Shown here: positions 1 to 64,000 of the stretch, one piece after another
Numbering within the stretch: position 1 is the first letter of the stretch
Layout of the letters: each line of letters begins with the position of its first letter
Assembly (NCBI GenBank): GCA_022376925.1
Contig: JAIOJX010000006.1
Span: 58,613,394 to 58,677,393 of the forward strand
From: Tragulus kanchil
Taxonomy: Eukaryota; Chordata; Mammalia; Artiodactyla; Tragulidae
Reading direction: 5' to 3'
DNA: 64,000 nucleotides
Notes under the pieces: generated by a model
What the model was told of the DNA's origin: nothing
What the model saw: only the letters and a program-made list of their open reading frames with translations
Databases searched by the model: none
Made by a program: the position numbers and the translations under genes

Positions 1-62
1 TGAGTTATTTTTATGAATCATTTGGTTTTTTTTAATAGCCATTTTAGCAAACTGAAACAAAT
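1..62. repeat. Degraded end of an upstream tiling piece
   Basis: The first 23 bases recur at 1,138, and the next 35 or so align to 1,162-1,236 only with large gaps. This matches the decayed outgoing ends seen at the other junctions and implies a 16th overlap (shift about 1,137) cut by the window start. Confidence 0.7.
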
Positions 63-99
63 TGGGGTAAGGACAGAAAGAGAATAATCAATTAAGAAG

Positions 100-305
100 C
101 TACAGTAGCAATCCACAGCAATGACCTACTCTATAGCACAGGGAATGCTGCACAATATTGTGTCTTAACCTGAATGAGAAAATAATTTATAAAATAATAG
201 ACACATGTACATGTATAGCTGAATCACTTTGCTGTACACCTGAAACCAACACACCATTGCTAATCAACTATGCTCCAATGTAAAATAAAAATTAAAAAAG
301 AAAAA
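100..305 (+). mobile_element. L1 3' end (3'UTR and A-rich tail)
   Basis: The stretch carries the typical artiodactyl L1 3'UTR text: a 'tatagcacaggga' block, 'ctttgctgtacacctgaaac', then 'ctccaatgtaaaataaa' and an A-rich tail. Only the terminal 200 bp is present, as in a normal 5'-truncated insertion. Confidence 0.8.
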
Positions 306-1226
306 ATAATAAAGAATACTAAAATAATAATACAGCATACCAAATATACAAAATAATAATCTTGTTATGTCAAGTAATAATAATAAAGAATACCAAAATA
401 GTAGAGACCAGAGCAGATAAGAACAAAAAAAGGAAGCTATTGTCAAACAACAGCTAGCTTACATATGATGGTGTCTCTGCCTTTTATCTACTTTTTATTT
501 GAATTAGTATGTAAGTCACAAAACAAAGTTAAATCATATATGCACAGCCAATTAAACGTTTGGAAATATGTGTAAACGTATTCTAAGGTTAACAGTGTTA
601 TTGTTCCAAGTTTAAGTTCCAAAGTCCATATCTATTACTTTACAAATGATATAAAGCAGCATAAAACAAACAAAAAAGCTAAATATAACTTGAGATAAGT
701 AAAATTATTTTGTTATTTTTATTCACCTACATGTATATATACATAAACAGTAAAACTTCCATACACTTAGATGTCCTTGAGAAATATTTTAAAAAGGCAT
801 CTGATGGTAAAAGCAAACAATCTGTACTTTGATATTTCATATTAGAGGTTTTTGATCAGGATTATGGTCATAGTGTACCCTGAAGAACAGAAAATATCAT
901 TGTTTATATAGAAAGACTTGAGTTCTACTTTTTCTAGTAATTGGAAGGAATAGTTCATTATTACTGTGAAAGATAAGAAAACTAAAGCTTTGTTAGGTCA
1001 TTTTAGTTTCTAGAAATGTAGTATATCAAGTGTAAACTCCTGTATTCTGGGTATAATAGATTTAAAATAAATGCTATTTCCATGGTACTCATACTTACAT
1101 TCTTATATAGATACTGAAATCCACTTCTCCATTTTAGTGAGTTATTTTTATGAATCATTTTTAAAGTATATTTTGTTGTTTTGCAAATTAGACTTATTTA
1201 GCAATGTATGCCATATACAGAACAAA
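306..1226. other. Unassigned AT-rich DNA
   Basis: The first 120 bases are a degenerate AATAATAAAG-rich simple repeat continuing the L1 tail. The rest shows no recognised repeat and no credible exon; short frames here are AT-rich shadows. Confidence 0.5.
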
Positions 1227-1242
1227 CTGAAACAAACTTTTT

Positions 1243-1567
1243 TTTTTTTTTAAAGATTTATTTATTTATTTATTTTGGGGGGGTGGGGTGGGGAGGGAGG
1301 GGAGCAGATGGGCTACTTCTATTGGTCTTTCATTTGTCTATTTTCATCCATCTTTGTTCTTTGGCCCATGTGGACCTCCCATCGCGGTGGCCTCTGTTGT
1401 CGCAGAGCACCAGCTCTGGGTGCATGCACTCCAGAGCTCCGGTTCGGTAATTGGACACATCAGTCCAGCAACTCTGTGGCACGTGGGATCTTCCCAGGCC
1501 AGGGATCAAACTGGCCCCCCTTGCACTGCAAGGCGGTGTCCTTACCCACTGGACCACCAGGGAAGCT
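1243..1567 (-). mobile_element. CHR-2-like tRNA-derived SINE
   Basis: The minus strand reads a tRNA-like head with a B box (ggttcgatccc type), a GC-rich body and an (AAATAAAT)n/A tail at the left end. A 16-bp target-site duplication beginning 'ctgaaacaaac' flanks it at 1,227-1,242 and 1,568-1,583. The C-rich 3' segment makes a G-run array on the plus strand at 1,277-1,304. The family name is from memory of cetruminant tRNA-Glu SINEs; the exact subfamily is uncertain. Confidence 0.85.
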
Positions 1568-1654
1568 CTGAAACAAACTTTTTGACATAAGATGATTCTA
1601 TTGACATAATTAATTTTCAATGAATGCTCTAAGTCACAGGGGTTAGAAAGCTTC

Positions 1655-1860
1655 TCTAAAGGGTCTGGTTATATGCATATTTAGGTTTTGTGGACTGTAC
1701 ATTTTCTGCTATAACTACTCAGTGCTGCCATTTTAGTGAGATGCAAGCCACAGATGATACATAAATGAGTGTGTGGCTGTTCTCCGATGCAATTTTATTA
1801 GCAAAAAGTACTGACCAGAATGGATCCTACAGATGTAGTTTGCTCAGTCCTGTTCTAGAA
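1655..1860 (+). mobile_element. hAT-like nonautonomous DNA transposon remnant (MER class)
   Basis: The order 'ttttgtggactgtac', 'actactcagtgctgcca', 'gatacataaatgagtg', 'gcaattttattagcaaaaa' follows an old mammalian nonautonomous hAT family. A second member in the opposite orientation lies at 7,655-7,985. I cannot give the exact family name. Confidence 0.6.
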
Positions 1861-2961
1861 GTTAGGAGTGAAAAGTTTCAGGTACATGAATATTTGTGGT
1901 AAGTGGTAAATTCTAGTTAGTAATGATGCTCAAAGGCACAATTCTCAGAGTTGGTCCTGTCTTATGCCCTTCAGCATTATCCATTCCACGTTCATTTCCA
2001 CTAAGCAGTTCATTTTCTTACCACTGATTTAATTAGCAATATGTTTGCTCCAGTACTCCTTTAACTCATTCCATTTGTCTAATGTACATGAGATTTCAGT
2101 ACCTTAACTCTTGCTCTTTTTGATGCAATTCTATTGGTGTTATTTATTAAAACATCACTCTATGTATTTTGAAATTAAACCTCTGTGAACAGAAATACAG
2201 TGCTGAATAGGATTATTTCTCTATGTTAGATCAGAAAAATCTTAACTATTTTATGATCTGGTCTGCTTTGTGTTAACCTGTATTGAATTCAACTGTATCA
2301 CAGCCTTTGCTAACTTGGGGTGCTGTTTGAATACACTCTTCAAAGTTATACTAATTTAATAGTCCTCTATCTCTGAGGTCAAAGATTAGACTCTGTATAA
2401 CCATAATGCTGAAAGCACCATTAGTCACATACTTCTTGGGGCTGTACTGCTTGGTTATAGTACCATCAGGTCAGATGGGTAGCACTAGCCTTATTCTGAC
2501 AACAGTATGACCTTAATAGGCCTTTTAGATCTAGTAAGGATCTACTTGTTCCATGTTTTTAACGAGAAAGAAATGATTTTCAGCTCTGGTGCTACTAAGA
2601 AGACTTTGTCTTAAGAAAATGTTTCCTTTCTTTGTCCTTTTTTCTTGTTCTTCTTTTTAAAAAAGCACCTGTTTTCCCCTGACTACAGTAGTATGTAGCC
2701 AACATATGCTTGATATCTAAGAAGACAATTCACTTTCAAGTTTGTCATTCTAGTTGAACAGCCATTTTGCCATTTAAAATCTCCTAACTCCTTAATATAC
2801 TATTTATAACTCCTGTGTAAACCAATGCAGATATTCAGGGGACTGGGCATGGGGTAGGAGTAGGGAGAAAGTCTTGCATGTAAATTTACTTTAGAAGCAT
2901 ATATTTTAGACTTAATAGGCATGTGAAGTCTTTGATTCTTTATACCATCTGTCTTCTAAAT
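1861..2961. other. Unassigned unique-looking DNA
   Basis: No repeat family, exon or RNA gene is recognised. Bases from 2,499 onward form the first copy of overlap pair A. Confidence 0.5.
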
Positions 2962-3165
2962 AATGGAGTGAAGTAATAGACTCTCAGTCATGCCTGACTC
3001 TTCATGACCCCATGGATTGTAGGCTGCCAGGCTCCTCTGTCCATTGTATTTCCCAGGCAAGGATACCAGAGTGGGCATTCATGCCTTCCTCCAGGGAATC
3101 TTCCCAATTCAGGGATCAAACCTGTGGCTCTTGCATTGCAGACAGACTCTTTACTGTCAGATAAT
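2962..3165 (-). mobile_element. Bov-tA SINE
   Basis: Reverse complement of the ruminant tRNA-Glu-derived SINE: tail block with 'cctgactcttcatgacccca', central 'tttcccaggcaaggatacc', and the tRNA head at the right end ('gggatcaaacctgtggctc'). It repeats at 4,065-4,268 in overlap copy A2. Confidence 0.85.
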
Positions 3166-4064
3166 GTAAATAGGTAACATAAAACTCATAAAATGAAATA
3201 ACTGAAATATTTCAAATAACACAGGTAAAAACATAAAAAGTTAAATTATCAAATTTAATATAAAACTACTGAAATATCATCTATTTAGGATATATCAATA
3301 ACAAAATTTTAGTTTTATTTCATGCTCTACTAATTATCTTTCTCTAAACTGATCTTTAAAGTTATGTTTGGGGGTATTTTAAGATATAAATTGACAGAAT
3401 CTTTGCATGAATCAAAGCTCAAAATTTTCCTAAATTAGAATTGATAGAAATACACATTTCAAATATTATTTTCTAAAATTCATATGAAAAGAGCTAAAGG
3501 ACTCACAATGAAGCAAGAGAGAAACAGAGTATCATGTGCACTCACATAAAATGAGTGACATAGAATCCTTTCTGAGAGGGTATAGTAGGAAAACCATCAG
3601 GTCACAACAGTATGACCTTAATAGGCCTTTTAGATCTAGTAAGGATCTACTTGTTCCATGTTTAACGAGAAAGAAATGATTTTCAGCTCTGGTGCTACTA
3701 AGAAGACTTTGTCTTAAGAAAATGTTTCCTTTCTTTGTCCTTTTTTCTTGTTCTTCTTTTTAAAAAAGCACCTGTTTTCCCCTGACTACAGTAGTATGTA
3801 GCCAACATATGCTTGATATCTAAGAAGACAATTCACTTTCAAGTTTGTCATTCTAGTTGAACAGCCATTTTGCCATTTAAAATCTCCTAACTCCTTAATA
3901 TACTATTTATAACTCCTGTGTAAACCAATGCAGATATTCAGGGGACTGGGCATGGGGTAGGAGTAGGGAGAAAGTCTTGCATGTAAATTTACTTTAGAAG
4001 CATATATTTTAGACTTAATAGGCATGTGAAGTCTTTGATTCTTTATACCATCTGTCTTCTAAAT

Positions 4065-4268
4065 AATGGAGTGAAGTAATAGACTCTCAGTCATGCCTGA
4101 CTCTTCATGACCCCATGGATTGTAGGCTGCCAGGCTCCTCTGTCCATTGTATTTCCCAGGCAAGGATACCAGAGTGGGCATTCATGCCTTCCTCCAGGGA
4201 ATCTTCCCAATTCAGGGATCAAACCTGTGGCTCTTGCATTGCAGACAGACTCTTTACTGTCAGATAAT
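4065..4268 (-). mobile_element. Bov-tA SINE (copy A2 of 2,962-3,165)
   Basis: Same element carried by the second copy of overlap pair A; not an independent insertion. Confidence 0.85.
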
Positions 4269-4692
4269 GTAAATAGGTAACATAAAACTCATAAAATGAA
4301 ATAACTGAAATATTTCAAATAACACAGGTAAAAACATAAAAAGTTAAATTATCAAATTTAATATAAAACTACTGAAATATCATCTATTTAGGATATATCA
4401 ATAACAAAATTTTAGTTTTATTTCATGCTCTACTAATTATCTTTCTCTAAACTGATCTTTAAAGTTATGTTTGGGGGTATTTTAAGATATAAATTGACAG
4501 AATCTTTGCATGAATCAAAGCTCAAAATTTTCCTAAATTAGAATTGATAGAAATACACATTTCAAATATTATTTTCTAAAATTCATATGAAAAGAGCTAA
4601 AGGACTCACAATGAAGCAAGAGAGAAACAGAGTATCATGTGCACTCACATAAAATGAGTGACATAGAATCCTTTCTGAGAGGGTATAGTAGG

Positions 4693-5324
4693 GGAAAATG
4701 TAAAAGTTTCAAAGAGCAATATTCCTCAAAATTTTGTTCTCTAGTTTCCAAATTAAAGTGGCAGAATGTTATAATGGAGGAATAAAAATAAAATACATTA
4801 AAAAAGTTCTTATCCTCTAGAGAAAGATTGCTTATTTATATTGATCTTAATCTGGCAACTATCAAAATGGAATAAAGGCCTAAAATAAACTTTGAAGAAC
4901 AGTCAGAATGTAATCTTTTGTATGACAATGGTTACTGTGTTTGGGTACCAAAATCTTCTGGTATATTCCATCTGTTTAGTAGATCTTATCTCTTCTATAA
5001 CAAAAATTGGTGAGTCTTAGTTGCATTCCAAACTTTCTTAGGAGTTTCAAAAGCTTAGTATATATACAACGGAATGGGGCCAACACATAATCTGAGAGAA
5101 GCATAGTCACAATCACATCATGGTCTCAATTTGCATCTCCCTGTAAATCCTGTATGCCAAAGATTTTAACCAAACCAGACTTCTTAATATCTGCAGAAAA
5201 ACTTGAACCTTTTCACTTTCACATCTTGATTTATGCTGCCTACTCTACCAAGATTGGCCCTTTTTTTTACTCCCATTTGTTCCAGAAATATCTTATTTTT
5301 TTCAGACTCTTTTGTCCTCCCCCA
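4693..5324. other. Unassigned AT-rich DNA
   Basis: No recognised repeat or gene. The frame beginning at 5,154 runs into the Bov-tA and has no recognisable domain. Confidence 0.5.
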
Positions 5325-5530
5325 AAGTTGGCGCTAGTGATAAAAAATTTCCCTGACAATGCAGCAGACACAAGAGACCTGGGTTTGATCAATCCCTGGG
5401 TTACAAAGATCTTCTGGAGAAGGAAGTGGCAACCCACTCCAGTACTCCTGCCTGAGAAATCCCATGGACAGAGAGGCCTAGTGGGCTACAGTCCATAGCA
5501 TTGCAAAGAGTCATAAACAACTGAGCACTT
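5325..5530 (+). mobile_element. Bov-tA SINE
   Basis: tRNA-like head with 'aatgcagcagac' and 'tgggtttgatcaatccctgg', then 'gaagtggcaacccactccag', 'ggacagagaggcc' and 'gggctacagtccatagc'. The last 48 bases recur at 6,576-6,623, where overlap copy B2 begins. Confidence 0.85.
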
Positions 5531-6026
5531 TTCAGTTATTCACCACAGAGTATTAGGATCTCCTAATACTTTGAACTTGGTATTTACCAATATTCTCTTT
5601 TTATTTAGTATTTCACCCACTACTTTACTTGATAGCACCATGCATATACCACACACTGAAACAGGAGCCTTAAATTTAAGTTAACAGTTGATTTTTAAAT
5701 GGATCTCAAATATTTCTTTATGCCATTTGTTTGTATTCTGTAATCTGTTAGCATGTAGTATACAGATGCACTGTGATATAAAAAATCCTCAAAGACAATA
5801 AAAATATATATGACAGGTAAATATTTTCAAAACAAATTAATACTTCATAATTTGGAGATTTGGATTTCAATTTTAGAGATAAGCTTATTCTAATTAACCA
5901 ATTAGAGAAAAAATGACCAAGAAAACAATTGTCAGGGAAATTATTATTTTGGCTCTAGACAAAAATTTATCAAAGAGTATCTTGTTTGTGTCCCATTGAG
6001 TTTAAATATTAAGACATTTTAAAGAG

Positions 6027-6357
6027 GGTTTCCCTGGTGGTCCAGTGGGTAAGGACACTGCCTTGCAGTGCAAGGGGCTCCAGTTCGATCCCTGGCCTCG
6101 GAAGATCATGTGCTGTGGAGTGGCTGGACCAATGTGTCCAACTACCCAGCCAGAGCTCTGGAGCACATGCACCCAGAGCCAGTGCTCTGAGACGAGAGAG
6201 GCCGCTGTGATGGGAGGGCCATACAGGCCAAAGTACAAAGATGGAAATAATAAATGAAAGACCAATAGAAGTGGCCAAAAGAAAAAAAAAATGAGATAAG
6301 AATTACAAAGAAAAGAATGCATAAATAGAAAAAAAAAAAAGTTAAAAAAAAAAAAAA
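6027..6357 (+). mobile_element. CHR-2-like tRNA-derived SINE
   Basis: Head 'tttccctggtggtccagtgg', B box 'ccagttcgatccctggcc', GC-rich body, then a long A-rich tail. It is flanked by a 16-bp imperfect target duplication: 'aagacattttaaagag' at 6,011 and 'aagacattccaaagag' at about 6,358. Apparent reading frames over it are shadows. Confidence 0.85.
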
Positions 6358-7119
6358 AAGACATTCCAAAGAGTATGAGTAAGAGATATCTTGGCAAAGT
6401 TTGCCGGCTTATATGTAGTAATCTCCATTTACTTACATAATTGGAGCATCACTTTGAACATATTAGTGAACTTTAATTTAACACCATGAACCCATTAAAC
6501 AAAGCACAATGTTTAAAACTTACAGGTTTTTGAAAATGGAGATCTGCATACATTTGTACAGTCATGGAGCCAGTGGGGCTACAGTCCATAGCATTGCAAA
6601 GAGTCATAAACAACTGAGCACTTTTCAGTTATTCACCACAGAGTATTAGGATCTCCTAATACTTTGAACTTGGTATTTACCAATATTCTCTTTTTATTTA
6701 GTATTTCACCCACTACTTTACTTGATAGCACCATGCATATACCACACACTGAAACAGGAGCCTTAAATTTAAGTTAACAGTTGATTTTTAAATGGATCTC
6801 AAATATTTCTTTATGCCATTTGTTTGTATTCTGTAATCTGTTAGCATGTAGTATACAGATGCACTGTGATATAAAAAATCCTCAAAGACAATAAAAATAT
6901 ATATGACAGGTAAATATTTTCAAAACAAATTAATACTTCATAATTTGGAGATTTGGATTTCAATTTTAGAGATAAGCTTATTCTAATTAACCAATTAGAG
7001 AAAAAATGACCAAGAAAACAATTGTCAGGGAAATTATTATTTTGGCTCTAGACAAAAATTTATCAAAGAGTATCTTGTTTGTGTCCCATTGAGTTTAAAT
7101 ATTAAGACATTTTAAAGAG

Positions 7120-7450
7120 GGTTTCCCTGGTGGTCCAGTGGGTAAGGACACTGCCTTGCAGTGCAAGGGGCTCCAGTTCGATCCCTGGCCTCGGAAGATC
7201 ATGTGCTGTGGAGTGGCTGGACCAATGTGTCCAACTACCCAGCCAGAGCTCTGGAGCACATGCACCCAGAGCCAGTGCTCTGAGACGAGAGAGGCCGCTG
7301 TGATGGGAGGGCCATACAGGCCAAAGTACAAAGATGGAAATAATAAATGAAAGACCAATAGAAGTGGCCAAAAGAAAAAAAAAATGAGATAAGAATTACA
7401 AAGAAAAGAATGCATAAATAGAAAAAAAAAAAAGTTAAAAAAAAAAAAAA
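7120..7450 (+). mobile_element. CHR-2-like SINE (copy B2 of 6,027-6,357)
   Basis: The same insertion, target duplication included, carried by the second copy of overlap pair B. Confidence 0.85.
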
Positions 7451-7654
7451 AAGACATTCCAAAGAGTATGAGTAAGAGATATCTTGGCAAAGTTTGCCGG
7501 CTTATATGTAGTAATCTCCATTTACTTACATAATTGGAGCATCACTTTGAACATATTAGTGAACTTTAATTTAACACCATGAACCCATTAAACAAAGCAC
7601 AATGTTTAAAACTTACAGGTTTTTGAAAATGGAGATCTGCATACATTTTGCAAA

Positions 7655-7985
7655 CTACAGTCATGGGCCAGACCCTCAATTGTTCTGGTGTGGACTATAA
7701 GGGATTGATAGTTCTTACATTTTTAAATGTTTAGAGGGCTGAGAGTGAGATAAAATAAAATAAAAAGTGACATATGAAAATTATATAAAATTCAAATTTC
7801 AGTGTCAATAATAGAGTTTTATTTGAACACATCATTCATTCATATATTATGTATTCTTATCAGAGACTTCTTTTTGCTACAACACCAGAGTTTACTATGA
7901 CAGAAACCACATTGTCTGCAAAGCCTAAAATATCTGCTATTTTTTCTCTTTATAGGAAAAATTTTCTGGTCCTTGACATAGATCA
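7655..7985 (-). mobile_element. hAT-like nonautonomous DNA transposon (MER class)
   Basis: It reads as the reverse complement of the 1,655-1,860 family: 'gcaaactacagtcatgggcc' at the left, 'gagttttatttgaacac' centrally, 'gcaaagcctaaaatatctgc' and 'ttttctggtccttgac' at the right. It appears near full length but strongly diverged. Confidence 0.6.
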
Positions 7986-8044
7986 TCCTCCCTCATTAAG
8001 TAAAGAACAAAGAATATAATGCAAACTTTTCTTGATATATATTA

Positions 8045-8255
8045 TAACATAGCAGTTAAAGGCAAGAGCTTGCTGATTACAGAGGCTTAACTTTCTCATT
8101 GTCTGCTATGTGACTTTGAACAGAATATTTAAACTCTCTAAGTTTTAATTGCCCCAGAAATAAAACAGGACAATAATTATACCTATATTTTGGGTTTGAG
8201 GAGAATTAAACATATAACACAAATAGTTAACAACCTAGTGCACAATGGCAATTGT
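8045..8255 (+). mobile_element. MIR SINE
   Basis: Diagnostic MIR order: 'taacatagcagttaaaggca', 'gctatgtgactttgaacag', 'aactctctaagtttt', 'aaaacaggacaataattat', 'tttgaggagaattaaac'. Divergence is high, as expected for an ancient mammalian SINE. Confidence 0.75.
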
Positions 8256-9340
8256 AAAGCAAATGCATAAAGTGTAAGAATACAGGAAAGAGATAAAATG
8301 ATGGCAAAAGATACTCTTGACATATATGAACTAAGAGAAAACTTTGTGGGCTATGTTAATATTGAATTAAGAGCATCATTGAGGAGAGAGGGTTTCATTA
8401 AACAGAAAGAAAAAAAAAGGTCAATTTACCGGGAAGATGCTAAATAGTCTAAAGTATTATGTATTGAAATACATCATATATATTTCAATATATTATATAT
8501 TTTTATATTGAAATCTATCATATATATATAATATTTATATAAACTGAATAAGAATACAGTAAGAAATTGGTAAATCTTTGATCATGTGAGATTTCTATGT
8601 ACATGTTTCAATTAGGTTAAATAGAGAGAAATTTTTTAAAAATATAAAATATTTGAATAAAATGTACAGTAATTATGTAAAAACTTGCAGCTAAAAATAG
8701 AAAATATTCTCAAGGTTCCATGAAACATTATTAAGGTTGTCTATGCATTGGAACATTAAGATAGTATTAAGATTCAAAAAGACTATCACAGAGAACACAT
8801 TTTCTGCTGGAATTCATTAAGTACCTCACACAAATGCATTTTGTGTCTCTTAACAAATATGACATCAGGAGAAATGAAACACTTCAATGAGGCTTCTGTC
8901 TCATGAAAGAAGATGAAGCTTATTTGAAAGACTTTTCAAACTTCATGTCCAAATATTTCAAGGCATGTTTTATCAAACTTTTGAGGAAATTTTGGTTTTA
9001 CCATTATACAAACACATCCAGAAAACAGAAAAATGCATAATATTCTGCAACATATTCTAGAAGGCCAATATAACCTTGCTACAAAATTGCATGTTTAATT
9101 ACACATGTAAATGGCATGTGTAGTTAAGGGAGTTGTGTGGTTTATTTCTTCTTGTTGACTGTTATATAGATATGATGCATACCTGGAGCTTAAGTAGCCA
9201 CCATGGTCCTTAAAGTGAAGTCACATGTTGAGGATATTGTAGCAACAATAATAGAAGTCTGATTGACAGAAGATAATGGGGCTTCCACAACAGTTATATA
9301 ATAGCACCACAGTATATCTATTTCATATATATACATGTAT
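8256..9340. other. AT-rich DNA, weak old L1 signal
   Basis: 8,461-8,545 is an AT tract with an inverted repeat (attgaaata / tatttcaat) and TA runs. 9,040-9,095 ('ttctagaaggccaatataac') weakly resembles plus-strand L1 ORF2 DNA. Nothing else is recognised. Confidence 0.4.
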
Positions 9341-9376
9341 ATGTGTGTGTGGTTGTGTGTGTGTGTGTGTGTGTAT
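9341..9376. repeat. (TG)n microsatellite
   Basis: An interrupted TG array, repeated at 10,477-10,512 in copy C2. Both copies have the same interruption (GG in the middle), so they are the same locus. Confidence 0.9.
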
Positions 9377-10196
9377 ACTATTATTGTTACTATTTGCACC
9401 CTAAATTATTCCTATTTGATATACTATGTAAGATTGGAAGCAGTTCTAATACTTTTTCATGGCTCCTTCTTTAGAGATACCACACTTCACGCAAGTATCA
9501 TATGAATTATTCTTTCTAAATATATAGAAAGCATTTTAAGCAGAATATAAAATTTATGAATATTTTTGAAGAATTTTAAAGCACAAAAGTGACATATCTG
9601 TGTCCTGTATGGCAAATAAGTCACTCTTGTAAGTGAATGGAAAATGGGTTTAAGAAAAACAGTATTCGAGCCAAGGAAAAAAGTTGACTGATGCAGACAA
9701 ATGAAGAAGGCTGTGCAAAGGTTGTACTACTATCCTTTTCAAATTTGTCTTCCGTGGACTTACATAGTAGAAGGAATGAATTTGGCATATTTTTATGGAG
9801 GCACACATCTAGCAGTACTGATGATTGGTTTGGAGAAAAAAAGAGCAAGCCTAGCATGCAAGGCAGAGATCTACTTTCTAGGATGGAGAATGCATGAAGA
9901 GGAACATGTTTGAGGTTCCAAGTGATAGATTCACTCTTAAAATGTTGAGTTTTGAATATAAATCTGAAATTCAATAGTTACTATGCAAATGAGTCATACA
10001 AATGAGAAAAAGACCATAAGTTTTATTGACTTTATTTATTGAGTGCGATTAAATAACTGGTTCAGTTCTTGTTTAGGAAACTCAGTGAGAGAATTTCCTA
10101 CAGAGAACTCCTGCTATTATTGACCTTAAACAGTTCAATGACAAACAGATAGAATTAAAAAAAGAATCAAACATCAGGTTTGATATAGACAATAAA
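9377..10196. other. Unassigned DNA
   Basis: No known repeat seen. A 117-codon minus-strand frame (9,621-9,974) and overlapping plus-strand frames recur in copy C2, but show no domain, no splice context and no conservation signal. Confidence 0.45.
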
Positions 10197-10296
10197 GGGC
10201 TTCCCTAATGGCTCAGACAGTAAAGAATTTGCCTGCAATGCAGGAAGCCTGAATTTGACCCCTAGGAAGATCCTCTGCAGAAGGGAATGGCAAACT
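10197..10296 (+). mobile_element. Bov-tA SINE, truncated at a piece end
   Basis: Begins 'gggcttccctaatggctcag' and stops at 'ggcaaact', where the next tiling piece starts. The full element is at 11,335-11,545. A short deletion near 'cccctaggaag' versus 'cccctgctcaggaag' fits a low-quality end. Confidence 0.8.
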
Positions 10297-11334
10297 GTTA
10301 TATAGATATGATGCATACCTGGAGCTTAAGTAGCCACCATGGTCCTTAAAGTGAAGTCACATGTTGAGGATATTGTAGCAACAATAATAGAAGTCTGATT
10401 GACAGAAGATAATGGGGCTTCCACAACAGTTATATAATAGCACCACAGTATATCTATTTCATATATATACATGTATATGTGTGTGTGGTTGTGTGTGTGT
10501 GTGTGTGTGTATACTATTATTGTTACTATTTGCACCCTAAATTATTCCTATTTGATATACTATGTAAGATTGGAAGCAGTTCTAATACTTTTTCATGGCT
10601 CCTTCTTTAGAGATACCACACTTCACGCAAGTATCATATGAATTATTCTTTCTAAATATATAGAAAGCATTTTTAAGCAGAATATACAATTTATGAATAT
10701 TTTTGAAGAATTTTAAAGCACAAAAGTGACATATCTGTGTCCTGTATGGCAAATAAGTCACTCTTGTAAGTGAATGGAAAATGGGTTTAAGAAAAACAGT
10801 ATTCGAGCCAAGGAAAAAAGTTGACTGATGCAGACAAATGAAGAAGGCTGTGCAAAGGTTGTACTACTATCCTTTTCAAATTTGTCTTCCGTGGACTTAC
10901 ATAGTAGAAGGAATGAATTTGGCATATTTTTATGGAGGCACACATCTAGCAGTACTGATGATTGGTTTGGAGAAAAAAAGAGCAAGCCTAGCATGCAAGG
11001 CAGAGATCTACTTTCTAGGATGGAGAATGCATGAAGAGGAACATGTTTGAGGTTCCAAGTGATAGATTCACTCTTAAAATGTTGAGTTTTGAATATAAAT
11101 CTGAAATTCAATAGTTACTATGCAAATGAGTCATACAAATGAGAAAAAGACCATAAGTTTTATTGACTTTATTTATTGAGTGCGATTAAATAACTGGTTC
11201 AGTTCTTGTTTAGGGAAACTCAGTGAGAGAATTTCCTACAGAGAACTCCTGCTATTATTGACCTTAAACAGTTCAATGACAAACAGATAGAATTAAAAAA
11301 AGAATCAAACATCAGGTTTGATATAGACAATAAA

Positions 11335-11545
11335 GGGCTTCCCTAATGGCTCAGACAGTAAAGAATTTGCCTGCAATGCAGGAAGCCTGAATTTGACCCC
11401 TGCTCAGGAAGATCCTCTGCAGAAGGGAATGGCAAACTATTCCCATATTCTTGCCTGGAGAATTCCATGGACAGAGGAACCTGGTGGGCTACAGTCCATG
11501 AGGTCACAAAAAGTCAGACATGACTTAGAAATTGAGTACAATAGA
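11335..11545 (+). mobile_element. Bov-tA SINE
   Basis: Complete head ('gggcttccctaatggctcag') to tail ('aaagtcagacatgacttaga'), with 'gaatggcaaactattcccat' and 'ggacagaggaacctggtggg'. Confidence 0.88.
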
Positions 11546-12060
11546 GATAATACAAAAAAAAAATGTGAACACATGAAAGAGGGGTTTCTACAATAGAGAT
11601 TAGCTATGTAGAAAAAGATTTCTTGAAGCTATTATAGTTATGTTGTTAACTGAAGGATGAACACACAATACACAATAAATGTTTGAGCTTGAGGAAATAC
11701 CATTTGCAGAGGTTTCAAGACCAGGTTTTCGTAGGACTCAAAATCTTAAGACTGTTTTCACTGGGACTTGGTATTTTGGGGGAAGTGGACTGCATAATAG
11801 TATGTGAAAAGCAATCAAGAGATGGATTGCTAAACATCATTAAAGGAATTTGAACTTTATAAGAAAGGTAAAGAAAATCATAGAGTAAATTCTAATTAGG
11901 AATGGAAATTTACAGAGGTAAAGTGACTAAGAACAGACCCCAAAGGGGAGTACCTGCAATTTAAGAGAGGTTAAAAAGTCTATGAATGAAATGAAAAATA
12001 AGAAATCACAAATTTATGTTTCAGTTTGTTTCTTCATCAATTTAGCATTTAGTATTACTG
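11546..12060. other. Unassigned DNA
   Basis: No recognised repeat or gene. The segment is carried again in copy D2 (12,638-13,152), and its last part a third time from 14,065. Confidence 0.45.
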
Positions 12061-12426
12061 AGAGAAAAAAAAAAAAAGCCTAGCATGCAAGGCAGAGATC
12101 TACTTTCTAGGATGGAGAATGCATGAAGAGGAACATGTTTGAGGTTCCAAGTGATAGATTCACTCTTAAAATGTTGAGTTTTGAATATAAATCTGAAATT
12201 CAATAGTTACTATGCAAATGAGTCATACAAATGAGAAAAAGACCATAAGTTTTATTGACTTTATTTATTGAGTGCGATTAAATAACTGGTTCAGTTCTTG
12301 TTTAGGGAAACTCAGTGAGAGAATTTCCTACAGAGAACTCCTGCTATTATTGACCTTAAACAGTTCAATGACAAACAGATAGAATTAAAAAAAGAATCAA
12401 ACATCAGGTTTGATATAGACAATAAA

Positions 12427-12637
12427 GGGCTTCCCTAATGGCTCAGACAGTAAAGAATTTGCCTGCAATGCAGGAAGCCTGAATTTGACCCCTGCTCAGG
12501 AAGATCCTCTGCAGAAGGGAATGGCAAACTATTCCCATATTCTTGCCTGGAGAATTCCATGGACAGAGGAACCTGGTGGGCTACAGTCCATGAGGTCACA
12601 AAAAGTCAGACATGACTTAGAAATTGAGTACAATAGA
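12427..12637 (+). mobile_element. Bov-tA SINE (copy D2 of 11,335-11,545)
   Basis: Same insertion in the second copy of overlap pair D. A few substitutions lie just downstream ('tttctacaatag' versus 'tttatacactag'). Confidence 0.88.
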
Positions 12638-12912
12638 GATAATACAAAAAAAAAATGTGAACACATGAAAGAGGGGTTTATACACTAGAGATTAGCTATG
12701 TAGAAAAAGATTTCTTGAAGCTATTATAGTTATGTTGTTAACTGAAGGATGAACACACAATACACAATAAATGTTTGAGCTTGAGGAAATACCATTTGCA
12801 GAGGTTTCAAGACCAGGTTTTCGTAGGACTCAAAATCTTAAGACTGTTTTCACTGGGACTTGGTATTTTGGGGGAAGTGGACTGCATAATAGTATGTGAA
12901 AAGCAATCAAGA

Positions 12913-15215
12913 GATGGATTGCTAAACATCATTAAAGGAATTTGAACTTTATAAGAAAGGTAAAGAAAATCATAGAGTAAATTCTAATTAGGAATGGAAA
13001 TTTACAGAGGTAAAGTGACTAAGAACAGACCCCAAAGGGGAGTACCTGCAATTTAAGAGAGGTTAAAAAGTCTATGAATGAAATGAAAAATAAGAAATCA
13101 CAAATTTATGTTTCAGTTTGTTTCTTCATCAATTTAGCATTTAGTATTACTGTTTTTGTTGTTTAGTCGTTAAGGCATGTCTGACTCTTTGTGGCCCCAT
13201 GTACTGCAGCATGTCAGATTCCTCTGTGCTCCACTATCTCCCAACGTTTGTTCAAATTCATGTGCACCGAGTCCATGGTACTATCTAATTATCTCATCCT
13301 CGTTGTCCCCTTCTCCTTTGCCTTCAATCTTTCCCAATATCAATGTCTTTTCCAATGAGCTGGCTCTTCACATCAGGTGGCTGAGGTATCGGAGCTTCAA
13401 TTTCATCATCAGTCCTTCCAATGAATATTCAGAGTTATTTCCTTGAGCATCCACTGGTTTGATCTCCTTGGAGTCCAAAGGACTCTCAAGAGTCTTCTCT
13501 AGCTCTACATTCAAAATATCAATTCTTTCACCCTTAACCTTCTCTAATGGTCCAACTCTCACAACCATACATGACTATTGGAAAAACCATAGCTTTGACT
13601 ACTTGGACCTTCATTGGCAAAGTGATGCTTCTTCTTTTTAATATGCTATAATGGTTTGTCATAGCTTTTCTTCCAAGGAGAAAGCGCTTTTTAAAATTTT
13701 TCTGGCTGCAGTCATCATCTGCAATGATTTTGGAGCCCAAGAAAATAAAATCTGTCACTGCTTCCTCTTTTCCCCTATTTGCCATGAAGTGATGGGATTA
13801 GATGTCATGATTGTAATTTTTTCAATTTTGAGTTTCAAGTCAGTTCTTTATCCCTCCTCTTTCACTCTCATGAGAAGGTTTTTGTTTCTCTTCACTTTTT
13901 GCCATTAGAGTGGTATCATCTGCATATCTGAGACTATTAATATTTCTCCTGGAAATATTGATTCCAGCTTGTGATTCATCCATCTGATCATTATGCAGGA
14001 TGTACTCTGCATATAAGTTAAATAATCAGGGTGCCAATATACAGCCTCATCATACCCCTTTCCTGATGGATTGCTAAACATCATTAAACGAATTTGAACT
14101 TTATAAGAAAGGTAAAGAAAATCATAGAGTAAATTCTAATTAGGAATGGAAATTTACAGAGGTAAAGTGACTAAGAACAGACCCCAAAGGGGAGTACCTG
14201 CAATTTAAGAGAGGTTAAAAAGTCTATGAATGAAATGAAAAATAAGAAATCACAAATTTATGTTTCAGTTTGTTTCTTCATCAATTTAGCATTTAGTATT
14301 ACTGTTTTTGTTGTTTAGTCGTTAAGGCATGTCTGACTCTTTGTGGCCCCATGTACTGCAGCATGTCAGATTCCTCTGTGCTCCACTATCTCCCAACGTT
14401 TGTTCAAATTCATGTGCACCGAGTCCATGGTACTATCTAATTATCTCATCCTCGTTGTCCCCTTCTCCTTTGCCTTCAATCTTTCCCAATATCAATGTCT
14501 TTTCCAATGAGCTGGCTCTTCACATCAGGTGGCTGAGGTATCGGAGCTTCAATTTCATCATCAGTCCTTCCAATGAATATTCAGAGTTATTTCCTTGAGC
14601 ATCCACTGGTTTGATCTCCTTGGAGTCCAAAGGACTCTCAAGAGTCTTCTCTAGCTCTACATTCAAAATATCAATTCTTTCACCCTTAACCTTCTCTAAT
14701 GGTCCAACTCTCACAACCATACATGACTATTGGAAAAACCATAGCTTTGACTACTTGGACCTTCATTGGCAAAGTGATGCTTCTTCTTTTTAATATGCTA
14801 TAATGGTTTGTCATAGCTTTTCTTCCAAGGAGAAAGCGCTTTTTAAAATTTTTCTGGCTGCAGTCATCATCTGCAATGATTTTGGAGCCCAAGAAAATAA
14901 AATCTGTCACTGCTTCCTCTTTTCCCCTATTTGCCATGAAGTGATGGGATTAGATGTCATGATTGTAATTTTTTCAATTTTGAGTTTCAAGTCAGTTCTT
15001 TATCCCTCCTCTTTCACTCTCATGAGAAGGTTTTTGTTTCTCTTCACTTTTTGCCATTAGAGTGGTATCATCTGCATATCTGAGACTATTAATATTTCTC
15101 CTGGAAATATTGATTCCAGCTTGTGATTCATCCATCTGATCATTATGCAGGATGTACTCTGCATATAAGTTAAATAATCAGGGTGCCAATATACAGCCTC
15201 ATCATACCCCTTTCC
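12913..15215. repeat. Overlap pair E (12,913-14,063 / 14,065-15,215)
   Basis: Direct duplication with constant shift 1,152 and almost no differences (one G/C near 14,089). It begins in copy D2, so 12,913-13,152 also occurs three times. Confidence 0.97.
13153..14063 (-). mobile_element. BovB (RTE) LINE, 3' part
   Basis: The minus strand encodes the C-terminal end of the BovB reverse transcriptase. A frame at 13,534-13,785 includes 'FIFLGSKI' and 'VMYGCESWTI', the standard BovB signatures. The plus strand shows the usual reverse text ('gactctttgtggccccatg', 'acatgactattggaaaaac'). The element is 5'-truncated and broken, without a coding-competent ORF, and continues in the next piece to 15,345. 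Confidence 0.93.
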
Positions 15216-15345
15216 CTATTTTGAACCAGTCAGTTGTTCCATGTCCCAGTCTACCTGTTTCTTCCTGATCTTCATACAGGTTTCTCAGGAGACAGGCAAG
15301 GTGGTCTGATATTCCCATCAGTTTAAGAGTTTTCCTTATAAAGAT
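14305..15345 (-). mobile_element. BovB LINE 3' part (copy E2, with further 5' sequence)
   Basis: Same BovB as 13,153-14,063, carried by copy E2. It extends about 130 bp farther toward the element's 5' side (text around 'tacctgtttcttcctgatc'). The insertion is therefore about 1.04 kb after collapsing the overlap. Confidence 0.92.
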
Positions 15346-16374
15346 TTCTATCTCATAAACTTTTATACTAAAAATTGTCTCACAATGTAAAATATTGTAT
15401 AAAAATTAATTACATTTATTTCATGAGTAATAATATTAAAATTAAAAATATTTATAGGAGTATAAGCTTTATTAGTAAGGTATTAATATATTATTACCAC
15501 TACTACTAATAAAAATGGTAACAGAAATAAGAGTAATAGCTATAACTTATATACTTTTATGTATTTTTATATATAACTGTATAATCGCTCCATGTATAAC
15601 TCTTAGTGACCCAGTGAATTTGATTATTAATATTATTTTTCAGACTAGCAAATTGAGATCTGACTGTGTTAAGGAACATCTAATAAATAATAAATTTTGA
15701 TTTTGAATTCAGACAACATAATATTCTTAGGACTATTATCCATGGGCAAAATCTGGGTTATAGAACTGAAAGGATACTGAAATGATTTCTATTTAAAAAT
15801 GCAAATGATTGTCAGCACTGTCATAGACTAAACTAAGGAAGCTATATCTAAAAATTCTTTTCCATTTCTTCACATAGTAAGTTACTGTTTTCCATAGTTC
15901 TAATATGTTATGGCATGATAAATAAACTGTAAGTTGAGTAAATGTTACCTCTGACATAAGCATTACATTGTAAGGATTTCAAACTTAATTGTGCATTGTC
16001 ATTACATGTACATTTTGTTCCATTTTGTATGCTATGAGGAAGATTGAGACACTGCAAATTATCTTGAGGTACTGTGTTTAATCAGAACTCTAACTTTTCA
16101 TCAGGCTTTAAATAAGCAACTGTTTCTTTCTTTCTTTTTTCTTTTTTTTTTTTTTTGCTATTACAGATAAGCAACATTTTTTAAACAAGAAAGTTGTCAG
16201 AAGATTGCAAGTCATTTGCAAACATATTACTTTAGAAAGCTGTGGGTCACTGAAAAGTTGTAACTGTGAAAAACTTATGTAGTTTGACTTTTTAGGATAA
16301 AAAATTGCTAAAATATTATACCCACTTTCCATTACTTTAAGGGTTCTCAAGAAAAGTGTTCCCTTCTCTTTCTC
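15346..16374. other. Unassigned AT-rich DNA with possible old MIR
   Basis: 15,590-15,720 ('gacccagtgaatttgattat', 'cagactagcaaattgagatc') weakly resembles a reversed MIR. A CTTT/poly-T tract lies at 16,126-16,158. No gene is seen. Confidence 0.4.
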
Positions 16375-17300
16375 CTCAGTTCAATTCAGTTCAGTTCAAT
16401 TCAGTTGCTCAATCACTTCCAAATCTTTGCGACTCCATGGACTGCATTACACCAGGTCTCCCTGTTCCTCATCATCTCCTGGAGCCTGCTCAAACTCATG
16501 TTCATTGACTCAGTGATTCCACTGAACCTTCTAGTCCTCCACTGTCTCCTTTTCTTTTGCCTTCTATTTTTCCCAGCATCAGGCTCTTTTCCAATGAGTC
16601 AAGCTTTTTGCACCACGTAACCAGAGTATTGGAGCTTTAGCTTCAACATCAGTCCTTCCAATGAGTCTTCAGGGTTGATTTCCTTTCGGATTGACTGGTT
16701 TGACCTCCTTGAACTCCAAAGAACTCTCAAGAGTCTTCTCCAACACCATAGTTCAAAGACCTTGATTCTTCAGCTCTCAGTCTTTTTTATGGTCCTACTC
16801 TCACATCCATACATGACTACTGGGAAAACCATAGCTTTGAATGTATGGACTTAGGTTGGCAAAGTGATGTCTCTTCTTTTGAATATGTTGTACAGGATTG
16901 TCAGAACTTTCATTCCAAAGAGCAAGCGTTTTTTAATTTCATGGTTACAGATACCATCTGTAGAGATTTTGGAGTCCAAGAAAATAAAATCTGTCACTGT
17001 TTCCATTGTTTGCCCATCTATTTGTCATGAAGTATTGGGACCAGATGAAGTGATCTTCATTTTTTGAATGTTGACTTTTAGGCCAGCTTTTTCAGTCTCC
17101 TCATTCAACTTCATTAAGAGGCTTCTTAGTTCCTCTTTACTTTCTGCCATAAGGGTGGTATCATCTGCATTCCTGAAGTTATTGCTATTTTTTCTGGCAA
17201 ACTTGATTCTACCTCATGCTTAATCCAGACTGGCATTTCACTTGATATGCTCTGCATATATTTCACATGATGTGCTCTGCATGATGTGCTCCTCAAATGT
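16375..17300 (-). mobile_element. BovB (RTE) LINE, 3' part
   Basis: A second, more diverged BovB in the same orientation. It starts with the terminal (TCAGTT)n-like tail of BovB ('cagttcaattcagttcagtt') and runs through 'catccatacatgactactgg' and 'gattttggagtccaag'. It decays near 17,300. Its 5'-most portion recurs at 18,194-18,440 in copy F2. Confidence 0.9.
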
Positions 17301-19267
17301 GACTGAATCACTCTATTGACAGGTTCAACAGATGCTCATGGCTCTATCACAGCAAAACGTTTTTAACATTTTTTTTAAAATGTATTGAAATGATCACCGT
17401 AAGAGAAAACTAGAATTCTGTTAGACTCCTATACATGTATTTTGTAATCTGTTTCTTAAATTTCCACTGGGCTAGGCATAATAACCTTTTTAGTGACTAG
17501 GAATTCCAAAGCTCTTATCTAAATTTGTTCTTTTAATACTTTACTTATTTATATATCTTATTGAAGTATATCTGACTTTTAATATTATATTATTTTCAAG
17601 TGTACAATATAGTGATTCAATATTTTTTAAGATTATACTCTATTTAAAATTATTATAAAATAAAAACTAGATTTCCCTGTGCTGTACTATATACCCTTGT
17701 TCCTTATTTGTTTTGTACATTGCAGCTTCTATCTCATACCTCTAACTTGCCCTCACCCTTACTCTCTTCCCACTCTTAACCACTACTTTGTTCTCTGTAC
17801 CTGTGAGTCTATTTCTGTTTTTTCTTTTTTTTCATGTACATTGGTTTATTTCACTTTTTATTTTCCATGTATAAATAATAATATGTGATATTGTGTTTCT
17901 CTGACTTATTTCACTGATCATAATATACTCTAAGTACATCTAGGTTGTTGCAAAGGGCAGAATTTTATTTCTTTTTGTGACTGAGTATTATCTTCTTGAT
18001 CCTTTCATCTACTGACGGACACTTAGTTTACTTCCACATTTCAATTATTGCAAATAATTCTGTTATATACATTAGAGTGTATGTGCTTTTCTTAAAATTA
18101 ATGTTTTGTGTTCTTCAGGTGTATTTGCAGCTTTATTGTATGTACTGAGTCAGAAATCTTTATACTTTCAATAATGATGCCCCCCAACTTTTTCATTTTT
18201 GAATGTTAAACTTTTAGGCCAGCTTTTTCTGTCTCCTCATTCAACTTCATTAAGAGGCTTCTTAGTTCCTCTTTACTTTCTGCCATAAGGGTGGTATCAT
18301 CTGCATTCCTGAAGTTATTGCTATTTTTTCTGGCAAACTTGATTCTACCTCATGCTTAATCCAGACTGGCATTTCACTTGATATGCTCTGCATATATTTC
18401 ACATGATGTGCTCTGCATGATGTGCTCCTCAAATGTGACTGAATCACTCTATTGACAGGTTCAACAGATGCTCATGGCTCTATCACAGCAAAACGTTTTT
18501 AACATTTTTTTTAAAATGTATTGAAATGATCACCGTAAGAGAAAACTAGAATTCTGTTAGACTCCTATACATGTATTTTGTAATCTGTTTCTTAAATTTC
18601 CACTGGGCTAGGCATAATAACCTTTTTAGTGACTAGGAATTCCAAAGCTCTTATCTAAATTTGTTCTTTTAATACTTTACTTATTTATATATCTTATTGA
18701 AGTATATCTGACTTTTAATATTATATTATTTTCAAGTGTACAATATAGTGATTCAATATTTTTTAAGATTATACTCTATTTAAAATTATTATAAAATAAA
18801 AACTAGATTTCCCTGTGCTGTACTATATACCCTTGTTCCTTATTTGTTTTGTACATTGCAGCTTCTATCTCATACCTCTAACTTGCCCTCACCCTTACTC
18901 TCTTCCCACTCTTAACCACTACTTTGTTCTCTGTACCTGTGAGTCTATTTCTGTTTTTTCTTTTTTTTCATGTACATTGGTTTATTTCACTTTTTATTTT
19001 CCATGTATAAATAATAATATGTGATATTGTGTTTCTCTGACTTATTTCACTGATCATAATATACTCTAAGTACATCTAGGTTGTTGCAAAGGGCAGAATT
19101 TTATTTCTTTTTGTGACTGAGTATTATCTTCTTGATCCTTTCATCTACTGACGGACACTTAGTTTACTTCCACATTTCAATTATTGCAAATAATTCTGTT
19201 ATATACATTAGAGTGTATGTGCTTTTCTTAAAATTAATGTTTTGTGTTCTTCAGGTGTATTTGCAGC
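17075..19267. repeat. Overlap pair F (17,075-18,131 / 18,211-19,267)
   Basis: Direct duplication with constant shift 1,136. Between the clean copies are about 80 bases: 18,132-18,193 is a gappy version of 19,268-19,345, and 18,194-18,210 a noisy version of about 17,058-17,074. Both piece ends look error-rich. Confidence 0.97.
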
Positions 19268-20880
19268 AGTAGAATTGTTACATTGTATGGTAACTCTGTT
19301 TTTAGGTTTTTCGAGAAATCTTTATACTACTTTCAATAATGATGCACCAATTTACATTTCCACCAACAGTGTACTAGGGCTTTTTTATTCACATTCTCAT
19401 TGGCATTTGTTATTTGTAGAATTTTTGATGAAAGCTCTTCTGACAGGTGTGAGGTAATAGCTTCCTATGGTCTTCATTTGTAGTTCTCTGATTATTAGTA
19501 ATATGGAGAATTTTTGAAAAATTAGCTTATTGTCCTTCTGTAGGTCTTCTTTAGAAAAATATCTATTCAGGTCTCTTGCTGATTTTTAATTAGGTTTTTT
19601 GCTTTGTTGATATTCAATTGTATGAGCTGTTTATATATTTGAGATATTAATGCTGTATCAATCATATTATTTGCATGTCATTTTCTCCCATTTAGTAGAT
19701 TGTCTTTTTGTTTTGTTGATGATTTCCTTTGTTGTGCAAAAGCTTTTAAGTTTAATTAGGTCTCATTTTTACTTTTTGTTTTTGTTTTCTTTACCTCAGG
19801 AGACAAATCAAGAAAATATAACTTATGTAACTATGTTTGCAATTATATTATATGTAGCTATATCTATAATTTATAGCTATAATTAAGTAACAATTTATGT
19901 AAAGGGTTCTAGGCAAAACTGTATATATTCTTCTAGGAAATTTATGGTTTCTCATCTTTAATCCAATTTGAGCATATTTTTGTATGTGAGATAAGAAAAT
20001 ATTCTAATTTTGTGCTTTCACATGTAACTTGGTTTCTCACAGCCACTTATTGATGAAACACTTTTTTCCCACTGTAGAGTCTTGCCTCTGCTTTGTAGAT
20101 TAACTGATTATAAATTTATTTCTGGATTGTTTATAGGTTCTCTTATTTCTGGGTTCTCTATGTTCCATTGATCTATGTGTCTATTACTGTGTCAGTAAAG
20201 TACTGTTTAGATCATCGTAACTTTTTAGTATAGTCTGAAGTCAGGGAGCATGATATCTCCAGCTTTGTTCATTTTTCTCAAGAGTTGGTAATTTGGGATC
20301 TTTTTTGGTTCCATATAAATTATAGTGTTATTTATTCTAGTTTCATGAGAAATATGGATATTTTTATAGGAATTGCATTAACTATGTAGATTTCTCTAGG
20401 TAGAATGGGCTTTTTAACAAAATTAATTCTTCCAATCTAAGAACACAAGATATCTTTTCATTTAATTTTCAAATTCCTTCATCAATGTTTTATAGTCTTC
20501 AAAGTATGTCTTTCACCTCTTTGGTTAACTTTATTCCCAGGTACTTTATGTTTTTCCTAGATTGTAAATCGTGTTTTCCCTCTAAATTCTCCTGGTAGTT
20601 CATTATTCACAAATGAAAAAGTAATAGATATTATATTGTATTATACATTTCCTGATTTATGAGTTCTAATTTTTTTGATAGAGGCTGTAGGATTTTCTCT
20701 TTTTGGAACCATGTCATCTGCAAATAGTGACAGTTTACTTCTTACTTTCTAATTAGGATGATTTTTATTTCTTTTTATTTTCTGAGATTGTGACTAGGAC
20801 TTCCTATATCATGTTAAATTGAAAGAGTGAGAATGGAATATGTATTGTCATTGCTTGTTGTCTTGTAAATTTTCTCTAAG
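17500..20880 (-). mobile_element. Old L1 (3'UTR and ORF2 part)
   Basis: Read on the minus strand, an ancient L1 3'UTR and ORF2. The plus-strand text shows the usual reverse phrases: 'cactacttt gttctctgtac', 'ctgacttatttcactgatc', 'ttacatttccaccaacagtg' and 'catctgcaaatagtgacag'. No frame is intact. The 3'UTR and its flank are doubled by overlap pair F. Confidence 0.8.
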
Positions 20881-23043
20881 AAAGATAAGCTAATAATCCT
20901 TTGGATGTTTCCTTGTATGTAACTCTTGTTTTCCTCTTGCTGCCTTTTAGAATTATATCTTTAACTTCTGCCATTTTAATTATGTTGTGTCTTGGTGTGA
21001 GCTGTTTTGGTTCATCTTTTTTGTGCCCCTCTGTGCTTCCTCTACATTCCTGACTGTCTTCTATCTCTCTAATTCTGGGGCCTATAATGTGATTTATTGG
21101 TACAATTCATATTTACTTAGAGCCCTCTTAAATTCTTCTTATTTTTAATTTTTTGTCTTTTTTGTTGTTGTTTTAATTGAATGATTTCCATTTGTCTACC
21201 TTTCAGATCAATCAAGTATTCTTCTATATCACCTGGCCTGCTATGAAATGCTTCTAATGTATTTTCCATTTCAGTTATTGCACTGTTCAATTCTGACTGC
21301 TTCTTTTTTGTATTTTCTAGTTTCTTGTTATAATTCTTCCCAAACTTACCTATTTCAGTTGGCATTCTTATTATTACTCTTTTCCCTAATTCAGTTAACA
21401 TCCTTATTACTAATGCTTTGAACTTTATAAGTAGCTTGTTTCATTAGTTTTTTTTTCTTTTTTCTTTTCCTTTTTTTTTTCCCCTGCTCTTTCAATTGAA
21501 ACAAAATCCTGTGTCTTCTCATTATGCTTATTTTCTCTGACTCTATGAAATTAGGTGAAACAGGTACCTCTGGCAGTATTGAAGGAGGCTGTCTTCGTGT
21601 GAGAGTGTCTGTGAGTATAGTTTGCATTTGCCCAGTGATTTTGTTGGTAGAGCTGAATCTGATGTGAACACAACAGAAATGTCTTTCCCAGGGTGTGCTG
21701 GTAGCTATCACCTTGGATGGAGATGGGGCTTGACATGCAATGGCTAGGCCAGAGTTAGTGTAGCTGTGGCTTCTTCTCTGCTCAGTGGCCTTCACTGTCC
21801 TATCTAGGTTGGGAGGTGAGTCCTAAGTTTCTGGAGCATATGTCCTAATGGCTAAATCCGAGCTGGCTCCATTCCCTTTAAGTGCTTACTCTGCAAACTA
21901 GTGACACTTGCACCTTTGCTCCTATATCATGTTAAATTGAAAGAGTGAGAATGGAATATGTATTGTCATTGCTTGTTGTCTTGTAAATTTTCTCTAAGAA
22001 AGATAAGCTAATAATCCTTTGGATGTTTCCTTGTATGTAACTCTTGTTTTCCTCTTGCTGCCTTTTAGAATTATATCTTTAACTTCTGCCATTTTAATTA
22101 TGTTGTGTCTTGGTGTGAGCTGTTTTGGTTCATCTTTTTTGTGCCCCTCTGTGCTTCCTCTACATTCCTGACTGTCTTCTATCTCTCTAATTCTGGGGCC
22201 TATAATGTGATTTATTGGTACAATTCATATTTACTTAGAGCCCTCTTAAATTCTTCTTATTTTTAATTTTTTGTCTTTTTTGTTGTTGTTTTAATTGAAT
22301 GATTTCCATTTGTCTACCTTTCAGATCAATCAAGTATTCTTCTATATCACCTGGCCTGCTATGAAATGCTTCTAATGTATTTTCCATTTCAGTTATTGCA
22401 CTGTTCAATTCTGACTGCTTCTTTTTTGTATTTTCTAGTTTCTTGTTATAATTCTTCCCAAACTTACCTATTTCAGTTGGCATTCTTATTATTACTCTTT
22501 TCCCTAATTCAGTTAACATCCTTATTACTAATGCTTTGAACTTTATAAGTAGCTTGTTTCATTAGTTTTTTTTTTCTTTTTTCTTTTCCTTTTTTTTTTC
22601 CCCTGCTCTTTCAATTGAAACAAAATCCTGTGTCTTCTCATTATGCTTATTTTCTCTGACTCTATGAAATTAGGTGAAACAGGTACCTCTGGCAGTATTG
22701 AAGGAGGCTGTCTTCGTGTGAGAGTGTCTGTGAGTATAGTTTGCATTTGCCCAGTGATTTTGTTGGTAGAGCTGAATCTGATGTGAACACAACAGAAATG
22801 TCTTTCCCAGGGTGTGCTGGTAGCTATCACCTTGGATGGAGATGGGGCTTGACATGCAATGGCTAGGCCAGAGTTAGGTGTAGCTGTGGCTTCTTCTCTG
22901 CTCAGTGGCCTTCACTGTCCTATCTAGGTTGGGAGGTGAGTCCTAAGTTTCTGGAGCATATGTCCTAATGGCTAAATCCGAGCTGGCTCCATTCCCTTTA
23001 AGTGCTTACTCTGCAAACTAGTGACACTTGCACCTTTGCTCCT
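20803..23043. repeat. Overlap pair G (20,803-21,923 / 21,921-23,043)
   Basis: Direct duplication with shift 1,118, drifting to 1,120 because of one poly-T length change and one inserted G ('gagttagtgtag' versus 'gagttaggtgtag'). The copies share 'cct' at the join. Confidence 0.97.
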
Positions 23044-23690
23044 AAGGGGAGCAATGCGGATTAAGAGGGGCTTGTGTGGATGATCCGCATGGGTCTTGGC
23101 ATGGGCTGTGGAAGTCCTGGCATAGTTGGAACCCCAAGCTGGTTCTGCTACACTGCCTATGAAAGTGCCATCATGCCTGCCTCTGCTCTGTTCTGATGCA
23201 GGTAAGGTTCTGAGCTGCCTTTGTCCCTCAGCTGAGCTCTTCCCTAAGCTGAAGCAGCCCTCACCAAGATTGGAGGAGTCACTCAGCTTCAGGTAGGCCA
23301 CTGGGAAACTGGGTAGTGATCCCCATGAAAGTCCAATATGCCCTCTCTGGTGAGTTTCAGGAGCAAGCAAGTTTGTGCTCCTCAAGAGTGGAGTCTAGGT
23401 TCTGCACAGCACTCTTTAACTCACACTGGTTCTACAAGCAGCCAGCCAGACTCCTCTTCTGTGTCCCTTCTTGGGAGTACAAGTTCCAACCTGACTGCTT
23501 CTCTTTACCTCATACCTGATTCTGTGTGAATATTTCTTATAATTTGGCAATCTTTCTGCCAGTCTCTACTGGCAGTGAGTTTGTAGTGAGAACTGTTGTA
23601 CATATAAGTGTATTTTTGATGTGTACTCTGAGGGAGGTGAGTTCTCTGTCCTCTGTCTCTGCCCCCATGATGTCTGCCTTCACCCAAACA
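20881..23690 (-). mobile_element. L1/HAL1-like LINE, ORF1 and 5'UTR
   Basis: A minus-strand frame at 21,117-21,401 (again 22,235-22,519) has an L1 ORF1-type coiled-coil segment with 'NSAITEMENTLEA'. Upstream on that strand is a GC-richer 5'UTR ending near 23,690 with the reverse of the usual L1 5' start. ORF1 lies directly next to the 20.8-kb RT text, so either much of ORF2 was deleted or two elements abut. HAL1 is my guess at the subfamily. Confidence 0.65.
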
Positions 23691-23718
23691 ATATTCTTAT
23701 TTTCTAAATACACAGTGT

Positions 23719-25949
23719 GACAGAAGACAGAAAGGAAGGACATCCAGACAAGTGACCTGTCAGTCTAGTGCCTAGTAAGCGACAACTAAGTTGACCCAGT
23801 TCAAATATTCATGACAGATGCATGTTTATTTTCTCTGTCATCCCACTCAGGCCTCTTTAATCTTTCAAATGAATGCTTGAAAGACTGTTGGAACCACAAA
23901 AGCAACTCTAGACTTCTGTACTTCATCCCAGAGTTTCTCCATTCTATCAGACCACTGTTTATTTTACTGTTCTTTGCTTTCTTCTTTGACTACCCTTGCT
24001 TTAGATTCATATCCTTTTACTTTCTAATCTCTTGTTTGGCAGTCCCATTCTGATTAATTCTCCTTGTTAGATTTCAGCATTCTTTCAGTATATGACTTTC
24101 ACTATTTGTCCTCAAATCTTTTGTTCTATAACCAGGAGAGTGGGAGATGATGTTATGGACAGGTAAAGGCATGTCTGCTTCTCACAGGAAAGATCAAGAA
24201 AAGATATCCGGGCTGAGCAGACAATTGTCTCCTTACACTAACAATAGGTGCTGCCTGCATGCCTCGTTTCTCTGAAACCTCCCCCGAGGAAGAATAGGTA
24301 GCTAGTTACTGACAAAAGCCTGGGCCAGAATAGCTCCACTCATGAGATTAGCAATTTCAAACTATTACTTTAAGCAAACATCAATAGAAGTGCTAATGCA
24401 GTGGGCAAAAACCTCTTCCTCTTATCCCTTTTCAATGCTAATGAAACACGGTTTTTACAGCTCTGGTTCCCTTGGTAACTAAGAATTGTAAGGATGTTTT
24501 TGTATAAACAAATGTTTCACCTTGAGAACAAAGATGTTGGTGGAGGAGCAAAGGGCTCCGATGAAGACCTCTTTTCCATCTCTAGAGAGACAAAAAGCTT
24601 CTTCATGATTATTAATTAGCTTGGAAAAGGGTAAAAGTAGTTTGTACGGAAGCTCGCTCATGCAACTCAGCTGAGTCTGAGGTGAGAAACTGTCCAGCTC
24701 TGGGATAAGAACATCTGTTTACATTTGATTGAGTTCTGATTATTTCTGATTACTTGTGCTTACCTTTATTTGATGATTAATAAATCCACTCTAGGTTTGA
24801 CAATACTTGAGACCATGACTTTACTGTTGGTCTTGTGCGACAGAAGACAGAAAGGAAGGACATCCAGACAAGTGACCTGTCAGTCTAGTGCCTAAGCGAC
24901 AACTAAGTTGACCCAGTTCAAATATTCATGACAGATGCATGTTTATTTTCTCTGTCATCCCACTCAGGCCTCTTTAATCTTTCAAATGAATGCTTGAAAG
25001 ACTGTTGGAACCACAAAAGCAACTCTAGACTTCTGTACTTCATCCCAGAGTTTCTCCATTCTATCAGACCACTGTTTATTTTACTGTTCTTTGCTTTCTT
25101 CTTTGACTACCCTTGCTTTAGATTCATATCCTTTTACTTTCTAATCTCTTGTTTGGCAGTCCCATTCTGATTAATTCTCCTTGTTAGATTTCAGCATTCT
25201 TTCAGTATATGACTTTCACTATTTGTCCTCAAATCTTTTGTTCTATAACCAGGGAGAGTGGGAGATGATGTTATGGACAGGTAAAGGCATGTCTGCTTCT
25301 CACAGGAAAGATCAAGAAAAGATATCCGGGCTGAGCAGACAATTGTCTCCTTACACTAACAATAGGTGCTGCCTGCATGCCTCGTTTCTCTGAAACCTCC
25401 CCCGAGGAAGAATAGGTAGCTAGTTACTGACAAAAGCCTGGGCCAGAATAGCTCCACTCATGAGATTAGCAATTTCAAACTATTACTTTAAGCAAACATC
25501 AATAGAAGTGCTAATGCAGTGGGCAAAAACCTCTTCCTCTTATCCCTTTTCAATGCTAATGAAACACGGTTTTTACAGCTCTGGTTCCCTTGGTAACTAA
25601 GAATTGTAAGGATGTTTTTGTATAAACAAATGTTTCACCTTGAGAACAAAGATGTTGGTGGAGGAGCAAAGGGCTCCGATGAAGACCTCTTTTACATCTC
25701 TAGAGAGACAAAAAGCTTCTTCATGATTATTAATTAGCTTGGAAAAGGGTAAAAGTAGTTTGTACGGAAGCTCGCTCATGCAACTCAGCTGAGTCTGAGG
25801 TGAGAAACTGTCCAGCTCTGGGATAAGAACATCTGTTTACATTTGATTGAGTTCTGATTATTTCTGATTACTTGTGCTTACCTTTATTTGATGATTAATA
25901 AATCCACTCTTGGTTTGACAATACTTGAGACCATGATACTTTACTGTTG
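23719..25949. repeat. Overlap pair H (23,719-24,829 / 24,839-25,949)
   Basis: Direct duplication with shift 1,120 at the ends and 1,117-1,118 in the middle. Differences include 'cctagtaagcg' versus 'cctaagcg', one extra G, and 'ttccatctc' versus 'ttacatctc'. Confidence 0.97.
23720..24129. other. Unassigned DNA
   Basis: No repeat family or exon recognised. The 80-codon frame at 23,811-24,053 is pyrimidine-rich and hydrophobic by composition only. It is repeated in copy H2. Confidence 0.4.
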
Positions 25950-26090
25950 AGGTCCGAGGCTCATGCCCTGAGGGGACCATGCCGTGTTCAGGAAAAGGTC
26001 TCTGAGTTATGCAATATAGTTTCTCTTAGCGAGAACTAGTGAAAAGAGTAATCAGAGTAAGCTCCGACACGGTGCCCACGACAGTGACAT
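25250..26090 (+). mobile_element. Possible LTR remnant
   Basis: A moderately GC-rich block ends with an AATAAA signal ('gattaataaatcc', near 25,895) and a GC-richer 150-bp tail ('gaggtccgaggctcatgccc', 'ctccgacacggtgcccacg'), the usual R-U5 arrangement. I could not fix TG/CA borders or a target duplication. The first part is also present at 24,130-24,829. Confidence 0.35.
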
Positions 26091-26283
26091 AGAAATGTGC
26101 ACCTCTCTTTGCCTTCTCTCACCTGTGAAAAAACACTGGACATAAAACTTCTTTGCAAAAATGCTCATCAATACTTTTTCATCCTATCCACTCACTCCTT
26201 AGTACAATGCTCTCCTTCCTAGTCCACTGTGGTGACAGCCTATAGACTATAGGTTAATAAGGGCAAGGGATACATACTGCATT

Positions 26284-26515
26284 CATGTGTAGTAAATCAC
26301 TTCAACTATGTATAAATTCTTTATGACCCTATGGACTATAACTAGATAGGCTCCTCTGTCCAGTATTCTGACTTCCTTTACAAGTAGGAATACTGGAGTG
26401 CGATGCCATGCCCTCCTCCAGGGAATTTTCCCAACCCAGTGACTGAACCTGCATCTCTTATGTCTTTGGCATTTGCAGGCAGTTTCTTTACCATTGCCGC
26501 CACCTGAGAAGCCCC
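26284..26515 (-). mobile_element. Bov-tA SINE
   Basis: Reverse-oriented Bov-tA: 'ttctttatgaccctatgg' tail block, 'ctcctccagggaattttccc', and head at the right ending 'gccacctgagaagcccc'. Confidence 0.85.
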
Positions 26516-26689
26516 AATAAACATTATAATGACAACCAAAGGAGAGATTATGAAGGGAACAGGGAATGCCTTGCCTCTTTCTGATTACAGTAGTTATTGT
26601 TATCCTAGGATTTACTTTCCATGGAGTAACTAACTTTTAGCCAACTCTGGTCCAAAAAGATTAAATGAAAATGTGTGGAAATACAAATT

Positions 26690-27418
26690 TATGAGTTTTA
26701 AATTGTTTGCCTTTATGAGAGGTGTGATGAAATCTCCCACTCTTTCTGCTCCATTCTGGCTAAGATATGAATCCTCCCTTTGTCCATCTTTCCTGCACCC
26801 GAGTCACTTAGCAGCTAGCTTTGTTATCAGATCAACTCTCATGGTATTGCAGTGCTTGGGTTCAAGTCACCTTTATGTTACTTAAGTCTGGCCCCAAAGC
26901 ACAAGAGTGGTGATTATGGCAATCCAGTTATACCAAAGAGAGCCGTAAATGCTTCCTCTAAATAAAACAGTGAAAGATCTTAACTTAATAAAAAAAGAAA
27001 CAGAAAAGAATATGCTGAAGTTATTATGGTCCATGATTGGAATGAATCTTCCATCCATGAAAGTGTGAAAAGGAAAATATAGACTTGCTCTAGTTGTGCT
27101 GTTGCATCTCAAACTGTAAAAGTTATGGGGACAGTGTGTGATAAGATCTTGGTTAAGCTAGAAAAGGCATTATATTTTTACAATAAGGTATTTTTATAGT
27201 GAGAGACTACATTCACATAAATTTTATTATAGTACATGTTTCTAACTTTCTATTTTAGTTATTGTTACTAATCTCTTCCTGTGCTTAGCTTGTAAATTAA
27301 ACTTTATCACTGAAGGAATATAACACAAAAAGTGTTAGACACTATCCATGATTTCAGGAAACCACTAGGGGTCTTGAAATGTATTCTTCAACAATAAGAG
27401 GTGACTATTGCACTATAT
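26690..27418 (+). mobile_element. pogo/Tigger-type DNA transposon
   Basis: It contains a decayed transposase start. From about 26,890 the codons give an N-terminus beginning (M)APKHKSGD, followed by segments like NESSIHE and KLEKAL, with several stops. It ends with the typical 'gacactatccatgatttcag' and 'ccactaggggtcttgaaatg'. Assignment rests on remembered similarity to a Tigger/CENP-B-like transposase; the subfamily is uncertain. Confidence 0.75.
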
Positions 27419-27807
27419 CTCCCTGTTACAAGTCAGGATCTCCGCAGTAAGTTCCATTATTGTATCTGCATTTTCCTTTGCTCTTCCACTGACCTGGATC
27501 CAGCACAAAGACAGTAATAATATTCTTTAAAGATATAAAATGCTGTTTTCCACCTGTTTTAGATTATCCTCACACTCAGCAATTTGTAACAAATAAATAT
27601 TTGGCAGGTCAGCCTGACCATAAATGTAATAAAAGTCAGTAAGCAAATACATTTGGATGATCTATAAAATATAGTTTAAATTCTAATGTATTCACTATAA
27701 ATAAGTAGTTGCCTGAAAATTGTCATGGGAGGTTTACAAAAAGGGAATTTCTTTTCATCCTGGTGGATGCTTTAGAATTAAAGATTCTTTTTTTCTTTCT
27801 TGGATAA

Positions 27808-27851
27808 TAGGGCTTCTCAGGTAACTCAGTGGTATAAAATGTGCCTGCCAG
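27808..27851 (+). mobile_element. Bov-tA head fragment
   Basis: Only the first 44 bases of a Bov-tA ('gggcttctcaggtaactcag' to 'gtgcctgcca'). It repeats at 28,941-28,984 in copy I2, next to L1 5'UTR text. Confidence 0.6.
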
Positions 27852-27912
27852 AAGAGCTCAAGATGACCAAATAATAAGACAGAGATATCACCAGTTCCTA
27901 GCAAATCAATTC

Positions 27913-28550
27913 TCCCTTTGTCCGTTGCACCCGAGTCACTTAGCAGCTAGCTTTGTTATCAGATCAACTCTCATGGTATTGCAGTGCTTGGGTTCAAGTC
28001 ACCTTTATGTTACTTAAGTCTGGCCCCAAAGCACAAGAGTGGTGATTATGGCAATCCAGTTATACCAAAGAGAGCCGTAAATGCTTCCTCTAAATAAAAC
28101 AGTGAAAGATCTTAACTTAATAAAAAAAGAAACAGAAAAGAATATGCTGAAGTTATTATGGTCCATGATTGGAATGAATCTTCCATCCATGAAAGTGTGA
28201 AAAGGAAAATATAGACTTGCTCTAGTTGTGCTGTTGCATCTCAAACTGTAAAAGTTATGGGGACAGTGTGTGATAAGATCTTGGTTAAGCTAGAAAAGGC
28301 ATTATATTTTTACAATAAGGTATTTTTATAGTGAGAGACTACATTCACATAAATTTTATTATAGTACATGTTTCTAACTTTCTATTTTAGTTATTGTTAC
28401 TAATCTCTTCCTGTGCTTAGCTTGTAAATTAAACTTTATCACTGAAGGAATATAACACAAAAAGTGTTAGACACTATCCATGATTTCAGGAAACCACTAG
28501 GGGTCTTGAAATGTATTCTTCAACAATAAGAGGTGACTATTGCACTATAT
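27913..28550 (+). mobile_element. Tigger element (copy I2)
   Basis: Second copy of most of the 26,690-27,418 transposon through overlap pair I. Confidence 0.75.
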
Positions 28551-28984
28551 CTCCCTGTTACAAGTCAGGATCTCCGCAGTAAGTTCCATTATTGTATCTG
28601 CATTTTCCTTTGCTCTTCCACTGACCTGGATCCAGCACAAAGACAGTAATAATATTCTTTAAAGATATAAAATGCTGTTTTCCACCTGTTTTAGATTATC
28701 CTCACACTCAGCAATTTGTAACAAATAAATATTTGGCAGGTCAGCCTGACCATAAATGTAATAAAAGTCAGTAAGCAAATACATTTGGATGATCTATAAA
28801 ATATAGTTTAAATTCTAATGTATTCACTATAAATAAGTAGTTGCCTGAAAATTGTCATGGGAGGTTTACAAAAAGGGAATTTCTTTTCATCCTGGTGGAT
28901 GCTTTAGAATTAAAGATTCTTTTTTTTCTTTCTTGGATAATAGGGCTTCTCAGGTAACTCAGTGGTATAAAATGTGCCTGCCAG

Positions 28985-29626
28985 AAGAGCTCAAGATGAC
29001 CAAATAATAAGACAGAGATATCACCAGTTCCCTAGCAAATCAATCAAAAGCTCATCAAGATATGGAAAAACCCCTGCAATCCAACCTCTAGGCAAAGCTA
29101 GTGTCAACTACAATGAATGGGCACAAGAACATTTGCAATCTGCCTCTGCTGAGATGGAACACTGTGTCTTAGGAGCTGCTGACTTTTCAACACCCCCTGA
29201 AGGAAATCAGGGTGGGGCAAGGCACTCTGTGCTCTGGGAAATCCAGTGGAGCAGGTCTTTAGATAGGTAAATGACTTTTAGGAACAGCATAAACTCAATC
29301 CTTGTATCTCCTCACAGCTAGAAAAGTGCTAAAATCCTTCATGAAGATATCACATCCTCATGTCAGGCACAAGCCATTTGTAAAACAAAAGCCTTTGGAA
29401 AAAGCCTTTCTTTGATGGCATTTGAATTTTCCCCCACACTGAAACCCTTATATTGGCTTTCTTCCCCTAACTCTTTGGAGCAGTCTCTCAGAGCTATCTG
29501 GGGTGCTGCCTCCCGGGCTGCAGTCTTAATTATACCCCAAATAAAACTTAGCCCACAACTCTCAAGTTGTTCATCTTTTTTAGTCAACACTAGGCTCCCT
29601 GGAATGAGGTAGGGAAAAGATAGAGA
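28985..29626 (+). mobile_element. L1 5'UTR scrap (L1-A), interrupted by a solo LTR
   Basis: 28,985-29,101 ('ctcatcaagatatggaaaaa', 'ctgcaatccaacctctagg') and 29,590-29,626 ('aggctccctggaatgaggta') match the ruminant L1 5'UTR also seen at 29,690-29,815. The LTR at 29,102-29,589 sits between them. The scrap stops at 'gacatag', where the next L1 5' end begins. Confidence 0.7.
29102..29589 (+). mobile_element. Class I-type solo LTR with 4-bp target duplication
   Basis: 488 bp starting TGTCAAC and ending GTCAACA. It is flanked on both sides by 'ctag' (29,098-29,101 and 29,590-29,593), and the flanks rejoin as continuous L1 5'UTR. An AATAAA lies at 29,540-29,545, about 45 bases before the end, after 'cctcccgggctgcagtc', a phrase I associate with bovine ERV1 LTRs. 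A 4-bp duplication is usual for class I ERVs. Confidence 0.82.
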
Positions 29627-29660
29627 CATAGGGGAGGAGTCCAAGATGGTGGAGGAATAG

Positions 29661-32006
29661 CACAGGAATATTTCCAGCTCTTCAACAGATTCATCACAAA
29701 TTAATTAAGATATGAAACAACCCCTACGATCCAGCCCCTAGAAAACAAATTACCTCAGGCCTCCAGTGGGTAAACTGGGCTCCCTGGAATGAGGTAGGAA
29801 ACGGATAGAGACATAGACAGGAAAAAGAAAAGACAGAGGTGTGCTGAGGAGAATCCTGAGCCCCAAGTGAGGGAGGGAGGCAATAAGCAGGAAGAAACTC
29901 CCACTACTAAGAAGAATGGGGGAACCTTGGCAAAGAGTAAAATGAAACTCTAAGGCCGTAAACACCCCACAAACTGAGAGCGAACCACTTGGGCTTTCCC
30001 CGAGCCCCTGCCTCCCTACCCTCACAGCGGCTCCAGTGGAGGGCATAAGAAAAGATGACTGGGTGGAGAAAAGTGACCTGAGCGGAGAGGGGCAGAGTGG
30101 GTGGAGTAAACTGGCCAGGTTAGAGATAGGTAGCCAGGGCGAAGAAGAGCGGCCTGGGCAAAGAGCACCACCAGAAAAACCCAGCAGCTGTGCAGAGGTG
30201 CAGAGTGCTAGCTATAATGCTGGGAACAGCTGGCAGATCACTAGCAGGCCAGACACAGACAACACAATTCCAGCTTTCCTGGCCACCAAACAAGAGTGGT
30301 TCTGCAAGTATCCATGCCTACTAACTTGAAAATCTGGTTCTCACAGGGACCTGTGGTCTAAACAGCTGCCCCAATCACACACGTGGACCCAACTAGGATG
30401 GACTCAAAGCCTCTGTGACAGCCTCAGCAGCAAACTCTGGCATATGATACACACACAAATAAGATAAACTCACAACTGAGAATCTGGGGCAGTTTTCTTT
30501 GTTTTTTGTTTGTTTGTTTGTTTGTTTTGCCACGGTTTTCTGTCTTACTGCTTTAACTGTTAAAACTTTTCCTATTCGTTGTTATTCTCTTTATAACTAT
30601 TCTTTGTGGCTTTCTCTACTTTTTTTCCTGTTGTACTAAACTTTAATATATGCAGTCTTTGTTATCTACCCCTACATTACATTGGAACACGATTCCATTT
30701 CTCTTCCTTACCTATCCATTCTCCTCCTTCTCTCGCCATCTTATTTGTTAGCAATTAACTGCTTTCACTGCTGTATCAGCGGTTGGGATCTTGCTCTAGT
30801 TTTGATTTCCAGGCTGTGTTAATTAGATTAGTTACACAGGAATATTTCCAGCTCTTCAACAGATTCATCACAAATTAATTAAGATATGAAACAACCCCTA
30901 CGATCCAGCCCTAGAAAACAAATTACCTCAGGCCTCCAGTGGGTAAACTGGGCTCCCTGGAATGAGGTAGGAAACGGATAGAGACATAGACAGGAAAAGA
31001 AAAGACAGAGGTGTGCTGAGGAGAATCCTGAGCCCCAAGTGAGGGAGGGAGGCAATAAGCAGGAAGAAACTCCCACTACTAAGAAGAATGGGGGAACCTT
31101 GGCAAAGAGTAAAATGAAACTCTAAGGCCGTAAACACCCCACAAACTGAGAGCGAACCACTTGGGCTTTCCCCGAGCCCCTGCCTCCCTACCCTCACAGC
31201 GGCTCCAGTGGAGGGCATAAGAAAAGATGACTGGGTGGAGAAAAGTGACCTGAGCGGAGAGGGGCAGAGTGGGTGGAGTAAACTGGCCAGGTTAGAGATA
31301 GGTAGCCAGGGCGAAGAAGAGCGGCCTGGGCAAAGAGCACCACCAGAAAAACCCAGCAGCTGTGCAGAGGTGCAGAGTGCTAGCTATAATGCTGGGAACA
31401 GCTGGCAGATCACTAGCAGGCCAGACACAGACAACACAATTCCAGCTTTCCTGGCCACCAAACAAGAGTGGTTCTGCAAGTATCCATGCCTACTAACTTG
31501 AAAATCTGGTTCTCACAGGGACCTGTGGTCTAAACAGCTGCCCCAATCACACACGTGGACCCAACTAGGATGGACTCAAAGCCTCTGTGACAGCCTCAGC
31601 AGCAAACTCTGGCATATGATACACACACAAATAAGATAAACTCACAACTGAGAATCTGGGGCAGTTTTCTTTGTTTTTTGTTTGTTTGTTTGTTTGTTTT
31701 GCCACGGTTTTCTGTCTTACTGCTTTAACTGTTAAAACTTTTCCTATTCGTTGTTATTCTCTTTATAACTATTCTTTGTGGCTTTCTCTACTTTTTTTCC
31801 TGTTGTACTAAACTTTAATATATGCAGTCTTTGTTATCTACCCCTACATTACATTGGAACACGATTCCATTTCTCTTCCTTACCTATCCATTCTCCTCCT
31901 TCTCTTCGCCATCTTATTTGTTAGCAATTAACTGCTTTCACTGCTGTATCAGCGGTTGGGATCTTGCTCTAGTTTTGATTTCCAGGCTGTGTTTTAATTA
32001 GATTAG
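29661..32006. repeat. Overlap pair J (29,661-30,831 / 30,835-32,006)
   Basis: Direct duplication with shift 1,172-1,174, entirely inside the L1-B 5'UTR. Differences are small indels: 'gcccctag' versus 'gccctag', 'tctctcgcc' versus 'tctcttcgcc', 'gtgttaatt' versus 'gtgttttaatt'. Confidence 0.97.
30503..30528. repeat. (GTTT)n simple repeat
   Basis: Short GTTT array in the L1 5'UTR. It recurs at about 31,676-31,700 in copy J2. Confidence 0.8.
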
Positions 32007-32439
32007 ATGTTAATGGTTGGATATTAGCTTTGGTTTCATTGTTTGCCAGATCAATCGCCTGTTCTTTATCATTGTGAGACTATTTGGGTGTGGTTATGGA
32101 TGTATATGTATGTGTGCATTTCCACTATGGTAGATAATATTTGAATGATTTTATAAAAGCCATTTATCAGGGATGCATTTTGGTCCCTCATATGCTTATA
32201 TTTGTCCTACTACCACTGAATGCCATAACAAACAAGATATGGAGTCTCCATTCTTTGGGCAGCAATCAAACCCAAGAACCTCATAGAGGAAGCACTGACT
32301 ACAAGACCCTATACTACCAGAGAATATCCAGCACTAGGGAATATTCACCTGCAAACAAGACCCAGCATCATCCAACTTCCAGTAATATTTTGGATAAGAC
32401 ACAAACCATTCAACCTTTTTACAGGAACAGAAATGTAAA

Positions 32440-33960
32440 GGAAGGAAGAGAGACAGAAACTGAAAGGAAGGGAAAATTCAATGTCAAAGCCTGGAAAAAA
32501 ATAGACTTCAAACACAAAAAATCAAAAATTATCAATAAGAGAAACTGCACAAATGAAGGAGAAAACTATAAACACACAAATCCAAATGACTGAAAAGTAG
32601 CTAGAAAAACTATCTGAAAGAGAATTCAGACAAGTGATACTAACGATGACCCAAAATGTCAAAAATAGAATAATAGAGAATATTAGCACACTGAGCAAAG
32701 GCATACAAAAAATAAATAAATAAAAATATAGAGACAAACAACTCAATTCCTGAACTTAAAAATACTATAGAAGAACTCAATAGTAGAACATCTGAGGCAG
32801 ACAAACGGATAAATGAGCTGGTGTGGGGAAACAAACCAGTGAAGGTTTTTGTAGCTTTGGCTAATCCAGGAAAAAATCATCTTGGAAATAATAAAAATAA
32901 GAGAAAAACAAGTCAATTTAATTCACATGGGCTCTTTAGCTGGAGTCATACTGATCAGCGACAGGTGGGAGATCTGCTATGGACTTTGGAATGCCAGGTC
33001 TGTGCAGACTCTTCAACTTATTGCTGATACCATTGTTCCCCAGCTGTAATGTGCTCTATCCATTAGAAAGACAATGCAAGCAACTTAGAGTCACAAAGGG
33101 TGACTATTGAATAGGGCTGTGACTGATTCCGAGCCCATACTAATATCATTGCCTGTAAACACCTGGAGGCTTCAGCACTGAATAAAAGCAGACAAGTGAA
33201 TGTGTTCAGTGCCTTTACCCAAGAGGTCTTGAGCCCCCCATTCCCATCCTTTCTCTCTGTCTGTCTGTGTGTATTTCTTAAAGTATTGTCACATCTGCTG
33301 TTATTTATGCACCTGTCTGGCGAGCTGTGGCAAGCTGGAAGACATAATAATGGAAATAACTGCTGAAGAAGAGAATCAAGTACAAAACCTGAAAAGAATT
33401 GAAAACAGTCTCAAAGACCTCTTGGATAATATCAAACGCACCAATATTTGAATTATAGGTATCTCAGAAGAAGAAGAGAAAGGGTATGAAAAAATTTTGA
33501 AGAGACTACAGCTGAAAACTTCCCCAGCATGGGAAAGAAAATAGTCAACTAAGTCCAAAAAGCACAAAGAGACTCATACAGGATATATCCCGGGCGAAAC
33601 ACAGTAAGTCACATACTAATCAAGATAACACAGACTAAACATAAAGAAAGAATACTAAAAGCAGAAAGAGAAAAACAACAAGTAACATAGAAGGAAAAAA
33701 AAAAAAACCATAGAAGGGAAACCCCATATGTTTAACTGCTGATCTGTCAACAGAAAACCTGCAGGCCAAAAAGGAAGGGCAAGGCATATTTAAAGTTCTG
33801 GAAGAGAAAAATCTACAACCAAGATTACTCTAACAGCCAAGCATTTCATTCAAAATGTATGGATAAATCAGAAGATTTACACACAAGCAAAAGTTAAAAG
33901 AATTGTGTACCACCAAACCAGCCTTACATCAAGTGAAAAAGGAACTTATATAGCCAATAA
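32440..33960 (+). pseudogene. L1 ORF1 pseudogene (L1-B)
   Basis: Normally the L1 RNA-binding chaperone. The first part (to 32,821) shows lysine/asparagine-rich coiled-coil text with fragments such as 'NTIEELNSRTSEADKRINEL'. The reading then resumes after the solo LTR at 33,339 ('LEDIIMEITAEEENQVQNL') and continues through the region behind 'cccagcatgggaaag' to 'aaacctgcaggccaaaaagg'. Stops and frameshifts occur throughout, and the 511-bp LTR sits in the coiled coil. No product can be made. Confidence 0.75.
32822..33332 (+). mobile_element. Solo LTR with perfect 6-bp target duplication
   Basis: 511 bp starting TGTGGGGAAA and ending GTGGCA. It is flanked by 'agctgg' at 32,816-32,821 and 33,333-33,338; removing it and one duplication restores continuous L1 ORF1. 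AATAAA at 33,181-33,186 marks the R region, followed by a pyrimidine-rich U5 ('ctctctgtctgtctgtgtg'). A 6-bp duplication fits a class II (ERVK) family. Its sequence differs from the class II LTR at 48,928, so it is a different family. Confidence 0.88.
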
Positions 33961-34010
33961 ATACAAAAGAAGAAAAAGAGGTACAGAACAAATCCCAAAC
34001 GTTTAAGAAG

Positions 34011-34789
34011 ATGAAAATAGGAACATTTGTATCAATAATTACTTTAAATGTAAATGGACTACATGCCCCAACAAGAAGACACAGACTGGCCGAATGGATA
34101 CAAAAGTAAGACCCATATGTATGCTATTCACAAAAGACCCACTTCAGACCTAATGACACACATTGACTGAAAGTGAGAGGATGGAAAAAGATATTCCATG
34201 CAAATGGAAATCAAAAGAAAGTAGCAATCCTCATATCAAACAAAATAGACCTTAAAATAAACAAGATTATAAGAGACAAGGCAGAACACTACATAATGAT
34301 CAAGGAATCAACCCAAGAGGAAGACATAACAATCATAAATATCTATCCGCCCAATATAGGAACACTTCAATACACAAGGCAAACACTTTAAGACATAAAA
34401 GGAGAAATTGGCAGTAACACATAATAGTAGGAGAACATAACACCCATTTTTCAGCAATGGACAGATCATCAAAATGGGAAATTAATAAGGAAAAACAGGC
34501 CTTAAAAAATACATTAGAAGAGATGGATCTCATTGATATCTTTAGAACCTTCTACCCAAATGGAGAATCCACTGAATTCTCAACTGAACATGAACCTTCT
34601 CCATGACAGACTAAATTTGGGGTCACAAATCACACCTCAGTAAATGTAGAGAAAATTGAAATTTTATCAACAATCTTTTCTGACCACAAAGATATATGAG
34701 ATATTGATTAAAAGAAAAAAAAAAAAAACACGCTAAAAGCGCAAGCATATGGAGACTAAATAATATACTTCAAATAATGAACAGATTAC
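34011..34789 (+). pseudogene. L1 ORF2 pseudogene, endonuclease part (L1-B)
   Basis: It starts at the ATG in 'aagaagatgaaaataggaac' and encodes an endonuclease-like N-terminus with 'TLNVNGLHAPTRRHRLAEWI' followed by stops. A later open stretch at 34,173-34,391 has 'NKIDLKINKIIRDKAEHYIM' and 'ITIINIYPPN', typical of the L1 endonuclease. It is interrupted at 34,789 by the class I provirus LTR. The last 526 bases recur at 35,361-35,886 in copy K2. ORF2 continues at 49,370. Confidence 0.82.
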
Positions 34790-36442
34790 TGTTAGGTTGG
34801 TAGGCTATTAAAGGGTTAACACAGCAGCCAGAGATTCCCCAGCCCTGAAAGAGTCACAGGAAAGGACCTGTTGCTAGGGGTAACATGGTAACCGGAGACT
34901 CCCTACCAGAGATTCCCCAGCACTAAATAGTCATAAGAAAGGGCCAGTTGTTAGGGTTAACACCGCGACCAGAGACTCCCCGGCACTAAATCAGAGGGTC
35001 ATTTTCTTGCCTGCTGGCACCTGAGAGTCTCTTTAGACCTGCGATAAGGAGATGGCCTTGGCCATAAAGATTCCTCACTGCATCTGGAAAGTGTCAAGAA
35101 CTTCACACCCCCAGCCCGCGGACACCTCAAAGATAGTAGGCTCATCACTGGACTTCCTGCCAAGTTTAAACAAAGAACTCGTTTCTGCGCCTGCTCTGAG
35201 GAATCCCCCTCTCCTTTTTTCCTGCTCCCCTTTCCTCCCTAATAAAACCTCCTCGTCCCATCTCCGGGGAGCGATTTCTCTGGCCCATCTCTCGGACCTG
35301 TGGATCTCGCCTGGGAACTCTTCCCAAATAAACTTCTTCCTAACTTCTCCACCTTTTTTTAGATTATAAGAGACAAGGCAGAACACTACATAATGATCAA
35401 GGAATCAACCCAAGAGGAAGACATAACAATCATAAATATCTATCCGCCCAATATAGGAACACTTCAATACACAAGACAAACACTTTAAGACATAAAAGGA
35501 GAAATTGGCAGTAACACATAATAGTAGGAGAACATAACACCCATTTTTCAGCAATGGACAGATCATCAAAATGGGAAATTAATAAGGAAAAACAGGCCTT
35601 AAAAAATACATTAGAAGAGATGGATCTCATTGATATCTTTAGAACCTTCTACCCAAATGGAGAATCCACTGAATTCTCAACTGAACATGAACCTTCTCCA
35701 TGACAGACTAAATTTGGGGTCACAAATCACACCTCAGTAAATGTAGAGAAAATTGAAATTTTATCAACAATCTTTTCTGACCACAAAGATATATGAGATA
35801 TTGATTAAAAGAAAAAAAAAAAAAACACGCTAAAAGCGCAAGCATATGGAGACTAAATAATATACTTCAAATAATGAACAGATTACTGTTAGGTTGGTAG
35901 GCTATTAAAGGGTTAACACAGCAGCCAGAGATTCCCCAGCCCTGAAAGAGTCACAGGAAAGGACCTGTTGCTAGGGGTAACATGGTAACCGGAGACTCCC
36001 TACCAGAGATTCCCCAGCACTAAATAGTCATAAGAAAGGGCCAGTTGTTAGGGTTAACACCGCGACCAGAGACTCCCCGGCACTAAATCAGAGGGTCATT
36101 TTCTTGCCTGCTGGCACCTGAGAGTCTCTTTAGACCTGCGATAAGGAGATGGCCTTGGCCATAAAGATTCCTCACTGCATCTGGAAAGTGTCAAGAACTT
36201 CACACCCCCAGCCCGCGGACACCTCAAAGATAGTAGGCTCATCACTGGACTTCCTGCCAAGTTTAAACAAAGAACTCGTTTCTGCGCCTGCTCTGAGGAA
36301 TCCCCCTCTCCTTTTTTCCTGCTCCCCTTTCCTCCCTAATAAAACCTCCTCGTCCCATCTCCGGGGAGCGATTTCTCTGGCCCATCTCTCGGACCTGTGG
36401 ATCTCGCCTGGGAACTCTTCCCAAATAAACTTCTTCCCTAAC
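34264..36442. repeat. Overlap pair K (34,264-35,344 / 35,361-36,442)
   Basis: Direct duplication with shift 1,097 covering the L1/LTR boundary and most of the 5' LTR. Copy 1 decays at 35,341-35,360 ('taacttctccacc') where copy 2 continues cleanly ('taacagcttgctgtcc'). Without recognising it, one would wrongly call two LTRs in tandem. Confidence 0.97.
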
Positions 36443-36477
36443 AGCTTGCTGTCCACCGTGTCTTTGCAATTCTTACA
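35887..36477 (+). repeat. Class I provirus 5' LTR
   Basis: 591 bp beginning TGTTAGG and ending CTTACA, inserted after 'gaacagattac' in L1 ORF2. Polyadenylation-type signals occur at about 36,337 ('ctaataaaac') and 36,424 ('ccaaataaac'). U3 carries about three diverged 65-77-bp direct repeats (35,912-36,090). A truncated duplicate at 34,790-35,344 belongs to overlap copy K1. Confidence 0.88.
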
Positions 36478-36479
36478 TC

Positions 36480-36497
36480 TGGTGCCGAAACCCGGGA
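36480..36497 (+). promoter_or_regulatory. Primer binding site, tRNA-Phe
   Basis: 'tggtgccgaaacccggga' lies 2 bases after the LTR. Its first 17 bases are exactly complementary to the 3' end of mammalian tRNA-Phe including CCA. Confidence 0.9.
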
Positions 36498-36847
36498 GGA
36501 GTGTGAGCCTCGGAGCCCTCTGCGAGTGCCCCTCCTCTCCCGCTGACACGGTGGGACCTCTCTGACCACCACCCGCCCCGGCATACGTGAGTGGTAAGTT
36601 CCCCTTATATCCCATTGTTCTCACTTGAGACTCTGCTCCGGGCCCCTGGATGGAAATTGCAGCCACGTCAGGGCAACCCTCCGCCCCTGTGGCTTCCAGC
36701 GACTACCATTGCAAAGACGTCTCCCACGGTTTTCGCACTCTCCAGTGTTCTGCTCACGCCAAGCAGAACATCTATCCTGTGGTCCCAGGCAGTCTCGGGG
36801 ACGCCTGCTTCTGCCTAGTTCCGCATCTGCCAGTCTCAGGTGACAAC
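36498..36847 (+). other. Class I provirus leader
   Basis: GC-rich leader between primer site and gag ATG. A splice-donor-like GTAAGT sits at 36,594-36,599. Several short frames cross it; none has a recognisable domain. Confidence 0.55.
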
Positions 36848-38658
36848 ATGGGCAATTCTCAATCCAAACCTGATCCTCAGACCCCTTTGGGCTGTTTACT
36901 CTGAAATTTCTCTCAATTGAAACTATCCCCCGACCTGCACCCTAAGTGGCTTATTTTTTATAGCAATACTGTGTGGCCACAGTATCCTTTAGATAACCAG
37001 AACCAGTGGCTTAAAGATGGAACTTTTGACTTTAATGTCCTCACTGACTTAGATAATTTCTGCCGAAGGAACGGGAAATGGTCAGAGATTCCTTATGTTC
37101 AAGCTGTTTGGGATGTTCGTTCCCGTCCTTCTCTCTGTGCTGTCTGTTCTACCTCCAAAGTCCTTCTTGCTAAAGAGACTCTGCCTCCATCGCTGATAGC
37201 TCCACCGCTAAGAAACACCAAACCCGCTCTCTCTCTCTGATTTAGACGTGGAAGCCTTGTCCTCACTTTCTGAACCTCCTGAAAACCTTTCTCCTCCGCC
37301 GGCTAGACCCATCCAGGCCCCGCCAGAAATCCCAACCTCTTTAGCTCCTGAAACTGTCTCTCTTTCACCTAGTAACTCTACCCAACCTCTGCCATACCCC
37401 AAATCAACCTCTCACCAGAGTCCACCAAACTCACCTTTAGCCCCCGCAGAACCTCCCCCCCACCTTCACTTTCTCCCACTTCCCCTAATCCCCACTTTTC
37501 AATGCCTGCACCCTCTCGAGCCTCGGCTTTATACCTGCCACTTCCATCCTCAGAAACTATGCGATCTTCTTCTTTCTATGACTCCCCCATTAGTGCTCAC
37601 AGTCACTCTAAAATTACGCCTGCTACAGACCCTTCCCCTATATGCCCATTTCGAGAAGTGGCCGGGACAGACGGAGTCGTGCGGGTACGTGCACCTTTCA
37701 CTCTTGCTGATCTCTACCAAATTGAAAAACGCCTAAGTTCTTTCTCTGCTAACCCTTCTTTATACATCAAAGAATTTCAATATCTTACACAAGCATATGA
37801 CATTACCTGGCACGATCTCCAGGTGGTCCTATCCTCCAGCCTAACTCCAGAAGAAAAAGAACGAATTCTAATTGCTGCCATGGCTCACGCTGACCAAACA
37901 CATCTTACTGATGACACTATGCCACTAGGTGTTGAGGCAGTTCCCAGAACCAAACCAGCTTAGAATTACCAACCAGGGCAACCTGGCCGTCAGCGGCAAA
38001 ATCAAATGATTACATGTCTGATAGCAGGAATGGGGACTGTCTCACATAAAGTAGTTAACTATACCAAACTTCAAGAAGTCACCCAGATGCCGGATGAAAA
38101 TCCGGCCCTCTTGCTTAATCGACTTCAGTGGTCCTAACTCTCTATACTCGAATAGACCCTGCCTCTGACGCAGGAGCCACCATTCTTGCTACTCACTTTA
38201 TCTCCCAATCGGCCCCTGACATTAGAAAAAAGTTACAAAAGGCAGAAAGGGGACCGCAGACCCCTATCCAAGACCTGGTAAATACGGCCTTTAAAGTTTT
38301 TAATGCCTGAGAGGATGAAGCCGAGGTCTCACATAAGGCCCAGCTGCAGCAGATTGTAGCCCTCCAAACCCAAGCCATGGTAGCTGCCCTGAGGCCTGCC
38401 AATGCCAAAGGTAAACAAGGGGGATCTAAAGGCACGCAAAAGACCCCACAAGTACCATTTTACAAATGTGGCAAAGAAGGCCACTGGGCAAGGAATTGCC
38501 CCAATCCCCGAGTCCCTAACAGACCCTGCCCATTATGTAACCAGAAGGGACATTGGAAGAGTGAATGTCCCACACGGTCTGGTACGACCTCGATGCCTCC
38601 ACATCGGAGCCCTGCCAGCCCCTCTCCTCTGGACCTACTGGGCTTGGCTGATGACTGA
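36848..38658 (+). pseudogene. gag: Class I ERV gag pseudogene
   Basis: It starts at ATG 36,848 with a myristoylation-type MGNSQSK. Matrix-like text follows ('DNFCRRNGKWSEIPYVQ') after an in-frame UGA at 36,902. A frameshift at about 37,240 leads to a proline-rich p12-like segment, and another returns to capsid ('PFTLADLYQIEKRLSSF', 37,690 on), with a UAG at 37,961 and a major-homology-like 'EVTQMPDENPALLLNRL'. A shift near 38,120 enters the nucleocapsid frame, with another UGA at 38,308. Nucleocapsid has two knuckles (38,460-38,570): the first reads FYKCGKEGHWARNC, Phe replacing its first Cys; the second, CPLCNQKGHWKSEC, is intact. The frame ends with UGA 38,656. Confidence 0.88.
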
Positions 38659-39020
38659 CACGGCCTGGACTCGAGGACCCCCATCACCCTCGCAGAGCCC
38701 AGGGTAACGCTCCAGGTAGTGGGTAAGTCTATTTCCTTTTTAATAGACACAGGGGCTACCTACTCTGTTTTGTCATCCTATGCGGGACCTTTGACTACTT
38801 CCCAGATCTCGGTTATGGGTATAGATGGTCAACCCACTACATCCTTTCAAACAGAGCCTCTACCTTGCAAACTCGATTCGACCTTCTTTACACACTCATT
38901 TTTAATTATTCCTTCCTGCCCTCTCCCGCTTTTAGGACGAGATATTCTAGCCATTCTAAAAATGGTCATGCTCATAGGCTTTGACTCTGCCACTCATCTC
39001 CTTTCCTTATTAGTTCCTCC
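38659..39020 (+). pseudogene. pro: Class I ERV protease pseudogene
   Basis: It follows the gag UGA in the same frame, the gammaretroviral readthrough arrangement. The aspartic protease signature LIDTGATYSVL is at about 38,740 and the second motif LLGRDIL at 38,930-38,950. The domain is open from the stop through into RT, so the protease itself has no stop, but there is no intact upstream gag to supply it. Confidence 0.85.
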
Positions 39021-40360
39021 TACCGATTCACCCCAAGTCCTCCCCGACATTAAAGCTAATCCTATAGTCTGGGACACAGCCACCCCAGTCATTGCTGCCC
39101 ACCATCAACCAGTACTCATTAAACTAAAAGATCCTTCTTATTTCCCATCGAAGCCCCAATTCCCAATTTCTGATGCTCACAGAAGGGGACTCAAACCAAT
39201 CATCACCTGGTTGCTAGATCAAGACCTTCTCATTCCCACCAACTCTCCCTGTAATACTCCGATCCTTCCTATAAAAAAGCCCACAGGAGCCTATAGACTG
39301 GTCCAAGATCTTCGTCTGATCAATGAGGCAGTTATTCCTATTTACCCAGTAGTCCCAAATCCTTATACCCTTCTCTCTCATATTCCTCCGAACACCACCC
39401 ACTATACTGTCCTAGATCTTAAGGATGCCTTCTTTACCATTCCTTTACATCCTGATTCCTATTTTCTTTTTGCCTTCACATGGACTGATCCGGGCACCCA
39501 GGTCTCACAGCAACTCACCTGGACAGTCCTCCCCCAAGGGTTTAGGGACAGTCCCCACCTGTTTGGACAGGCTCTAGCTAAAGACCTGACTGCCCATTAC
39601 CAGACAGCCATCTCCTACAATATGTCGATGATTTACTATTATGCAGCCCCTCTTATTCTCACTAACAACTAGACACCGCAATGCTTCTCAATTTCTTAGG
39701 ACAAAGGGGATATAGAGTCACTCCCTCTAAAGCCCAACTGTCCAGTCCCACGGTCAACTGTTTAGGAGTTAGCTTAAACCGCTCCTCAAAACTCTGACCA
39801 CAGATAGAATACAGGCACCACGCAGTCTGACTCCTCCCACTACCGCTGATCAAATTCTTTCCTTCCTAGGTCTAGTAGGATTTTTCAGACACTGGATACC
39901 CAATTTTGCCATTCTTGCTAGACCCCTCTATCGAGCAGCGAAGAAACCCCCCACAGGACCTTTGACTTCCCCTACAGAAGTGGCAAAAGCTTTCCATGTT
40001 CTTCGAGATTATTATGATCGCTTCTCCGACTCTCGCATTACCAGACCCTAATAAACCCTTTCACCTCTTCACCGACGAAAAAACTGGAATAGCAACCGGC
40101 CTTCTGGCCCAACCACTAGGCCCTGCCTACCAACCTATTGCTTATTTATCAAAGCAGCTAGATAATACTGTTAAAGGATGGCAACCTTGCCTCTGGGCTC
40201 TAGCAGCAGCCTCAGAGTTGGCAAAAGAATCTCTCAAACTGACGCTCTCTCAATCCTTATCGGTCTTTTCAACCCATAGACTTCAAGATTTACTAACCCA
40301 CTGCTCTTTCCCTGCTGGGACCCTCCCACATCCAAGAGTTTCACCTGCTGTTCATTGAAA
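39021..40360 (+). pseudogene. pol: Class I ERV reverse transcriptase pseudogene
   Basis: Open with protease to 39,672. Fingers and palm motifs include 'KKPTGAYRLVQDLRLINEAV', 'YTVLDLKDAFFTIPLHPDS' (first catalytic Asp) and 'VLPQGFRDSP'. A frameshift just before 39,621 moves the catalytic YVDD (39,621-39,632) to another frame, where a stop follows. A thumb segment ('FLGLVGFFRHWIPNFAILAR', about 39,865) lies in a third frame. A connection segment (from about 40,045, 'FHLFTDEKTGIATGLLAQ') returns to the YVDD frame. RT is dead. Confidence 0.88.
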
Positions 40361-40458
40361 ACCCCCTTATTACTCTATGCCCTTCTCCTCCTTTAAACTC
40401 TGCTTCTTTACTGCCCAAGTCCACAACACTCCCCTTCCCGCTGCACCCCTGCCCTGAG

Positions 40459-41160
40459 GTGGTAGAAGAACTCTCCCTCCCCCGAAAGGACTTGTTAGAC
40501 TGCCCACTCCCTAGCCCAGATCTGACTCTGTTTATAGATGGGAGCTCAATAGTGGATAACACTGGGACTCGTAGGGCTGCATATGCAATCGTCTCTGAGT
40601 CCTCTACACTGGAAGCCTCCTGTCTTCCAGAAGGGACAACCTCCCAAAAGGCAGAACTAGTGGCTCTTACCCGAGCCCTCCACCTGGCCAAAGGAAAAAC
40701 GGTCAATATATACACAGACTCTAAGTATGCCTTTCTCATTACACATTGTCATGCGGCTATATGGAAAGAGCGCGGGTTCCTAACTACAAAAGGATCACCT
40801 ATTACCAATGCTCCACTCATTTTCAAGCTATTAGAAGCTCTCCAACTCCCCCACAGAGTGGCTGCTATACACTGCAAAGGGCACCAGTCTCAAAATAACT
40901 CAGTAGCCCGAGCCAATGCTAGAGCAGATGCTGTGGCCAGAAGCCTGACTTCTGGTCTCCCCACTACTAACACTGCTTTATTCTTGACCCCCACTGAAAC
41001 TCCTAACTACTCTCCAGAAGAGCAATCACTCTTAAACACACAAGGAGGAGCATACTCAAAAGAAGGATGGATTACTGTTCAAAACAAAATAGCCCTTCCC
41101 GCCTCCCAGGCATTAGACATCCTAACCCAAGTACATCAGACACTACATATTGGCCCATGA
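40459..41160 (+). pseudogene. pol: Class I ERV RNase H and integrase N-terminus (overlap copy 1)
   Basis: An open 233-codon frame with the RNase H acidic residues in order: FIDGSS (Asp), QKAELVAL (Glu), IYTDSKYA (Asp), NARADAVA (Asp). The HxxxH half of the integrase zinc site follows, then a stop at 41,158. After another stop, 'CHIC' completes the HHCC pattern. 'WQIDFTH' (about 41,327) is reached before the piece ends at 41,395. Confidence 0.85.
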
Positions 41161-41407
41161 GCTATGTTCCATTTCTTAGAGCCTTTATTCTTTCATCCCA
41201 ATCTAAAAACTCTGATTAAATAGGTCCACTCACAGTGTCACATTTGCTCTGTCACCTCATCCCAAGAAGGGCTTCACATTAGGCCACCAGCACATCAGAT
41301 GAGAGGATACCTCCTGGGAGAAGTCTGGCAAATTGACTTTACCCATATGCCTCCCTGCCATAAATTGAGATTTTTGCTTACTCTGGTAGATACCTCACTT
41401 CACACCC

Positions 41408-42222
41408 CTGCTCTTTCCCTGCTGGGACCCTCCCACATCCAAGAGTTTCACCTGCTGTTCATTGAAAACCCCCTTATTACTCTATGCCCTTCTCCTCCTT
41501 TAAACTCTGCTTCTTTACTGCCCAAGTCCACAACACTCCCCTTCCCGCTGCACCCCTGCCCTGAGGTGGTAGAAGAACTCTCCCTCCCCCGAAAGGACTT
41601 GTTAGACTGCCCACTCCCTAGCCCAGATCTGACTCTGTTTATAGATGGGAGCTCAATAGTGGATAACACTGGGACTCGTAGGGCTGCATATGCAATCGTC
41701 TCTGAGTCCTCTACACTGGAAGCCTCCTGTCTTCCAGAAGGACAACCCCCCAAAAAGGCAGAACTAGTGGCTCTTACCCGAGCCCTCCACCTGGCCAAAG
41801 GAAAAACGGTCAATATATACACAGACTCTAAGTATGCCTTTCTCATTACACATTGTCATGCGGCTATATGGAAAGAGCGAGGATTTCTAACTACAAAAGG
41901 ATCACCTATTACCAATGCTCCACTCATTTTCAAGCTATTAGAAGCTCTCCAACTCCCCCACAGAGTGGCTGCTATACACTGCAAAGGGCACCAGTCTCAA
42001 AATAACTCAGTAGCCCGAGCCAATGCTAGAGCAGATGCTGTGGCCAGAAGCCTGACTTCTGGTCTCCCCACTACTAACACTGCTTTATTCTTGACCCCCA
42101 CTGAAACTCCTAACTACTCTCCAGAAGAGCAATCACTCTTAAACACACAAGGAGGAGCATACTCAAAAGAAGGATGGATTACTGTTCAAAACAAAATAGC
42201 CCTTCCGCCTCCCAGGCATTAG
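41408..42222 (+). pseudogene. pol: Class I ERV RNase H (overlap copy 2)
   Basis: The same RNase H region as 40,301-41,116, displaced by 1,107. The frame starting at 41,299 is an artificial fusion of the integrase start with the repeated connection/RNase H region across the junction. A missing C near 42,206 ends the frame early. Confidence 0.85.
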
Positions 42223-42404
42223 ACATCCTAACCCAAGTACATCAGACACTACATATTGGCCCATGAGCTATGTTCCATTTCTTAGAGCCTTTATTCTTTC
42301 ATCCCAATCTAAAAACTCTGATTAAATAGGTCCACTCACAGTGTCACATTTGCTCTGTCACCTCATCCCAAGAAGGGCTTCACATTAGGCCACCAGCACA
42401 TCAG

Positions 42405-43310
42405 ATGAGAGGATACCTCCTGGGAGAAGTCTGGCAAATTGACTTTACCCATATGCCTCCCTGCCATAAATTGAGATTTTTGCTTACTCTGGTAGATACC
42501 TTCTCAGGTTGGGTAGAAGCCTACTGGACCTCACAAGAAAATGCTCACACTGTATTCACTATTTTGCTAGAGCAGATAATACCCCGCTTCGGATTGCCCT
42601 CTTCCATTCAGTCCGATAACGGGCCAGCCTTCATCTCTCAGATAGTACAGCAAGTCTCTTCTGTTCTAAATATTTCTTGGAATCTTCACATTCCATATCA
42701 CCCTCAATCATCAGGAAAAGTAGAAAGAGTCAATGGACTGATTAAGGCTCACCTGGCTAAACTAACTGTGGAAGTATGTCTTTCCTGGCCTGAACTGTTG
42801 CCTCTTGCACTGGCCACGCTCAGGGCTACTCCTAGAGCCCCCACGTTCCTCAGCCCCTTTGAGCTCCTCTATGGTTGCCCCTTTCTTATCAATAACAACT
42901 TGCCTACTAAAACCCCTTTATTAGCCTCTTATCTCCTTTACTTGACTCTGCTTCAAAAACTTCTTCGAGAACACGCAGACCAGGTCCTGCCACAACCCAG
43001 TCATCGTGACACACCTAACACAAGTACTCAATCCTTTCCTACTTCCTTACAACCAGGAGGCTCAGTGCTTCTCAAAACATGGCACCCAAAGCCCTTGGAA
43101 CCACGGTGGACCGGACCACACACAGTGATCCTAACCACCCCAACGGTGGTTAAGCTACTGGGAGACCTGGCCTGGCATCACGTGTCTCAAATAAAAAGGA
43201 CTCCAAGCCACCTGGATCAATTCTCTACTGAACTCACCGGATCCACCAAGATCCTGGAAAATGAACATCCAAGACCCCTGGGACTCCAGGTGACAATCCA
43301 GACAATATGA
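42405..43310 (+). pseudogene. pol: Class I ERV integrase, uninterrupted frame
   Basis: 301 open codons contain the integrase core and C-terminal domain. The catalytic triad is present: Asp in WQIDFTH, Asp in QSDNGPAF, Glu in GKVERVNG, plus a C-terminal 'RWTGPHTVILTTPT' GPY/F-like segment. The zinc-binding N-terminal part lies upstream but is separated by in-frame stops near 42,265 and 42,327. The stop at 43,308 precedes the envelope remnant. It is the best-preserved retroviral frame in the window. Confidence 0.88.
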
Positions 43311-43449
43311 CCTCCGGAGCGACAGAAAAGAGCCATTTTTCTTCCTCTCCTGGCCGAAATCACTTTGATCACATCATTAGCTGCAGCTGGAATTAGCACC
43401 GGAGCTTTGGGACATAGTGTTTCTACTCAACAAAAACTTGAAGAAAAGC
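43311..43449 (+). pseudogene. env: Class I ERV envelope remnant (SU/TM junction)
   Basis: The only envelope sequence left is a furin-type RQKR (about 43,324) followed by a hydrophobic, alanine/glycine-rich fusion-peptide-like stretch and the start of the TM heptad region. It then ends abruptly at the class II LTR fragment. The whole surface subunit is missing between the pol stop and this point. Confidence 0.75.
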
Positions 43450-43451
43450 TT

Positions 43452-43497
43452 CAGCCGGGGGTAATCCCGCTGCCTTCCTTTCTGCGGAAGGCCCCCG
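43452..43497 (+). repeat. Class II 5' LTR, terminal 46 bp only
   Basis: Matches the last 46 bases of the 3' LTR (49,324-49,369) apart from a few substitutions, ending 'ggcccccgca'. The rest of this LTR is gone. Confidence 0.88.
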
Positions 43498-43504
43498 CAG
43501 AAGC

Positions 43505-43522
43505 TGGTGCCCAACGTGGGGC
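43505..43522 (+). promoter_or_regulatory. Primer binding site, tRNA-Lys-1,2 type
   Basis: 'tggtgcccaacgtggggc' matches the tRNA-Lys-1,2 primer site except for T in place of C at its fourth base, which fits decay of a CpG. Confidence 0.85.
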
Positions 43523-44225
43523 TCGACAATGAGAAAGTAGAAGGCAGCATCACTGTGCGGGTTTGAAAGAGAACCAATGAGTGGGCAACAAGGGCTTCAG
43601 CGTGGCACCTCCCTCTAGAGAGGCATCTTCTCAGAGTAATCCGGATTTCAAGGTGAGTCCCCCTTATTGGTTCTGGCGCAACGCCGTGAGTACGTGCGCA
43701 CAGAAAACCTTAAAGGCAGCGACACCGACTGAAATCAAAGTTTCATTTTTCCCTTCATCGCTTTCCTGTCCTTCCTCTCTGTCTCAAATCTCTTTTCAAA
43801 GTCAGTCAGCGAGCAAGTATTAGTTGCAAAGACAACTGACAGATCCTGGTCAGGGGTACTCCCTGACGGACCCTGACGGTCTTGCGGAACGGTGCCTTAG
43901 TAGCGGGAGCCCGGGTAGGTGACTGTCTTCTTTCCATATTCCATGATGAGGACTGGCTTAAAATTTTGTGGGCACGGGTCAGGCATTTAAAAGCCACTAG
44001 GGGCCTGCCGCTTGAAGACTCCTGTGACAGGATAAGGGGGTCACGGAATGGGCCAGAGCCTCTTAGAGCGCCCACCCCCAGCAAGACAGTGTCCGTGCAA
44101 CACTAGGGACTCCTTCACCATTTCACAAGCACGGCATAAGCCTGACTTCCCAGCCGTCACCACTCCCGTTAGGATTTTTGGTGGTTGTCCTCAGTGATCT
44201 TTCCTTTTTGCTTTCTTTCAACAAC
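43523..44225 (+). other. Class II provirus leader
   Basis: 700 bp between primer site and gag. A strong splice-donor-like 'caaggtgagt' lies at 43,649-43,658. It contains GC-rich segments and no recognisable coding domain. Confidence 0.55.
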
Positions 44226-45455
44226 ATGGGAAACTATATCCAATCTATTAGCAGAGCCTGGGAGCCTTTAAAAATGAAGAAGAAACTAGTGATGATGAGA
44301 GTTTCCCCAGTCACTCGAGGTCAAGACGTTAAGAAACAGGACTGTACTCCACACTCTGCCCTCCCCCCTTTGGAGAGATCACAGAGACGTCATGGGGAGG
44401 AAAGGCACTGGGGTCACCTTGGACAGAGAGGACCTATCCCAAAGACCCTTGGGAATCCTCAGTGCCCTTCACGGGCTGAACCCAAGTTTTTCCTGTAAAC
44501 GTTAACCCAGGGGGAAACAGACCAGACGCCTGGTATCCATGGGAGGCCAATGATCTAAAGGAACTCAAGAAGGCGGTAGCCGAGGATGGCCCAAACTCCC
44601 CATGGGCAGAATCCATACTCCAAGGGCTGGCTCACCAACCTTGTACCACCCAAGACTGGAAGATGCTATGTAAGGCAGTACTTCTCAGTAACATTTATAT
44701 CAAATGGTGTGCCTTCTTCAAAGAGGAATGTCATGCTCAAGCAGAAAGAAACCAGGCTACCGATCCCATCATTCCAGTAACTTTTGGAATGCTATCAGGA
44801 ATGGCAGACCAATGGAGCACTGGTATACAGCCGGCCGCCATTCCTGCCCCTTATCAAGACCAAGTAGGGCTATATGTCTGGCTGCCTGGAAAAAACTTGC
44901 TGAGGGCCCTACTGAACCCCCCATATCTGGTATAGCACAAAAGAATAACGACCTTGCCTCTTTTGTAGATCCTGTAGAAAAGAGCCTCCAGAGAAAGTTC
45001 CCTCCAGGGCCTTTAAGAGATCAGTTCCTCAAAATGCTAGTTTTGGAGGGAATGAATACAGACGATAAATTGGCCTGTGCAGGACAAAAAGATCGTTCCA
45101 TTGAGTGATGGGTTGTGCGCTCTAGAGATATAGGCACACATAGTCACCAAGCCCGCTCTATCACCAATACTCTTCAGGCTCAAACTGAGGCTGTCTCTGA
45201 GGCAATGACTAAAGCCTTATCCACTGTAATGGCATGGGCAGGGCCTCGTCCCAGGGGTCCCCTGCCTCACCCGAATCAGGCCACTGCTTTAACTGCGGCC
45301 AACCAGGGCACTTTAAGAGAGAGTGCCCCCAAGGAGATAAGAAAGCATTCAACCGAAAACCCTCCACTACTCCATGCCCTGGATGTAAAAAGGGGCATCA
45401 CTGGAAAGTAGACTGCAAATCTAAATATGGTAAAGATGGTAAACCTTTAAACTAG
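44226..45455 (+). pseudogene. gag: Class II ERV gag pseudogene
   Basis: It starts with a myristoylation-type MGNYIQSISRAWEPL. The frame is lost before 44,500. Capsid-like text continues elsewhere ('TFGMLSGMADQWSTG', about 44,790), then shifts again near 44,930. The nucleocapsid has two intact CCHC knuckles at about 45,286-45,405: CFNCGQPGHFKREC and CPGCKKGHHWKVDC. At least three frame disruptions and a UGA near 45,107 make it non-coding. Confidence 0.87.
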
Positions 45456-45545
45456 ATGAGTGGCAACCCCTAGCCCCATCAACTCAAGGGGGTCCCCTCA
45501 CCCTGCCTGATTGGTACAATCAACTCATTAAAAATCCTTTCCCTG

Positions 45546-45933
45546 GGGCTTCCCCTGGTGGTCCAGTGAGTAAGGACACCTCCTTGCAGTGCAAGGGGTG
45601 CCGGTTCAATCCCTGGCCTGGCACGATCCCATGTGCCATGGAGCGGCTGGACCGATGTGTCCAATTACCGAGCCGGAGCTCTGGGGAGCATGTGCCCAGA
45701 GCCGGCACTCTGCGACGACAGAGGCCACCGTGATGGGAGGCCCACAGGAGCCAAAGAACAAAGGCGGATGAAAATAGAGAAATGAAAGACCAATAGAAGC
45801 GGCCTGCCCACTCCCCTCCCTCCCTAACCCTACCCCCACCCAAAATAAATAAATAAATAAATAAATAAATAAATCTTAAAAAAAAAATTAAAAACAAAGT
45901 TGAGGTGAAAGTTTATTAAAAAAAAAAAACAAC
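45546..45933 (+). mobile_element. CHR-2-like SINE inserted in the class II provirus
   Basis: Head 'cttcccctggtggtccagtg', B box 'ccggttcaatccctggcctg', GC-rich body, (AAAT)n and A-rich tail. It is flanked by a target duplication based on 'cctttccc' with its A-rich lead (about 45,530-45,543 and 45,934-45,949). It must be younger than the provirus. Confidence 0.88.
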
Positions 45934-45959
45934 AAAAATTCCTTTCCCCGATTACAATT

Positions 45960-46390
45960 TAAAAAGGCTGCCTACTAGATTGTCCGGAGTTAACAAACCC
46001 CTGGGGCCCATCACAGCCCACTGGACCGACCATCCCTATTTGCCTGGGCTGAGACCTAAGATGGACATTTATATAAAGGGGAAGAAATATAGATGTCTAG
46101 TCGATACTGGGGCCGACTGGTCTGTTCTCAGAGCAGAAGAGGTCCCTCCCGAGTGGGAAACAATCCCAGGTCCCATGATATTGGGAGTCAGAGGATATAC
46201 CCCATCTAAAGAATCAGCAAAATGACTTACCTGGAAAGATTCTGATGGCAAAATAGGGACAGTCAAACACCTAATAGCTACTGGATTAAATGCTAACTTA
46301 TTGGAACAAGATGTATTGGGGGCAGCTGATGCCTACATTACTACTGATCATACAGGCTTCTACGAGGGCCTGCTAGATGAGGAAGAATAG
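45960..46390 (+). pseudogene. pro: Class II ERV protease pseudogene
   Basis: The active-site motif LVDTGADWSVL lies near 46,100, followed by the flap text 'GPMILGVRGYTPS'. A stop at 46,223 is followed in the same frame by 'NANLLEQDVLGA', a decayed form of the second protease motif. No dUTPase domain is seen between nucleocapsid and protease (45,456-45,960), although many betaretroviruses encode one there. Confidence 0.82.
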
Positions 46391-46479
46391 CAACAACAGC
46401 TTGTAAAATCCTATGTTGAAAATTATAGGGGAGATCCTAAATTTGAAAAAATGTGTAGGGGAGAATCATTAACTCAGTG

Positions 46480-47280
46480 GAAGGTGCACCTCCAACCCTA
46501 AAGGCCACTGCCCTCCAGGTTCCCCCAATACAATGGAAACATGGACCCCCAATATGGGTGGAGCAGTGGCCTCTTCCACTCCTTAAGTTACAAGCCCTTT
46601 GAGAAATTATAACTGAACAGTTAAACATTGGACATATCTGCCCTTCCATTAGTCCATGGAGTAACCCTATATTTGTGATTGAAAAGGCTTCAGAAAAATG
46701 GAGAATGCTACAGGATCTCAGAAAGATTAATGAGAGGATGATTATTCAAGGGACTCCCTTGAGAGTATTGCCCTGGATACCCCATACCCCCAATAGTCTA
46801 TACCTCATGCTAATAGACATCAAAGTTTGCTTCTTTTCCATACCCTTGAACCCCCAAGATTGTGAAAAGTTTGCCTTTTCGGTGTCCTCTACTAACTTTG
46901 AGGGACCCGGTAAATGCTTTGAATGGAGAGTTCTGCCCCAAGGAATGGCCAATAGCCCAGCCTTTTGTCAAAACTATGTAAAAGACCTCCTCCAACCTGT
47001 CAAACAGCTAACAGAGACCAAACTGTATATATACATGGATGATATTATCTTAGGAGCCTCGACCACCACGCAGCTAACAGAGGCTTACAGAATTCTACAA
47101 AAATGTCTCTCAAAGGGAAAGCTTCATGTATCCTCTGACAAGATTCAAACTGTTCCACCGTTTAAGATCTTGGGATCTCGACTTTCCCTAGAGGGCGTTA
47201 TCTCCTTAAAGCCTCAGTTACTTATTCAGAATCCCTACTCCTTAACTGGTTTACAGCAGGTTTGGGAAGAGATTAATTGA
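46480..47280 (+). pseudogene. pol: Class II ERV reverse transcriptase pseudogene (partial)
   Basis: Open from 46,675 to 47,280 (201 codons), with related text upstream interrupted by a stop near 46,601. Motifs: 'KWRMLQDLRKINERM', 'LIDIKVCFFSIPL' (catalytic Asp kept; the usual second Asp of this motif is Val), 'VLPQGMANSPAFCQ' and 'YMDDI' (about 47,035). It ends soon after the palm; connection and RNase H are absent. Confidence 0.87.
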
Positions 47281-47299
47281 CTGCAGCTCTGGATTCCTA

Positions 47300-47924
47300 C
47301 CTCGAAGGGCCAACTCTTGCTACTCTTTGAATTATTATACTTATTCCCATGTCTGCTGGGCCACAGCCCATTCAGGAGAAAAAGCAAAACATGCCCAGAG
47401 CCAATTCTTACAATGCTTTGCAACTCTGGGTCTACCCTATCAGATAAAAACAGACAACGGTCCCTGCTTTGTTAGTAAACATTTACAAAACTTCTTTCAG
47501 CAATGGCACATCCGCCACACAACAGGGATCCCATACAACCCTCAAGGACAGGCCATAATTGAACGTCATCATCAAAACTTGAAGGCCCAATTACAAAAAC
47601 AAAAAGGGGGAATAAGCCCTCACCAGCAACTTGGAATGGCACTCTTTACCCTAAATATTTTTAAATTTTTCAAAAAATGAACTGATGGCACCCTTTCAAA
47701 AACACTGGTTCAACCAAGAAATAAAACCTGAAATACAAGTGAGATGGAAGGACCTCATCACTGGCCAATGGAAGGGGCCTGATCCACTCCTTACGATGGG
47801 GAGAGGATTTGGGTGGATATTCCCCATTGGGGAACCCAGCCCTATATGGGTACCGGCGAGAAACCTTAAATTTATGCCACAAAACAAGGATCAAACCTTA
47901 GAATCTGCTGCAGATAAAATATGA
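47300..47924 (+). pseudogene. pol: Class II ERV integrase pseudogene (partial)
   Basis: A core fragment at 47,327-47,680 has 'IKTDNGPCFVSK' (second catalytic Asp) and 'GQAIIERHHQNLK' (catalytic Glu). The zinc domain and first catalytic Asp are deleted. The C-terminal domain continues in another frame at 47,685-47,924 ('IQVRWKDLITGQWKGPDP', 'PIWVPARNLKF'), the typical betaretroviral integrase end. Confidence 0.87.
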
Positions 47925-48490
47925 CCATATATCAGGCCCAAGAACAGAAAATTCTTGAGGCATCTCTCTCTCTTTCTCTCCTTAATAGGTACAACAGTAG
48001 CAACATCCGTGCTCAGAGTTCAACATGTCAGTGGTAAACAACATATTCACCGCCTCTGCCAAGGGACTTCAGACCTGCCTACATGAACTTGAACACCTGA
48101 GGGCTGCCATAATGGAACTCCAGCAACAGCTTGATCTACATGCCAGAGCTATCAAGATATTAAGCGTTCTGGCACGCTTAGACTGTGACATGAGATATCC
48201 CTGCTTTTGCTTGACAGCCTTCCCAGTGATAAATGAGACTCTAATTGAAGTACAAAACACATCATCACAGATGAAAATATGGAACACTAAATTTTGGGAG
48301 GGGCAAGAGATACTAGCTCATATTATTAGCAAACTAAATATAACCAGAGTAAAGTGAATTGTGCCCCAAACGTTCTGGGAACAAATACAAAAGGAGGTTA
48401 ATGATTTTGGGCTATGGATACAAAGCCCATTCACCTGATTTAAAAATGCTATCTGCTTGATTTGTTGCCTTGTTAGCTATACTGTTTAAG
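47925..48490 (+). pseudogene. env: Class II ERV envelope TM remnant
   Basis: A frame at 48,025-48,357 encodes a heptad-like helical region followed by cysteines about 8 residues apart, as in a TM ectodomain loop. After a stop comes 'FWEQIQKEVNDFGLWIQ' and a hydrophobic segment ('ICLICCLVSY'). A short hydrophobic stretch near 47,985 could be the fusion-peptide end. The surface subunit is absent. The TM call rests on position and pattern, not close similarity. Confidence 0.65.
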
Positions 48491-48678
48491 GTCAAGGGTG
48501 TTATGGCCCACAATAAACAGTTGCAATAACAAAAAAAATTATGCTTACTCAGGTCCTAGAAGATGAACCCCACGTTGGACAAAACCCTTGGGTCAATATG
48601 GCCCTTTAAGAAAATACTCGAGACATAAAATGAGGCCTTTGAATAAAAAACGCTCTAAAAACTCCGTCCAGCCCCCGT

Positions 48679-48850
48679 AAAATAGCTGGTTAGCCAATGA
48701 CGGGTAAGATATTCAGAGGAGGACAACCTAAGACAGGCACAACTGCTGAGCGGAGCTGAAAGGTAAGATGGCTGGTTAGCCATTGACAGGTAAGATCCTC
48801 AGAGGAGGGCAACCTAAGACAGGCACAGCCGCTGTTGGGAGCTGACGAGG
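48679..48850. repeat. 86-bp tandem repeat, two copies
   Basis: 'gctggttagcca' recurs at 48,685 and 48,771, and the following 60 bases ('gaggaggacaacctaagaca' / 'gaggagggcaacctaagaca') match with several substitutions. It sits between the TM remnant and the polypurine tract. Confidence 0.88.
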
Positions 48851-48908
48851 CTAGAGGCTGGCCGCCTCTTAGCTCTATGCCTTGCCTCATCAAGAGTCTC
48901 TTAATTTT

Positions 48909-48927
48909 AAAATAAAAGAGGGGCAGA
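48909..48927 (+). promoter_or_regulatory. Polypurine tract
   Basis: Purine-rich 'aaaataaaagaggggcaga' directly before the 3' LTR, at the expected place for plus-strand priming. Confidence 0.75.
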
Positions 48928-49369
48928 TGTGGGGCTTTGAATTGAAAGAGGTCCGTTGCAAGCATAAGGAAGCTTAAGCACATTGTTTCAGTTTGGAGCT
49001 AAGATGGCGCCTACATGAAGAAACGAGGGCGTGATCTAAATTGTTAAGTTGATTGTCAAAATTTCTGATTGGTTCCACTGGTTTCCGTGCTCGTGGATGA
49101 TTGCTTGACCTTTAGCTTGATTGGTGTAATCTATAGGAAGTCCCTTGCAAAAGCCCCTTCAGTTGTCTATAAAAGCTGAAAGTCTGCACTAATAAAATGG
49201 AACTGCTTTGACAGAACCCTTGCTGCATCTGATTGTCTCCCGCTTGCCGGGGGAGTGGGGGGGCGGGGGAGGAGGTGGGTTGGTGGGCAGCAGACTCACC
49301 TCTCTCTGAGATCTCCCGGTTTAACCGGGGGCAATCCTGCTGCCTTCCTTTCTGCGGAAGGCCCCCGCA
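48928..49369 (+). repeat. Class II provirus 3' LTR
   Basis: 442 bp, TGTGGGG...CCCCCGCA. TATA-like 'tataaaag' at 49,168-49,175, AATAAA at 49,191-49,196, and inverted CCAAT boxes ('gattggt') near 49,068 and 49,119. A G-run array lies at 49,244-49,280. It joins L1 ORF2 directly at 49,370. Confidence 0.9.
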
Positions 49370-50800
49370 CATGACAACTCAAAACTTATGGGATGCAACA
49401 AAAGCAGTTCTAAAAGGGAATAAAATAGCAATAAAATCCTACCTCAAAAAACAAGGAAAAGATCAAAAAGACAATCTAACTTTACACTTAAAAGGACTGG
49501 AGAAAGAAAAATCAAGAAACCCTAAAATTAGCAGAAGAAGAGAAATAATAGAGATCAGAGCAAAAATAAATGAAAAAGAAATAAAGGGAATGATAGTAAA
49601 TATTAATAAAATCAGAAGTTACTTACTTGAAAAGATAAACAAAATAGACAAACTACTAGCCAGACTCATCAAGAAAAAGAGAGAGAAGAGTCAGACCCAC
49701 AAAATCAGAAATGAAAAAGGAGAGTTTACAACAGGCAATACAGAAATACAAAGGATTATAAGAGACTATTATGCACAATTATATGACAATAAACTGGATG
49801 ACCTGGAAGAAATGAACAAATTCTTAGAGAAGTTGAATCTTCCGAAACTGAACCTGGAAGAAATAGAAATTATGAACAATCCAATCACAAACACAGAAAT
49901 TGTATCTGTGTTCAAAAATCTACCCAAAAATAAAAGCCCAGAGCCAGTTGGTTTCGCAGGTGAATTCTTTCAGCATTTAAAGAGATAATGCCTTTCCTTA
50001 TAATACTGTTTCAAAAAATTGCACAAGAAGGAATACTTCTGAACACATTCTACAAGGCCACCATCACCCTGATACTAAAGCCAGGCAAACACCTCAAAAA
50101 AGAAAATTATAGGCCAATATCACTGAATAATATAGACACAAACATCCTCAACAAATTCTAGCAGAAATAATTCACCACTAAATCAAATCTCTCACACACC
50201 ATGATAAAGTCAGGTTCATCCCAGGCATGGAAGTATTCTTCAATATCTGTAAATCAATCAATGTGTTAAACCATGTCAATAAACTGAAGACAATAATCAT
50301 ATGATAATCTCAATAGATGCAGAAAAAGCCTTTGACAAAATCTAACATTCATTTATGATAAAAACTCTTTTAAAAATGGGCATAGAAGAAACCTACCTCA
50401 AAATAGTGAAAGTGATATATGATAAGCTCACAGCAAACATTATTCTCAATACTGCAAAACTGAAAGCATTCCGTCTGAGATCAGGAACAAGACAGGGGTG
50501 TTCACTTTCACCACTATTATTCAACATAGTTTTGGAAGTTCTAGCTACAGCAATTAGAGAGGAAAATGAAATGAAAGGAATTAAGATTTGAAAAGAAGAA
50601 ATATAACTCTCACTGTCTTCAGACAACATGCTACTATACATGGAAACCATAAAGACACTATTAGAAAATTACTAGAGTCAATCAGCCAATTTAGTAAAGT
50701 TGCAGGATATAAAATCAATACACAGAATTCACTTTCGTTCCTATATACAAATAATGAAAAATCAGAAAGAGAAATCGAGGAAGCAATCCCATTCACCAAA
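49370..50800 (+). pseudogene. L1 ORF2 pseudogene, reverse transcriptase part (L1-B)
   Basis: Continues L1-B after the proviruses. An open stretch from 49,371 to 49,988 covers the linker and start of RT. Then, across stops, come '[12 protein letters not shown]', 'ISIDAEKAFDKI' and '[20 protein letters not shown]' (50,355-50,591). The catalytic FADD is decayed to '[10 protein letters not shown]'. Confidence 0.87.
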
Positions 50801-51100
50801 AAGAAACAAAGTACCTACTCAAAAAATGGGAAAAAGACTGAAACAGACATCTCTTCAAAGAAGGCATACAGATTGCCAAAAAGCACATGAAATGATACTC
50901 AACGTCGCTCATTGTTAGAGGAATGCAAATAAAAATTACAATGAGATTGCAGCTCACTCCAAGCATCATCAAAAAAATCCACAGACAATAAATGCTAGAG
51001 AGTGTGTGGAGAAAAGGAACAGGCTTGCACTATTGGTGGGAATATAAATTGATACAGCCACTTTGGAAGGCACTAGGGAGATTCCTTAAAAAACTAGGTC
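50801..51100 (+). pseudogene. L1 ORF2 C-terminal part after an internal deletion
   Basis: After 'EEAIPFT' the text jumps to the ORF2 C-terminal block ('gaaacagacatctcttcaaa', 'gcacatgaaatgatactcaa', 'ttgatacagccactttgg'). By comparison with the usual L1 order, roughly 1 kb of ORF2 is missing. It continues after the SINE at 51,430. Confidence 0.75.
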
Positions 51101-51430
51101 TTCCCTGTTGGCCCAGTGGGTGAAGAGTCCTCCTTGTAGTGCAAGGGGTGCCAGTTTGATCCCTGGCCTGGGAGGATCCCATGTGCCTGCAGAGCAGCTG
51201 GACAGATATGTCCAATTGTGAGCTGGTGCTCTGGAGCGCATGCATCCAGAGCCAGTGCTCTGTGGCAGGAGAGGTCATTACAATCGGAAGCCCTCACGGT
51301 TCAAGGAGTAAAGATGGATGAAAATAAATAAATCAAAAGCCAATAAAAGCAGCCAAAATTTTTTAAAAAATGGAAAAAAGAAAAGGAAGGAATCTTGGAA
51401 ATCATCTACTCCTATTAAAAAAAAAAAAAA
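51101..51430 (+). mobile_element. CHR-2-like SINE inserted in L1 ORF2
   Basis: Head 'gtcttccctgttggcccagt', B box 'ccagtttgatccctggcc', GC-rich body and A-rich tail. A target duplication 'aaaaaactag' occurs at about 51,090-51,099 and 51,428-51,437. It is more decayed than the copies at 45.5 and 61.2 kb. Confidence 0.85.
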
Positions 51431-52090
51431 AAAAACTAGAAGTACCATATGACCTAACAATCCCATTTCAGGCATATATCCTGAGGAAATCAAAATGGAA
51501 AGAGACACCTGAATTCCATTGTTCATTGCAGCACTTTTTACAATAGCTAGAACATGAAAACAACCTAGATTTCCATCAACTGATGAATGGATAAAGAAGC
51601 TGTGGTACATATATGCAATGGAATACTTCTCAATTATAAAAAGAAATGCATTTGCATCAGTTCTAATGAGGTGGATGAATCTAGAACCTACTATACAAAG
51701 TGAACCTGTCAAAAATAGAAGGACAAACACAGTATACTAACACATATATATAGAATCTAGAAAAATGGTACTGTTAAATACCCATGCAGAGCTGCAGTGG
51801 GGAAACAGATATAGAGAACAGATTTGTGAACATGGGAGAGAGTGAGGAGTGGATGGGAAGTATCAAAATAGTAACATGGAAACTTACACTACCAAATGTA
51901 AAAGAGACAACTATTGTGAATATGCTATAAGAATAAGGGAACTTATATGGGGGCTGCTCAACAACCTGGAGGCATGGAATAGGGAGAGATTGGGAGAGGG
52001 GTTCAAGTGGGAGGGATGAAATGTGTACCTATGACTGATTTTGGTTTATGTATAGCTGTAAACAACAAAACTCTGTAAAATAAAATAAAA
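51431..52090 (+). mobile_element. L1-B ORF2 end and 3'UTR
   Basis: 'taccatatgacctaacaatc', 'atccatcaactgatgaatgg'-type text and 'tggtacatatatgcaatgg' are the ORF2 end. The 3'UTR follows, with 'tgactgattttggtttatg' and a terminal AATAAA-rich tail near 52,080. Confidence 0.82.
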
Positions 52091-52109
52091 TATAATTATT
52101 AAATAAACA

Positions 52110-55007
52110 GACATAAAAAAGTGAAAAGAAAAGACTGAGGAGAGCTTGAGAGAAATCTGCACTCTGAGAGACGGAGTGAGGCAAGAAACAGAAACTCCTG
52201 GCCCAGGGGAAACCCCCTCACAAGGGAGGTTAAGAGGAGAGGTAGAATCTTGGAGAGCCAGAAGAAAAAACTGAAACTCTTAGCCCATAAACACCCCCAC
52301 AGACTGAGAATGAACCCCTTGAGCTCTGCCCCAAACCCCTGCTCCCACAGAGGCTTGAGATAAGTGCCTGAGAAAAGTAGACCAGGTGCAGAAAAATGGC
52401 TCTGGCAGAGAAAAGTGACTCTGGTGAAGAGCGCTGTCAATAAAGCACAACAACTCCACAAAGGCCCAGTAGTGGCGACTCAGAGTGTACTCAGAGTGTT
52501 AGGAACAGACTAGAGGATGTCTCGCAGCCCAGCACCCTGCTGGTGAGGGCCTTCTGACTAACCCCAGTTAAAGCAGGAAAGGCCTGAGTCTTCTTAAAAG
52601 AGGTCGCCTGTAGCCAGTTTGAAGTACCGCTGAGAGGGAGTGGGGAAACAGACTCTGGGAAGGGGGGCACTATTAGAACTCTGAGAGCACTAGAACCCTG
52701 GAAGGGAGAGCAGTGACCCCTTATGAGACTGAGTCCTGCACATTTGGCACTCAATCTTCACAGAGACACTGTATTGCCAGCTATCCTGGCCACTAGGCCT
52801 GATCAACTGGTCCTGTAAGCACTGCACTTACTAACTTCAAAATCTGGTTTTCCCGGGAACCTGAGATCTAAGCAGCATTCCCACCTCCACACCTGGCTGC
52901 CACTAGGACATCCAAAGATTCAAGGGCAGCTTCAGAAGCAAACTCTGGCAGAGGAGCCACTAACAGAAGAGAAGATAAATTCATAACTGAAAACCAGGGA
53001 CAGGTTTCCCCTCCCCCCAAGTTTTTCTGTCTCTTCACTTTAACTGTTAAATTGTTTCATATCTACCATTATTCTCCTTACAACTATTCTTTTGTTTGCT
53101 TTCTCTACTGTTTTTTTTCCTCTCTACTAAAATTCAATGTGTACGAATCTTTGTTATCTACCTCTACATAGATTTGCAATACTATTCCATCTTTATTCAT
53201 TACCTATCCATTCCCATCTTTCCCTTCCTCATCATACTTGATGGTTACTAGCTGCTTTTATTGCTTTATCCCCAGCTGGGACCTTGCTCTAGTTTTGTTT
53301 TCCAGACTGTGTTTTAGTTAGCTTGGATCTAAACTGTAGGATATCAACTTTGGTTTCATTGTTTGCCAGAACAATCTCCTGTACTTTATCTTTTTAGCTT
53401 GTTCAGTTTTTGTTATGGATGTATATGTATGTGTCTTTTTCCATTATGTTAGATGATATTGGCATGATTTTATAATTGCCACTTTTTGAAGATGTGCATT
53501 TTGTCCCTCATATGTTTATACTAGTTTTAATACCAATGAAAACCATAGGAAAGCAGCTGTGGAATCTCCATTGTTCTGGCACAGATCAAAAAACCTGGAA
53601 CTTTGGAGAGGGAGCATCAGTTCCAAGACCCTCCACTGTCAGCGAATGCCTAACACTAGGAAATATTAAACAGCAAGAACCCTAACAAAGACAAGCACCT
53701 GTGTACAAGACCTGACATCACCCAACACCCTCTAATAGAAGGTCCCTCCAAACAACAAAAAAGTCAAAAATGCAAATCCAATCATCAGCAGACAGGAACA
53801 CCAAATAAAGCAGGCATGCCCATCAGAGGGGAAAAAAAATAATTGAATAAATAAAAACTTGCCTTCTCACATACTTTACATGAAGCCTAAACAAACTTTT
53901 GGGCCTTCCTACAAGGACAGAAACCAAAAGGAAGGAAACACTCAACTGTGAAGCCTAAGTAAAGGAAACCTCAACACAATAAATTAATAATAATAATGAA
54001 AAGGCAGAGAAACACTGTACAAATGAAGGAGTAAACTGGAAACACAAATTCAAATGAGCAAAGAAGAAAATATAGACAAATAGAAAGAAAAAATAGACAA
54101 ATATCTGAAAGAGATTCAGAAGAAATATACAAATGATGATCCAAAACATTGAAAATAGAATAATAGAGAAAATGGAAAAATCAATTACCACACTGAAGAA
54201 GAACATGCAAGAAATCAAAAGTAAACAAATAGAGAGAAACACCTCAATTGTTGAACTTAAAAATACTATAGAATCAGTAGTAGAGTATCTGAGACAGAAG
54301 AATGGATAAGTGAGCTGGAAAATATAATGGTGGAAATAGCTGCTGAAATATAGAAGAAAGTACAAAGAATGAAAAGAACTGAGGGAAGTTTCAGAGACTT
54401 TGGGGATAATATCAAATGTACCAACATTTAAATTATAGGGGTCCCTGAAGAAGAGGAGAGAAAAAAAAAAAAAAAAGATCTGAGAAAACTGCTGAAGAGA
54501 TTACAGCTGAAAACTCGTCCAACATAGGAAAGGAAATAGTCGATCAAGTCCAAGAAGCAAGAATCCCACACAGAATGAATCCTGCCTCTGAGAAACACAC
54601 CAAGACACATACTAGTCAAATTAAAACAGATTGAACACAAAGAAAAAATATGAAAAGCAGCAAGGGAAAAACAGCAAGCGACATACAAGGAAAACCCCAT
54701 TCGTTTAACTGCTGATCTTTCCTCAGAAGCTCTGCAAGCCAGAAGGGAATGACAAGGCATATTTAAAGTGCTGAAAGAGAAAAATCTGCAGCCCAGCTTG
54801 GATCTCAATCAAAATTGATGGAGAAATCAAAAGCTTTACAGACAAGCAAAAGATAAAAGAATTTATTACCACGAAACCAGCCTTACAACAAGTGTTAAAG
54901 GGACTTATATAGTGAGCAAATACAATAGAAGAAAAAGATCTTAAAAACCTCAAACAGTTAAGAAGATGACAATAGGGACATTTGTAACAATAATTACTTT
55001 AATGTAG
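52110..55007 (+). mobile_element. Third L1 (L1-C): 5'UTR and ORF1, 3' part missing
   Basis: 5'UTR text parallels L1-B (52,290 'cacccccacagactgagaat'; 53,040 'taactgttaaattg'). ORF1 starts near 54,000 and has a coiled-coil segment at 54,140-54,300 with 'KSITTLKKNMQEIKSKQIER', then frameshifts. ORF2 has only its first bases ('gacatttgtaacaataatta') before non-L1 DNA at 55,008. Loss of the 3' end is unusual for L1 and implies a later deletion or rearrangement. Confidence 0.8.
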
Positions 55008-57119
55008 TGGCACAATTAATAGTAGATGTTTATTAGCACAGTATCAGTTGTGTGGTGATTAAGAATTAGAAACTGGGGAATGAGGAAAAACAGGTGCTTG
55101 TAATCAGTACTATAGACACTAAACACTCTAAGTCCAGTAGACTGGTTGTATAATTGGATAACTACCCTTGATTTTCCCATTCTCTCCCTTTATGAAAAAT
55201 TTCATAGCAGATATCAGAAATTTTCCTTTTGTATGAACTTAAGTCATTAGGCTGAATTTTAAGAATATCTGCTGTGTCATCCCTCTATATTATTATGAAT
55301 TTGAGTTTAAGGAGATAGTAAGAGTCCATACCTGGTAAAGGATGAAAGAAAGGTTAAAGAGATTTCAGCATGATTGAAATCACTCTAGGTTCTGAGGGAA
55401 GACAGAGAAACAATGTGAGAAAAAAATAGAGAAGAATATTGGAACTGAATCCAAAAGAAAGATAAGAAAGTTTTCTGGAGTGATCTATAAAAGCAAATTT
55501 GGGGCAAGTAAAAGAGATATTGAAAGGTATCTTATGCTTGTTCTTTTTCATTTATTATTTTCCTATTACTTGATCTTAACTTTGTTGAAAAAGGATTTAG
55601 GGCAGTTTAAAAACAGAAGTTGTCCATATGGTGAAATACAAAAAGCAGAAATAAAATAGCAAAATGCCTCTCCTCCACAGTCAAACGTACTCCTCTTTCG
55701 GTCCTCTCATCACTTACAAAGGCTTCAGCACAGAATAAGTAGCATGTGAATATTATGCCATCTACAACACTGTTTCTAAGGCTTCTTCTTGCTTATGTTA
55801 TGCAACATGTAGGACATATCTTTGTAAAAAAAAATTAAAAAGCCAAAAAGAAATGCCAAAGGAAACAAGCCAAAACCAGCCAAAATTATCATCCATGATT
55901 TGTCAAATGTATATTTCCTATAATAATTTACACAACGCTATGATATTTCTTAGCATAATGGAGAAAAGACATTTAGTAACCTGTAAAATAACCCCATTAT
56001 CCTGGAAAGCACGAATGAATACAATTATAGTAGAAATGATCTTAAAAACCTCAAACAGTTAAGAAGATGACAATAGGGACATTTGTAACAATAATTACTT
56101 TAATGTAGTGGCACAATTAATAGTAGATGTTTATTAGCACAGTATCAGTTGTGTGGTGATTAAGAATTAGAAACTGGGGAATGAGGAAAAACAGGTGCTT
56201 GTAATCAGTACTATAGACACTAAACACTCTAAGTCCAGTAGACTGGTTGTATAATTGGATAACTACCCTTGATTTTCCCATTCTCTCCCTTTATGAAAAA
56301 TTTCATAGCAGATATCAGAAATTTTCCTTTTGTATGAACTTAAGTCATTAGGCTGAATTTTAAGAATATCTGCTGTGTCATCCCTCTATATTATTATGAA
56401 TTTGAGTTTAAGGAGATAGTAAGAGTCCATACCTGGTAAAGGATGAAAGAAAGGTTAAAGAGATTTCAGCATGATTGAAATCACTCTAGGTTCTGAGGGA
56501 AGACAGAGAAACAATGTGAGAAAAAAATAGAGAAGAATATTGGAACTGAATCCAAAAGAAAGATAAGAAAGTTTTCTGGAGTGATCTATAAAAGCAAATT
56601 TGGGGCAAGTAAAAGAGATATTGAAAGGTATCTTATGCTTGTTCTTTTTCATTTATTATTTTCCTATTACTTGATCTTAACTTTGTTGAAAAAGGATTTA
56701 GGGCAGTTTAAAAACAGAAGTTGTCCATATGGTGAAATACAAAAAGCAGAAATAAAATAGCAAAATGCCTCTCCTCCACAGTCAAACGTACTCCTCTTTC
56801 GATCCTCTCATCACTTACAAAGGCTTCAGCACAGAATAAGTAGCATGTGAATATTATGCCATCCACAACACTGTTTCTAAGGCTTCTTCTTGCTTATGTT
56901 ATGCAACATGTAGGACATATCTTTGTAAAAAAAAAATTAAAAAGCCAAAAAGAAATGCCAAAGGAAACAAGCCAAAACCAGCCAAAATTATCATCCATGA
57001 TTTGTCAAATGTATATTTCCTATAATAATTTACACAACGCTATGATATTTCTTAGCATAATGGAGAAAAGACATTTAGTAACCTGTAAAATAACCCCATT
57101 ATCCTGGAAAGCACGAATG
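54937..57119. repeat. Overlap pair M (54,937-56,017 / 56,038-57,119)
   Basis: Direct duplication with shift 1,101-1,102 spanning the 3' edge of L1-C. Few differences: 'ttcggtcc' versus 'ttcgatcc', 'ccatctac' versus 'ccatccac', and an A-run. Confidence 0.97.
55008..56037. other. Unassigned AT-rich DNA
   Basis: No recognised repeat or exon. A 65-codon minus-strand frame (55,354-55,551) recurs in copy M2 without recognisable domain. Confidence 0.45.
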
Positions 57120-57734
57120 TAGGTAAAACATTAAGCATTAAACATTAAAGTGAATCAAGATTAAGCAAAATAAGGTCAGTGTCAGCTATTGGTTAGGTTA
57201 GACATGACATCAAAGTTGCTGACCATCATAACACTTTTCAAATATATTGAGAGCGTTCATTGGAATTTTAAAAATGTGAGTTTTATGTTTCCTCATCTTT
57301 CCCTTGGTAATAACTTCACCTTGCTATCAGTGGTGTTAAAGATGGTCTTAAATACTTCCTAAGTACTAATTACTGGGCAATATACACAGGTAAAAATATT
57401 TTATTTTGAAAAGATTTATGGAAGATTATAATAATATAACATAATTATATAATAATTTAATATAATAATATAATAATGACCATTATTTATATATAAATAT
57501 TAAATTGATGTCTCTTTTTCAATCAAGGAAATCTGAAAAGAAATTTCAAGATTTTATACTATTGAAAACATTGTTTTAGATTTTTCTAAATATTTACTAT
57601 ATTAAATCAAAACCATTGTTTTTCAGCCTTCTCCATATTTCTCAAGATAATAAAATTTCATTCAATTCAAGTACCATTCCTACAAGAGAATTTTTCATCT
57701 GACCACTCTGTGAACTGTTCATTAAAATATGGTA
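57120..57734. other. Unassigned AT-rich DNA with ATA microsatellite
   Basis: 57,425-57,478 is a degenerate (ATAATA)n tract, again at about 58,549-58,602. The rest is unrecognised. Confidence 0.5.
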
Positions 57735-57905
57735 CCTGATCCCACGGACAGAGGACAATGGATCCTCTGTCCATGGGATTCTCTAGGGAAGAATACTGAA
57801 TTGGATTGCAGCTTCCTTCTCCAGAGGATCTTCCCAACTCCGAGACTGAACGCACGTCTCCTGCACTGCAGACAAATTCTTTACCACTGAGCCTCCAGGG
57901 AAACT
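57735..57905 (-). mobile_element. Bov-tA SINE with terminal foldback
   Basis: Reverse Bov-tA ('gatcttcccaactccgagac', 'ctgcactgcagacaaattct', 'cactgagcctccaggg'). Its left end carries a 17-bp inverted repeat with one mismatch and a 7-base loop (57,739-57,755 / 57,763-57,779). Copy N2 is at 58,859-59,029. Confidence 0.83.
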
Positions 57906-58858
57906 TTAATAAAAAATGAATCGCATGATTAGTTTTTAGACCTCTAAAGTTATTTGATACCTATTGTCAATGACTTTGTTTGATTAATTCATCTTATTTC
58001 ATATTTATAGTTTACCTACCAATTGTTACATAAAAAATTGATATACAAAGTATAACATTGGAACTTATAACAAAAGAAATGCCAAAGGAAACAAGCCAAA
58101 ACCAGCCAAAATTATCATCCATGATTTGTCAAATGTATATTTCCTATAATAATTTACACAACGCTATGATATTTCTTAGCATAATGGAGAAAAGACATTT
58201 AGTAACCTGTAAAATAACCCCATTATCCTGGAAAGCACGAATGTAGGTAAAACATTAAGCATTAAACATTAAAGTGAATCAAGATTAAGCAAAATAAGGT
58301 CAGTGTCAGCTATTGGTTAGGTTAGACATGACATCAAAGTTGCTGACCATCATAACACTTTTCAAATATATTGAGAGCGTTCATTGGAATTTTAAAAATG
58401 TGAGTTTTATGTTTCCTCATCTTTCCCTTGGTAATAACTTCACCTTGCTATCAGTGGTGTTAAAGATGGTCTTAAATACTTCCTAAGTACTAATTACTGG
58501 GCAATATACACAGGTAAAAATATTTTATTTTGAAAAGATTTATGGAAGATTATAATAATATAACATAATTATATAATAATTTAATATAATAATATAATAA
58601 TGACCATTATTTATATATAAATATTAAATTGATGTCTCTTTTTCAATCAAGGAAATCTGAAAAGAAATTTCAAGATTTTATACTATTGAAAACATTGTTT
58701 TAGATTTTTCTAAATATTTACTATATTAAATCAAAACCATTGTTTTTCAGCCTTCTCCATATTTCTCAAGATAATAAAATTTCATTCAATTCAAGTACCA
58801 TTCCTACAAGAGAATTTTTCATCTGACCACTCTGTGAACTGTTCATTAAAATATGGTA

Positions 58859-59029
58859 CCTGATCCCACGGACAGAGGACAATGGATCCTCTGTCCATGG
58901 GATTCTCTAGGGAAGAATACTGAATTGGATTGCAGCTTCCTTCTCCAGAGGATCTTCCCAACTCCGAGACTGAACGCACGTCTCCTGCACTGCAGACAAA
59001 TTCTTTACCACTGAGCCTCCAGGGAAACT
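58859..59029 (-). mobile_element. Bov-tA SINE (copy N2 of 57,735-57,905)
   Basis: Same element in the second copy of overlap pair N, foldback included (58,863-58,903). Confidence 0.83.
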
Positions 59030-59153
59030 TTAATAAAAAATGAATCGCATGATTAGTTTTTAGACCTCTAAAGTTATTTGATACCTATTGTCAATGACTT
59101 TGTTTGATTAATTCATCTTATTTCATATTTATAGTTTACCTACCAATTGTTAC

Positions 59154-59427
59154 TATGCTAAACACAAAAGTTGTGGATATACAAAGATATAACAGTAACT
59201 GGAGGAGAACTTATATGTACAGAGGAAGAAAAGATATGTAAATTTGTAGGCATTGCAGTGTGAAAATTACTATAAAAAGGATTATAAATATAATATATGT
59301 TAAAAAAAAAGAATTATGCACAGAATATTCTCTAACTTCTTTTCTTGCATAGTGAGATATGAATCAAAAGAGAGTTGAATTTTGCTCAAAGCGAAAATCC
59401 TTAGTATAAATGAGCTCACTGATAATA
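59154..59427. other. Unassigned AT-rich DNA
   Basis: No repeat or gene recognised. Confidence 0.4.
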
Positions 59428-59600
59428 TATTCTGTGCTATCCAATACAGTGGCTCTTAGGCAAATGTAGCTATTTGAATTAATCAATTAAATAAAATTTA
59501 AAATTCAGTTTCTTGCATATGTCCGTAAGTCATATGTTAAAGCACTCAATAGTGTCATATTTATTAACACAAAAATATTACCAAAGTTTGTGTTTGATAA
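59428..59600 (+). mobile_element. hAT-Charlie-like DNA transposon relic (MER class)
   Basis: 'ctgtgctatccaatacagtg', 'aaataaaatttaaaattcag' and 'aaagcactcaatagtgtca' follow a common old mammalian nonautonomous family whose ends carry the 'gctgtccaatag' motif. Its right end is unclear. Confidence 0.55.
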
Positions 59601-60158
59601 TTATTTTCTAAATTTTTTTCCACAAAAGGCAATGATTTTTAGGTAAGTAGTTGTGTTCCAATTTAAAATTGTAAAAACATCAAGCTATGCATCAAAGTCA
59701 AGTTTCTAGTTGTCAAGAAGAATATTGTGTACTATTTCATAATGAAGTCATAGCAAGAACATATATTTTTAGTTGTATCTTCTTCATTATTGCATTATTA
59801 ATACTTATCAAATTAACTGCAGAAATCTGAAAAATAAAGTTTTATTGAATGCTAAATGAATAAATTATACTCATAAATAAATGAACAGTAACGTTTTACT
59901 GAACACTAAATGGGTGGATAGATTCATTGAAAGAATAAATAAATGAACACATTATTTTTCTTTGAGTCAGTCAAATAACAGAATAGGTAGTCAACAGCTG
60001 GTAAAGAGATCACTTATACCACCTATACTCTTTATTTTTTCCACCCAACATTTCCAAGGAAGGAACAGACTATTAGAATATAAAATGTCAAGAAACCTTA
60101 AAGACAGTTTGAATGAACCTTAAAAAACTTGCGATTCAACTTTTCTTTCTCCTGCCAC
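59601..60158. other. Unassigned AT-rich DNA
   Basis: Contains AAATGAATAAAT-type simple sequence around 59,855-59,945; no gene. Confidence 0.4.
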
Positions 60159-60298
60159 TGTTCTTTCTTTCTTTCTTTTCTTTCTTCCTATCTTTTTCTT
60201 TCTTCTTTCTTTCTTTTTTCTCTTTCTCTCTTTCTTTCTCTCTTTTTCCTTCTCCTGTACTCTCTTTCTCTCCTTTCTCACTCCTCTTTCTTTCTTTA
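60159..60298. repeat. Degenerate (CTTT)n polypyrimidine tract
   Basis: About 140 bases, nearly all C/T on the plus strand. Apparent frames across it (Phe/Ser-rich on plus, Lys/Glu-rich on minus) are compositional. Confidence 0.9.
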
Positions 60299-61125
60299 GG
60301 AGTGGACAAAAATACAGGCAGGTTCACATGGTTCATCAATAACACAAGCTTCATATTAGAGGAAATAAAGTATCCATTTTGTTGCTTGTAATTTGACATT
60401 TAAAAATACTATTCAAAAGTTATTAGAGACTGAAGTTCTTGGATCTTAAGATATCACTATATCATTATAGTGATTGCAATTTAAGGAATAATTGAGTGAA
60501 TCAATAAAATAATTTACTCCAAAGTAAGAATCCATGAGACATTGAAAGTTATGTTTCACTCAAATTCATGGAGAAATCCAGGGTCATATTAGGGCAGTTA
60601 CTTAGGTGAAACGTTTAGATGAGCAGTTCATAATGACAGCATAAGATTAGATAAAAGTACTGGAGTATACAATACTATCTTATATCTTTAAATTTGGTTC
60701 TGTGCATTATTTTTTTTTAAATTCTGATCTCTAACATTTATGTGTTCCTTTAATTCTGAATGATGTGAAAATAAAGATGCCTATTAGCCAACTAAGTTTA
60801 TGATAGAAGCTAATCATATTTTCCTAACTGAGGTTCATACTTTAGTTGATGATAATGATGCATAATTTTAAGCACTGTATCTAAGAGGAGTAAAGTTGGG
60901 CCTATGGTCTTAAACTCATGAAATGAGCATAATAATTTTGAAGGGGGAAAATTATTCTTATCTTCTGCAAGTACCTGAGTTAGACTCAGAATATTGAGAA
61001 AAATGTTGGTATCATGACAGAGTAAGCCAACTGAAAGTAAGAAATATGTTATTTTTTACTCATGCAAATGTCACTTGGAATACAGGTGTATACTTAGAAG
61101 GTGGGTTCAGTTATCATGTATGTGC
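60299..61125. other. Unassigned AT-rich DNA
   Basis: No repeat family or exon recognised. The part from 60,818 is the start of overlap pair O. Confidence 0.4.
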
Positions 61126-61672
61126 GTGTATGCTCAGTCACTCAGTCATATCTGAATCTTTGTGATCTCATGAATTGTAGCCTTCCAGGCTCCTTTGTTC
61201 ATGTGATTATCCAAGAAAGAATACTGGAGGACTTCCCTGGTGGTCCAGTGGGTAAGGACACCACCTTGCAGTGCAAGGGGCGCCAGTTCGATCCCTGGCC
61301 TGGGACGATCCCACGTGCTGTGGAGCGGCTGGACCCATGTGTCCAATTACCGAGTCAGAGCTCTGGAGCGCATGCGCCCAGAGCCGGTGCTCTGCGACAA
61401 CAGATGCCACCGCGATGGGAGACCCACACGAGCCAAAGAACAAAGATGGATGAAACTAGACAAATGAAAGACCAGTGGAAGTGGCCCACCCACCCCCCTC
61501 CTTCTGCACCCACGCCAAAATAAATAAATAAATGTTTTAAAAAAAAATACTGGAGTGTGAAGTTGTTTGTTTTTCCTGAGGATCTTCAAGACAGACATCA
61601 AACCAATGTCCCCTGTGGCATCTGAAATGGCAGGCAAATTCTTTACTACCTGAGCCACCTAGGAAGCACTGA
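61126..61672 (-). mobile_element. Bov-tA SINE split by a CHR-2-like SINE
   Basis: Left part 61,126-61,229 ('cagtcatatctgaatctttg', 'gtagccttccaggctccttt') and right part from 61,546 ('gaggatcttcaagacagaca', 'ctacctgagccacctaggaa') form one reverse Bov-tA once the inner SINE is removed. It repeats at 62,303-62,849. Confidence 0.85.
61230..61545 (+). mobile_element. CHR-2-like SINE, little decayed
   Basis: tRNA-like head and B box ('ccagttcgatccctggcctg'), CpG-rich body ('gagcgcatgcgcccagagcc'), C-rich block, then (AAAT)n/A tail. The 10-bp target duplication 'aatactggag' is at 61,220-61,229 and 61,546-61,555. High CpG retention suggests a fairly recent insertion. Confidence 0.9.
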
Positions 61673-62302
61673 CTTACTAATACAGAATGCAGTTAAAAGG
61701 ACTAGCTATTCATCCTGAAGTATTGCAGAGAAATTAGAGATTCTAGAATGTGACTTGAATCAATTGGTTAGAAGCAGACCAGTTTAATTCTTGGGTGATG
61801 ACAGGAAAACATTTTCTGCAGCAAGCTAATAAGTAGATTTAAGTGTTCACAATGCTTGTGAGAAGAAACAGTTCTTGTAGCATAATGAATTTAAGCCTTT
61901 GAAGGCAGAAATTTGCCCAGAATAATCTTTAAATAACCAAGTATTGTCTGCTTACACTAGAGAGATCTCAAAAAAGGTAAAACTTGATGTAAGATTTTCC
62001 TAACTGAGGTTCATACTTTAGTTGATGATAATGATGCATAATGTTAAGCACTGTATCTAAGAGGAGTAAAGTTGGGCCTATGGTCTTAAACTCATGAAAT
62101 GAGCATAATAATTTTGAAGGGGGAAAATTATTCTTATCTTCTGCAAGTACCTGAGTTAGACTCAGAATATTGAGAAAAATGTTGGTATCATGACAGAGTA
62201 AGCCAACTGAAAGTAAGAAATATGTTATTTTTTACTCATGCAAATGTCACTTGGAATACAGGTGTATACTTAGAAGGTGGGTTCAGTTATCATGTATGTG
62301 CG

Positions 62303-62849
62303 TGTATGCTCAGTCACTCAGTCATATCTGAATCTTTGTGATCTCATGAATTGTAGCCTTCCAGGCTCCTTTGTTCATGTGATTATCCAAGAAAGAATAC
62401 TGGAGGATTTCCCCTGATGGTCCAGTGGATAAGGACACCGCCTTGCAGTGCAAGGGGCGCCGGTTCGATCCCTGGCCTGGGAAGATCCCACGTGCCGCGG
62501 AGCGGCTGGACCGATGTGTCCAATTACCGAGTCAGAGCTCTGGAGCGCATGCGCCCAGAGCCGGTGCTCTGCGACAACAGATGCCACCGCGATGGGAGAC
62601 CCACACGAGCCAAAGAACAAAGATGGATGAAACTAGACAAATGAAAGACCAGTGGAAGTGGCCCACCCACCCCCCTCCTTCTGCACCCACGCCAAAATAA
62701 ATAAATAAATGTTTTAAAAAAAAATACTGGAGTGTGAAGTTGTTTGTTTTTCCTGAGGATCTTCAAGACAGACATCAAACCAATGTCCCCTGTGGCATCT
62801 GAAATGGCAGGCAAATTCTTTACTACCTGAGCCACCTAGGAAGCACTGA
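62303..62849 (-). mobile_element. Bov-tA split by a SINE (copy O2)
   Basis: Same nested arrangement as 61,126-61,672, in the second copy of overlap pair O. Confidence 0.85.
62407..62722 (+). mobile_element. CHR-2-like SINE (copy O2)
   Basis: Same insertion as 61,230-61,545, but its first 100 bases differ at about ten sites and keep more CpGs ('gtgccgcggagcggctgg' against 'gtgctgtggagcggctgg'). Confidence 0.9.
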
Positions 62850-63254
62850 CTTACTAATACAGAATGCAGTTAAAAGGACTAGCTATTCATCCTGAAGTAT
62901 TGCAGAGAAATTAGAGATTCTAGAATGTGACTTGAATCAATTGGTTAGAAGCAGACCAGTTTAATTCTTGGGTGATGACAGGAAAACATTTTCTGCAGCA
63001 AGCTAATAAGTAGATTTAAGTGTTCACAATGCTTGTGAGAAGAAACAGTTCTTGTAGCATAATGAATTTAAGCCTTTGAAGGCAGAAATTTGCCCAGAAT
63101 AATCTTTAAATAACCAAGTATTGTCTGCTTACACTAGAGAGATCTCATGGTAAAAATAATAGGAGGTGGCTCAAATTTGGGATATCTGACTTGTTATGTA
63201 AGAGTGGGAATCCTAGAAGTATAAATAGGTCTAATGAAAAGCATCAGTTTTTAT

Positions 63255-63807
63255 ATTTACTTAATTTTTAATTGGAAGATAATTGATTTACATTGCACTC
63301 CCAGGTGCTCAGTTGTAAAGAATCCACCTGTCAATGGAGGAGACACAGCAGATATGGGTTCAGTCCTTGTGTTGGGAAGATCCCCTGGTGGAGTAAATGG
63401 CAACCCATTCTAGCATCTTTGCTAAGAAAAATCACGTGGACAGAGGAGCTTGGCAGACTACAGTTCATGGAGTCACAAATAGTTTCACACGACTGAGTAA
63501 GAAGGCATGTTGGTTTCTACTATAAAATAACACAAATCAGTCATAACTACATGTATGTGAATATATATATGAATATATATAATCTTCCTATTTAGCCTCT
63601 ATCCCACCCCTCTAAATCATCACAGAGTGCCAGGCAGGGCTGTCTGTGTTATATATCAGTTTCTAACTAGCTAGCTGTTTCACACATGGTAGTGTATATA
63701 TGCTTTCTCAATTCATCACACCCACTCTCTGCCCTGATGTGTCCACAAGTCTGTTCTCTATGTCTGTGTTTCACCTTTTCCTTGTAAATAGATCCACAGC
63801 ACCATTC
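63255..63807 (-). mobile_element. Ruminant-lineage L1 3'UTR, interrupted by Bov-tA
   Basis: Reverse L1 3'UTR text: 'tttttaattggaagataatt', 'catcacagagtgccaggcag', 'catggtagtgtatatatgc', 'gtccacaagtctgttctcta'. Bov-tA splits it at 63,296-63,503. Confidence 0.82.
63296..63503 (+). mobile_element. Bov-tA SINE inserted in L1
   Basis: 'ggtgctcagttgtaaagaat', 'ggttcagtccttgtgttggg', 'ggcaacccattctagcatct', 'ggacagaggagcttggcaga', tail 'cacacgactgagtaa'. L1 3'UTR text continues on both sides. Confidence 0.87.
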
Positions 63808-64000
63808 TGGCTTCCACAGTGTCTCAGAGAGTAAAAAAAAAATCTGCCTGCAAATCAGAAAACCAGGTTTGATGCCTAGGTGGGAAAGATTCCCTGGAAA
63901 AGGGGAGAGCTACACACTCCAATATTCTTGCCTGGAGAATTCTATAGCCGGCGGAGCGTGGTGGGTTACAGTCCATGAGGACACAAGGAGTTGGACATGG
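63808..64000 (+). mobile_element. Bov-tA SINE, cut by the window end
   Basis: 'tggcttccacagtgtctcag', 'aaccaggtttgatgcctagg', 'ccaatattcttgcctggaga', 'gggttacagtccatgaggac'. The 3' end lies beyond the window. Confidence 0.86.

Follow-up and report, generated by a model that had tools for sequence, protein, structure and literature searches.

The window, which is the whole 64,000-nucleotide stretch of DNA analysed here, was compared with itself by plus-strand BLAST. This recovered exactly 15 head-to-tail direct pairs, ordered along the window, with identities of 99.0-100% (lowest, 99.05%). The first copies measured 1,076-1,171 bases (mean, 1,111; SD 31), the start-to-start distance within pairs was 1,092-1,176 bases (SD 27), and the spacer between the two copies ranged from -5 to +60 bases. 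An earlier sequence-only reading had described 15 ordered direct duplications of 1.06-1.17 kb, which these measurements confirmed; the short spacing it reported was also found, but its range of -3 to about 80 bases was not. The pairs were as follows:

Pair 1: 2499-3589 and 3604-4692 (whole 2499..4692), + strand; spacer 14, identity 99.8%
Pair 2: 5476-6555 and 6569-7648 (whole 5476..7648), + strand; spacer 13, identity 99.8%
Pair 3: 9158-10296 and 10294-11438 (whole 9158..11438), + strand; spacer -3, identity 99.4%
Pair 4: 10970-12060 and 12062-13152 (whole 10970..13152), + strand; spacer 1, identity 99.5%; 469 aligned bases common with pair 3
Pair 5: 12913-14063 and 14065-15215 (whole 12913..15215), + strand; spacer 1, identity 99.9%; 240 bases common with pair 4
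Pair 6: 17056-18131 and 18192-19267 (whole 17056..19267), + strand; spacer 60
Pair 7: 20802-21924 and 21920-23044 (whole 20802..23044), + strand; spacer -5, identity 99.8%
Pair 8: 23715-24829 and 24835-25949 (whole 23715..25949), + strand; spacer 5, identity 99.2%
Pair 9: 26794-27910 and 27926-29044 (whole 26794..29044), + strand; spacer 15, identity 99.8%
Pair 10: 29661-30831 and 30835-32006 (whole 29661..32006), + strand; spacer 3; inside a repeat element
Pair 11: 34264-35344 and 35361-36442 (whole 34264..36442), + strand; spacer 16, identity 99.8%
Pair 12: 40296-41395 and 41404-42501 (whole 40296..42501), + strand; spacer 8; in a retroviral pol
Pair 13: 54925-56017 and 56027-57119 (whole 54925..57119), + strand; spacer 9, identity 99.5%
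Pair 14: 56948-58029 and 58072-59153 (whole 56948..59153), + strand; spacer 42, copies identical; 172 bases common with pair 13
Pair 15: 60818-61970 and 61994-63147 (whole 60818..63147), + strand; spacer 23

Neighbouring overlaps had sequence in common at three sites (469, 240, and 172 bases). The 14 interior pieces between junctions were 1,766-14,622 bases long, an 8-fold variation that agrees with the 1.8-14.6 kb given previously. The copies abut without a gap, and the window holds no N. When direct pairs of at least 300 bases and at least 93% identity were collected within the window, 15 of the 16 had a spacing of 1.0-1.25 kb; the 16th and sole extra pair (9833-10296 and 12062-12530) is explained by the interlock of pairs 3 and 4. 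Collapsing the pairs by arithmetic gave 47,135 instead of 64,000 bases, close to the 47 kb estimated before, so that about 16.9 kb is likely spurious.

A Pfam search of 20 reading frames (E value 0.01) supported the proposal that one of the duplications lies in a provirus pol. At pair 12, the domains followed the order protease, RT, RT_RNaseH, RNase H, RNase H, and integrase, the RNase H stretch being doubled by the pair. The retroviral protease, RT, RNase H, and integrase domains exceeded their Pfam cut-offs, while Gag_p30, two aspartyl protease families, and DUF5315 scored below theirs; the DUF5315 match in two frames reflected two copies of one stretch. Ten of the 20 frames showed no Pfam family at this E value, and an Rfam scan gave no family at the gathering score. 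Both copies of pair 10 aligned to the same stretch of a single diverged relative (67-73% identity) at 52109-54912, which is not duplicated and in which the alignment continues in order past that stretch. Both copies of pair 5 likewise aligned to one related stretch (16400-17271), although this match does not span the junction and thus adds little.

Fourteen of the 15 pairs differed between their copies, pair 14 being the sole identical one. The 58 difference events comprised 31 substitutions and 27 indel events, 19 of the latter in homopolymer runs of at least three bases, as anticipated by the claim that differences were mostly homopolymer indels or single bases. Indels were the sole differences in pairs 1, 2, 7, 9, and 10. 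The differences were concentrated near the overlap ends, with 26 of the 58 lying no more than 100 bases away versus 10.5 expected under uniformity; leaving out pair 15, the count was 25 of 47 versus 8.5. In pair 15, 10 of 11 differences fell within about 105 bases of interspersed repeat, and at 10 differing columns four other repeat copies matched now one copy, now the other (outermost columns filtered). Outside this repeat stretch lay 22 of the 31 substitutions, some of them in the middle of the overlap.

The missing bases showed a clear direction. Over the 200 bases at the start of the overlaps, bases were lacking from copy 2 in eight indels and from copy 1 in two; over the 200 bases at the end, the corresponding counts were zero and nine (Fisher p = 0.0007, with indels within one pair being partly dependent). 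Accordingly, in 17 of these 19 outer indels the copy lacking bases was that of the piece ending on that side, and the two exceptions, both in the first 200 bases, oppose the predicted direction. Six end widths were tried (50, 100, 150, 200, 300, and 500 bases), giving p values of 0.06, 0.007, 0.003, 0.0007, 0.002, and 0.014, respectively. The copies differ in consensus quality and not by haplotype, except that the mid-overlap substitutions could be alleles.

The spacers were examined by an anchored, gap-tolerant fit to their own flanks, using a scoring that favours gaps, for the 10 of 15 spacers with at least 5 bases and for 150 control sets with the neighbourhood excluded. This test was relied on because, in an initial local-alignment version, the controls could include the true flanks. 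The total fit of the 10 spacers was 157.2, compared with a control mean of 118.2 (SD 4.7; maximum, 129.5), and none of the 150 control sets reached it. Singly, five spacers (pairs 1, 2, 6, 14, and 15) beat all 150 controls; for the others, the score was reached by 9 (pair 9), 26 (pair 12), 33 (pair 11), 78 (pair 8), and 115 (pair 13) controls. The 60-base spacer of pair 6 reads like what follows copy 2, but riddled with deletions. Taken as a set, the 10 spacers match what lies past the overlap once dropped bases are allowed for.

Unmerged ends predict that the poorer copy is the one whose piece ends and that the spacer is a leftover end, and both patterns were found for the set, whereas a real tandem duplication or an allele pair predicts neither. 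The relative of the pair 10 element, in which the doubled stretch occurs once, and the repeated RNase H in pol also favour an artefact. We therefore consider with high confidence that the 15 pairs are an assembly artefact, in which separate consensus blocks sharing about 1.1 kb were likely concatenated with the shared end left unmerged. The real genome likely lacks about a quarter of the window, and reads would be expected to show a single copy.

The sequence-only reading had explained the pairs as unmerged sequence-end overlaps in a tiling path. The first part is upheld by the end-directional loss and by the fit of the spacers, as a set, to piece ends; a path of clones or reads is at odds with the SD of 31. 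If single long reads or clones had been strung together through minimal overlaps and left untrimmed, read-like pieces of 1.8-14.6 kb would result, but read overlaps should vary widely, and a copy agreement of 99.0-100% is too high for raw noisy long reads unless they were polished. The loss of bases at block ends also appears to fit a vote among reads better than the end of a single read, which makes this explanation quite unlikely. The pieces instead look like separately computed consensus blocks that share one assembly-graph vertex, and the blocks would correspond to graph edges.

The near-constant overlap of about 1.1 kb, together with the variable pieces, points to an assembler of the wtdbg2 type with 1,024-base vertices, and the program used was probably a member of the wtdbg family. 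wtdbg2 computes a consensus for each edge and then applies a joining step. Passages of two papers give its vertices as 1,024 bases (PMC10989838; PMC7506008), and part of a third describes contigs as the overlapping sequence of reads, with consensus left to a separate program (PMC12037172). In such a fuzzy-Bruijn-graph assembler, reads would be split into segments of 1,024 bases, which serve as vertices, and a separate consensus would be made for every vertex-to-vertex edge, leaving neighbouring edge blocks with one whole vertex in common. If the joining step failed or was skipped, this vertex would be written twice. Since reads would begin and stop at varied points near the vertex, support could thin at the block ends and bases be lost, and such thin ends would account both for the ragged spacers and for the bases that a copy lacks where its own block ends.

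As far as those passages describe the fuzzy Bruijn graph, it resembles the window in combining a fixed unit of about 1 kb with a variable distance between vertices, the sharing of a vertex by edges being our reading of it. The unit differs from the overlaps in length, since the mean overlap of 1,111 bases exceeds a 1,024-base vertex while remaining near-constant (SD 31) across variable pieces. To explain this excess, either the raw reads must fall short of the true sequence in length or jitter among the reads must have stretched the block ends. When reads were made to vote in a toy model under assumed values, the overlap SD came to 32-61 and the tails were ragged over a median of 16-22 bases, but the solid ends stopped 25-51 bases before the end of the vertex and not beyond it. 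Among the literature matches listed, neither titles, abstract openings nor passages reported that wtdbg2 output can contain vertices left unmerged, which does not prove that no such account exists.

Polishers work on chunks of one set length, with chunk overlaps of about 1 kb. Chunk flanks left behind by such polishing, or by a gap overfilled from two flanks, would offer another origin for the pairs, and PBJelly is described, in part of one paper, as overfilling gaps from both flanks (PMC9635638). A set chunk length conflicts with pieces varying 8-fold, and gap-filling extensions should be of uneven length and in many cases leave N behind, of which the window has none; this origin is very unlikely. 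The cases in that part of the paper, PBJelly overfilling and merge failure in hybrid assembly, are similar in that duplication arises from unclosed extension or merging, but they are linked to gaps or to the merging of two assemblies, where a near-constant length is unexpected.

Fifteen independent real tandem duplications of about 1.1 kb would agree with pairs that are present letter for letter in a window without N. Independent breakpoints would, however, vary the lengths, whereas all 15 first copies fell within the narrow range given above. Real duplication also sits poorly with base losses that switch from one copy to the other between the two overlap ends, with the collective fit of the spacers to a deletion-riddled sequence beyond the overlap, and with three interlocking pairs of neighbouring overlaps, so that we regard it as highly improbable. 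Equally improbable is a heterotype false duplication, in which the copies would be two parental haplotypes, both retained. The 22 substitutions outside the pair 15 repeat could include some genuinely heterozygous sites, but haplotype bubbles would not all measure 1.1 kb and would lack end-directional base loss, pair 14 is identical, and five pairs differ by indels only. Allele-like differences would fall regardless of piece ends, whereas those observed cluster near them and the indels are directional. De Bruijn unitigs sharing exactly k-1 bases would give a constant overlap whatever the unit length, but the probability that these were concatenated is close to negligible, as identical, equal-length overlaps would be expected instead of 14 differing pairs of 1,076-1,171 bases, and the length spread and spacers argue against it unless later polishing altered both copies.

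The unmerged consensus blocks have a close counterpart in the homotype false duplication at contig boundaries described by the Vertebrate Genomes Project, for which, in the passages concerned, a hummingbird example is attributed to a bug in the FALCON algorithm (PMC8081667; PMC9516828). As portrayed there, these artefacts likewise consist of tandem copies at piece boundaries with uneven consensus quality. In the window, the spacers as a set and the end-directional loss place the duplicates at piece boundaries, each boundary being signalled by the pair alone, and the outer indels reveal the difference in consensus quality. In the same passages, scaffolding leaves the copies separated by a gap, and copy length is often close to that of a read, whereas the copies here abut without N, all measure about 1.1 kb, and number 15 pairs in 64 kb. 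The pairs amount to homotype false duplication in a densely packed form without gaps; because the copies are directly joined without a scaffolding gap, they work like this known class but are an atypical member of it.

Any count of exon, domain, or repeat copies based on sequence of this kind would be wrong, as exemplified by the doubled RNase H in pol. Single-base disagreements between the two versions of one stretch also prevent a judgement on whether a proviral or other gene is intact. It is conceivable, though on balance somewhat doubtful, that the whole source assembly was written with unmerged vertices and so is inflated by about a third throughout. If this were the case, each reported tandem duplication of about 1.1 kb, gene-copy gain, or broken frame would be suspect, and the end-directional signature could detect the fault without reads. 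Since the tests of base-loss direction and of spacers need the sequence alone, they could be used to screen public assemblies for unmerged joins.

Plus-strand self-BLAST of the window revealed 15 direct head-to-tail pairs (pairs 1-15, left to right; copy 1 on the left, copy 2 on the right) of 99.05-100% identity. Copy 1 measured 1,076-1,171 bases (mean 1,111, SD 31), which confirms the fifteen overlaps and the 1.06-1.17 kb lengths claimed by the sequence-only reading; its range for the spacers between copies, -3 to about 80 bases, is corrected to -5 to +60. Start-to-start distances were 1,092-1,176 bases (SD 27), the 14 interior pieces were 1,766-14,622 bases long, and the collapsed window length was 47,135 by arithmetic. 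The 64-kb window contained no N characters. A looser scan (direct pairs of at least 300 bases, identity of at least 93%) returned 16 pairs, 15 of them with the ~1.1-kb spacing; the sixteenth appeared because pairs 3 and 4 interlock.

We are nearly certain that the pairs are an assembly artefact. The copies differed by 58 events: 31 were substitutions and 27 were indels, and 19 of these indels lay in homopolymers at least three bases long. Were each pair the tail of one piece followed by the head of the next, the poorer copy would be copy 2 in the left part of the overlap and copy 1 in the right part. In the first 200 overlap bases, bases were absent from copy 2 in eight indels and from copy 1 in two; in the last 200, the counts were zero and nine (Fisher p = 0.0007; six end widths gave p values of 0.0007-0.06, and indels of the same pair are not fully independent). 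Differences also piled up within 100 bases of an overlap end (26 of 58, where 10.5 would be expected; with pair 15 left out, 25 of 47, where 8.5 would be expected). This directional base loss and this pile-up would be expected neither from a biological duplication nor from two alleles.

Several spacers resembled leftover piece ends. The 60-base spacer of pair 6 corresponded to the sequence following copy 2 with bases dropped, covering about 106 bases, as did those of pairs 14 (about 62 bases) and 15 (about 50 bases). In pairs 1 and 9, most of the spacer matched sequence shortly upstream of copy 1, with the intervening bases missing. Since the first alignment scoring favours gaps, significance was taken from an anchored score for the 10 of 15 spacers that had at least 5 bases, with 150 sets of random flanks as controls. 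The total was 157.2, compared to 118.2 in controls (SD 4.7, maximum 129.5). Pairs 1, 2, 6, 14, and 15 singly exceeded every one of the 150 controls; the fit was weak for pairs 9, 12, and 11 (reached by 9, 26, and 33 controls) and at chance level for pairs 8 and 13 (78 and 115). As a set, though not each singly, the spacers behave as ragged piece ends.

The window also holds natural controls. Around pair 10 (29661-32006), 29809-30088 and 30982-31260 both aligned to 52109-52411, and 30253-30829 and 31425-32354 both aligned to a stretch starting at 52760, the alignment then continuing in order to 33953 / 54912 at 67-73% identity. The old relative of the pair-10 element thus carries once the stretch that pair 10 holds twice. 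RNase H was matched twice in the pol region of a provirus, the second match lying within copy 2 of pair 12 (40296-42501).

Retroviral elements in the window (Pfam).
37376-43307, + strand: gammaretrovirus-like endogenous provirus (Gag_p30 match below cut-off, then protease, RT, RNase H, integrase)
38659-39669, + strand: protease and RT
39966-40355, + strand: RT_RNaseH
40297-41157, + strand: RNase H, first match
41224-42219, + strand: RNase H, second match
42330-43307, + strand: integrase core and MLV-type integrase C-terminus
46603-47677, + strand: second retroviral remnant (RT domain in frame 46603-47277, then integrase core in frame 47246-47677)

The provirus domains were scattered across several frames, an unreliable guide to its integrity in a window where copies of the same stretch disagree at single bases. 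At 40773-40779, the two pol copies of pair 12 differed by three substitutions at three-base spacing, for which reads of a related provirus in one consensus might be the source. Frames 46603-47277 and 47246-47677 gave no RNase H match.

The near-constant shared end, combined with widely varying piece length, points to blocks sharing one graph vertex. In wtdbg2, consensus is worked out per edge and then joined across the shared vertex; neighbouring blocks would have one graph vertex in common, and left unmerged it would be written twice. The program cuts reads into segments of 1,024 bases, which serve as the vertices (PMC10989838, PMC7506008), and its contigs consist of overlapping read sequences that a second program turns into sequence (PMC12037172). 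A toy vote model, run on the assumptions that read ends jitter by 128 bases and that a read which has ended votes for a gap, produced ragged tails with a median of 16-22 bases and an overlap SD of 32-61. Its solid ends stopped 25-51 bases before the end of the vertex, and the model therefore does not account for a mean overlap above 1,024. An assembler of the wtdbg family is the probable origin. The literature matches listed contained no description of unmerged wtdbg2 vertices. The Vertebrate Genomes Project term for such copies is homotype false duplications; these lie close to contig boundaries or where sequence is under-collapsed, and their consensus quality differs (PMC8081667, PMC9516828). 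Compared with that description, the present pairs are gapless, of near-constant 1.1 kb, and different in density.

One interspersed repeat family (about 240-320 bases, copies 75-87% alike) and 10 tandem-repeat rows were also observed, the latter including the last three features below.

Other repeats in the window.
1243-1566: interspersed family copy
6024-6276: interspersed family copy
45543-45858: interspersed family copy
51094-51354: interspersed family copy
61224-61533: interspersed family copy
34828-34980: tandem repeat, 77-base unit, two copies
48677-48845: tandem repeat, 86-base unit, two copies
60161-60297: TTCT tract

In pair 15 (60818-63147), 10 of 11 differences lay within about 105 bases of the family copy at 61224-61533, as if reads from other repeat copies had been mixed in by consensus or polishing; at the 10 differing columns compared, the four other family copies agreed sometimes with copy 1 and sometimes with copy 2. 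The 77-base repeat recurs at 35925-36077 because pair 11 (34264-36442) doubles the stretch.
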